Assembly (NCBI GenBank): GCA_946699065.1 | Contig: CAMPDV010000129.1 | Location: forward strand, 496,001-560,000 | Reading direction: 5' to 3' | Length of the DNA: 64,000 nucleotides | Origin: Loxodes magnus | Lineage: Eukaryota > Ciliophora > Karyorelictea > Loxodida > Loxodidae | Shown here: positions 1 through 64,000 of the stretch, one piece after another | Numbering within the stretch: position 1 is the first letter of the stretch | Layout of the letters: the number at the start of each line of letters is the position of its first letter | Position numbers and translations under genes: made by a program | Notes under the pieces: generated by a model | The model's input: the letters and a program-made list of their open reading frames with translations, nothing else | Database searches by the model: none | What the model was told of the DNA's origin: nothing

Positions 1-393
1 TTCTCTTCTTAAGCAAGTATATAATCTGTAGGTATGATTCATAACATTACTTTTAACTAAAAATTACCTTAAAATTAAAATAAATAGCTTCCCTTAAATA
101 TAATTAAGCTTTTTAAGAAGCTTATAAGATACTTATAGGATTACAATCATTTAGTCTTTTATTGTGTATGAGTGCTTGTGCAATTATAAAAGAAATGATT
201 TCTTTAATCGATTCTTTTACTAAGATAAACGAGTGCTAATAATCATATTTTTATTAGTATTTAAATGTTCTTATTTATACAATTTAGTGTTAAAGTCGCT
301 CTATAAGGTAAGAGAATAGCAGCACTAGCTATTAGAAAGATAGCAGCTAGTAATTAATTTCAAATTATTTAAATAGATTTACATAAAACTAAG
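1..393. other. No gene assigned (left edge)
   Basis: AT-rich sequence before the first clear gene. An ATG at 265 is in frame with the gene that starts at 394, and the 43 intervening codons are open, so part of this stretch could be its 5' coding end. The composition becomes polar and glutamine-rich only from 394. No RNA gene or repeat was seen. Confidence 0.4.
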
Positions 394-1860
394 ATGAAAA
401 GATAAGATCAAGCTAGTATTTTCAAGCATAATAAAAAGAGAAATAGGTCTTAATTAGCTCCTTCTCCTTTAAACTCTAAGGAAGCAACAAGAAATTCCCC
501 TAAATCCAACAAAAATGGAAAATCTGTAAGTATACTAAATTTGAGAACTCATTCAATAAATGATGAGTAGCAGGCTTTGTATTTGAAGTAGTATAAAACA
601 AAGCTTAAAAACTATAAAAATAAGTATTCAGAAATTATAGAGCAGCTTGAATCTAAAAATAGCAAAATAGAGCATTTAGTATAATTTATTTAGAAGCTTC
701 AAAGCTAATTATAAGCTATGAAAAAAGAATAAAGTGAGTAATAATAGCAGATCCTTTCATTTAAGTAATCACAGTTATCATTTAAGACCTTAGAAAATTA
801 ACAAGAAGAAAGGGATCTTAAAATCCTTTCTGCAAAACCTTTTTAACTACTTTAGTAAATGACTACTTTAGTAAACTAGTAAAGTGAATTTAAAGACAAG
901 TTAGTATTTAATAATTTGGTAAAGGAAATGCATACTTCTTTGATCCTGATTTCCAAAAACGTATATAAGCAGAGTGAAGAACTAGAACTATTGTAGAATA
1001 AAAATGAAAATACAAATTTAGAAACTGATTTAAAAATCAAAAATCTTTAAACTTAAAACGAACAAATTACTTAAAAATCGATTGAATCATAGCACCAACA
1101 TCATTTAATAACTTCATAATATAAAGAATCCCTTGAATTAATGAAAGGAAGAGTCCAAAGCATGAGAGCTAAAATATTATAGTTAGAAATAAAAAATTAG
1201 TAGGATCTAAGTTAGCTTTAGGTATAATTAAGTAATGCTCAATAAGAAAAATAAAATCTTTCTGATATAAACCAGTAATTGAAACTAAAAGTTTAAGAAT
1301 AATAACTCCAAGTTAAATAATAGCAAGAGTAAATTAAGCTTTTTTAAATAAAAAACGAGGAATATAAAAAATAAATTATACGAATAAACGAGCAAAGACA
1401 GATTAATAACATCTAGAATAAAAACAATGATCTTTACAACTCAAAAGAGATAGATCTAAAAGGAGAAATTTCAAAATTAGATGATGATATTTAAAGATTA
1501 CAGATGCATCTTTAGTAGGCATTAAATGAGAACTCAAATATTACCTTAAATTAATAAAACGTTATGTATCTTTCAATTTTATCAAGTTTATAATTTCGCT
1601 AAAGCATATTAACCAATCCAAATATTTATATATTAATGAAAATTAAAGATAAGCAAAGTAATAAATTTGAATATAATTAAACAAGATCAAGTAATCTAGG
1701 ATTAAGTTTTGAATTGGTTAGTTTAATATAATTAAAGAACAACAAAGTTTATAATTCTTCTTAGTTAAATTAAATATAAATTAAAGCTTCTGATTAACTT
1801 CTAGCAATTTATGAGGAATTATAATTTTCTATTATGAAAGTATCTGAATTAAAAGATTGA
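394..1860 (+). CDS. Glutamine-rich coiled-coil protein, 488 aa
   Basis: No conserved domain is recognised, so the function is unknown. The frame runs 488 codons without a single TGA, which is unlikely by chance at this base composition, and then ends at TGA 1858-1860. It holds dozens of TAA and TAG codons that must be sense (Gln). Residues about 1-60 are basic and Ser/Asn-rich. Residues about 65-390 are dominated by Glu, Gln, Lys and Leu in a heptad-like pattern typical of long coiled coils, and the last 100 residues are less charged. The protein has no Trp at all. A GTAAGT...AG string inside the frame near 530 was considered as an intron but is not needed, because the frame is continuous without removing it. 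The start at 394 is chosen where the polar composition begins; ATG 265 is an alternative. Confidence 0.75.
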
Positions 1861-1986
1861 TTAGACTAATTTCCACACATAGTTTAAGATATTTAGTTAA
1901 TTCATTTATAAACATATCAATTATAGGACTTTCAGTTAATACTAGTATAAATTTGGTATACTAATTATTAATCTTAGACTACTAAA

Positions 1987-2933
1987 ATGTTTCTTCATTT
2001 AAAATAAAAGTACAAATATTAATTTAAGAGTTTATTTTAGTTCAAGTATAATATTAGACTTATCAGTTTATCCTTATTTAATGAAAGGAATATTAATCAA
2101 TTTTAAGCAGTGATAAGATAAGTAGGATATAGTTTTGAAATGATAATCAGTACTAATAATAAACCTTTCTTTAGTCTGCTATACATTTATTACTTAGCAT
2201 ATTTGATCCTTTTCTCTTGACATTATGTTATATCATTATCGTATATTGAAATTCCTAGCTGCTATATAAAAATTACTTAGTTTTATTTATGCTTTTAAGC
2301 TGTTATAATATCTTCAATTGTTTCCCTAAATTCTTGAATAGTAATAATTGATAAAGAGATGATAAAGTTTAAGCTACTTCTTTTAATTTTTATATAAATT
2401 AGTGTTTCATAAAATTATTCAAAGAACCAAAATCTTTTTCAAAGTATTTCAATAAATTAATTCAACAAACTTCTAACAAAAAGGACTGCTCAAGTATAAT
2501 ATAAAGAACAAGATCCGAATGAAACAATAAAGGCAAATAAAGTAATATAATATTAATAGCTTTTATTATAATGATACTACTAGCTAACTTTATTATCTAG
2601 CATCTAAGTATTTAGTTATTTATCTTCTCTATAAAGATTGATCTCAGTTATAATATTCCACTTCCTTTCTTACTTTTCCTTAGAATTAGTTGATATAAGC
2701 TTATATTCTTAGTTATATTTAGATAGTGCATTCATTATATTGAATATATTCTAACACTCGTAGTTTTTTATCGCTAGAAATAAGAAAGTATGTTCTAAGA
2801 GAGCGAAAGTAAAATAGGTATAGAGTAGATAAGGAATAAATGGAAGTTAAGATGGTAAAGTATCTATTAAAGTTAATGAATTTGATAATCATTTTCATAG
2901 CTAATTTTTAGTAATTTCTACTGTTTATAATAA
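1987..2933 (+). CDS. Possible membrane-protein coding region, boundaries unresolved
   Basis: An open frame starts at ATG 1987 and contains only three TGA codons (near 2218, 2335 and 2572), each flanked by plausible coding sequence if read as Trp. The translation has several hydrophobic stretches of membrane-span length, separated by Lys/Gln-rich loops. The frame has no stop before the next gene at 2934 and would run through it out of frame. It could therefore be the 5' part of that gene, joined through one missing base (for example in the T-run near 2906) or an intron, giving a membrane protein with a long cytosolic tail. It could also be chance openness in AT-rich DNA. No family is recognised. 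Confidence 0.3.
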
Positions 2934-5587
2934 ATGGATTAAAACCTTAAGTTAAACTAAGATTCTCCTTAAGATCTCATAATTCCTATAACTCCTTCGT
3001 TTAAGTAAAACTCTTAAAAATCCTAAAAGTTTCCTTTGCATAATCATCACGTTCATACTTTGTCATCTCAATCTTAAAACTAGACAACCTGTTTAGAGAG
3101 TTAAAGTATAAAGCATTCTTCATTTTTAGAATCGACAAATGAACAATTTAGTAGAAGTTCTACTTATAGAGAGTCTAAAAATATCGAAAACACATATCTG
3201 TATAATAAAGATGATCTTGTAACTGAATCTAGTTCTGAAGAGGAAGCATGCAGCAATCGATTATAGTCAAGTCTAGAAATTATATAATAAAAACTATTAA
3301 ACAAAAATTTAAGGAGACTGTAAACTCTTTCCTAGGCAAGCGTTCCTATTCCAGAAATTGCTGAAGAAGAATCAAATTTAAAAAGAAGGTCTGTCACTTT
3401 TGGAAAAGAAGATGATGCAATATAGCTTTAGGATATCTAATTAGAAGATTAAAATAATGGATTAGATAGCAAATAATTATATAAAAACAAGAGCTGAAAT
3501 ACTTTAATTAAGAAATAAGAGAATAATTAAAATATAGAAAGAACATAAACTATTTCTAGTGACTAAAAGTCATGAGTGAAAAGAAGTAGCACTTGCAATA
3601 TTTCTTGTAATATTTAAGAAAATGGATATAAATCAGGAGATCTTTCTTCTGAAAGTGATTCATAACTTGAACTAATACCGAATTCTATTAATCCTAGTAG
3701 ATGAAATAAAAAAAGATATGCAGAAGGTTATTAGCATTGGAATTAATTTAAATTGATAGAGGTAAAGGCATCTGAAATAGTGTAAAAGTCTTGCTAATAG
3801 TAGCCTGACAAATCTATTAAATAAAAGTAATTATCATCAATGTGAAAAAATTTAAACAGAGATATGCTGCGTTAAATTAAATAGGAGCAATATGAGCAAA
3901 ATATGGATTAATAGAAACTTTAACATAAATTAAGGTAATGCAGAGAAATGTTAATTGCATGCAAATTAGAAAAAGATGTAGAGCAAACAGTATAAAAATA
4001 CAAATACTATATATTAAACTAATTCTTCATGGATTTAGATACATCAAGTGAAGAAAGCTCCCAAGAAATAACGTAAAAAAGTGAATTATCTTATTTTGAA
4101 AGAAGAAGATAACATACAAAAAGCATGTCTGCAATAAATCTTGCATAGCAGAAAATTAAAATCAACCAAGCATTTAAACTTAATAAGCTTTATGAGGATA
4201 ATTCATTTTAAGATCAAATTGATTCACTATAAAGAGGAATTTTTGCTTATAAAATAAATTTTTGCAATTAAAAATAAAAAACAGTTTTACTCCAGCTATC
4301 AAAAGACTGTTCTTGCTTGATATGATTAACTTATGGCTATTGTATGAAAAAAAAGAGTAGTAGTAAGTTTACTTTATGATTCAGTACTAATAAAAAGCTT
4401 TATGTAGATTATCTATGGAACTGAAACAAGTGGATTTTATAATGCTTGCAAAAAGGATGAAAAAGTTAAGGAATAACTACCAAATTTTGTAACATTAGGT
4501 AAGCATTTAACTTAGTCAACAATAAAAGAAGTCTTGATTTTATCATTAAAAACGTATAAGATTTGTTGTCATTCTGTGTTGTGATTAGTAAGTTAATGTC
4601 CATATCCAACAATACAATTCTATCTCAACCCTTTTCTAGAAGTAATTATTTAATTTAGAGCATTTCCTTTTTGCCAGATTTAGACTTATAATAAAATAAG
4701 AATGCATAAGGAAGAATATAACCTTCAATGAACTCTGGATATTTTCTTTGATTTCTTTAGCAAAAATGTAAAAGAATGAACTAAGATTGTACAAATTATA
4801 CCACATTCTCGCTAAAAGATTTGATTTAGCTTCTAAGTTACTTAAAGCAATTATCATTTTTAACAATACTACTGCCTTCGATGCAGCTCTGGAGAAAAAT
4901 TATAACTTAAAAGTAAAAAAGTTAAAAAACAGAAATAGCATCAACTAATTCTTTTAAGAAAAATCTGTCTAAGAGTAAAAGTTTGAATAATATAGAATTT
5001 GGAGACTTGACTTTAAGAAAAATTTAAGCTTGCTAAAATAATAGATAAACATGAACGACAAAAACGATGTTCCTAAGTAAAGAAGAACAAGTAAAATTAA
5101 ATAAACTTTACAATAGTTAGAGAGTTTATGGCAAACTGATGCCGGTACAGTAAAAAAGAAAAAAAGTGATGATATTAACTTTCATTCAACTAAATTCTAA
5201 TTACTAAGTTAGAAACTCAAAATGGATAATGAAATTTACAATAAACAATATAAAAGACCTTCAATGGTTGAATGACTCAATTAATAGTTTCCTACTTTTA
5301 TAAGCCGAGAAAGTGTTTTTTCTACTTTTGGATAACCTGAGCAAGAAAACCAAAATTATAACAGAAGATAAAGTGCTAAAAGAATAACCTGGTCTTTTCT
5401 CAATTAAAAGAATTTATAAAACTTAAAAAGGCTACAAGAAACATAGGAGACTTAAGAATCTGGCAACACTGATAATCAAATAACAATAAATACAGAAGAA
5501 AGTAAAAATGAAATTTAGAAGGAAAATAAGGCTGAAATAAGGAAAAACGTCAGCAAAATAATCTACAAAAAGTTACTAACTCGCTGA
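2934..5587 (+). CDS. Large Ser/Gln-rich protein, about 884 aa, one apparent frameshift
   Basis: No family is recognised. ATG 2934 opens a long frame whose first ~440 residues are rich in Ser, Gln, Asn and Glu with acidic Ser/Glu clusters, as in disordered regulatory proteins. Around residue 440 (T-run near 4250) coding quality jumps to another frame. Adding one base restores a single frame that runs on through a helical Lys/Leu-rich middle to an acidic tail ending in TGA 5585-5587. With that one base the total length is an exact multiple of three. In-frame TGA codons at 3495, 3573, 3702, 3843, 4535 and 5273 sit in otherwise clean coding sequence and are read as Trp. A 17-nt GTAAG...TTAG string at 4499-4515 could be an intron, but the unspliced frame works with one TGA. 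The upstream membrane-like region (1987-2933) may belong to the same gene. Confidence 0.6.
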
Positions 5588-5916
5588 TTTAAATAACTCT
5601 GTCTTTTTAACTTTTTATTAAAGTTTTATTAAACCTTTTATAGCAAATTTTTGGTAAAAAATACTAATTTTAAATTTAAAACGAAAGAAGTATTAGTAAG
5701 TATAATTTTAATCATATCAAGATTAACTATTATGAATCCATTGTAATTTGATAAGAGAAAAATCACTTAATACTTTATTTAATTACAGTTAAAAAGGAAA
5801 TTTAAGTTTTAGCTCTGTAATATGAAGCGACTAGAAATTAAATTTTAGAATATATAAAATAAGAAAAGACATTCTCTCAAATTCTTAATTGCAATAATTA
5901 AGTTCATAACAGATTG

Positions 5917-6808
5917 ATGGATCACTTATATTATAATTTATTGCTAACTAATACCAAAATTAATTTAAATAGAGTTTATCATCAAACTATCATTTTCTTT
6001 AAATAGACAGATAACCTCTCCAAGCAATCCTTTAAATTCATGCAAAGTTCTTTTAAGTATAACTTTAGTAGTTTACATGAGCTAAAATTAAATAATTAAA
6101 GCTACTAATATTAATATTTCAGAGCTTACTCTTTGCTCACATATCTTAAAATATCTTTTACTTAAATATTTAGGTAAAAAGAATAGCTAAGCATAATAAA
6201 AACAGAAGTTAAAGAAGAACATTAATAAGAATAAATTTAAATAATCAGACTGAAGCAACAATATAAGAATATGATTGATTAACTAAATACAATAATGAAA
6301 TACAAGTATAAAGATATAAATTTTTATTTATCATCTTTAAGAACTTAAGTTAATTATGTCTAAACTTTATTACAAATTAATTATCAAAATCTGCCATCAA
6401 AGTAACAAGATTTAAGCAGAATAAACTTTAAATTATTAATTGGCTAAAGTTGAATCTATATAATTATCATAATATACTTGTTTTTTTTAAAATTCTCTTA
6501 CTAATTTAAATTCTAAAATTGTTAGAAAAATATTACTTAAAGTTGATATATTTAATAATAAAATTGATTCAACAAACTTATAGCAAATAATGCAAAAAAA
6601 TGACTAAAATCAAATATTTGAATAGAAAGCTAAATTTGCTTAGAAAGAAACATTTTTTAATCTTTACTTTTAGTAAAACGTATATTGTACTATTAATAAT
6701 TATGAGCATTGTTAGCAAGGCTAAAATATTTGAAATTAAGAAAGCACTAAAAAAGAAAAGGGGATTTAAATAATTAGTCCTAATTTTTTGAATAAAAATA
6801 TTTAATGA
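5917..6808 (+). CDS. Coiled-coil coding region(s), frame break near 6350
   Basis: No family is recognised. From ATG 5917 a frame without TGA runs to TGA 6451-6453. Its middle part is Glu/Lys/Gln-rich and coiled-coil-like (about residues 85-130). Coding-like sequence in the same frame extends upstream to about 5700, so the true start may lie further left or in another exon. A second frame from ATG 6356 to TGA 6806-6808 (150 aa, one internal TGA at 6731 read as Trp) overlaps it and has equally protein-like composition. The simplest view is one gene of about 0.9 kb whose frame changes near 6350 by an indel or a small intron. Two overlapping genes are possible. It converges on the VPS4 gene, 134 bp away. 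Confidence 0.4.
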
Positions 6809-6942
6809 CAAATGTTTATTGATTGAATATGCTTTTATTAAATTAAATTTTAATTTATTTTAAACGAATACGGAGAATCTCTAAAGAAAGACATTTAAAG
6901 ATTATAAAGGTAAAGGTAATTATCTATGCTAAAGTTTAAAAC

Positions 6943-8341
6943 TCAAGAACCTTCTTGTCCAAACTCAGCTGTCCAATCTTCATATTTTTTCAAATCCGAT
7001 TAGCTTACGGTAGCTTTTGCTTTTCCATTTAAAATTGCCATAAAATCATTCTAAAATTATAATTCTTACCATCTCAATATCTGGAGCTTAAAGGCATCCA
7101 GCTGGAACTTGCATCATTGTCATTTCTTATGCTTGTGGATCTGAAGGAGAGCATGGAATGTAGCAAATTTTGTTTTAAATGTTAACTTATTTGAAAGTTT
7201 ATGCATTTCTACATTTTCTCAAAGGTTCATAAAGAGCCTCCTAAGTTACAATTGAAATATCAGATCCAGAAAATCCTTCAGTGTTTTCTCCTAATGTTTA
7301 AAAGTCTTATTCTGTTAGATTATTAGGTGTTTTTCCTATGTTTATTTTAAACATAACAGCTCTAGCTGGTGCATCGGGTAATGGAATGTAAATTCTTTTA
7401 GAAAATCTTCTTCTTACTGCAGGATCTAATTCCCAAGGAACATTAGTAGCTCCGAGAACTAAAACTCCCTCATCTTTGTGTCCTAGTCCTTACATTTAAA
7501 CCAGAAATTCGGTTTTTATTCTTCTGGTTGCATCATGCTCTCCTTCACTTCTATTTGAAGCTAATGAATCTATTTCATCTATAAATACTATAGAAGGTTT
7601 TGCCTTTCTTGCCATGGAAAAAAGTTCTTTTACTAGACGTTCAGATTCTCCCATAAATTTACTAACCAAATCACTAGATGATACAGAAAAAAATGTAGCA
7701 TCCGCTTCAGTTGCGCAAGCTTTTGCTAAATAAGTTTTTCCTGTTCCTGGAGGTCCATAAAGTAAAATTCCTTTCCAAGGTGTTCTTTTTCCTACAAAAA
7801 GTTCAGGAAATCTAGATGGATATATAATAGCTTCATGCAAAGATTCTTTAGCTAGATCTAATCCTGCAACATCATCCCATTTAATATTAGGCTTTTCAGT
7901 AACGATAGCTGATTATAGAGCTTATTATAATTTCTCCTCTTCTTCATTGGCTGGTTTATCTCCTTTCTCTTACGATTTAGGATCGCTTGATTGTCCTGGT
8001 CCTGGTCCTGGCATTTTAGACTAATTAGAAGGCTATTATTATGAACTTTGGGCTTGACTAGGTGATGCTTATACTTGTTCTTATTACTATTTGGTAATTC
8101 CTTTCTTTTCCTCTAAGATTTTTTGGATTTGCTCAGCTCTAGTGCAATATTCATTAAACTTTAATTTAATGCTGTTCTAAATTGCAATATTAGTCTCATA
8201 TTTGAGAACATAAACAAAATATTCCAACGCTATTTTATACTTCTATAGTGCTTCTTCATACTACTGCTATTAATCAAACCCTATTGCTTCTCTTGCAATC
8301 TAGATAGCTTTATCTCTGATTTGAGAATAATTAGACGCCAT
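6943..8341 (-). CDS. VPS4: VPS4-type ESCRT-III disassembly AAA ATPase
   Basis: 459 aa after removal of one 19-nt intron (7051-7069). The enzyme hydrolyses ATP to strip ESCRT-III filaments from membranes in endosomal sorting, cytokinesis and membrane repair, at the cytosolic face. Residues about 1-80 form an MIT domain (start [12 protein letters not shown]). A Pro/Gly/Gln linker follows, then the AAA core: Trp-Asp-Asp-Val-Ala-Gly entry motif, Walker A GPPGTGKT near residue 195, Walker B VFIDEID near residue 252, sensor region ATNVPWELD, and the Arg-rich RRRF finger segment. The C-terminal helix ends at TGA 6943-6945 and matches the usual VPS4 end ([12 protein letters not shown]). Several TAA/TAG codons fall at family Gln positions. 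All its Trp codons are TGG, unlike the neighbouring phosphodiesterase. The start ATG (8339-8341) gives the expected MIT N-terminus. Confidence 0.97.
7051..7069 (-). other. 19-nt spliceosomal intron in VPS4
   Basis: On the minus strand the sequence begins GTAAG and ends TTTTAG. Unspliced, the frame would run into a TGA and lose the conserved VPS4 C-terminus. Removing exactly 19 nt joins the codons for ...IEM to [11 protein letters not shown] in the family-typical order. The intron is phase 0. Confidence 0.93.
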
Positions 8342-8413
8342 AATTATATCAAATTCTTTTATAACTAAATGAAAGACAAAAGTCAATAAATATTCCCTCC
8401 TAATGTTTACTAA
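8342..8413. promoter_or_regulatory. Short divergent intergenic region
   Basis: Only 72 bp separate the VPS4 start (minus strand) from the ATG at 8414 of the possible plus-strand gene; an earlier in-frame ATG at 8369 would cut this to 27 bp. If both genes are real, both promoters must fit here or overlap coding sequence. No specific motif was identified. Confidence 0.3.
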
Positions 8414-9367
8414 ATGAAACTTAAAAGAAAATATCAGATTCTTATACTTTATGGCCTAATATCCCTTCTATATTATGCGTATTTTCGAATCTATTCAATT
8501 ATACTCCTAACTGCTTATTTAACTTTATTTATCATAACTATCTAAATTTTACTAGTCTTTAGTAATAAAAGCTTGATAATAACTAAACCAGCAACTCTGA
8601 GTTATTTTTAAGGAGATAATTTAAGTCTAAAGTTTTATTTACTAGAATATAAAAATTCAGAACTACAATTCTTGATAAGTAGAAGCCTTAATTATTTAAG
8701 GCTTTTTATAAATTAAATATGAAAAATGATAATATCATCAATCTAAAGCACCACTATTAATCTTACAAGCAGTTAAAAATAGTAATCTTAAATTAAGATA
8801 GTTCTATAAATAAAATTAATAGCCATTATAAAACAATTCTAATTAATTAATGATTAGCTTTATTTAAATATCTGCTTTTCTCCTTTGGAAATTACAATTT
8901 ATATTTAATATTTGACTGTTCCTTTCAATTATTTCAATAACTAAATGTTTTATATAGCTAATTTGCTTATACTATCATATAACTCCCTTAACCCTTATAA
9001 AATTACTTTTTCAGTAATGAAAAAGTTCATCTTAGTTTCTGACTTAGAGGTTTATTATTTTGTATTTACGTTATTAATTAGTTTAAGATTGTAGCATTTT
9101 AAGTAGTTATGAAATAGCTAAATTTTTTCCCAAATAAGCTAGTAATTTAAATATTAATGCTTAGAAGGAATATCTATATAAGCTTATAATACACCCCTTT
9201 ATAATGAAATATTATTGATAATTAAGCTTTCATTCCTTGATCCAAAGTATTACTAAAAGTGTTTAAATTAAGACTCTAATTTTATATTACTTATAGTTTC
9301 TGAATTAATATTTTAAATCGTCTCACTATCAATGAGGATAATACTTTATTTGACAAATTAAGTATGA
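8414..9367 (+). CDS. Possible membrane protein, about 317 aa
   Basis: No family is recognised. The frame from ATG 8414 (or 8369) holds TGA at 8720 and 9110, which fit as Trp, and TGA at 9365-9367, taken as the stop. The translation begins with a basic segment and two hydrophobic stretches of membrane-span length (about residues 8-45), followed by a mixed polar region and further hydrophobic helices. The TGA count is below the chance level for this composition but not decisively so. If real, the gene is divergent from VPS4 and converges on the phosphodiesterase with about 190 bp between stops. Any of the three TGA codons could be the true end. Confidence 0.38.
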
Positions 9368-9560
9368 AATGAGCTATCTTTGCCTTCTTATATTAAATAT
9401 GAAAACTTCATAAATCATTCCATTTAAACATTTATTAGTTTCTAAAATTTAACCAGGAAAATATTTTAGGGAATTATTTAATCCTAAAGTTATATGTTTT
9501 ATCTTATTTAAATAAGAAATCTAAAGCTTAAATAATATAAAAATAGCATTATTTTTACGC

Positions 9561-12206
9561 TCACTTGTAGATTTTTTTCTTCTTTAAAGATTCTTCTGAT
9601 TCTAAATAATCAAAATTTGTCTTTTAGTCTCTTTAAAACATCTACGTGTCTAAGTTATCAAGTAGTTCATCTTCTGAATATAAAGCGCTATTCTAATCTT
9701 CCTCTTGTTAAGCTTCTTAATCATTTATATCTAGATTTTTTTATTTGTTTCCTTAATATTTATTATATTATTGTTAGAGTTGCTATATCTATTTGTTCTA
9801 TTACTACATAATTAACTTTAGATTTTCTTCATCTCTTGGAGACCATATATGGTTATAGAAATTATTGTCGTTCTTTTTTTGAATTTGTGTAGAGTGTCTA
9901 ACTTTTTCTGAAATTAGTATATTTTCTTACTTTAATGTGAGCTAGCCTATAGATTTGTTTTTACTTTTCATTAAAAGTTATCAATGTTAAATGTTTTTCT
10001 GCAGCTGATTCACACATTTTTCTTCTAGTATGCTTTTTTAAAAAAATTAAGCTCAAGCTTCATAAAGAGGAAGACATATATAACTAAGAAATCCTACTTA
10101 GCTTTTTGCAATGTGAGTTGTTTCTCTATCACAATACATTGAAACAGCCAATCCTTTCCTTTTTTCGAGATCTCCTTGTAAAAAGAATTCTTCACAGATT
10201 TTTAAACTTCATGAATGATGGATTTTTCATTCTTTAGCTGAGTGGCCAACATCAGCACATTTCAAAGCCGTTCTCAAAATTAAAAATTTGTCTTCAACTT
10301 TTTCAAGAGAAAACTCTTCATTTCATTCCTGAGCTTTAGCTTTGAATTTAGTAAAGTTCTCAAAGTGCTTAGACAAATCAGTTTCTAAAATCATTTGAAT
10401 TACTAGCTTTCTCACATATTAATAATCTCCAAACGATAAACTTTTCAAGATATCACTATTCTCCTTCTTCATTTCCTTAAAGGTGATTGAGCAGTGCAAA
10501 TTTTCTAAAACTGAAATATCATTATAAGTTAGAGCTAGCTCTTCTCCATTGTTTACTAAAAATCTATTGTTTAATGCGGGGTGTCCTGCATCATGGCCAA
10601 AGCATGCAATAATAACACCTAAATAGTCTAAATTATCTAAATGTTCTTTAATATCTGTATTAAATATAAAAAAGAACGTTGAGAAAGCTACATCAGTAGC
10701 ATGGATTTCATTGTGATATGGATTTTATTTGTACTGGCTTTCAATATTCTGGAAATATTATTTATATATCTTCTATTTAATTTTGAAGCTTTAATTCATT
10801 TTTAGAATATGCTTCATTATATAGCAAGCCAACACAGATAAACTCTTATTATTTGTCAGTGAGGCAAAGAAAAAAGTATCGAAGTTTCAATTTTTTCCGC
10901 ATTACTACATTAAATGTTAAAGTTAGGGTAATCCATAATCTTGAATTGTGCTTAGAGTTGAACTAAACGTTTTTTCTATTGATGATCTAATTTTCTTTTG
11001 GTTCTTAGAAACTTTTTCCAATTCATCTTTATGAATTTCAGGAGATAAGAAATTTTCCTATACGAACTAGATATCATCCTTATTAGCATACTAAATTCGA
11101 TTAATTTATTCATCAACATCTAAAACATACAAGTTTTCACTGGTAATTAAGACTTTTATGCATGACTTTATATCATTCGCTACATTTTTTAAGTTTTATT
11201 AAATATCTTAGAACATAATTATTTCAGAGCTTGCTTTTATAACATCTACTCCATTAAATAAAGTAGCTATCAGTTTTTCTATAGGGCTTGCTACATCAAT
11301 CTATTACTTTCGCTATTCAAGTTGCTGGGTTAGATTGGCTAATTTTTATGAGATAGTATCACTTTTATTTTTATTTTAGTGACTTGCTCAGTTCTATAAA
11401 TTATCGCTTATCCTAAGTTCCTCAGCTTTCTAATTTTTCCTTGAAACAAATACGTTCTTCATTATCTTTTGCTTTCTATAGGTATAGGAGCAAATTCAGC
11501 TACTTTGGATTATAAGTATAACTATATTAAAGATGGTTTGGCAATAGTCCTATTTCTTACTAATACTTGCAAGGAAATATAAAATGCATGTAGAATAGCA
11601 TGCCACTACTATACTCAAATAATTGCTCATTAAGACTTAAGGGCAAAAAAATAAAAATCCTACTATTACCATTGTATGGTCAAAACTTACATCTATAGTT
11701 CTGTCAAATAAGCCATTTAAAATTTGCTTATCAAATACTATCAAATAAGTTTAGATCAGCAATATTATGAAAGTTAATAGAAATGAAGATTTATTTCTTG
11801 CTTAATAGGAGATTGTGATTAGTTTAATTATTATAATCGAGAGAGCTAAAAGAGTTACCAAGATTATCAGCGAAGTAATTAGAATATCTTTGTCATTTTT
11901 TCAGTAGCTTAAGTTAATTATATCAGATAAGGCACATAGTAAAAGGCTTATAAAGATATAAAATAGTAGAATAAAGGAATTTTTTTTCAATTCTGGTGAG
12001 ATTTTACAGTCCTGATCTGATAGCAAATTTTCTTAGTATTCTTTTTGAAGTAATCTATTTTTGAAAAAAAGAGTGTTAGAATCTATATTTAGTTTAGGTT
12101 TCTCTTCACCTTCATAGTTATTTATATTCTTAGGAGCTAATCCATGCTTGGCCATACTAGCTTCTTAGGTTATCGAAAATTATTCAGAATAGTTAATATC
12201 TTTCAT
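9561..12206 (-). CDS. Six-TM 3',5'-cyclic-nucleotide phosphodiesterase
   Basis: 881 aa in one unbroken frame. It would hydrolyse cAMP and/or cGMP to the 5' monophosphate, with the catalytic domain in the cytosol; specificity cannot be read from the sequence. Residues 1-75 are a polar cytosolic N-terminus. About 77-240 hold six hydrophobic spans (near 77-96, 109-129, 140-158, 178-190, 196-216, 224-240). About 430-740 are the class I PDE catalytic domain: NWNFD near 440, signature YHNEIHATDV with H498 and H502, HDAGHP with H538 and D539, KCAD with D652, then EEFFLQGD. These His/Asp residues are the metal ligands and general acid of the family. The last ~140 residues are a Gln/Glu-rich tail. Nine in-frame TGA codons (at complement 11901, 11496, 11388, 10887, 10323, 10227, 10209, 10053 and 9981) encode Trp, several at invariant family positions. 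TGA 9561-9563 is the stop. Only one Trp is TGG. Confidence 0.96.
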
Positions 12207-12494
12207 TTTTATTATACTTAATTAACCAATGAAATTCTAAGGCACTATAGCTAAACGACTTCTTAATTTATTAGCTAATCTCTCTAAAATAATAGTACTA
12301 GCTCCTGTTAGCTGATATTATAATTGCATTTTTCAAGCTTTGTATTAGAATGCTAAAGGTTAGATAATACTTTTCATCTAGAATAATATAATTATAGTTA
12401 ATTTTAGTTATTTGTCTATTAACTCTTTCATGCGTACAATGATATAGATATCTATATATTTAACTTCCTTATTTAAGTATTCATAGGAATATGA

Positions 12495-13024
12495 ATATCT
12501 AAGAAAAGACTAATTTCAGATTTATTTCTTAATTACTCTTTAAAAGGAGAAACAGCCTTATTGGAAAATTCTTAATTTCCTATTTTTAGATAAATATTTA
12601 GCAGTTTAATAAACTGCCCTTTGAAGTATCAAAGCTTTATAGCATTATTCATCTATCAATCATTTTAATAGCTAAATCTCATAGATTACTTATAGTAGAT
12701 GGATTAGTTTAGGTATGTTACTAAATACAATTTAGAGGTGAAGGAGTTCTAATTAAAGGAATGCTAGTTTTATGCCAATTACTAAGCCAATATTCTTAAT
12801 AAAATTTACAAGAATTGAGCTTGTAAATAGCTGAAATGAAGTAATTGCAAAAGAAAAGCAAAATAGGAAGAATAGATTAAACTGATGAGAGAGATTTAAA
12901 TGGGGATGGAGAAAATAAAGAAAAGAGAGATTGTAATAAAAAGCTAAAAAATAGCTTGAAAGTTTACAAATAAATCATTAGAATTTAATAAAAATAGAAA
13001 ACTCAAAGAAAGAAAGAGACTTGA
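12495..13024 (+). CDS. Unrecognised protein, C-terminal part, one intron
   Basis: Removing a 23-nt intron (12713-12735) joins two stretches of good coding sequence in one frame. The upstream part is mixed hydrophobic, with a Leu/Ile/Phe-rich helical region. The downstream part passes through a segment with EGVLIKGMLVL into a charged Lys/Glu/Asp-rich coiled-coil tail ending at TGA 13022-13024 (next in-frame TGA at 13106). The EGVL segment recalls the last helices of TBC Rab-GAP domains, but too little matches to claim it. The 5' end is not resolved: the frame is open back to a TGA at 12492 and no good start ATG was found, so more exons or a missing base are likely. The gene is divergent from the phosphodiesterase. 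Confidence 0.42.
12713..12735 (+). other. 23-nt spliceosomal intron
   Basis: It begins GTATGT, contains TACTAA and ends TTTAG, close to textbook 5' splice site, branch point and 3' splice site. Its removal (phase 2) connects two frames that each look coding, whereas read-through shifts the frame. Support is weaker than for the VPS4 intron because the host protein is unrecognised. Confidence 0.6.
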
Positions 13025-13382
13025 AATTCACATTAACAAGGTTAGACTAAATAAAAATAAATAAATGCTCCATTAGAAAACAGCGAAAATGCTTGCTTGG
13101 TCTTCTGAAACTTCTGAAAACTAATTAATTTAAACTGATTTTAACTTGCTTTATTTGAATTGTCAAACTGCTTCCCTAAAGATTTTACTTAAAGCCTTAG
13201 TTTTATTAATAGTCTAAATAAAAATAATATATTTAAACTAAGCTAACAATATAATAGCATTCTCAAAATTAATACTAAGAAATAAAAGTTAGGAATGATT
13301 AGCTCACTTCAATTAATACATGCATCTTATAATTATAAATAAAGACTAATAGTTTCTTAATATTAGTAAATCCCTTGCTTCT

Positions 13383-14414
13383 ATGGGGTTGAAGAACTAG
13401 TAGAATACATTAATAACTTCTAGGGAAACTTAAATTAATTATTTAAATTCTTAATTCTATAAAGTAAGTCTAGATATAATAACTTACCATAGGCAGTCTT
13501 TTTAATCATCCAAATCTAAAATATATTATAATTATTAAGAAATTTACTAGATGAAGAGCTAAGTAAATTAAAGTGTAAAGCAATATAAAAAGGAACAATA
13601 TTGAATAACTATTTTAATATTAGTATAATCAAAGTAACTTAAATAGAAAGAAATGCTTATTAAGTTTATAGCACAAAAAACTAAATAAATAGATAATTTA
13701 AAAATTTACTTATTATGCTTTCAAGAAATTACTTGTTTGTTAGCATTTTAAGTATAAACGTTAATTTTTCTAAAGTGATGGTTAATTTCCTAAGATAAAT
13801 TGATAAATAGAATAAGATATGCTTAAATGTATTTTAAATTAAAGATTCTTAAGGAAAAGCAACAAGCAACTCTCAATTTTTAGATAACGCTTAGCAGAAA
13901 GGACATATTTTGACTGATAATCATAAATGCTGACTATAAACTAACTAAATATTAAGTATCAGAATAATTTATTTATTTAAAAATTACCTTCAAGTAATAA
14001 CTTAAAATATAGATAAAACTATTATTTCTATACTTTTAGAGGCATTTATTAATCTAATGAATATTTGATTATATTGCTCTATCATTTTTATTTCTTTATT
14101 ATTAATAAATTAGGCATTTTACAATAAATAAACTAGAAGCTTTCCTGTATTATTTATAAGGCTCTTAATTAATCTTTAGATAGGTTTAAAATTATAATAT
14201 TAATAAGAATTATAAAAGATATACATTTCTTTGTATAAGCATTTCAATGTATTTATCTAATTTAAGCATATTATTAGGCTACTTATTTATATATTTTAGT
14301 ATTTTTCATTTTTTTATCTTTATTTATTCATTTAGGTCATATATTTTGCTAATCAGACTCTATGTATTACTGCTTTAACTATTTAACCAATACACTTATT
14401 ATTTTCATAATTGA
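13383..14414 (+). CDS. Unrecognised multi-pass membrane protein, about 343 aa
   Basis: No family is recognised. The frame from ATG 13383 to TGA 14412-14414 includes TGA at 13602, 13776, 13911 and 14058, all in plausible Trp contexts. The first ~100 residues are polar, Gln/Lys/Ser-rich. The rest alternates Lys/Gln-rich loops with hydrophobic segments, the strongest in the last 110 residues. A second frame (ATG 13927 to TGA 14593-14595) is also open and protein-like, so the assignment is tentative. The frame chosen is better in the polar first half. The gene converges on the minus-strand gene that ends at 14623. Confidence 0.4.
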
Positions 14415-14622
14415 TGTCAATATTTTGTAAATAAAAAGATTAAAAGGTAACTAGCCACAAAAAAGAGTTGACAATAAGGAATTTTATATCATTTTGGTAA
14501 AGTATAAGTAAAGGCTTGAACAAAAAAATTAGGAGAATTATCAACTTAATAGTATGTTATCTAATTTAATTACTAGGAATTTAGAAAAACACTGAAATAA
14601 ACAAATAATATAAGCAATTCTT

Positions 14623-16261
14623 TCATTTTAAAATTATATAGATCTATAACTATATTAAATTATACAATTCTTATTCTTTATTTTCTTTATCATTTTCATT
14701 ATATTTAACTATCTTTTTTGAATAAGTCACTGAAGTAGAACTATCGAATTTTCTGTTTGTTTTTTTTATACTTCGCTTTCTTGTGAAAAGTTTTATCTTA
14801 AAAGAGCTTCTTTTCTTTTAATTTTTATTAGCTAGAATTATTCTGCTATGCTGCTAAAAGTTAGGGTTTGAGCCTCTTCAGTTTCAGAATTAAAAGAGCC
14901 GATTTTTGCTATTTATTAGTAACGCTTTTAATTCTAATTCATAATTTGATTTAAATTAGCTCTATTAGCTGGTTAATTGGTTTAATTAAGGAGAATCTTA
15001 ATCTTAAAGTCTGGAAAAATCCTTTGGCTTCTGTAACATAAAGTTAGGAATTATTTTAGTTTAATCTCAACTTTTTTCATCTTAAGTTTTGCTCGAAAAA
15101 GCTTAAATTACTTGTTGATTCTTATTGGACTTACTAGGATAACTAAGAATTCTGAATAATGTCAAATTTATAATGATTATTGTTTTTCCATATCTAAAGA
15201 TGACTTTAATCTGCCTTTTAATATTTTTACTTAAACAAAATATCATTACGCAATAATTGAGGCTATTGGTTATTATTATTCAGATTATTTTTCATATGAC
15301 AAAGAAATTTCTAATTAATATCTTCTTTTTTGTATCTTGAATTAATAGACAGAAATATTATATTACTTGTTCTATCGTTACCTTCTGGATGTAAGATATC
15401 TTTTGATATTTAGCTATTTTAAAGAGTTCAGTATCGCTTTTAGCGAGATTTATTAATTACTTTTCGTTCTGAATTTCATCTTGCTCAATCAAATTTCCTG
15501 TTCCTTTCTCATCTTCGTTCTTTATTTCCTAAATGCTTTTACTTCTGTAGTTTACTTAAAGAATTGGCTAAGCTCTTTTAAAGATTTCGTTGAAGTTATA
15601 TTAATCTTAAAATTTACCATAAGCTACTTAGCAAAATGAGTCTAATAATGAAAAAGAATTAGTAAGTTCTCCTTATTTTTCTTTATTGTCTTAAGGATTT
15701 TCTTCATTATAAGAGAAAGAATTTAGTTTCTAAACATTTTCTAGCCAAATAGTGGAGTGCTTTAAGATTATTCTTATTCATACCTTAATGATTGCTATTA
15801 GTTCTTTTCTTTCGTAAACCAAAGTTACTGTTGCTTTATCTATCTCTAAAACTGCTTAAAGTATGATTATTTCTTTTTATTAATAATATTTAAAATAATT
15901 TCTGCAGATTCCTCAATCATTAACTCTTCTAAATTTTTTGAATAGTTCTCTTCATTTGAATTGTGATTTTAGATAATTTTCACTATTAAAATAGCCATTT
16001 TAACAAACTATTTTTTCCTTTTCTACTTAATTGTATCTTTCTTATAATAGAAATAATAGATATAAAAATTAAAATATCTTGAATATTAGAGCATAATTGC
16101 ATAATTATTTCGAAAGTATCATTCAAATTATGCTTAAGTAAAGTTTTTATTTTCATTAAATCTCAATCAAGCTTCTTGTCTAAATTAATCTTAGCAAGTT
16201 ACTTGAATATCTTTTTCTTAAATTTCTTCTTTATAAATTGAGGAATTAATTGAGCTTTCAT
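14623..16261 (-). CDS. Unrecognised protein, about 546 aa, two apparent missing bases
   Basis: No family is recognised. From ATG at 16259-16261 the translation starts with a basic helix (MKAQLIPQFIKKKFKKK), then a hydrophobic segment near residues 65-80. Coding quality moves to another frame near 15990 (TTTT run) and again near 15865 (AAAAA run). Adding one base at each restores a continuous frame with acidic, Asn/Gln/Glu-rich sequence, and the total length becomes a multiple of three ending at TGA 14623-14625. About eight in-frame TGA codons are read as Trp. In the last 600 bases more than one frame looks coding, so the C-terminus is uncertain; TGA at 14727-14729 is an alternative end in another frame. 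It is divergent from the WD40 gene. The pattern suggests homopolymer errors in the assembly, although decay of a real gene cannot be excluded. Confidence 0.45.
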
Positions 16262-16458
16262 TTATAGCTTGAGCATTTCTAATATTTTCTTAAATAATTC
16301 CTTAAGAAAGCCTTTGACTATCTTATTTACTTTATGAAGTTAAGTTCTTGAGAAGTTCTAATTGATATAACCCTAATTATATAATTAGTTCTTATATTCT
16401 TTTCCTAAAAGTTGCTATTGGTTCTAATGCTCATTTCTATAGCCAGAACAATTAAAAT
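16262..16458. promoter_or_regulatory. Divergent intergenic region upstream of the WD40 gene
   Basis: If the WD40 frame starts at 16459, these 197 bp separate it from the divergent minus-strand gene and should hold both promoters. If the WD40 gene starts at 17197, the intergenic region is about 935 bp. Open frames continue through this stretch on both strands, so the boundary is inferred. No motif was identified. Confidence 0.25.
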
Positions 16459-19400
16459 ATGTTAAAATTCGTAAAATCCTAGTTATATATTTAAATTGTA
16501 CTTGATTAGATATCAATATAACGTTGACTGAGTTAATATTTAAAATTATAAGAGTAGATTTCTCAGTTTATAAATGGAACTAATCTCCTAAGTAAGTCTT
16601 TTAATCAATTTAGTGTATTATACTTAAAGGAAGCACACTTTAATTATTTATACTTGATCTATTATTCTTTTCGCAGAAGGTATAAGTTTCTTAGGAAACA
16701 TTCTTAGAAAAACCTGCTTTAGATTTATGAATATGATGTTTATTCGAATTTTAACATGAGGTTGATAAAATTTAGATGCTTTTACTAAAATATCTCTAAT
16801 ATGCTAAATTATATTTAGAAAGATTTAAATTAAAAATGCGTTATAAGAATCAGGAACTCTTAAATAGACATTTAAATTAAAATAAAAGAGCGTAAACATC
16901 ATTGTTTCTAAATGAACAAAAAAAAACTAGTTTTAATCTATAGAAAATGTTTAATTGAAAGCAGATGTAGAAGATTTAAATCGACATTACGTAAACAAGA
17001 CTATAAAATTTAATATTTAAATTTATAAGTCCTTTAAGTACTATTAAAGTAAATCAAATTTTAATATAAACACAATATTAAGCCTACGGTAAATCATATA
17101 TATAAAGTTTATTAAACATATATGGAGAAGAAACTGCTATATTTAAAAATATTAAACAAGTTTTAGAGATCTTTATTGTGATTTAATAGAATCTTTATGT
17201 ATATCAGAATTATTAGTTTTTTCTTACTAATAATAAATACTAAAAAGTAGTAATTAATTCTATTTTATAAACCAGTTTAATTGGTTGCGATCTCCAATGA
17301 TCAGAAGTTCATTATCTCCGGAAGTTGAGATAACTTTATCAAAGTCTGGGATTTCCAGACTGGAAGTTGTACTCGGACATTAAGTGGACATTCTTCAAGA
17401 GTTAATTCGGTTGCGATCTCCAATGATCAGAAGTTCATTATCTCCGGAAGTAGAGATAACTCTATCAAAGTCTGGGATTTCCAGACTGGAAGTTGTACTA
17501 GGACATTAAGTGGACATTCCTCTGGAGTTTATTCGGTTGCGATCTCCAATGATCAGAAGTTCATTATCTCCGGAAGTGATGATCACTCAATCAAAGACTG
17601 GGATTTCCAGACTGGAAGTTGTACTCGGACATTAAGTGGACATTCCTCTGGAGTTTATTCGGTTGCGATCTCCAATGATCAGAAGTTCATTATCTCCGGA
17701 AGTGATGATCACTCAATCAAAGACTGGGATTTCCAGACTGGAAGTTGTACTAGGACATTAAGTGGACTCTCCAAGGCAGATATTTCGGTTGCGATCTCCA
17801 ATGATCAGAAGTTCATTATCTCCGGAAGTTCTGATAATTCTATCAAAGTCTGTGATTTCCAGACTGGAAGTTGTACTCGGACATTAAGTGGACATTCCTC
17901 TGGAGTTTATTCGGTTGCGATCTCCAATGATCAGAAGTTCATTATCTCCGGAAGTGATGATCACTCTATCAAAGTCTGGGATTTCCAGACTGGAAGTTGT
18001 ACTCGGACATTAAGTGGACATTCCTCTTTAGTTAATTCGGTGGCGATCTCCAATGATCAGAAGTTCATTATCTCCGGTAGTTCTGATAACTCTATCAAAG
18101 TCTGGGATTTCCAGACTGGAAGTTGTACTCGGACATTAAGGGGACATTCCTCTTTAGTTAATTCGGTTGCGATCTCCAATGATCAGAAGTTCATTATCTC
18201 CGGAAGTTTAGATAACTCTATCAAAGTCTGGGATTTCCAGACTGGAAGTTGTACTAGGACATTAAGTGGACATTCCTCTGGAGTTTATTCGGTTGCGATC
18301 TCCAATGATCAGAAGTTCATTATCTCCGGAAGTTGAGATAACTCTATCAAAGTCTTGGATTTCCAGACTGGAAGTTGTACTAGGACATTAAGTGGACATT
18401 CCTCTGGAGTTTATTCGGTTGCGATCTCCAATGATCAGAAGTTCATTATCTCCGGAAGTGATGATCACTCTATCAAAGTCTTGGATTTCCAGACTGGAAG
18501 TTGTACTAGGACATTAAGTGGACATTCCTCAAGAGTTAATTCGGTTGCGATCTCCAATGATCAGAAGTTCATTATTTCCGGAAGTTTAGATAACTCTATC
18601 AAAGTCTGGGATTTCCAGACTGGAAGTTGTACTAGGACATTAAGTGGACATTCCTCTTATGTTTATTCGGTTGCGATCTCCAATGATCAGAAGTTCATTA
18701 TCTCCGGAAGTTGAGATAACTCTATCAAAGTCTTGGATTTCCAGACTGGAAGTTGTACTAGGACATTAAGTGGACATTCCTCTTTAGTTAATTCGGTTGC
18801 GATCTCCAATGATCAGAAGTTCATTATCTCCGGAAGTTGAGATAACTCTATCAAAGTCTTGGATTTCCAGACTGGAAGTTGTACTAGGACATTAAGTGGA
18901 CATTCCTCTGGAGTTTATTCGGTTGCGATCTCCAATGATCAGAAGTTCATTATCTCCGGAAGTTGAGATAACTCTATCAAAGTCTTGGATTTCCAGACTG
19001 GAAGTTGTACTAGGACATTAAGTGGACATTCCTCAAGAGTTAATTCGGTTGCGATCTCCAATGATCAGAAGTTCATTATCTCCGGAAGTTGAGATAACTC
19101 TATCAAAGTCTGGGATTTCCAGACTGGAAGTTGTACTCGGACATTAAGTGGACATTCCTCTTATGTTTATTCGGTTGCGATCTCCAATGATCAGAAGTTC
19201 ATTATCTCCGGAAGTTGAGATAACTCTATCAAAGTCTTGGATTTCCAGACTGGAAGTTGTACTAGGACATTAAGTGGACATTCCTCAAGAGTTAATTCGG
19301 TTGCGATCTCCAATGATCAGAAGTTCATTATTTCCGGAAGTTTAGATAACTCTATCAAAGTCTGGGATTTCCAGACTGGAAGTTGTACTAGGACATTAAG

Positions 19401-22400
19401 TGGACATTCCTCTGGAGTTTATTCGGTTGCGATCTCCAATGATCAGAAGTTCATTATCTCCGGAAGTTTAGATAACTCTATCAAAGTCTGGGATTTCCAG
19501 ACTGGAAGTTGTACTAGGACATTAAGTGGACATTCCGCTTTAGTTAATTCGGTGGCGATCTCCAATGATCAGAAGTTCATTATCTCCGGAAGTTCTGATA
19601 ACTCTATCAAAGTCTGGGATTTCCAGACTGGAAGTTGTACTCGGACATTAAGTGGACATTCCTCTTTAGTTAATTCGGTGGCGATCTCCAATGATCAGAA
19701 GTTCATTATCTCCGGAAGTTGAGATAACTCTATCAAAGTCTGGGATTTCCAGACTGGAAGTTGTACTAGGACATTAAGTGGACATTCCTCTTATGTTTAT
19801 TCGGTTGCGATCTCCAATGATCAGAAGTTCATTATCTCCGGAAGTTCTGATAACTCTATCAAAGTCTGGGATTTCCAGACTGGAAGTTGTACTCGGACAT
19901 TAAGTGGACATTCCTCTGGAGTTTATTCGGTTGCGATCTCCAATGATCAGAAGTTCATTATTTCCGGAAGTAGAGATAACTCTATCAAAGTCTGGGATTT
20001 CCAGACTGGAAGTTGTACTCGGACATTAAGTGGACATTCCTCTTTAGTTAATTCGGTGGCGATCTCCAATGATCAGAAGTTCATTATCTCCGGAAGTGAT
20101 GATCACTCAATCAAAGACTGGGATTTCCAGACTGGAAGTTGTACTCGGACATTAAGTGGACATTCCTCTGGAGTTTATTCGGTTGCGATCTCCAATGATC
20201 AGAAGTTCATTATCTCCGGTAGTTCTGATAACTCTATCAAAGTCTGGGATTTCCAGACTGGAAGTTGTACTCGGACATTAAGTGGACATTCCTCTGGAGT
20301 TTATTCGGTTGCGATCTCCAATGATCAGAAGTTCATTATCTCCGGAATTGATGATCACTCAATCAAAGACTGGGATTTCCAGACTGGAAGTTGTACTAGG
20401 ACATTAAGTGGACATTCCTCTGGAGTTTATTCGGTTGCGATCTCCAATGATCAGAAGTTCATTATCTCCGGAAGTGATGATCACTCAATCAAAGACTGGG
20501 ATTTCCAGACTGGAAGTTGTACTCGGACATTAAGTGGACATTCTTCAAGAGTTAATTCGGTTGCGATCTCCAATGATCAGAAGTTCATTATCTCCGGAAG
20601 TAGAGATAACTCTATCAAAGTCTGGGATTTCCAGACTGGAAGTTGTACTAGGACATTAAGTGGACATTCCTCTGGAGTTTATTCGGTTGCGATCTCCAAT
20701 GATCAGAAGTTCATTATCTCCGGAAGTGATGATCACTCAATCAAAGACTGGGATTTCCAGACTGGAAGTTGTACTCGGACATTAAGTGGACATTCCTCTG
20801 GAGTTTATTCGGTTGCGATCTCCAATGATCAGAAGTTCATTATCTCCGGAAGTTGAGATAACTCTATCAAAGTCTGGGATTTCCAGACTGGAAGTTGTAC
20901 TAGGACATTAAGTGGACATTCCTCTTATGTTTATTCGGTTGCGATCTCCAATGATCAGAAGTTCATTATCTCCGGAAGTTGAGATAACTCTATCAAAGTC
21001 TTGGATTTCCAGACTGGAAGTTGTACTAGGACATTAAGTGGACATTCCTCTTTAGTTAATTCGGTGGCGATCTCCAATGATCAGAAGTTCATTATTTCCG
21101 GAAGTTTAGATAACTCTATCAAAGTCTGGGATTTCCAGACTGGAAGTTGTACTCGGACATTAAGTGGACATTCCTCTTTAGTTAATTCGGTGGCGATCTC
21201 CAATGATCAGAAGTTCATTATCTCCGGAAGTGATGATAACTCTATCAAAGTCTGGGATTTCCAGACTGGAAGTTGTACTAGGACATTAAGTGGACATTCC
21301 TCTGGAGTTTATTCGGTTGCGATCTCCAATGATCAGAAGTTCATTATCTCCGGAAGTAGAGATAACTCTATCAAAGTCTTGGATTTCCAGACTGGAAGTT
21401 GTACTAGGACATTAAGTGGACATTCCTCTTTAGTTAATTCGGTTGCGATCTCCAATGATCAGAAGTTCATTATTTCCGGAAGTTTAGATAACTCTATCAA
21501 AGTCTGGGATTTCCAGACTGGAAGTTGTACTCGGACATTAAGTGGACATTCCTCTGGAGTTTATTCGGTTGCGATCTCCAATGATCAGAAGTTCATTATC
21601 TCCGGAATTGATGATCACTCAATCAAAGACTGGGATTTCCAGACTGGAAGTTGTACTAGGACATTAAGTGGACATTCCTCTGGAGTTTATTCGGTTGCGA
21701 TCTCCAATGATCAGAAGTTCATTATCTCCGGAAGTGATGATCACTCAATCAAAGACTGGGATTTCCAGACTGGAAGTTGTACTAGGACATTAAGTGGACA
21801 TTCCTCTTTAGTTAATTCGGTTGCGATCTCCAATGATCAGAAGTTCATTATCTCCGGAATTGATGATAACTCTATCAAAGACTGGGATTTCCAGACTGGA
21901 AGTTGTACTAGGACATTAAGTGGACATTCCTCTGGAGTTTATTCGGTTGCGATCTCCAATGATCAGAAGTTCATTATCTCCGGAAGTGATGATCACTCAA
22001 TCAAAGACTGGGATTTCCAGACTGGAAGTTGTACTAGGACATTAAGTGGACATTCCTCTGGAGTTTATTCGGTTGCGATCTCCAATGATCAGAAGTTCAT
22101 TATCTCCGGAAGTGATGATCACTCAATCAAAGACTGGGATTTCCAGACTGGAAGTTGTACTAGGACATTAAGTGGACATTCCTCTTTAGTTAATTCGGTG
22201 GCGATCTCCAATGATCAGAAGTTCATTATCTCCGGAAGTGATGATCACTCAATCAAAGACTGGGATTTCCAGACTGGAAGTTGTACTCGGACATTAAGTG
22301 GACATTCCTCTGGAGTTTATTCGGTTGCGATCTCCAATGATCAGAAGTTCATTATCTCCGGAAGTGATGATCACTCTATCAAAGTCTGGGATTTCCAGAC

Positions 22401-25400
22401 TGGAAGTTGTACTAGGACATTAAGTGGACATTCCTCTGGAGTTTATTCGGTTGCGATCTCCAATGATCAGAAGTTCATTATCTCCGGAAGTAGAGATAAC
22501 TCTATCAAAGTCTTGGATTTCCAGACTGGAAGTTGTACTAGGACATTAAGTGGACATTCCTCTTATGTTTATTCGGTTGCGATCTCCAATGATCAGAAGT
22601 TCATTATTTCCGGAAGTTTAGATAACTCTATCAAAGTCTGGGATTTCCAGACTGGAAGTTGTACTCGGACATTAAGTGGACATTCCTCTTTAGTTAATTC
22701 GGTGGCGATCTCCAATGATCAGAAGTTCATTATCTCCGGAAGTTTAGATAACTCAATCAAAGACTGGGATTTCCAGACTGGAAGTTGTACTAGGACATTA
22801 AGTGGACATTCCTCTTTAGTTAATTCGGTTGCGATCTCCAATGATCAGAAGTTCATTATTTCCGGAAGTTTAGATAACTCTATCAAAGTCTGGGATTTCC
22901 AGACTGGAAGTTGTACTCGGACATTAAGTGGACATTCCTCTGGAGTTTATTCGGTTGCGATCTCCAATGATCAGAAGTTCATTATCTCCGGAATTGATGA
23001 TCACTCAATCAAAGACTGGGATTTCCAGACTGGAAGTTGTACTAGGACATTAAGTGGACATTCCTCTGGAGTTTATTCGGTTGCGATCTCCAATGATCAG
23101 AAGTTCATTATCTCCGGAAGTGATGATCACTCAATCAAAGACTGGGATTTCCAGACTGGAAGTTGTACTAGGACATTAAGTGGACATTCCTCTGGAGTTT
23201 ATTCGGTTGCGATCTCCAATGATCAGAAGTTCATTATCTCCGGAAGTTGAGATAACTCTATCAAAGTCTTGGATTTCCAGACTGGAAGTTGTACTAGGAC
23301 ATTAAGTGGACATTCCTCTTATGTTTATTCGGTTGCGATCTCCAATGATCAGAAGTTCATTATCTCCGGAAGTGATGATAACTCTATCAAAGTCTGGGAT
23401 TTCCAGACTGGAAGTTGTACTCGGACATTAAGTGGACATTCCAAGGCAGTTTATTCGGTTGCGATCTCCAATGATCAGAAGTTCATTATTTCCGGAAGTT
23501 TAGATAACTCTATCAAAGTCTGGGATTTCCAGACTGGAAGTTGTACTCGGACATTAAGTGGACATTCCTCTTATGTTTATTCGGTTGCGATCTCCAATGA
23601 TCAGAAGTTCATTATCTCCGGAAGTGATGATAACTCTATCAAAGTCTGGGATTTCCAGACTGGAAGTTGTACTAGGACATTAAGTGGACATTCCTCTTAG
23701 TTTATTCGGTTGCGATCTCCAATGATCAGAAGTTCATTATCTCCGGAAGTTTAGATAACTCTATCAAAGTCTGGGATTTCCAGACTGGAAGTTGTACTAG
23801 GACATTAAGTGGACATTCCTCTTTAGTTAATTCGGTGGCGATCTCCAATGATCAGAAGTTCATTATCTCCGGAAGTTCTGATAACTCTATCAAAGTCTGG
23901 GATTTCCAGACTGGAAGTTGTACTCGGACATTAAGTGGACATTCCTCTTAGTTTATTCGGTTGCGATCTCCAATGATCAGAAGTTCATTATCTCCGGAAG
24001 TGAGATAACTCTATCAAAGTCTTGGATTTCCAGACTGGAAGTTGTACTAGGACATTAAGTGGACATTCCTCTTTAGTTAATTCGGTTGCGATCTCCAATG
24101 ATCAGAAGTTCATTATCTCCGGAAGTTTAGATAACTCTATCAAAGTCTGGGATTTCCAGACTGGAAGTTGTACTCGGACATTAAGTGGACATTCCTCTTT
24201 AGTTAATTCGGTGGCGATCTCCAATGATCAGAAGTTCATTATCTCCGGAAGTTTAGATAACTCTATCAAAGTCTGGGATTTCCAGACTGGAAGTTGTACT
24301 AGGACATTAAGTGGACATTCCTCTTTAGTTAATTCGGTTGCGATCTCCAATGATCAGAAGTTCATTATCTCCGGAAGTTTAGATAACTCTATCAAAGTCT
24401 GGGATTTCCAGACTGGAAGTTGTACTCGGACATTAAGTGGACATTCCTCTTTAGTTAATTCGGTGGCGATCTCCAATGATCAGAAGTTCATTATCTCCGG
24501 AAGTTCTGATAACTCTATCAAAGTCTGGGATTTCCAGACTGGAAGTTGTACTCGGACATTAAGTGGACATTCCTCTTTAGTTTATTCGGTTGCGATCTCC
24601 AATGATCAGAAGTTCATTATCTCCGGTAGTTCTGATAACTCTATCAAAGTCTGGGATTTCCAGACTGGAAGTTGTACTCGGACATTAAGTGGACATTCCT
24701 CTTTAGTTAATTCGGTGGCGATCTCCAATGATCAGAAGTTCATTATCTCCGGAAGTGATGATCACTCTATCAAAGTCTGGGATTTCCAGACTGGAAGTTG
24801 TACTAGGACATTAAGTGGACATTCCTCTTTAGTTAATTCGGTTGCGATCTCCAATGATCAGAAGTTCATTATCTCCGGAAGTGATGATCACTCTATCAAA
24901 GTCTGGGATTTCCAGACTGGAAGTTGTACTAGGACATTAAGTGGACATTCCTCTGGAGTTTATTCGGTTGCGATCTCCAATGATCAGAAGTTCATTATCT
25001 CCGGAATTGATGATCACTCAATCAAAGACTGGGATTTCCAGACTGGAAGTTGTACTAGGACATTAAGTGGACATTCCTCTTAGTTTATTCGGTTGCGATC
25101 TCCAATGATCAGAAGTTCATTATCTCCGGAAGTTGAGATAACTCTATCAAAGTCTTGGATTTCCAGACTGGAAGTTGTACTCGGACATTAAGTGGACATT
25201 CCTCTTATGTTTATTCGGTTGCGATCTCCAATGATCAGAAGTTCATTATTTCCGGAAGTTTAGATAACTCTATCAAAGTCTGGGATTTCCAGACTGGAAG
25301 TTGTACTCGGACATTAAGTGGACATTCCTCTTATGTTTATTCGGTTGCGATCTCCAATGATCAGAAGTTCATTATCTCCGGAAGTTGAGATAACTCTATC

Positions 25401-28400
25401 AAAGTCTTGGATTTCCAGACTGGAAGTTGTACTCGGACATTAAGTGGACATTCCTCTTATGTTTATTCGGTTGCGATCTCCAATGATCAGAAGTTCATTA
25501 TCTCCGGAATTGATGATCACTCAATCAAAGACTGGGATTTCCAGACTGGAAGTTGTACTAGGACATTAAGTGGACATTCCTCTTTTGTTAATTCGGTGGC
25601 GATCTCCAATGATCAGAAGTTCATTATTTCCGGAAGTTTAGATAACTCTATCAAAGTCTGGGATTTCCAGACTGGAAGTTGTACTCGGACATTAAGTGGA
25701 CATTCCTCTTTAGTTAATTCGGTGGCGATCTCCAATGATCAGAAGTTCATTATCTCCGGAAGTTGAGATAACTCTATCAAAGTCTTGGATTTCCAGACTG
25801 GAAGTTGTACTAGGACATTAAGTGGACATTCCTCTTATGTTTATTCGGTTGCGATCTCCAATGATCAGAAGTTCATTATCTCCGGAAGTTGAGATAACTC
25901 TATCAAAGTCTTGGATTTCCAGACTGGAAGTTGTACTAGGACATTAAGTGGACATTCCTCTTTAGTTAATTCGGTTGCGATCTCCAATGATCAGAAGTTC
26001 ATTATCTCCGGAAGTTTAGATAACTCTATCAAAGTCTGGGATTTCCAGACTGGAAGTTGTACTAGGACATTAAGTGGACATTCCTCTTTAGTTAATTCGG
26101 TGGCGATCTCCAATGATCAGAAGTTCATTATCTCCGGAAGTGATGATCACTCAATCAAAGACTGGGATTTCCAGACTGGAAGTTGTACTAGGACATTAAG
26201 TGGACATTCCTCTTTAGTTAATTCGGTTGCGATCTCCAATGATCAGAAGTTCATTATCTCCGGAAGTAGAGATAACTCTATCAAAGTCTGGGATTTCCAG
26301 ACTGGAAGTTGTACTCGGACATTAAGTGGACATTCCTCTTTAGTTAATTCGGTGGCGATCTCCAATGATCAGAAGTTCATTATCTCCGGTAGTTCTGATA
26401 ACTCTATCAAAGTCTGGGATTTCCAGACTGGAAGTTGTACTCGGACATTAAGTGGACATTCCTCTGGAGTTTATTCGGTTGCGATCTCCAATGATCAGAA
26501 GTTCATTATCTCCGGTAGTTCTGATAACTCTATCAAAGTCTGGGATTTCCAGACTGGAAGTTGTACTCGGACATTAAGTGGACATTCCTCTTTAGTTAAT
26601 TCGGTGGCGATCTCCAATGATCAGAAGTTCATTATCTCCGGAAGTGATGATCACTCAATCAAAGACTGGGATTTCCAGACTGGAAGTTGTACTCGGACAT
26701 TAAGTGGACATTCCTCTGGAGTTTATTCGGTTGCGATCTCCAATGATCAGAAGTTCATTATCTCCGGAAGTGATGATCACTCAATCAAAGACTGGGATTT
26801 CCAGACTGGAAGTTGTACTAGGACATTAAGTGGACATTCCTCTTAGTTTATTCGGTTGCGATCTCCAATGATCAGAAGTTCATTATCTCCGGAAGTTGAG
26901 ATAACTCTATCAAAGTCTTGGATTTCCAGACTGGAAGTTGTACTAGGACATTAAGTGGACATTCCTCTGGAGTTTATTCGGTTGCGATCTCCAATGATCA
27001 GAAGTTCATTATCTCCGGAATTGATGATCACTCAATCAAAGACTGGGATTTCCAGACTGGAAGTTGTACTAGGACATTAAGTGGACATTCCTCTTATGTT
27101 TATTCGGTTGCGATCTCCAATGATCAGAAGTTCATTATCTCCGGAAGTTGAGATAACTCTATCAAAGTCTTGGATTTCCAGACTGGAAGTTGTACTCGGA
27201 CATTAAGTGGACATTCCTCTTTAGTTAATTCGGTTGCGATCTCCAATGATCAGAAGTTCATTATCTCCGGAAGTAGAGATAACTCTATCAAAGTCTGGGA
27301 TTTCCAGACTGGAAGTTGTACTCGGACATTAAGTGGACATTCCTCTTTAGTTAATTCGGTGGCGATCTCCAATGATCAGAAGTTCATTATCTCCGGTAGT
27401 TCTGATAACTCTATCAAAGTCTGGGATTTCCAGACTGGAAGTTGTACTCGGACATTAAGTGGACATTCCTCTTTAGTTTATTCGGTTGCGATCTCCAATG
27501 ATCAGAAGTTCATTATCTCCGGTAGTTCTGATAACTCTATCAAAGTCTGGGATTTCCAGACTGGAAGTTGTACTCGGACATTAAGTGGACATTCCTCTTT
27601 AGTTAATTCGGTGGCGATCTCCAATGATCAGAAGTTCATTATCTCCGGAAGTGATGATCACTCAATCAAAGACTGGGATTTCCAGACTGGAAGTTGTACT
27701 CGGACATTAAGTGGACATTCCTCTGGAGTTTATTCGGTTGCGATCTCCAATGATCAGAAGTTCATTATCTCCGGAATTGATGATCACTCAATCAAAGACT
27801 GGGATTTCCAGACTGGAAGTTGTACTAGGACATTAAGTGGACATTCCTCTTTAGTTTATTCGGTTGCGATCTCCAATGATCAGAAGTTCATTATCTCCGG
27901 AAGTGATGATCACTCTATCAAAGTCTGGGATTTCCAGACTGGAAGTTGTACTAGGACATTAAGTGGACATTCCTCTGGAGTTTATTCGGTTGCGATCTCC
28001 AATGATCAGAAGTTCATTATCTCCGGAATTGATGATCACTCAATCAAAGACTGGGATTTCCAGACTGGAAGTTGTACTAGGACATTAAGTGGACATTCCT
28101 CTTTAGTTAATTCGGTGGCGATCTCCAATGATCAGAAGTTCATTATCTCCGGAAGTTTAGATAACTCTATCAAAGTCTGGGATTTCCAGACTGGAAGTTG
28201 TACTAGGACATTAAGTGGACATTCCTCTTATGTTTATTCGGTTGCGATCTCCAATGATCAGAAGTTCATTATCTCCGGAAGTGATGATCACTCTATCAAA
28301 GTCTGGGATTTCCAGACTGGAAGTTGTACTAGGACATTAAGTGGACATTCCTCTGGAGTTTATTCGGTTGCGATCTCCAATGATCAGAAGTTCATTATCT

Positions 28401-31400
28401 CCGGAAGTAGAGATAACTCTATCAAAGTCTTGGATTTCCAGACTGGAAGTTGTACTAGGACATTAAGTGGACATTCCTCTTATGTTTATTCGGTTGCGAT
28501 CTCCAATGATCAGAAGTTCATTATTTCCGGAAGTTTAGATAACTCTATCAAAGTCTGGGATTTCCAGACTGGAAGTTGTACTCGGACATTAAGTGGACAT
28601 TCCTCTTATGTTTATTCGGTTGCGATCTCCAATGATCAGAAGTTCATTATTTCCGGAAGTTTAGATAACTCTATCAAAGTCTGGGATTTCCAGACTGGAA
28701 GTTGTACTCGGACATTAAGTGGACATTCCTCTTATGTTTATTCGGTTGCGATCTCCAATGATCAGAAGTTCATTATCTCCGGAATTGATGATCACTCAAT
28801 CAAAGACTGGGATTTCCAGACTGGAAGTTGTACTAGGACATTAAGTGGACATTCCTCTTTTGTTAATTCGGTGGCGATCTCCAATGATCAGAAGTTCATT
28901 ATTTCCGGAAGTTTAGATAACTCTATCAAAGTCTGGGATTTCCAGACTGGAAGTTGTACTCGGACATTAAGTGGACATTCCTCTTTAGTTAATTCGGTGG
29001 CGATCTCCAATGATCAGAAGTTCATTATCTCCGGAAGTTGAGATAACTCTATCAAAGTCTGGGATTTCCAGACTGGAAGTTGTACTAGGACATTAAGTGG
29101 ACATTCCTCTTATGTTTATTCGGTTGCGATCTCCAATGATCAGAAGTTCATTATCTCCGGAAGTTGAGATAACTCTATCAAAGTCTTGGATTTCCAGACT
29201 GGAAGTTGTACTAGGACATTAAGTGGACATTCCTCTTTAGTTAATTCGGTTGCGATCTCCAATGATCAGAAGTTCATTATCTCCGGAAGTTTAGATAACT
29301 CTATCAAAGTCTGGGATTTCCAGACTGGAAGTTGTACTAGGACATTAAGTGGACATTCCTCTTTAGTTAATTCGGTGGCGATCTCCAATGATCAGAAGTT
29401 CATTATCTCCGGAAGTGATGATCACTCAATCAAAGACTGGGATTTCCAGACTGGAAGTTGTACTAGGACATTAAGTGGACATTCCTCTTTAGTTAATTCG
29501 GTTGCGATCTCCAATGATCAGAAGTTCATTATCTCCGGAAGTTTAGATAACTCTATCAAAGTCTGGGATTTCCAGACTGGAAGTTGTACTCGGACATTAA
29601 GTGGACATTCCTCTTTAGTTAATTCGGTGGCGATCTCCAATGATCAGAAGTTCATTATCTCCGGAAGTTTAGATAACTCTATCAAAGTCTGGGATTTCCA
29701 GACTGGAAGTTGTACTAGGACATTAAGTGGACATTCCTCTTATGTTTATTCGGTTGCGATCTCCAATGATCAGAAGTTCATTATCTCCGGTAGTTCTGAT
29801 AACTCTATCAAAGTCTGGGATTTCCAGACTGGAAGTTGTACTCGGACATTAAGTGGACATTCCTCTGGAGTTTATTCGGTTGCGATCTCCAATGATCAGA
29901 AGTTCATTATCTCCGGAAGTAGAGATAACTCTATCAAAGTCTTGGATTTCCAGACTGGAAGTTGTACTAGGACATTAAGTGGACATTCCTCTTATGTTTA
30001 TTCGGTTGCGATCTCCAATGATCAGAAGTTCATTATTTCCGGAAGTTTAGATAACTCTATCAAAGTCTGGGATTTCCAGACTGGAAGTTGTACTCGGACA
30101 TTAAGTGGACATTCCTCTTATGTTTATTCGGTTGCGATCTCCAATGATCAGAAGTTCATTATTTCCGGAAGTTTAGATAACTCTATCAAAGTCTGGGATT
30201 TCCAGACTGGAAGTTGTACTCGGACATTAAGTGGACATTCCTCTTATGTTTATTCGGTTGCGATCTCCAATGATCAGAAGTTCATTATCTCCGGAATTGA
30301 TGATCACTCAATCAAAGACTGGGATTTCCAGACTGGAAGTTGTACTAGGACATTAAGTGGACATTCCTCTTTTGTTAATTCGGTGGCGATCTCCAATGAT
30401 CAGAAGTTCATTATTTCCGGAAGTTTAGATAACTCTATCAAAGTCTGGGATTTCCAGACTGGAAGTTGTACTCGGACATTAAGTGGACATTCCTCTTTAG
30501 TTAATTCGGTGGCGATCTCCAATGATCAGAAGTTCATTATCTCCGGAAGTTGAGATAACTCTATCAAAGTCTGGGATTTCCAGACTGGAAGTTGTACTAG
30601 GACATTAAGTGGACATTCCTCTTTAGTTAATTCGGTGGCGATCTCCAATGATCAGAAGTTCATTATCTCCGGAAGTTGAGATAACTCTATCAAAGTCTTG
30701 GATTTCCAGACTGGAAGTTGTACTAGGACATTAAGTGGACATTCCTCTTTAGTTAATTCGGTTGCGATCTCCAATGATCAGAAGTTCATTATCTCCGGAA
30801 GTTTAGATAACTCTATCAAAGTCTGGGATTTCCAGACTGGAAGTTGTACTAGGACATTAAGTGGACATTCCTCTTTAGTTAATTCGGTGGCGATCTCCAA
30901 TGATCAGAAGTTCATTATCTCCGGAAGTGATGATCACTCAATCAAAGACTGGGATTTCCAGACTGGAAGTTGTACTAGGACATTAAGTGGACATTCCTCT
31001 TTAGTTAATTCGGTTGCGATCTCCAATGATCAGAAGTTCATTATCTCCGGAAGTTTAGATAACTCTATCAAAGTCTGGGATTTCCAGACTGGAAGTTGTA
31101 CTCGGACATTAAGTGGACATTCCTCTTTAGTTAATTCGGTGGCGATCTCCAATGATCAGAAGTTCATTATCTCCGGTAGTTCTGATAACTCTATCAAAGT
31201 CTGGGATTTCCAGACTGGAAGTTGTACTCGGACATTAAGTGGACATTCCTCTTTAGTTAATTCGGTGGCGATCTCCAATGATCAGAAGTTCATTATCTCC
31301 GGTAGTTCTGATAACTCTATCAAAGTCTGGGATTTCCAGACTGGAAGTTGTACTCGGACATTAAGTGGACATTCCTCTTTAGTTAATTCGGTGGCGATCT

Positions 31401-34400
31401 CCAATGATCAGAAGTTCATTATCTCCGGAAGTGATGATCACTCAATCAAAGACTGGGATTTCCAGACTGGAAGTTGTACTCGGACATTAAGTGGACATTC
31501 CTCTGGAGTTTATTCGGTTGCGATCTCCAATGATCAGAAGTTCATTATCTCCGGAAGTGATGATCACTCTATCAAAGTCTGGGATTTCCAGACTGGAAGT
31601 TGTACTAGGACATTAAGTGGACATTCCTCTGGAGTTTATTCGGTTGCGATCTCCAATGATCAGAAGTTCATTATCTCCGGAATTGATGATCACTCAATCA
31701 AAGACTGGGATTTCCAGACTGGAAGTTGTACTAGGACATTAAGTGGACATTCCTCTTATGTTTATTCGGTTGCGATCTCCAATGATCAGAAGTTCATTAT
31801 CTCCGGAAGTTGAGATAACTCTATCAAAGTCTTGGATTTCCAGACTGGAAGTTGTACTAGGACATTAAGTGGACATTCCTCTTTAGTTAATTCGGTTGCG
31901 ATCTCCAATGATCAGAAGTTCATTATTTCCGGAAGTTTAGATAACTCTATCAAAGTCTGGGATTTCCAGACTGGAAGTTGTACTCGGACATTAAGTGGAC
32001 ATTCCTCTGGAGTTTATTCGGTTGCGATCTCCAATGATCAGAAGTTCATTATCTCCGGAAGTGATGATCACTCAATCAAAGACTGGGATTTCCAGACTGG
32101 AAGTTGTACTCGGACATTAAGTGGACATTCCTCTTTAGTTTATTCGGTTGCGATCTCCAATGATCAGAAGTTCATTATCTCCGGTAGTTCTGATAACTCT
32201 ATCAAAGTCTGGGATTTCCAGACTGGAAGTTGTACTCGGACATTAAGTGGACATTCCTCTGGAGTTTATTCGGTTGCGATCTCCAATGATCAGAAGTTCA
32301 TTATCTCCGGAATTGATGATCACTCAATCAAAGACTGGGATTTCCAGACTGGAAGTTGTACTCGGACATTAAGGGGACATTCCTCTGGAGTTTATTCGGT
32401 TGCGATCTCCAATGATCAGAAGTTCATTATCTCCGGTAGTTCTGATAACTCTATCAAAGTCTGGGATTTCCAGACTGGAAGTTGTACTAGGACATTAAGT
32501 GGACATTCCTCTTTAGTTAATTCGGTGGCGATCTCCAATGATCAGAAGTTCATTATCTCCGGAAGTTGAGATAACTCTATCAAAGTCTGGGATTTCCAGA
32601 CTGGAAGTTGTACTAGGACATTAAGTGGACATTCCTCTGGAGTTTATTCGGTTGCGATCTCCAATGATCAGAAGTTCATTATCTCCGGAAGTAGAGATAA
32701 CTCTATCAAAGTCTTGGATTTCCAGACTGGAAGTTGTACTCGGACATTAAGTGGACATTCCTCTTTAGTTTATTCGGTTGCGATCTCCAATGATCAGAAG
32801 TTCATTATTTCCGGAAGTGATGATCACTCTATCAAAGTCTGGGATTTCCAGACTGGAAGTTGTACTCGGACATTAAGTGGACATTCCTCTTATGTTAATT
32901 CGGTGGCGATCTCCAATGATCAGAAGTTCATTATCTCCGGAAGTTGAGATAACTCTATCAAAGTCTTGGATTTCCAGACTGGAAGTTGTACTAGGACATT
33001 AAGTGGACATTCCTCTTATGTTTATTCGGTTGCGATCTCCAATGATCAGAAGTTCATTATCTCCGGAAGTTGAGATAACTCTATCAAAGTCTTGGATTTC
33101 CAGACTGGAAGTTGTACTAGGACATTAAGTGGACATTCCTCTTTAGTTAATTCGGTGGCGATCTCCAATGATCAGAAGTTCATTATTTCCGGAAGTTTAG
33201 ATAACTCTATCAAAGTCTGGGATTTCCAGACTGGAAGTTGTACTCGGACATTAAGTGGACATTCCTCTTTAGTTAATTCGGTGGCGATCTCCAATGATCA
33301 GAAGTTCATTATCTCCGGAAGTGATGATCACTCTATCAAAGTCTGGGATTTCCAGACTGGAAGTTGTACTAGGACATTAAGTGGACATTCCTCTTTAGTT
33401 AATTCGGTGGCGATCTCCAATGATCAGAAGTTCATTATCTCCGGAAGTGATGATCACTCTATCAAAGTCTGGGATTTCCAGACTGGAAGTTGTACTCGGA
33501 CATTAAGTGGACATTCCTCTGGAGTTTATTCGGTTGCGATCTCCAATGATCAGAAGTTCATTATCTCCGGAATTGATGATCACTCAATCAAAGACTGGGA
33601 TTTCCAGACTGGAAGTTGTACTAGGACATTAAGTGGACATTCCTCTTTAGTTAATTCGGTGGCGATCTCCAATGATCAGAAGTTCATTATCTCCGGAAGT
33701 TTAGATAACTCTATCAAAGTCTGGGATTTCCAGACTGGAAGTTGTACTCGGACATTAAGTGGACATTCCTCTTTAGTTAATTCGGTGGCGATCTCCAATG
33801 ATCAGAAGTTCATTATCTCCGGAAGTGATGATCACTCAATCAAAGACTGGGATTTCCAGACTGGAAGTTGTACTCGGACATTAAGTGGACATTCCTCTGG
33901 AGTTTATTCGGTTGCGATCTCCAATGATCAGAAGTTCATTATCTCCGGAATTGATGATCACTCAATCAAAGACTGGGATTTCCAGACTGGAAGTTGTACT
34001 AGGACATTAAGTGGACATTCCTCTTATGTTTATTCGGTTGCGATCTCCAATGATCAGAAGTTCATTATCTCCGGAAGTTGAGATAACTCTATCAAAGTCT
34101 TGGATTTCAGGACTGGAAGTTGTACTAGGACATTAAGTGGACATTCCTCTGGAGTTTATTCGGTTGCGATCTCCAATGATCAGAAGTTCATTATCTCCGG
34201 AATTGATGATCACTCAATCAAAGACTGGGATTTCCAGACTGGAAGTTGTACTAGGACATTAAGTGGACATTCCTCTTTAGTTAATTCGGTGGCGATCTCC
34301 AATGATCAGAAGTTCATTATCTCCGGAAGTGATGATCACTCAATCAAAGACTGGGATTTCCAGACTGGAAGTTGTACTAGGACATTAAGTGGACATTCCT

Positions 34401-37400
34401 CTTTAGTTAATTCGGTGGCGATCTCCAATGATCAGAAGTTCATTATCTCCGGAAGTTGAGATAACTCTATCAAAGTCTGGGATTTCCAGACTGGAAGTTG
34501 TACTAGGACATTAAGTGGACATTCCTCTTATGTTTATTCGGTTGCGATCTCCAATGATCAGAAGTTCATTATCTCCGGAAGTTGAGATAACTCTATCAAA
34601 GTCTTGGATTTCCAGACTGGAAGTTGTACTAGGACATTAAGTGGACATTCCTCTTTAGTTAATTCGGTTGCGATCTCCAATGATCAGAAGTTCATTATCT
34701 CCGGAAGTTTAGATAACTCTATCAAAGTCTGGGATTTCCAGACTGGAAGTTGTACTAGGACATTAAGTGGACATTCCTCTTTAGTTAATTCGGTTGCGAT
34801 CTCCAATGATCAGAAGTTCATTATCTCCGGAAGTTTAGATAACTCTATCAAAGTCTGGGATTTCCAGACTGGAAGTTGTACTAGGACATTAAGTGGACAT
34901 TCCTCTTTAGTTAATTCGGTTGCGATCTCCAATGATCAGAAGTTCATTATTTCCGGAAGTTTAGATAACTCTATCAAAGTCTGGGATTTCCAGACTGGAA
35001 GTTGTACTAGGACATTAAGTGGACATTCCTCTTTAGTTAATTCGGTGGCGATCTCCAATGATCAGAAGTTCATTATTTCCGGAAGTTTAGATAACTCTAT
35101 CAAAGTCTGGGATTTCCAGACTGGAAGTTGTACTAGGACATTAAGTGGACATTCCTCTGGAGTTTATTTTGTTGCGATCTCCAATGATCAGAAGTTCATT
35201 ATCTCCGGAAGTGATGATCACTCTATCAAAGTCTGGGATTTCCAGACTGGAAGTTGTACTCGGACATTAAGTGGACATTCCTCTGGAGTTTATTCGGTTG
35301 CGATCTCCAATGATCAGAAGTTCATTATCTCCGGAAGTTTAGATAACTCTATCAAAGTCTGGGATTTCCAGACTGGAAGTTGTACTAGGACATTAAGTGG
35401 ACATTCCTCTTTAGTTAATTCGGTGGCGATCTCCAATGATCAGAAGTTCATTATCTCCGGAAGTTGAGATAACTCTATCAAAGTCTGGGATTTCCAGACT
35501 GGAAGTTGTACTAGGACATTAAGTGGACATTCCTCTTATGTTTATTCGGTTGCGATCTCCAATGATCAGAAGTTCATTATCTCCGGAAGTTGAGATAACT
35601 CTATCAAAGTCTTGGATTTCCAGACTGGAAGTTGTACTAGGACATTAAGTGGACATTCCTCTTTAGTTAATTCGGTTGCGATCTCCAATGATCAGAAGTT
35701 CATTATCTCCGGAAGTTTAGATAACTCTATCAAAGTCTGGGATTTCCAGACTGGAAGTTGTACTAGGACATTAAGTGGACATTCCTCTTTAGTTAATTCG
35801 GTTGCGATCTCCAATGATCAGAAGTTCATTATCTCCGGAAGTTTAGATAACTCTATCAAAGTCTGGGATTTCCAGACTGGAAGTTGTACTAGGACATTAA
35901 GTGGACATTCCTCTTTAGTTAATTCGGTTGCGATCTCCAATGATCAGAAGTTCATTATTTCCGGAAGTTTAGATAACTCTATCAAAGTCTGGGATTTCCA
36001 GACTGGAAGTTGTACTAGGACATTAAGTGGACATTCCTCTTTAGTTAATTCGGTTGCGATCTCCAATGATCAGAAGTTCATTATTTCCGGAAGTTTAGAT
36101 AACTCTATCAAAGTCTGGGATTTCCAGACTGGAAGTTGTACTAGGACATTAAGTGGACATTCCTCTTTAGTTAATTCGGTGGCGATCTCCAATGATCAGA
36201 AGTTCATTATTTCCGGAAGTTGAGATAACTCTATCAAAGTCTGGGATTTCCAGACTGGAAGTTGTACTAGGACATTAAGTGGACATTCCTCTTATGTTTA
36301 TTCGGTTGCGATCTCCAATGATCAGAAGTTCATTATCTCCGGAAGTGATGATCACTCTATCAAAGTCTGGGATTTCCAGACTGGAAGTTGTACTCGGACA
36401 TTAAGTGGACATTCCTCTGGAGTTTATTCGGTTGCGATCTCCAATGATCAGAAGTTCATTATCTCCGGAAGTTTAGATAACTCTATCAAAGTCTGGGATT
36501 TCCAGACTGGAAGTTGTACTAGGACATTAAGTGGACATTCCTCTTTAGTTAATTCGGTGGCGATCTCCAATGATCAGAAGTTCATTATCTCCGGTAGTTC
36601 TGATAACTCTATCAAAGTCTGGGATTTCCAGACTGGAAGTTGTACTAGGACATTAAGTGGACATTCCTCTTTAGTTAATTCGGTGGCGATCTCCAATGAT
36701 CAGAAGTTCATTATCTCCGGAAGTGATGATCACTCAATCAAAGACTGGGATTTCCAGACTGGAAGTTGTACTCGGACATTAAGTGGACATTCCTCTGAAG
36801 TTTATTCGGTTGCGATCTCCAATGATCAGAAGTTCATTATCTCCGGAAGTTGAGATAACTCTATCAAAGTCTTGGATTTCCAGACTGGAAGTTGTACTAG
36901 GACATTAAGTGGACATTCCTCTTATGTTTATTCGGTTGCGATCTCCAATGATCAGAAGTTCATTATTTCCGAAAGTTTAGATAACTCTATCAAAGTCTGG
37001 GATTTCCAGACTGGAAGTTGTACTCGGACATTAAGTGGACATTCCTCTGGAGTTTATTCGGTTGCGATCTCCAATGATCAGAAGTTCATTATTTCCGGAA
37101 GTTTAGATAACTCTATCAAAGTCTGGGATTTCCAGACTGGAAGTTGTACTCGGACATTAAGTGGACATTCCTCTTTAGTTAATTCGGTGGCGATCTCCAA
37201 TGATCAGAAGTTCATTATCTCCGGAAGTTGAGATAACTCTATCAAAGTCTGGGATTTCCAGACTGGAAGTTGTACTAGGACATTAAGTGGACATTCCTCT
37301 TATGTTTATTCGGTTGCGATCTCCAATGATCAGAAGTTCATTATCTCCGGAAGTTGAGATAACTCTATCAAAGTCTTGGATTTCCAGACTGGAAGTTGTA

Positions 37401-40400
37401 CTAGGACATTAAGTGGACATTCCTCTTTAGTTAATTCGGTTGCGATCTCCAATGATCAGAAGTTTATTATCTCCGGAAGTTCTGATAACTCTATCAAAGT
37501 CTGGGATTTCCAGACTGGAAGTTGTACTCGGACATTAAGTGGACATTCCTCTTTAGTTAATTCGGTGGCGATCTCCAATGATCAGAAGTTCATTATCTCC
37601 GGAAGTAGAGATAACTCTATCAAAGTCTTGGATTTCCAGACTGGAAGTTGTACTAGGACATTAAGTGGACATTCCTCTTATGTTTATTCGGTTGCGATCT
37701 CCAATGATCAGAAGTTCATTATCTCCGGAAGTGATGATAACTCTATCAAAGTCTGGGATTTCCAGACTGGAAGTTGTACTAGGACATTAAGTGGACATTC
37801 CTCTTTAGTTAATTCGGTTGCGATCTCCAATGATCAGAAGTTCATTATCTCCGGAAGTTTAGATAACTCTATCAAAGTCTGGGATTTCCAGACTGGAAGT
37901 TGTACTAGGACATTAAGTGGACATTCCTCTTTAGTTAATTCGGTGGCGATCTCCAATGATCAGAAGTTCATTATCTCCGGAAGTGATGATCACTCAATCA
38001 AAGACTGGGATTTCCAGACTGGAAGTTGTACTCGGACATTAAGTGGACATTCCTCTGGAGTTTATTCGGTTGCGATCTCCAATGATCAGAAGTTCATTAT
38101 CTCCGGAAGTGATGATCACTCTATCAAAGTCTGGGATTTCCAGACTGGAAGTTGTACTCGGACATTAAGTGGACATTCCTCTTTAGTTAATTCGGTGGCG
38201 ATCTCCAATGATCAGAAGTTCATTATCTCCGGAAGTGATGATCACTCAATCAAAGACTGGGATTTCCAGACTGGAAGTTGTACTCGGACATTAAGTGGAC
38301 ATTCCTCTGGAGTTTATTCGGTTGCGATCTCCAATGATCAGAAGTTCATTATCTCCGGAAGTGATGATCACTCTATCAAAGTCTGGGATTTCCAGACTGG
38401 AAGTTGTACTAGGACATTAAGTGGACATTCCTCTGGAGTTTATTCGGTTGCGATCTCCAATGATCAGAAGTTCATTATCTCCGGAAGTGATGATCACTCA
38501 ATCAAAGACTGGGATTTCCAGACTGGAAGTTGTACTAGGACATTAAGTGGACATTCCTCTTTAGTTAATTCGGTTGCGATCTCCAATGATCAGAAGTTCA
38601 TTATCTCCGGAAGTTTAGATAACTCTATCAAAGTCTGGGATTTCCAGACTGGAAGTTGTACTCGGACATTAAGTGGACATTCCTCTTTAGTTTATTCGGT
38701 TGCGATCTCCAATGATCAGAAGTTCATTATCTCCGGTAGTTCTGATAACTCTATCAAAGTCTGGGATTTCCAGACTGGAAGTTGTACTCGGACATTAAGT
38801 GGACATTCCTCTGGAGTTTATTCGGTTGCGATCTCCAATGATCAGAAGTTCATTATCTCCGGAATTGATGATCACTCAATCAAAGACTGGGATTTCCAGA
38901 CTGGAAGTTGTACTCGGACATTAAGGGGACATTCCAAGGCAGTTATTTCGGTTGCGATCTCCAATGATCAGAAGTTCATTATCTCCGGTAGTTCTGATAA
39001 CTCTATCAAAGTCTGGGATTTCCAGACTGGAAGTTGTACTAGGACATTAAGTGGACATTCCTCTTTAGTTAATTCGGTGGCGATCTCCAATGATCAGAAG
39101 TTCATTATCTCCGGAAGTTGAGATAACTCTATCAAAGTCTGGGATTTCCAGACTGGAAGTTGTACTAGGACATTAAGTGGACATTCCTCTGGAGTTTATT
39201 CGGTTGCGATCTCCAATGATCAGAAGTTCATTATCTCCGGAAGTAGAGATAACTCTATCAAAGTCTTGGATTTCCAGACTGGAAGTTGTACTAGGACATT
39301 AAGTGGACATTCCTCTTATGTTTATTCGGTTGCGATCTCCAATGATCAGAAGTTCATTATTTCCGGAAGTGATGATCACTCTATCAAAGTCTGGGATTTC
39401 CAGACTGGAAGTTGTACTCGGACATTAAGTGGACATTCCTCTTTAGTTAATTCGGTGGCGATCTCCAATGATCAGAAGTTCATTATCTCCGGAAGTGATG
39501 ATAACTCTATCAAAGTCTGGGATTTCCAGACTGGAAGTTGTACTAGGACATTAAGTGGACATTCCTCTTATGTTTATTCGGTTGCGATCTCCAATGATCA
39601 GAAGTTCATTATCTCCGGAAGTTGAGATAACTCTATCAAAGTCTTGGATTTCCAGACTGGAAGTTGTACTAGGACATTAAGTGGACATTCCTCTTTAGTT
39701 AATTCGGTGGCGATCTCCAATGATCAGAAGTTCATTATTTCCGGAAGTTTAGATAACTCTATCAAAGTCTGGGATTTCCAGACTGGAAGTTGTACTCGGA
39801 CATTAAGTGGACATTCCTCTTTAGTTAATTCGGTTGCGATCTCCAATGATCAGAAGTTCATTATCTCCGGAAGTGATGATAACTCTATCAAAGTCTGGGA
39901 TTTCCAGACTGGAAGTTGTACTCGGACATTAAGGGGACATTCCAAGGCAGTTATTTCGGTTGCGATCTCCAATGATCAGAAGTTCATTATCTCCGGTAGT
40001 TCTGATAACTCTATCAAAGTCTGGGATTTCCAGACTGGAAGTTGTACTAGGACATTAAGTGGACATTCCTCTTTAGTTAATTCGGTTGCGATCTCCAATG
40101 ATCAGAAGTTCATTATCTCCGGAAGTTTAGATAACTCTATCAAAGTCTGGGATTTCCAGACTGGAAGTTGTACTAGGACATTAAGTGGACATTCCTCTTT
40201 AGTTAATTCGGTGGCGATCTCCAATGATCAGAAGTTCATTATCTCCGGAAGTGATGATCACTCAATCAAAGACTGGGATTTCCAGACTGGAAGTTGTACT
40301 CGGACATTAAGTGGACATTCCTCTGGAGTTTATTCGGTTGCGATCTCCAATGATCAGAAGTTCATTATCTCCGGAAGTGATGATAACTCTATCAAAGTCT

Positions 40401-43400
40401 GGGATTTCCAGACTGGAAGTTGTACTAGGACATTAAGTGGACATTCCTCTTTAGTTAATTCGGTGGCGATCTCCAATGATCAGAAGTTCATTATCTCCGG
40501 AAGTGATGATCACTCAATCAAAGACTGGGATTTCCAGACTGGAAGTTGTACTCGGACATTAAGTGGACATTCCTCTGGAGTTTATTCGGTTGCGATCTCC
40601 AATGATCAGAAGTTCATTATCTCCGGAAGTGATGATCACTCTATCAAAGTCTGGGATTTCCAGACTGGAAGTTGTACTAGGACATTAAGTGGACATTCCT
40701 CTGGAGTTTATTCGGTTGCGATCTCCAATGATCAGAAGTTCATTATCTCCGGAAGTGATGATCACTCAATCAAAGACTGGGATTTCCAGACTGGAAGTTG
40801 TACTAGGACATTAAGTGGACATTCCTCTTTAGTTAATTCGGTTGCGATCTCCAATGATCAGAAGTTCATTATCTCCGGAAGTGATGATCACTCAATCAAA
40901 GACTGGGATTTCCAGACTGGAAGTTGTACTCGGACATTAAGTGGACATTCCTCTTTAGTTTATTCGGTTGCGATCTCCAATGATCAGAAGTTCATTATCT
41001 CCGGAAGTTTAGATAACTCTATCAAAGTCTGGGATTTCCAGACTGGAAGTTGTACTAGGACATTAAGTGGACATTCCTCTGGAGTTTATTCGGTTGCGAT
41101 CTCCAATGATCAGAAGTTCATTATCTCCGGAAGTGATGATCACTCAATCAAAGACTGGGATTTCCAGACTGGAAGTTGTACTCGGACATTAAGGGGACAT
41201 TCCAAGGCAGTTATTTCGGTTGCGATCTCCAATGATCAGAAGTTCATTATCTCCGGTAGTTCTGATAACTCTATCAAAGTCTGGGATTTCCAGACTGGAA
41301 GTTGTACTAGGACATTAAGTGGACATTCCTCTTTAGTTAATTCGGTGGCGATCTCCAATGATCAGAAGTTCATTATCTCCGGAAGTTGAGATAACTCTAT
41401 CAAAGTCTGGGATTTCCAGACTGGAAGTTGTACTAGGACATTAAGTGGACATTCCTCTGGAGTTTATTCGGTTGCGATCTCCAATGATCAGAAGTTCATT
41501 ATCTCCGGAAGTAGAGATAACTCTATCAAAGTCTTGGATTTCCAGACTGGAAGTTGTACTAGGACATTAAGTGGACATTCCTCTTATGTTTATTCGGTTG
41601 CGATCTCCAATGATCAGAAGTTCATTATTTCCGGAAGTGATGATAACTCTATCAAAGTCTGGGATTTCCAGACTGGAAGTTGTACTAGGACATTAAGTGG
41701 ACATTCCTCTTTAGTTAATTCGGTGGCGATCTCCAATGATCAGAAGTTCATTATCTCCGGAAGTTGAGATAACTCTATCAAAGTCTGGGATTTCCAGACT
41801 GGAAGTTGTACTAGGACATTAAGTGGACATTCCTCTTATGTTTATTCGGTTGCGATCTCCAATGATCAGAAGTTCATTATCTCCGGAAGTTTAGATAACT
41901 CTATCAAAGTCTGGGATTTCCAGACTGGAAGTTGTACTAGGACATTAAGTGGACATTCCTCTTTAGTTAATTCGGTGGCGATCTCCAATGATCAGAAGTT
42001 CATTATCTCCGGAAGTGATGATCACTCAATCAAAGACTGGGATTTCCAGACTGGAAGTTGTACTCGGACATTAAGTGGACATTCCTCTGGAGTTTATTCG
42101 GTTGCGATCTCCAATGATCAGAAGTTCATTATCTCCGGAAGTGATGATCACTCTATCAAAGTCTGGGATTTCCAGACTGGAAGTTGTACTCGGACATTAA
42201 GTGGACATTCCTCTTTAGTTTATTCGGTTGCGATCTCCAATGATCAGAAGTTCATTATCTCCGGTAGTTCTGATAACTCTATCAAAGTCTGGGATTTCCA
42301 GACTGGAAGTTGTACTCGGACATTAAGTGGACATTCCTCTGGAGTTTATTCGGTTGCGATCTCCAATGATCAGAAGTTCATTATCTCCGGAATTGATGAT
42401 CACTCAATCAAAGACTGGGATTTCCAGACTGGAAGTTGTACTCGGACATTAAGGGGACATTCCAAGGCAGTTATTTCGGTTGCGATCTCCAATGATCAGA
42501 AGTTCATTATCTCCGGAAGTTGAGATAACTCTATCAAAGTCTGGGATTTCCAGACTGGAAGTTGTACTAGGACATTAAGTGGACATTCCTCTGGAGTTTA
42601 TTCGGTTGCGATCTCCAATGATCAGAAGTTCATTATCTCCGGAAGTAGAGATAACTCTATCAAAGTCTTGGATTTCCAGACTGGAAGTTGTACTAGGACA
42701 TTAAGTGGACATTCCTCTTATGTTTATTCGGTTGCGATCTCCAATGATCAGAAGTTCATTATTTCCGGAAGTGATGATCACTCTATCAAAGTCTGGGATT
42801 TCCAGACTGGAAGTTGTACTCGGACATTAAGTGGACATTCCTCTTTAGTTAATTCGTTGGCGATCTCCAATGATCAGAAGTTCATTATCTCCGGAAGTTG
42901 AGATAACTCTATCAAAGTCTGGGATTTCCAGACTGGAAGTTGTACTAGGACATTAAGTGGACATTCCTCTTATGTTTATTCGGTTGCGATCTCCAATGAT
43001 CAGAAGTTCATTATCTCCGGAAGTTGAGATAACTCTATCAAAGTCTTGGATTTCCAGACTGGAAGTTGTACTAGGACATTAAGTGGACATTCCTCTTTAG
43101 TTAATTCGGTGGCGATCTCCAATGATCAGAAGTTCATTATTTCCGGAAGTTTAGATAACTCTATCAAAGTCTGGGATTTCCAGACTGGAAGTTGTACTCG
43201 GACATTAAGTGGACATTCCTCTTTAGTTAATTCGGTGGCGATCTCCAATGATCAGAAGTTCATTATCTCCGGAAGTGATGATAACTCTATCAAAGTCTGG
43301 GATTTCCAGACTGGAAGTTGTACTAGGACATTAAGTGGACATTCCTCTTATGTTTATTCGGTTGCGATCTCCAATGATCAGAAGTTCATTATCTCCGGAA

Positions 43401-46400
43401 GTGATGATAACTCTATCAAAGTCTGGGATTTCCAGACTGGAAGTTGTACTAGGACATTAAGTGGACATTCCTCTGGAGTTTATTCGGTTGCGATCTCCAA
43501 TGATCAGAAGTTCATTATCTCCGGAAGTTGAGATAACTCTATCAAAGTCTTGGATTTCCAGACTGGAAGTTGTACTAGGACATTAAGTGGACATTCCTCT
43601 TTAGTTAATTCGGTGGCGATCTCCAATGATCAGAAGTTCATTATTTCCGGAAGTTTAGATAACTCTATCAAAGTCTGGGATTTCCAGACTGGAAGTTGTA
43701 CTCGGACATTAAGTGGACATTCCTCTTTAGTTAATTCGGTGGCGATCTCCAATGATCAGAAGTTCATTATCTCCGGAAGTTGAGATAACTCTATCAAAGT
43801 CTGGGATTTCCAGACTGGAAGTTGTACTAGGACATTAAGTGGACATTCCTCTTATGTTTATTCGGTTGCGATCTCCAATGATCAGAAGTTCATTATTTCC
43901 GGAAGTGATGATCACTCAATCAAAGACTGGGATTTCCAGACTGGAAGTTGTACTCGGACATTAAGTGGACATTCCTCTGGAGTTTATTCGGTTGCGATCT
44001 CCAATGATCAGAAGTTCATTATCTCCGGAAGTGATGATCACTCTATCAAAGTCTGGGATTTCCAGACTGGAAGTTGTACTAGGACATTAAGTGGACATTC
44101 CTCTTTAGTTAATTCGGTGGCGATCTCCAATGATCAGAAGTTCATTATCTCCGGAAGTGATGATCACTCTATCAAAGTCTGGGATTTCCAGACTGGAAGT
44201 TGTACTCGGACATTAAGTGGACATTCCTCTGGAGTTTATTCGGTTGCGATCTCCAATGATCAGAAGTTCATTATCTCCGGAAGTGATGATCACTCTATCA
44301 AAGTCTGGGATTTCCAGACTGGAAGTTGTACTCGGACATTAAGTGGACATTCCTCTTTAGTTTATTCGGTTGCGATCTCCAATGATCAGAAGTTCATTAT
44401 CTCCGGAAGTGATGATCACTCTATCAAAGTCTGGGATTTCCAGACTGGAAGTTGTACTAGGACATTAAGTGGACATTCCTCTTTAGTTAATTCGGTGGCG
44501 ATCTCCAATGATCAGAAGTTCATTATCTCCGGAAGTGATGATCACTCTATCAAAGTCTGGGATTTCCAGACTGGAAGTTGTACTAGGACATTAAGTGGAC
44601 ATTCCTCTGGAGTTTATTCGGTGGCGATCTCCAATGATCAGAAGTTCATTATCTCCGGAAGTTGAGATAACTCTATCAAAGTCTGGGATTTCCAGACTGG
44701 AAGTTGTACTAGGACATTAAGTGGACATTCCTCTTATGTTTATTCGGTTGCGATCTCCAATGATCAGAAGTTCATTATCTCCGGAAGTTGAGATAACTCT
44801 ATCAAAGTCTTGGATTTCCAGACTGGAAGTTGTACTAGGACATTAAGTGGACATTCCTCTTTAGTTAATTCGGTGGCGATCTCCAATGATCAGAAGTTCA
44901 TTATCTCCGGAAGTGATGATAACTCTATCAAAGTCTGGGATTTCCAGACTGGAAGTTGTACTAGGACATTAAGTGGACATTCCTCTGGAGTTTATTCGGT
45001 TGCGATCTCCAATGATCAGAAGTTCATTATCTCCGGAAGTGATGATCACTCTATCAAAGTCTGGGATTTCCAGACTGGAAGTTGTACTCGGACATTAAGG
45101 GGACATTCCAAGGCAGTTATTTCGGTTGCGATCTCCAATGATCAGAAGTTCATTATCTCCGGTAGTTCTGATAACTCTATCAAAGTCTGGGATTTCCAGA
45201 CTGGAAGTTGTACTAGGACATTAAGTGGACATTCCTCTTTAGTTAATTCGGTGGCGATCTCCAATGATCAGAAGTTCATTATCTCCGGAAGTTGAGATAA
45301 CTCTATCAAAGTCTTGGATTTCCAGACTGGAAGTTGTACTCGGACATTAAGTGGACATTCCTCTTTAGTTAATTCGGTGGCGATCTCCAATGATCAGAAG
45401 TTCATTATCTCCGGAAGTGATGATCACTCTATCAAAGTCTGGGATTTCCAGACTGGAAGTTGTACTCGGACATTAAGGGGACATTCCAAGGCAGTTATTT
45501 CGGTTGCGATCTCCAATGATCAGAAGTTCATTATCTCCGGTAGTTCTGATAACTCTATCAAAGTCTGGGATTTCCAGACTGGAAGTTGTACTAGGACATT
45601 AAGTGGACATTCCTCTTATGTTTATTCGGTTGCGATCTCCAATGATCAGAAGTTCATTATCTCCGGAAGTTGAGATAACTCTATCAAAGTCTTGGATTTC
45701 CAGACTGGAAGTTGTACTCGGACATTAAGTGGACATTCCTCTTTAGTTAATTCGGTGGCGATCTCCAATGATCAGAAGTTCATTATCTCCGGAAGTCTTG
45801 ATAACTCTATCAAAGTCTGGGATTTCCAGACTGGAGGTTGTACTAGGACATTAAGTGGACATTCCTCTTTAGTTAATTCGGTTGCGATCTCCAATGATCA
45901 GAAGTTCATTATCTCCGGAAGTTTAGATAACTCTATCAAAGTCTGGGATTTCCAGACTGGAAGTTGTACTAGGACATTAAGTGGACATTCCTCTTTAGTT
46001 AATTCGGTTGCGATCTCCAATGATCAGAAGTTCATTATATCCGGAAGTTGAGATAACTCTATCAAAGTCTGGGATTTCCAGACTGGAAGTTGTACTCGGA
46101 CATTAAGTGGACATTCCTCTTTAGTTAATTCGGTTGCGATCTCCAATGATCAGAAGTTCATTATCTCCGGAAGTTTAGATAACTCTATCAAAGTCTGGGA
46201 TTTCCAGACTGGAAGTTGTACTAGGACATTAAGTGGACATTCCTCTTTAGTTAATTCGGTGGCGATCTCCAATGATCAGAAGTTCATTATCTCCGGAAGT
46301 GATGATCACTCTATCAAAGTCTGGGATTTCCAGACTGGAAGTTGTACTCGGACATTAAGTGGACATTCCTCTTTAGTTAATTCGGTGGCGATCTCCAATG

Positions 46401-49400
46401 ATCAGAAGTTCATTATCTCCGGAAGTTGAGATAACTCTATCAAAGTCTTGGATTTCCAGACTGGAAGTTGTACTAGGACATTAAGTGGACATTCCTCTTT
46501 AGTTAATTCGGTGGCGATCTCCAATGATCAGAAGTTCATTATCTCCGGAAGTGATGATCACTCAATCAAAGACTGGGATTTCCAGACTGGAAGTTGTACT
46601 CGGACATTAAGTGGACATTCCTCTGGAGTTTATTCGGTTGCGATCTCCAATGATCAGAAGTTCATTATCTCCGGAAGTTGAGATAACTCTATCAAAGTCT
46701 TGGATTTCCAGACTGGAAGTTGTACTAGGACATTAAGTGGACATTCCTCTTTAGTTAATTCGGTGGCGATCTCCAATGATCAGAAGTTCATTATCTCCGG
46801 AAGTGATGATCACTCTATCAAAGTCTGGGATTTCCAGACTGGAAGTTGTACTCGGACATTAAGTGGACATTCCTCTTTAGTTAATTCGGTGGCGATCTCC
46901 AATGATCAGAAGTTCATTATCTCCGGTAGTTCTGATAACTCTATCAAAGTCTGGGATTTCCAGACTGGAAGTTGTACTCGGACATTAAGTGGACATTCCT
47001 CTTTAGTTTATTCGGTTGCGATCTCCAATGATCAGAAGTTCATTATCTCCGGAAGTGATGATCACTCTATCAAAGTCTGGGATTTCCAGACTGGAAGTTG
47101 TACTCGGACATTAAGTGGACATTCCTCTTTAGTTAATTCGGTGGCGATCTCCAATGATCAGAAGTTCATTATCTCCGGAAGTTTAGATAACTCTATCAAA
47201 GTCTGGGATTTCCAGACTGGAAGTTGTACTCGGACATTAAGTGGACATTCCTCTGGAGTTTATTTTGTTGCGATCTCCAATGATCAGAAGTTCATTATCT
47301 CCGGAAGTTGAGATCACTCTATCAAAGTCTGGGATTTCCAGACTGGAAGTTGTACTCGGACATTAAGTGGACATTCCTCTTTAGTTAATTCGGTGGCGAT
47401 CTCCAATGATCAGAAGTTCATTATCTCCGGAAGTTGAGATAACTCTATCAAAGTCTGGGATTTCCAGACTGGAAGTTGTACTAGGACATTAAGTGGACAT
47501 TCCTCTTTAGTTAATTCGGTTGCGATCTCCAATGATCAGAAGTTCATTATCTCCGGAAGTGATGATCACTCTATCAAAGTCTGGGATTTCCAGACTGGAA
47601 GTTGTACTCGGACATTAAGTGGACATTCCTCTTTAGTTAATTCGGTGGCGATCTCCAATGATCAGAAGTTCATTATCTCCGGAAGTTGAGATAACTCTAT
47701 CAAAGTCTTGGATTTCCAGACTGGAAGTTGTACTAGGACATTAAGTGGACATTCCTCTTTAGTTAATTCGGTGGCGATCTCCAATGATCAGAAGTTCATT
47801 ATTTCCGGAAGTTTAGATAACTCTATCAAAGTCTGGGATTTCCAGACTGGAAGTTGTACTCGGACATTAAGTGGACATTCCTCTTTAGTTAATTCGGTGG
47901 CGATCTCCAATGATCAGAAGTTCATTATCTCCGGAAGTTGAGATAACTCTATCAAAGTCTGGGATTTCCAGACTGGAAGTTGTACTAGGACATTAAGTGG
48001 ACATTCCTCTTATGTTTATTCGGTTGCGATCTCCAATGATCAGAAGTTCATTATTTCCGGAAGTTTAGATAATTCTATCAAAGTCTGGGATTTCCAGACT
48101 GGAAGTTGTACTCGGACATTAAGTGGACATTCCTCTGGAGTTTATTCGGTTGCGATCTCCAATGATCAGAAGTTCATTATCTCCGGAAGTTTAGATAACT
48201 CTATCAAAGTCTGGGATTTCCAGACTGGAAGTTGTACTAGGACATTAAGTGGACATTCCGCTTTAGTTAATTCGGTGGCGATCTCCAATGATCAGAAGTT
48301 CATTATCTCCGGAAGTTGAGATAACTCTATCAAAGTCTGGGATTTCCAGACTGGAAGTTGTACTAGGACATTAAGTGGACATTCCTCTTTAGTTAATTCG
48401 GTGGCGATCTCCAATGATCAGAAGTTCATTATCTCCGGAAGTTGAGATAACTCTATCAAAGTCTTGGATTTCCAGACTGGAAGTTGTACTAGGACATTAA
48501 GTGGACATTCCTCTTTAGTTAATTCGGTGGCGATCTCCAATGATCAGAAGTTCATTATTTCCGGAAGTTTAGATAACTCTATCAAAGTCTGGGATTTCCA
48601 GACTGGAAGTTGTACTCGGACATTAAGTGGACATTCCTCTTTAGTTAATTCGGTGGCGATCTCCAATGATCAGAAGTTCATTATCTCCGGAAGTTGAGAT
48701 AACTCTATCAAAGTCTGGGATTTCCAGACTGGAAGTTGTACTAGGACATTAAGTGGACATTCCTCTTATGTTTATTCGGTTGCGATCTCCAATGATCAGA
48801 AGTTCATTATCTCCGGAAGTTGAGATAACTCTATCAAAGTCTTGGATTTCCAGACTGGAAGTTGTACTAGGACATTAAGTGGACATTCCTCTTTAGTTAA
48901 TTCGGTTGCGATCTCCAATGATCAGAAGTTCATTATTTCCGGAAGTTGAGATAACTCTATCAAAGTCTTGGATTTCCAGACTGGAAGTTGTACTAGGACA
49001 TTAAGTGGACATTCCTCTGGAGTTTATTTTGTTGCGATCTCCAATGATCAGAAGTTCATTATCTCCGGAAGTGATGATCACTCTATCAAAGTCTGGGATT
49101 TCCAGACTGGAAGTTGTACTCGGACATTAAGTGGACATTCCTCTTTAGTTAATTCGGTGGCGATCTCCAATGATCAGAAGTTCATTATCTCCGGAAGTGA
49201 TGATCACTCAATCAAAGACTGGGATTTCCAGACTGGAAGTTGTACTCGGACATTAAGTGGACATTCCTCTGGAGTTTATTCGGTTGCGATCTCCAATGAT
49301 CAGAAGTTCATTATCTCCGGAAGTGATGATCACTCTATCAAAGTCTGGGATTTCCAGACTGGAAGTTGTACTAGGACATTAAGTGGACATTCCTCTGGAG

Positions 49401-52400
49401 TTTATTCGGTTGCGATCTCCAATGATCAGAAGTTCATTATCTCCGGAAGTGATGATCACTCAATCAAAGACTGGGATTTCCAGACTGGAAGTTGTACTCG
49501 GACATTAAGTGGACATTCCTCTTATGTTTATTCGGTTGCGATCTCCAATGATCAGAAGTTCATTATCTCCGGAAGTTTAGATAACTCTATCAAAGTCTTG
49601 GATTTCCAGACTGGAAGTTGTACTAGGACATTAAGTGGACATTCCTCTTTAGTTAATTCGGTGGCGATCTCCAATGATCAGAAGTTCATTATTTCCGGAA
49701 GTTTAGATAACTCTATCAAAGTCTGGGATTTCCAGACTGGAAGTTGTACTCGGACATTAAGTGGACATTCCTCTTTAGTTAATTCGGTGGCGATCTCCAA
49801 TGATCAGAAGTTCATTATCTCCGGAAGTTGAGATAACTCTATCAAAGTCTGGGATTTCCAGACTGGAAGTTGTACTAGGACATTAAGTGGACATTCCTCT
49901 TATGTTTATTCGGTTGCGATCTCCAATGATCAGAAGTTCATTATCTCCGGAAGTTGAGATAACTCTATCAAAGTCTTGGATTTCCAGACTGGAAGTTGTA
50001 CTAGGACATTAAGTGGACATTCCTCTTTAGTTAATTCGGTTGCGATCTCCAATGATCAGAAGTTCATTATTTCCGGAAGTTGAGATAACTCTATCAAAGT
50101 CTGGGATTTCCAGACTGGAAGTTGTACTAGGACATTAAGTGGACATTCCTCTTTAGTTAATTCGGTGGCGATCTCCAATGATCAGAAGTTCATTATCTCC
50201 GGAAGTCTTGATAACTCTATCAAAGTCTGGGATTTCCAGACTGGAAGTTGTACTCGGACATTAAGTGGACATTCCTCTACAGTTAGTTCAGTGGCGATCT
50301 CCAATGATCAGAAGTTCATTATCTCCGGAAGTCTTGATAACTCTATCAAAGTCTGGGATTTCCAGACTGGAAGTTGTACTAGGACATTAAGTGGACATTC
50401 CTCTTTAGTTAATTCGGTTGCGATCTCCAATGATCAGAAGTTCATTATCTCCGGAAGTTTAGATAACTCTATCAAAGTCTTGGATTTCCAGACTGGAAGT
50501 TGTACTCGGACATTAAGTGGACATTCCTCTTATGTTTATTCGGTTGCGATCTCCAATGATCAGAAGTTCATTATCTCCGGAAGTTTAGATAACTCTATCA
50601 AAGTCTTGGATTTCCAGACTGGAAGTTGTACTAGGACATTAAGTGGACATTCCTCTGGAGTTTATTTTGTTGCGATCTCCAATGATCAGAAGTTCATTAT
50701 CTCCGGAAGTGATGATCACTCTATCAAAGTCTGGGATTTCCAGACTGGAAGTTGTACTCGGACATTAAGTGGACATTCCTCTTTAGTTAATTCGGTGGCG
50801 ATCTCCAATGATCAGAAGTTCATTATCTCCGGAAGTGATGATCACTCAATCAAAGACTGGGATTTCCAGACTGGAAGTTGTACTCGGACATTAAGTGGAC
50901 ATTCCTCTGGAGTTTATTCGGTTGCGATCTCCAATGATCAGAAGTTCATTATCTCCGGAAGTGATGATCACTCTATCAAAGTCTGGGATTTCCAGACTGG
51001 AAGTTGTACTAGGACATTAAGTGGACATTCCTCTGGAGTTTATTCGGTTGCGATCTCCAATGATCAGAAGTTCATTATCTCCGGAAGTGATGATCACTCA
51101 ATCAAAGACTGGGATTTCCAGACTGGAAGTTGTACTCGGACATTAAGTGGACATTCCTCTGGAGTTTATTCGGTTGCGATCTCCAATGATCAGAAGTTCA
51201 TTATCTCCGGAAGTTTAGATAACTCTATCAAAGTCTTGGATTTCCAGACTGGAAGTTGTACTAGGACATTAAGTGGACATTCCTCTTTAGTTAATTCGGT
51301 GGCGATCTCCAATGATCAGAAGTTCATTATTTCCGGAAGTTTAGATAACTCTATCAAAGTCTTGGATTTCCAGACTGGAAGTTGTACTAGGACATTAAGT
51401 GGACATTCCTCTTTAGTTAATTCGGTGGCGATCTCCAATGATCAGAAGTTCATTATTTCCGGAAGTTTAGATAACTCTATCAAAGTCTGGGATTTCCAGA
51501 CTGGAAGTTGTACTAGGACATTAAGTGGACATTCCTCTTATGTTTATTCGGTTGCGATCTCCAATGATCAGAAGTTCATTATCTCCGGAAGTTCTGATAA
51601 CTCTATCAAAGTCTGGGATTTCCAGACTGGAAGTTGTACTAGGACATTAAGTGGACATTCCTCTTATGTTTATTCGGTTGCGATCTCCAATGATCAGAAG
51701 TTCATTATCTCCGGAAGTTGAGATAACTCTATCAAAGTCTTGGATTTCCAGACTGGAAGTTGTACTCGGACATTAAGTGGACATTCCTCTTTAGTTAATT
51801 CGGTGGCGATCTCCAATGATCAGAAGTTCATTATCTCCGGAAGTGATGATCACTCTATCAAAGTCTGGGATTTCCAGACTGGAAGTTGTACTAGGACATT
51901 AAGTGGACATTCCTCTGGAGTTTATTTTGTTGCGATCTCCAATGATCAGAAGTTCATTATCTCCGGAAGTGATGATCACTCTATCAAAGTCTGGGATTTC
52001 CAGACTGGAAGTTGTACTCGGACATTAAGTGGACATTCCTCTTTAGTTAATTCGGTTGCGATCTCCAATGATCAGAAGTTCATTATCTCCGGAAGTCTTG
52101 ATAACTCTATCAAAGTCTGGGATTTCCAGACTGGAAGTTGTACTCGGACATTAAGTGGACATTCCTCTTTAGTTAATTCGGTGGCGATCTCCAATGATCA
52201 GAAGTTCATTATCTCCGGAAGTTTAGATAACTCTATCAAAGTCTTGGATTTCCAGACTGGAAGTTGTACTCGGACATTAAGTGGACATTCCTCTTATGTT
52301 TATTCGGTTGCGATCTCCAATGATCAGAAGTTCATTATCTCCGGAAGTTGAGATAACTCTATCAAAGTCTTGGATTTCCAGACTGGAAGTTGTACTAGGA

Positions 52401-55400
52401 CATTAAGTGGACATTCCTCTGGAGTTTATTTTGTTGCGATCTCCAATGATCAGAAGTTCATTATCTCCGGAAGTGATGATCACTCTATCAAAGTCTGGGA
52501 TTTCCAGACTGGAAGTTGTACTCGGACATTAAGTGGACATTCCTCTTTAGTTAATTCGGTGGCGATCTCCAATGATCAGAAGTTCATTATCTCCGGAAGT
52601 GATGATCACTCAATCAAAGACTGGGATTTCCAGACTGGAAGTTGTACTCGGACATTAAGTGGACATTCCTCTGGAGTTTATTCGGTTGCGATCTCCAATG
52701 ATCAGAAGTTCATTATCTCCGGAAGTGATGATCACTCTATCAAAGTCTGGGATTTCCAGACTGGAAGTTGTACTAGGACATTAAGTGGACATTCCTCTGG
52801 AGTTTATTCGGTTGCGATCTCCAATGATCAGAAGTTCATTATCTCCGGAAGTGATGATCACTCAATCAAAGACTGGGATTTCCAGACTGGAAGTTGTACT
52901 CGGACATTAAGTGGACATTCCTCTGGAGTTTATTCGGTTGCGATCTCCAATGATCAGAAGTTCATTATTTCCGGAAGTAGAGATAACTCTATCAAAGTCT
53001 TGGATTTCCAGACTGGAAGTTGTACTAGGACATTAAGTGGACATTCCTCTTATGTTTATTCGGTTGCGATCTCCAATGATCAGAAGTTCATTATCTCCGG
53101 AAGTTGAGATAACTCTATCAAAGTCTTGGATTTCCAGACTGGAAGTTGTACTAGGACATTAAGTGGACATTCCTCTTTAGTTAATTCGGTGGCGATCTCC
53201 AATGATCAGAAGTTCATTATTTCCGGAAGTTTAGATAACTCTATCAAAGTCTGGGATTTCCAGACTGGAAGTTGTACTAGGACATTAAGTGGACATTCCT
53301 CTTATGTTTATTCGGTTGCGATCTCCAATGATCAGAAGTTCATTATCTCCGGAAGTTCTGATAACTCTATCAAAGTCTGGGATTTCCAGACTGGAAGTTG
53401 TACTAGGACATTAAGTGGACATTCCTCTTATGTTTATTCGGTTGCGATCTCCAATGATCAGAAGTTCATTATCTCCGGAAGTTGAGATAACTCTATCAAA
53501 GTCTTGGATTTCCAGACTGGAAGTTGTACTCGGACATTAAGTGGACATTCCTCTTTAGTTAATTCGGTGGCGATCTCCAATGATCAGAAGTTCATTATCT
53601 CCGGAAGTGATGATCACTCTATCAAAGTCTGGGATTTCCAGACTGGAAGTTGTACTAGGACATTAAGTGGACATTCCTCTGGAGTTTATTTTGTTGCGAT
53701 CTCCAATGATCAGAAGTTCATTATCTCCGGAAGTGATGATCACTCTATCAAAGTCTGGGATTTCCAGACTGGAAGTTGTACTCGGACATTAAGTGGACAT
53801 TCCTCTTTAGTTAATTCGGTGGCGATCTCCAATGATCAGAAGTTCATTATCTCCGGAAGTCTTGATAACTCTATCAAAGTCTGGGATTTCCAGACTGGAA
53901 GTTGTACTCGGACATTAAGGGGACATTCCAAGGCAGTTATTTCGGTGGCGATCTCCAATGATCAGAAGTTCATTATCTCCGGAAGTGATGATCACTCAAT
54001 CAAAGACTGGGATTTCCAGACTGGAGGTTGTACTAGGACATTAAGTGGACATTCCTCTTTAGTTAATTCGGTTGCGATCTCCAATGATCAGAAGTTCATT
54101 ATCTCCGGAAGTTTAGATAACTCTATCAAAGTCTGGGATTTCCAGACTGGAAGTTGTACTCGGACATTAAGTGGACATTCCTCTTATGTTTATTCGGTTG
54201 CGATCTCCAATGATCAGAAGTTCATTATCTCCGGAAGTTGAGATAACTCTATCAAAGTCTTGGATTTCCAGACTGGAAGTTGTACTAGGACATTAAGTGG
54301 ACATTCCTCAAGAGTTAATTCGGTTGCGATCTCCAATGATCAGAAGTTCATTATTTCCGGAAGTTTAGATAACTCTATCAAAGTCTGGGATTTCCAGACT
54401 GGAAGTTGTACTAGGACATTAAGTGGACATTCCTCTGGAGTTTATTCGGTTGCGATCTCCAATGATCAGAAGTTCATTATCTCCGGAAGTGATGATCACT
54501 CTATCAAAGTCTGGGATTTCCAGACTGGAAGTTGTACTAGGACATTAAGTGGACATTCCGCTTTAGTTAATTCGGTGGCGATCTCCAATGATCAGAAGTT
54601 CATTATCTCCGGAAGTTCTGATAACTCTATCAAAGTCTGGGATTTCCAGACTGGAAGTTGTACTCGGACATTAAGTGGACATTCCTCTTTAGTTAATTCG
54701 GTGGCGATCTCCAATGATCAGAAGTTCATTATCTCCGGAAGTAGAGATAACTCTATCAAAGTCTGGGATTTCCAGACTGGAAGTTGTACTAGGACATTAA
54801 GTGGACATTCCTCTTATGTTTATTCGGTTGCGATCTCCAATGATCAGAAGTTCATTATCTCCGGAAGTTGAGATAACTCTATCAAAGTCTTGGATTTCCA
54901 GACTGGAAGTTGTACTAGGACATTAAGTGGACATTCCTCTTTAGTTAATTCGGTGGCGATCTCCAATGATCAGAAGTTCATTATTTCCGGAAGTAGAGAT
55001 AACTCTATCAAAGTCTGGGATTTCCAGACTGGAAGTTGTACTAGGACATTAAGTGGACATTCCTCTTTAGTTAATTCGGTGGCGATCTCCAATGATCAGA
55101 AGTTCATTATTTCCGGAAGTTTAGATAACTCTATCAAAGTCTGGGATTTCCAGACTGGAAGTTGTACTAGGACATTAAGTGGACATTCCTCTACAGTTAG
55201 TTCAGTGGCGATCTCCAATGATCAGAAGTTCATTATCTCCGGAAGTCTTGATAACTCTATCAAAGTCTGGGATTTCCAGACTGGAAGTTGTACTAGGACA
55301 TTAAGTGGACATTCCTCTTTAGTTAATTCGGTTGCGATCTCCAATGATCAGAAGTTCATTATCTCCGGAAGTGATGATCACTCTATCAAAGTCTGGTATT

Positions 55401-58400
55401 TCCAGACTGGAAGTTGTACTAGGACATTAAGTGGACATTCCTCTTATGTTTATTCGGTTGCGATCTCCAATGATCAGAAGTTCATTATCTCCGGAAGTGA
55501 TGATCACTCTATCAAAGTCTGTGATTTCCAGACTGGAAGTTGTACTAGGACATTAAGTGGACATTCCTCAAGAGTTAATTCGGTTGCGATCTCCAATGAT
55601 CAGAAGTTCATTATTTCCGGAAGTTTAGATAACTCTATCAAAGTCTGGGATTTCCAGACTGGAAGTTGTACTAGGACATTAAGTGGACATTCCTCTTATG
55701 TTTATTCGGTTGCGATCTCCAATGATCAGAAGTTCATTATCTCCGGAAGTTGAGATAACTCTATCAAAGTCTTGGATTTCCAGACTGGAAGTTGTACTAG
55801 GACATTAAGTGGACATTCCTCTTTAGTTAATTCGGTGGCGATCTCCAATGATCAGAAGTTCATTATCTCCGGAAGTAGAGATAACTCTATCAAAGTCTGG
55901 GATTTCCAGACTGGAAGTTGTACTAGGACATTAAGTGGACATTCCTCTGGAGTTTATTCGGTTGCGATCTCCAATGATCAGAAGTTCATTATCTCCGGAA
56001 GTTGAGATAACTCTATCAAAGTCTTGGATTTCCAGACTGGAAGTTGTACTAGGACATTAAGTGGACATTCCTCAAGAGTTAATTCGGTTGCGATCTCCAA
56101 TGATCAGAAGTTCATTATTTCCGGAAGTGATGATCACTCAATCAAAGACTGGGATTTCCAGACTGGAAGTTGTACTAGGACATTAAGTGGACATTCCTCT
56201 GGAGTTTATTCGGTTGCGATCTCCAATGATCAGAAGTTCATTATCTCCGGAAGTGATGATCACTCAATCAAAGACTGGGATTTCCAGACTGGAAGTTGTA
56301 CTCGGACATTAAGTAGACTCTCCAAGGCAGATATTTCGGTTGCGATCTCCAATGATCAGAAGTTCATTATCTCCGGAAGTTTAGATAACTCTATCAAAGT
56401 CTGGGATTTCCAGACTGGAAGTTGTACTAGGACATTAAGTGGACATTCCTCTGGAGTTTATTCGGTGGCGATCTCCAATGATCAGAAGTTCATTATCTCC
56501 GGAAGTTCTGATAACTCTATCAAAGTCTGGGATTTCCAGACTGGAAGTTGTACTAGGACATTAAGTGGACATTTCTCAAGAGTTAATTCGGTTGCGATCT
56601 CCAATGATCAGAAGTTCATTATCTCCGGAAGTTCTGATAACTCTATCAAAGTCTGGGATTTCCAGACTGGAAGTTGTACTCGGACATTAAGTGGACATTC
56701 CTCTTATGTTAATTCGGTTGCGATCTCCAATGATCAGAAGTTCATTATCTCCGGAAGTAGAGATAACTCTATCAAAGTCTGTGATTTCCAGACTGGAAGT
56801 TGTACTAGGACATTAAGTGGACATTCCTCTTTAGTTAATTCGGTGGCGATCTCCAATGATCAGAAGTTCATTATCTCCGGAAGTTCTGATAACTCTATCA
56901 AAGTCTGGGATTTCCAGACTGGAAGTTGTACTAGGACATTAAGTGGACATTCCTCAAGAGTTATTTCGGTTGCGATCTCCAATGATCAGAAGTTCATTAT
57001 CTCCGGAAGTAGAGATAACTCTATCAAAGTCTGGGATTTCCAGACTGGAAGTTGTACTCGGACATTAAGGGGACATTCCTCTTTAGTTAATTCGGTTGCG
57101 ATCTCCAATGATCAGAAGTTCATTATCTCCGGAAGTTTAGATAACTCTATCAAAGTCTGGGATTTCCAGACTGGAAGTTGTACTAGGACATTAAGTGGAC
57201 ATTCCTCTGGAGTTTATTCGGTTGCGATCTCCAATGATCAGAAGTTCATTATCTCCGGAAGTTGAGATAACTCTATCAAAGTCTTGGATTTCCAGACTGG
57301 AAGTTGTACTAGGACATTAAGTGGACATTCCTCTGGAGTTTATTCGGTTGCGATCTCCAATGATCAGAAGTTCATTATCTCCGGAAGTGATGATCACTCT
57401 ATCAAAGTCTTGGATTTCCAGACTGGAAGTTGTACTAGGACATTAAGTGGACATTCCTCAAGAGTTAATTCGGTTGCGATCTCCAATGATCAGAAGTTCA
57501 TTATTTCCGGAAGTTTAGATAACTCTATCAAAGTCTGGGATTTCCAGACTGGAAGTTGTACTAGGACATTAAGTGGACATTCCTCTTATGTTTATTCGGT
57601 TGCGATCTCCAATGATCAGAAGTTCATTATCTCCGGAAGTTGAGATAACTCTATCAAAGTCTTGGATTTCCAGACTGGAAGTTGTACTAGGACATTAAGT
57701 GGACATTCCTCTTTAGTTAATTCGGTTGCGATCTCCAATGATCAGAAGTTCATTATCTCCGGAAGTTGAGATAACTCTATCAAAGTCTTGGATTTCCAGA
57801 CTGGAAGTTGTACTAGGACATTAAGTGGACATTCCTCTGGAGTTTATTCGGTTGCGATCTCCAATGATCAGAAGTTCATTATCTCCGGAAGTTGAGATAA
57901 CTCTATCAAAGTCTTGGATTTCCAGACTGGAAGTTGTACTAGGACATTAAGTGGACATTCCTCAAGAGTTAATTCGGTTGCGATCTCCAATGATCAGAAG
58001 TTCATTATCTCCGGAAGTTGAGATAACTCTATCAAAGTCTGGGATTTCCAGACTGGAAGTTGTACTCGGACATTAAGTGGACATTCCTCTTATGTTTATT
58101 CGGTTGCGATCTCCAATGATCAGAAGTTCATTATCTCCGGAAGTTGAGATAACTCTATCAAAGTCTTGGATTTCCAGACTGGAAGTTGTACTAGGACATT
58201 AAGTGGACATTCCTCAAGAGTTAATTCGGTTGCGATCTCCAATGATCAGAAGTTCATTATTTCCGGAAGTTTAGATAACTCTATCAAAGTCTGGGATTTC
58301 CAGACTGGAAGTTGTACTAGGACATTAAGTGGACATTCCTCTGGAGTTTATTCGGTTGCGATCTCCAATGATCAGAAGTTCATTATCTCCGGAAGTTTAG

Positions 58401-61400
58401 ATAACTCTATCAAAGTCTGGGATTTCCAGACTGGAAGTTGTACTAGGACATTAAGTGGACATTCCGCTTTAGTTAATTCGGTGGCGATCTCCAATGATCA
58501 GAAGTTCATTATCTCCGGAAGTTCTGATAACTCTATCAAAGTCTGGGATTTCCAGACTGGAAGTTGTACTCGGACATTAAGTGGACATTCCTCTTTAGTT
58601 AATTCGGTGGCGATCTCCAATGATCAGAAGTTCATTATCTCCGGAAGTTGAGATAACTCTATCAAAGTCTGGGATTTCCAGACTGGAAGTTGTACTAGGA
58701 CATTAAGTGGACATTCCTCTTATGTTTATTCGGTTGCGATCTCCAATGATCAGAAGTTCATTATCTCCGGAAGTTCTGATAACTCTATCAAAGTCTGGGA
58801 TTTCCAGACTGGAAGTTGTACTCGGACATTAAGTGGACATTCCTCTGGAGTTTATTCGGTTGCGATCTCCAATGATCAGAAGTTCATTATTTCCGGAAGT
58901 AGAGATAACTCTATCAAAGTCTGGGATTTCCAGACTGGAAGTTGTACTCGGACATTAAGTGGACATTCCTCTTTAGTTAATTCGGTGGCGATCTCCAATG
59001 ATCAGAAGTTCATTATCTCCGGAAGTCTTGATAACTCTATCAAAGTCTGGGATTTCCAGACTGGAAGTTGTACTAGGACATTAAGTGGACATTCCTCTAC
59101 AGTTAGTTCAGTGGCGATCTCCAATGATCAGAAGTTCATTATCTCCGGAAGTCTTGATAACTCTATCAAAGTCTGGGATTTCCAGACTGGAAGTTGTACT
59201 AGGACATTAAGTGGACATTCCTCTGGAGTTTATTCGGTTGCGATCTCCAATGATCAGAAGTTCATTATCTCCGGAAGTGATGATCACTCTATCAAAGTCT
59301 TGGATTTCCAGACTGGAAGTTGTACTAGGACATTAAGTGGACATTCCTCAAGAGTTAATTCGGTTGCGATCTCCAATGATCAGAAGTTCATTATTTCCGG
59401 AAGTTTAGATAACTCTATCAAAGTCTGGGATTTCCAGACTGGAAGTTGTACTAGGACATTAAGTGGACATTCCTCTTATGTTTATTCGGTTGCGATCTCC
59501 AATGATCAGAAGTTCATTATCTCCGGAAGTTGAGATAACTCTATCAAAGTCTTGGATTTCCAGACTGGAAGTTGTACTAGGACATTAAGTGGACATTCCT
59601 CTTTAGTTAATTCGGTTGCGATCTCCAATGATCAGAAGTTCATTATCTCCGGAAGTTGAGATAACTCTATCAAAGTCTTGGATTTCCAGACTGGAAGTTG
59701 TACTAGGACATTAAGTGGACATTCCTCTGGAGTTTATTCGGTTGCGATCTCCAATGATCAGAAGTTCATTATCTCCGGAAGTTGAGATAACTCTATCAAA
59801 GTCTTGGATTTCCAGACTGGAAGTTGTACTAGGACATTAAGTGGACATTCCTCAAGAGTTAATTCGGTTGCGATCTCCAATGATCAGAAGTTCATTATTT
59901 CCGGAAGTTTAGATAACTCTATCAAAGTCTGGGATTTCCAGACTGGAAGTTGTACTAGGACATTAAGTGGACATTCCTCTTATGTTTATTCGGTTGCGAT
60001 CTCCAATGATCAGAAGTTCATTATCTCCGGAAGTTGAGATAACTCTATCAAAGTCTTGGATTTCCAGACTGGAAGTTGTACTAGGACATTAAGTGGACAT
60101 TCCTCTTTAGTTAATTCGGTTGCGATCTCCAATGATCAGAAGTTCATTATCTCCGGAAGTGATGATCACTCTATCAAAGTCTGGTATTTCCAGACTGGAA
60201 GTTGTACTAGGACATTAAGTGGACATTCCGCTTTAGTTAATTCGGTGGCGATCTCCAATGATCAGAAGTTCATTATCTCCGGAAGTTCTGATAACTCTAT
60301 CAAAGTCTGGGATTTCCAGACTGGAAGTTGTACTCGGACATTAAGTGGACATTCCTCTTTAGTTAATTCGGTGGCGATCTCCAATGATCAGAAGTTCATT
60401 ATCTCCGGAAGTGATGATCACTCAATCAAAGACTGGGATTTCCAGACTGGAAGTTGTACTAGGACATTAAGTGGACATTCCTCTGGAGTTTATTCGGTTG
60501 CGATCTCCAATGATCAGAAGTTCATTATCTCCGGAAGTGATGATCACTCAATCAAAGACTGGGATTTCCAGACTGGAAGTTGTACTCGGACATTAAGTAG
60601 ACTCTCCAAGGCAGATATTTCGGTTGCGATCTCCAATGATCAGAAGTTCATTATCTCCGGAAGTGATGATCACTCTATCAAAGTCTGGGATTTCCAGACT
60701 GGAAGTTGTACTAGGACATTAAGTGGACATTCCTCTGGAGTTTATTCGGTGGCGATCTCCAATGATCAGAAGTTCATTATCTCCGGAAGTTCTGATAACT
60801 CTATCAAAGTCTGGGATTTCCAGACTGGAAGTTGTACTAGGACATTAAGTGGACATTTCTCAAGAGTTAAATCGGTTGCGATCTCCAATGATCAGAAGTT
60901 CATTATCTCCGGAAGTTCTGATAACTCTATCAAAGTCTGGGATTTCCAGACTGGAAGTTGTACTCGGACATTAAGTGGACATTCCTCTTATGTTAATTCG
61001 GTTGCGATCTCCAATGATCAGAAGTTCATTATCTCCGGAAGTTGAGATAACTCTATCAAAGTCTTGGATTTCCAGACTGGAAGTTGTACTAGGACATTAA
61101 GTGGACATTCCTCTGGAGTTTATTCGGTTGCGATCTCCAATGATCAGAAGTTCATTATTTCCGGAAGTTTAGATAACTCTATCAAAGTCTGGGATTTCCA
61201 GACTGGAAGTTGTACTAGGACATTAAGTGGACATTCCTCAAGAGTTATTTCGGTTGCGATCTCCAATGATCAGAAGTTCATTATCTCCGGAAGTAGAGAT
61301 AACTCTATCAAAGTCTGGGATTTCCAGACTGGAAGTTGTACTCGGACATTAAGGGGACATTCCTCTTTAGTTAATTCGGTTGCGATCTCCAATGATCAGA

Positions 61401-64000
61401 AGTTCATTATCTCCGGAAGTTGAGATAACTCTATCAAAGTCTGGGATTTCCAGACTGGAAGTTGTACTCGGACATTAAGTGGACATTCCTCTGGAGTTTA
61501 TTCGGTTGCGATCTCCAATGATCAGAAGTTCATTATTTCCGGAAGTTGAGATAACTCTATCAAAGTCTTGGATTTCCAGACTGGAAGTTGTACTAGGACA
61601 TTAAGTGGACATTCCTCTGGAGTTTATTCGGTTGCGATCTCCAATGATCAGAAGTTCATTATCTCCGGAAGTGATGATCACTCTATCAAAGTCTGGGATT
61701 TCCAGACTGGAAGTTGTACTAGGACATTAAGTGGACATTCCTCTGGAGTTTATTCGGTTGCGATCTCCAATGATCAGAAGTTCATTATCTCCGGAAGTTG
61801 AGATAACTCTATCAAAGTCTGGGATTTCCAGACTGGAAGTTGTACTAGGACATTAAGTGGACATTCCTCTTATGTTTATTCGGTTGCGATCTCCAATGAT
61901 CAGAAGTTCATTATCTCCGGAAGTTTAGATAACTCTATCAAAGTCTGGGATTTCCAGACTGGAAGTTGTACTCGGACATTAAGTGGACATTCCTCTTTAG
62001 TTAATTCGGTGGCGATCTCCAATGATCAGAAGTTCATTATCTCCGGAAGTTGAGATAACTCTATCAAAGTCTGGGATTTCCAGACTGGAAGTTGTACTAG
62101 GACATTAAGTGGACATTCCTCTTATGTTTATTCGGTTGCGATCTCCAATGATCAGAAGTTCATTATCTCCGGAAGTTTAGATAACTCTATCAAAGTCTGG
62201 GATTTCCAGACTGGAAGTTGTACTCGGACATTAAGTGGACATTCCTCTTATGTTTATTCGGTTGCGATCTCCAATGATCAGAAGTTCATTATCTCCGGAA
62301 GTTGAGATAACTCTATCAAAGTCTTGGATTTCCAGACTGGAAGTTGTACTAGGACATTAAGTGGACATTCCTCAAGAGTTAATTCGGTTGCGATCTCCAA
62401 TGATCAGAAGTTCATTATTTCCGGAAGTTTAGATAACTCTATCAAAGTCTGGGATTTCCAGACTGGAAGTTGTACTAGGACATTAAGTGGACATTCCTCT
62501 GGAGTTTATTCGGTTGCGATCTCCAATGATCAGAAGTTCATTATCTCCGGAAGTTCTGATAACTCTATCAAAGTCTGGGATTTCCAGACTGGAAGTTGTA
62601 CTAGGACATTAAGTGGACATTCCTCTTTAGTTAATTCGGTGGCGATCTCCAATGATCAGAAGTTCATTATCTCCGGAAGTTCTGATAACTCTATCAAAGT
62701 CTGGGATTTCCAGACTGGAAGTTGTACTCGGACATTAAGTGGACATTCCTCTTTAGTTAATTCGGTGGCGATCTCCAATGATCAGAAGTTCATTATCTCC
62801 GGAAGTTGAGATAACTCTATCAAAGTCTGGGATTTCCAGACTGGAAGTTGTACTAGGACATTAAGTGGACATTCCTCTTATGTTTATTCGGTTGCGATCT
62901 CCAATGATCAGAAGTTCATTATCTCCGGAAGTTCTGATAACTCTATCAAAGTCTGGGATTTCCAGACTGGAAGTTGTACTCGGACATTAAGTGGACATTC
63001 CTCTGGAGTTTATTCGGTTGCGATCTCCAATGATCAGAAGTTCATTATTTCCGGAAGTAGAGATAACTCTATCAAAGTCTGGGATTTCCAGACTGGAAGT
63101 TGTACTAGGACATTAAGTGGACATTCCTCTTTAGTTAATTCGGTGGCGATCTCCAATGATCAGAAGTTCATTATCTCCGGAAGTCTTGATAACTCTATCA
63201 AAGTCTGGGATTTCCAGACTGGAAGTTGTACTAGGACATTAAGTGGACATTCCTCTACAGTTAGTTCAGTGGCGATCTCCAATGATCAGAAGTTCATTAT
63301 CTCCGGAAGTCTTGATAACTCTATCAAAGTCTGTGATTTCCAGACTGGAAGTTGTACTAGGACATTAAGTGGACATTCCTCTTTAGTTAATTCGGTTGCG
63401 ATCTCCAATGATCAGAAGTTCATTATCTCCGGAAGTTTAGATAACTCTATCAAAGTCTGGGATTTCCAGACTGGAAGTTGTACTCGGACATTAAGTGGAC
63501 ATTCCTCTTATGTTTATTCGGTTGCGATCTCCAATGATCAGAAGTTCATTATCTCCGGAAGTTGAGATAACTCTATCAAAGTCTTGGATTTCCAGACTGG
63601 AAGTTGTACTAGGACATTAAGTGGACATTCCTCAAGAGTTAATTCGGTTGCGATCTCCAATGATCAGAAGTTCATTATTTCCGGAAGTTTAGATAACTCT
63701 ATCAAAGTCTGGGATTTCCAGACTGGAAGTTGTACTAGGACATTAAGTGGACATTCCTCTTATGTTTATTCGGTTGCGATCTCCAATGATCAGAAGTTCA
63801 TTATCTCCGGAAGTTGAGATAACTCTATCAAAGTCTTGGATTTCCAGACTGGAAGTTGTACTAGGACATTAAGTGGACATTCCTCTTTAGTTAATTCGGT
63901 TGCGATCTCCAATGATCAGAAGTTCATTATCTCCGGAAGTGATGATCACTCTATCAAAGTCTGGTATTTCCAGACTGGAAGTTGTACTAGGACATTAAGT
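16459..64000 (+). CDS. Giant WD40-repeat protein, 3' end beyond window
   Basis: With TGA read as Trp, one frame runs from ATG 16459 into and along the repeat array, broken only by five single-base deletions at 23.7-26.9 kb. The first ~275 residues are not WD40: a Lys/Leu/Tyr/Phe-rich region of unrecognised fold, with in-frame TGA at 16525 and 17179. If TGA 17179 is a stop, the start would be ATG 17197, giving a short hydrophobic leader before the repeats. From 17284 every 42 residues repeat the WD40 pattern GHSS-x-V...SVAISNDQKFIISGS-x-DNSIKVWDFQTG. At seven or eight blades per propeller this is roughly 46-53 propellers and more than 15,500 residues. A scaffold or recognition surface is inferred from the family and from the variable positions. 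If TGA were always a stop, the array would be about 90 short untranslatable fragments. The start is uncertain; the WD40 content is not. Confidence 0.62.
18130..20090 (+). repeat. Segmental duplicate within the array, copy A
   Basis: The order of variant units from about 18.13 to 20.09 kb, starting at a TLRGHSSLVN unit and including several TGA units and a rare SALVN unit, recurs at about 57.06-59.02 kb. The offset is 38,929 bp, which is 309 units minus the five deleted bases. Upstream and downstream of the block the variants differ. Confidence 0.85.
23695..24003 (+). other. Three single-base deletions that together restore frame
   Basis: At 23695-23700 and 23946-23951 the string CTCTTAG replaces the usual CTCTTTAG, and at 23999-24003 GGAAGTGAGAT replaces GGAAGTTGAGAT. 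Each removes one T from a T-run. Between the first and the third the WD40 frame is lost, and after the third it returns to the original frame. Confidence 0.9.
25079..25083 (+). other. Single-base deletion (frameshift) in the array
   Basis: CTCTTAG instead of CTCTTTAG in a SSLVY unit. The WD40 frame shifts by one here and is not restored until other events, so a long WD40 frame crosses this point only if one T is added back. Confidence 0.9.
26841..26846 (+). other. Single-base deletion (frameshift) in the array
   Basis: The same CTCTTAG variant as at 23695, 23946 and 25079. It is the last indel in the window; from here to 64000 the 126-bp period and reading frame are perfect. Confidence 0.9.
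28400..31150 (+). repeat. Tandem higher-order duplication, 12-unit offset
   Basis: The run of units from about 28.40 to 29.64 kb recurs at about 29.91-31.15 kb with an offset of 1,512 bp (12 x 126). It includes the rare SSFVN unit and the SRDN...KVLDF unit. Only a few units differ between the copies. Confidence 0.8.
38925..42480 (+). repeat. Higher-order spacing of the LRGHSKAVIS unit
   Basis: The distinctive unit with TLRGHSKAVIS occurs near 38.93, 39.93, 41.19 and 42.45 kb; the last three are 1,260 bp (10 units) apart. More copies lie near 45.10, 45.48 and 53.93 kb. The surrounding unit order is largely shared, consistent with block duplication. Confidence 0.75.
48968..52900 (+). repeat. 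Triplicated block marked by the rare GVYFVAIS unit
   Basis: A GVYF unit followed by DDH-KV, SLVN, DDH-KD, GVYS, DDH-KV, GVYS, DDH-KD occurs from about 49.0, 50.6 and 52.4 kb. The marker strings start at 49019, 50657 and 52421, giving offsets of 1,638 (13 units) and 1,764 (14 units). The marker also occurs alone near 35.16, 47.26, 51.92 and 53.69 kb. Confidence 0.8.
57060..59020 (+). repeat. Segmental duplicate within the array, copy B
   Basis: Same order of about 15-16 variant units as 18.13-20.09 kb. Parts of this block appear again at 59.23-60.1 kb and 62.32-63.1 kb, so the right end of the array is built from recent copies of one segment. Confidence 0.85.

Follow-up and report, generated by a model that had tools for sequence, protein, structure and literature searches.

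The window analysed here, 64,000 nucleotides of the Loxodes magnus assembly (contig C129, positions 496001–560000), raises the question of what a head-to-tail array of hundreds of nearly identical WD40 repeats represents: a giant gene, a satellite derived from a gene, a store of gene parts, or a product of assembly. Tandem Repeats Finder delimits the array at positions 17277–64000 of the forward strand, with a period of 126 bp, 370.9 copies, 94% matches and 0% indels. Together with the match of the unit to the Pfam WD40 family, this bears out the more than 370 near-identical WD40 repeats of a preliminary description made from the sequence. The first complete unit, which runs from V1 to S42, occupies positions 17284–17409. 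The window contains 370 complete units, 365 of which are 126 bp long and five 125 bp; the latter are the five one-base exceptions previously described, and all are deletions. The array also continues past the window, as had been claimed. 1,323 units were counted up to the window-equivalent coordinate 184000, and the last 2 kb before the contig end at ~228405 are still array, with ~42 kb before them unread. The array amounts to ~211 kb in the assembly, and ~164 kb of it lie beyond the window. The GC content is ~40–43% in the array and 23–29% in the left flank, measured in 2-kb bins. In the whole assembly (705,730,643 bases in 7,843 contigs), an exact 29-base word of the window unit family occurs 13,101 times (7,793 + 5,308) and an exact 32-base word of the unit family of contig C9 occurs 3,542 times; reversed-word controls for both gave zero copies.

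The unit is a WD40 repeat, and a chance or low-complexity origin of the array is excluded. In positions 26822–28200, PF00400 matches 11 stretches in 459 amino acids with a score of 357 bits, against a cut-off of 27, and an E-value of 1.7e-110. A segment of 7.5 window units is predicted by AlphaFold2 to form a WD40 propeller with four strands per unit (pLDDT 87.7, pTM 0.79). The model matches WD40 propellers in Foldseek, such as 7bie_A with TM scores of 0.85/0.94, and the best matches include ODA16, designed symmetric propellers, the repetitive protein 2YMU and the WD40 domain of PkwA. The best match of the unit sequence in the PDB is 2ymu_A (E 3.5e-110).

The preliminary description placed the repeats in one reading frame over 46.7 kb, which did not hold. 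Five 1-bp deletions interrupt the frame in the units at 23584–23708, 23835–23959, 23960–24084, 24967–25091 and 26730–26854. The deletion at 23960 is distinct from the others; the remaining four units (23584, 23835, 24967 and 26730), all within 3.3 kb, share a single deletion, which indicates that frameshifted units were copied inside the array. Beyond the window, the net changes are one more 1-bp deletion, near 97.4 kb, and a loss of 40 bp at 174.4 kb. None of the four distinct kinds of indel in the array is a multiple of three, and all shift the frame. Open stretches of more than 150 codons, counted with TGA as tryptophan and with TAA and TAG taken as stops, are spread over three frames of the forward strand. 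They extend over 17281–23697 (frame 1; 2,139 codons, 11 TGA), 23935–25080 (frame 1), 25059–26843 (frame 3) and 26822–64000 (frame 2; 12,393 codons, 75 TGA), the last being the longest in the window. Frame 2 stays open from 26822 to the window-equivalent position 97511, over ~23,560 codons.

The earlier reading of TGA as tryptophan is supported. Codon 15 is the only one at which in-frame TGA is common; it is present there in 89 of 363 units as an alternative to Asp, Ser, Leu or Arg; at codons 13 and 38 it occurs once each among 1,316 units. The intact sister genes described below carry TGA inside their WD40 part, and the karyorelict code, according to PMC11441545, uses UGA both as the sole stop and as tryptophan. 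Because TAA and TAG are glutamine codons and TGA can be tryptophan in this code, an open frame is weak evidence for coding.

Five frameshifts in the window and a left end located in an interspersed repeat mean that no continuous frame with a start and a stop was found. The interspersed repeat at 16280–17265, which abuts the array, is old and tentatively LINE-like, tentatively on the reverse strand, and its other copies are 70–77% identical. Among the 40 scored copies of 775 candidates, most match only to ~16980, while the copies on C97 and C120 reach 17265; an RVT_1 match in the C97 copy is below the cut-off. A coding N-terminus at 17277 was rejected since the flank is this repeat, although by coincidence the first units share their frame with an ATG at 17197. 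Further to the left, the reverse strand carries a Vps4-like MIT-AAA ATPase gene (7049–8494), which requires TAA and TAG as glutamine and fits the karyorelict code. The forward strand contains a glutamine-rich, coiled-coil-like open frame without a Pfam family (199–1857), and a Pfam scan of seven other open frames of the flank found no family. A symbiont or bacterial origin is ruled out by the 705.7-Mb genome, the glutamine-coded TAA and TAG of the Vps4-like gene, and the inferred 20–21-bp introns of related genes.

The rare variants of the array record how selection acts on it. Variants found in at most three of 1,315 units comprise 33 single-base changes, 23 nonsynonymous and 10 synonymous, in a count that leaves out four multi-base rows and one misphased unit; by codon position they are evenly distributed, 9/12/12. 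Under neutrality, the mutation spectrum observed here predicts a synonymous share of 27%. Variants present in 2–9 units, which are unlikely to be sequencing errors, number by difference 12 nonsynonymous and 4 synonymous. For the array units, the data reject omega values up to 0.4 (P=0.029) but not a value of 0.5 (P=0.10). In contrast, the kinase domains of the related genes are under strong constraint: those on C1796 and C46 differ by 24 synonymous changes and one nonsynonymous change in 265 codons, and those on C9 and C1323 by seven and none over 265 codons; the comparison of kinase-domain constraint with the array variants gives a Fisher value of 1e-8. The array shows no detectable protein constraint now. 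With 33 rare variants, a weak constraint of omega ~0.5 is compatible with the data, and assembly errors would likewise look neutral among rare variants.

Purifying selection or a very recent expansion had been proposed to account for the regular period. Recent expansion with homogenisation fits these results. A giant protein under purifying selection would agree neither with the neutral ratio of 23:10 nor with the frameshifting indels. The proposal that more than 15,500 propeller residues are encoded in one protein is unsupported because the rare variants are neutral and every one of the four kinds of indel breaks the frame. The rare mutations between 17284 and 184000 are also strongly AT-biased (eight C>T, five G>T, five G>A and five C>A, with five towards GC), yet the array has a GC content of 40%; its composition is thus inherited or maintained, away from mutational equilibrium.

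The common variation of the units is concentrated at a few positions. The highest amino-acid entropies among the 42 sites are those of sites 39, 15, 41 and 17, which together hold 59% of the total. In the first unit, the codons of sites 15, 17, 39 and 41 lie at 17326–17328, 17332–17334, 17398–17400 and 17404–17406. The 1,315 units contain 67 combinations of residues at these sites and 200 distinct unit proteins. The variable sites form two pairs, 18 residues apart, each of which flanks a conserved residue (Val40 and Asp16). In the NWD genes of Podospora, codons 7/9 and 25/27 are under positive selection, as stated in PMC1805685 and PMC2873952. Matched by spacing and flanking residue, without alignment to the Podospora sequences, these codons are sites 39/41 and 15/17 of the array. 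The chance of picking exactly these four of 42 sites is 1 in 111,930. As judged from this correspondence, the four most variable sites of the array are the four positively selected surface sites of the fungal HET-D/E receptors.

The array unit has counterparts in complete genes elsewhere in the assembly. Near another array, on C9, there is a complete gene with a kinase domain (PF07714, E 3.2e-58; also PF00069) followed by seven WD40 repeats. The kinase occupies residues 18–264 and the WD40 part begins at ~313, which leaves no room for a NACHT domain between them (25 of 48 families shown). In an assembly search with the C9 kinase, 121 of 4,456 candidates were scored, and all 121 match. Eight kinase-WD40 genes were read, and seven are intact, with a TKL-type kinase, one inferred intron of 20–21 bp, seven WD40 repeats and TGA. 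The WD40 part consists of 4–5 near-identical repeats and 2–3 diverged ones. The eighth gene, on C1323 (45301–48000), has an intact kinase and frameshifted WD40 units. The genes on C1796 and C46 carry the unit family of the window. Contig C272 has both a kinase-WD40 gene and an array of a third WD40 unit family (the AIALSNDTKWIVSGS type), found with probes between 190001 and 370300. The kinase-WD40 genes presumably have a role in recognition.

The kinase genes and arrays belong to a dispersed module. C9 and C1796 are collinear from the array edge (within ~1.1 and 0.45 kb) through the kinase gene, at 66–88% by block. A 1.6-kb probe from the module spacer gave 40 scored copies of 228 candidates; a listed kinase lies 5.8–7.3 kb (median 6.3 kb) from 29 of these 40, with identical order and orientation in all 29 pairs, whereas none of the 121 listed kinase matches accompanies the other 11. 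The idea of a recent isolated satellite was dropped once the spacer proved common to many modules. A six-frame scan of the spacer (C9:8001–15300) found no Pfam family, and thus no transposase was seen. At the far end of the module, an array in the same orientation as the kinase gene is present on C9, C1503, C1832, C620 and C1796, at a distance of ~10–11 kb from the kinase. The array edge was read in C9 and C1796, and was placed by a boundary match in the other three. Contig C272 has the same order with a gap of 7–17 kb and no spacer copy among the 40 listed. On C4046 (13001–16000), the array is at the usual place but mostly inverted relative to the kinase gene; a remnant unit in the usual orientation is located at its boundary.

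There is a second WD40 site ~10–11 kb 5' of the kinase gene, which holds a short WD40 sequence in some copies of the module and a long array in others. Twenty further module copies were probed 4 kb past the spacer, and an array was found in one (C2869, co-oriented) and in none of the other 19. In eight of these 19, namely C9:1913960, C87a, two on C462, C512a, C6979, C456 and C119, WD40 sequence lies directly at the boundary. The matched WD40 sequence corresponds to about four units at C9:1913960 and to one to two units in the other seven copies. These upstream stretches, known from matches in a boundary search that scored 12 of 194 candidates, may be short intact genes. The C9 array may have a coding N-terminal region, which has no Pfam match and as a probe found only itself, and it ends in TGA followed by AT-rich sequence. 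At the end of the C1796 array, what appears to be a remnant of the following diverged repeat is accompanied by a TGA. Both observations agree with an expansion that took place within a gene.

On C129, C46 and C119, the contig stops within the array on its 3' side, and the corresponding modules are therefore not visible. The kinase matches of C46 and C119 are remote from the arrays there, and none of the 121 listed is on C129. Neither a gene start nor a 3' module is in view for the window array. Since the contig stops before the 3' neighbour of this array, we infer its probable place in the module from the sister arrays, and its membership from unit sequence.

The repeats of the kinase genes were compared with those of the arrays. 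Of four C1796 gene units compared, two are equal to C129 array units in 126 of 126 bases, one at 20812–20937 on the forward strand, with a second copy at 61757–61882, and the other at 160162, beyond the window. The third has three mismatches to C129, and the fourth is a chimera with a diverged C-terminal repeat. Counted in 126-bp windows, the C1796 gene units have 5, 2, 0 and 2 mismatches to their own array and 3, 0, 0 and 2 to the C129 array. The C9 gene units have 0, 0, 0 and 6 mismatches to the C9 array, of which 10 kb were sampled, or 0, 0, 1 and 9 in another phase, and the gene and the array share an exact stretch of 265 bp. The units of the C46 gene, which is more than 600 kb from its array and in the opposite orientation, are not closer to their own array (7, 9, 4 and 6 mismatches to a sample) than to that of C129 (4, 7, 5 and 1). 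Similarly, the C620 gene units have 12, 10, 11 and 14 mismatches to 600 bp of their own array and 6, 9, 8 and 10 to C9. For the C272 gene, the array on C272 is the only one to which it is close. C1796 may continue the C129 array on its 3' side: 27 of 49 units of the C1796 array have exact copies in C129, but their variant frequencies do not match those at the C129 array end.

In the reading that we consider probable, a hypervariable WD40 gene underwent runaway expansion in place and became this satellite-like array, whose units recombination keeps uniform and on which constraint is no longer visible. The processes that would keep WD40 repeats uniform, unequal crossing-over and gene conversion, may have run away in some copies of the module. 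The upstream WD40 gene would have lengthened from a few to hundreds or more than 1,000 units, and the window array would be one such expanded copy. A single functional gene of tens of thousands of residues is the least probable of the readings considered. The unit length is a multiple of three, frame 2 is open over its ~23,560 codons, and the C9 array has its possible N-terminal region and ends in TGA, but openness is nearly automatic under this code. The rare variants are neutral, and five frameshifts lie in the window, with more beyond. There is no gene start at 17277. In the C9 array, nine of the 96 spacings listed differ from 126, and the N-terminal region lacks both a Pfam match and a second copy. 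It is very unlikely that a much shorter array was grossly inflated by the assembler, even though the authors of PMC11441545 explain the size difference between their two assemblies by probable misassembly at low-complexity repeats. A looped assembly should copy blocks of read length, and the longest exact repeat within the 1,323 units spans 22 units (~2.8 kb), on which ground a large-scale loop artefact was rejected. Moreover, variant frequencies drift along the C129 array, and the many contigs with such arrays hold the 13,101 exact 29-base words of the family. The exact array length is uncertain under every reading.

Alternatively, the array may be a bank of WD40 units that rewrites the recognition face of the kinase-WD40 genes by gene conversion, and be kept for diversity and not for a protein of its own. 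We regard this as unlikely. Gene and array units are near-identical at C9 and C1796, with the matching following the unit family, and the variable sites coincide with receptor contact sites. The C1796 and C46 genes, with their one nonsynonymous kinase change in 265 codons, have propellers that differ at 22 of 28 variable sites and at 14 of 267 other sites. The frameshifted WD40 units of the C1323 gene are what donation by array units of 125 or 127 bp would be expected to produce. However, the same-locus identity at C9 and C1796 is predicted by expansion and donation alike, and is not general: the C46 and C620 genes are no closer to their own arrays, and the C46 gene lies over 600 kb from its array. 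Nineteen of the 20 further module copies have no array at the probed point, and the array-free kinase-WD40 gene on C512 is intact. Any exchange between genes and arrays could have run in either direction. TPR-like repeats with a spacing of ~102 bp also form tandem runs of scored matches, at C1412:5695–71918, C752:85885–98886, C57:996871–998700 and elsewhere, and some of these have long open frames, such as one of 2,156 codons on C1412. Amplification may therefore be general to coding repeats in this genome and not particular to this gene. It is likewise unlikely that a unicellular eukaryote maintains tandem banks of hundreds to more than 1,000 WD40 units beside kinase-WD40 receptor genes as donors for their recognition face, which would represent cassette-based receptor diversification outside animals.

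The HNWD loci of Podospora anserina (het-D, het-E and het-R) have 2–15 repeats according to Table 2 of PMC1805685. They resemble the Loxodes genes and arrays in the high internal identity of the repeats, in concerted evolution, and in four variable codons arranged in two pairs that flank conserved residues. They differ in the N-terminal part, which is HET-NACHT in Podospora and a kinase in Loxodes, where the C9 gene leaves no room for a NACHT domain, and in repeat number, since the eight genes read here have seven repeats and the arrays hundreds to more than 1,000 units. Repetitive prokaryotic WD40 proteins (PDB 2YMU; PkwA WD40 domain, PDB 5YZV) provide the best PDB sequence match (2ymu_A) and fold matches, and have the repeat numbers of ordinary proteins, unlike the arrays. 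2YMU is cyanobacterial, and PkwA is also a kinase-WD40 protein; we know of no long arrays of highly repetitive prokaryotic WD40 proteins. The VLR cassettes of lampreys are numerous repeat-protein modules near a receptor gene; a cassette store in Loxodes would work like them, or like silent archives of antigen genes. The Loxodes arrays share with the VLR system the large number of repeat-protein modules near a receptor gene, but they are tandem arrays and not scattered cassettes. Seven of the eight kinase-WD40 genes read are complete, in an assembly taken to be somatic. The 706-Mbp L. magnus assembly is macronuclear according to PMC11441545. Like satellite DNA, the window array is long, homogeneous and head-to-tail, with neutral rare mutations and no protein constraint in a test that has the power to reject only omega values up to 0.4. 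What sets it apart from satellite DNA is its unit, an entire protein repeat that has counterparts in genes which are intact and under constraint.

A literature search returned no account of WD40 in Loxodes or karyorelicts, no satellite tandem array of WD40 repeats and no ciliate kinome report of kinase-WD40 proteins; a search for a 126-bp WD40 tandem repeat returned only a plant siRNA review. The term WD40 is absent from the main text of the genome paper (PMC11441545). Part of the low-complexity tandem repeat masked in that paper may be derived from protein-coding sequence. Hypervariable WD40 receptors with exchanging repeats are already known in fungi. In Loxodes, which belongs to a deep lineage of ciliates, this design is combined with a kinase and occurs in many copies of one module, and at homologous sites the pool of repeats has become larger by one to two orders of magnitude. 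The route from coding repeats to satellite-like DNA, and whether such pools return diversity to receptors, thereby become testable. In Loxodes, the array would represent parts of a gene turning satellite-like, or perhaps a store of spare recognition parts.
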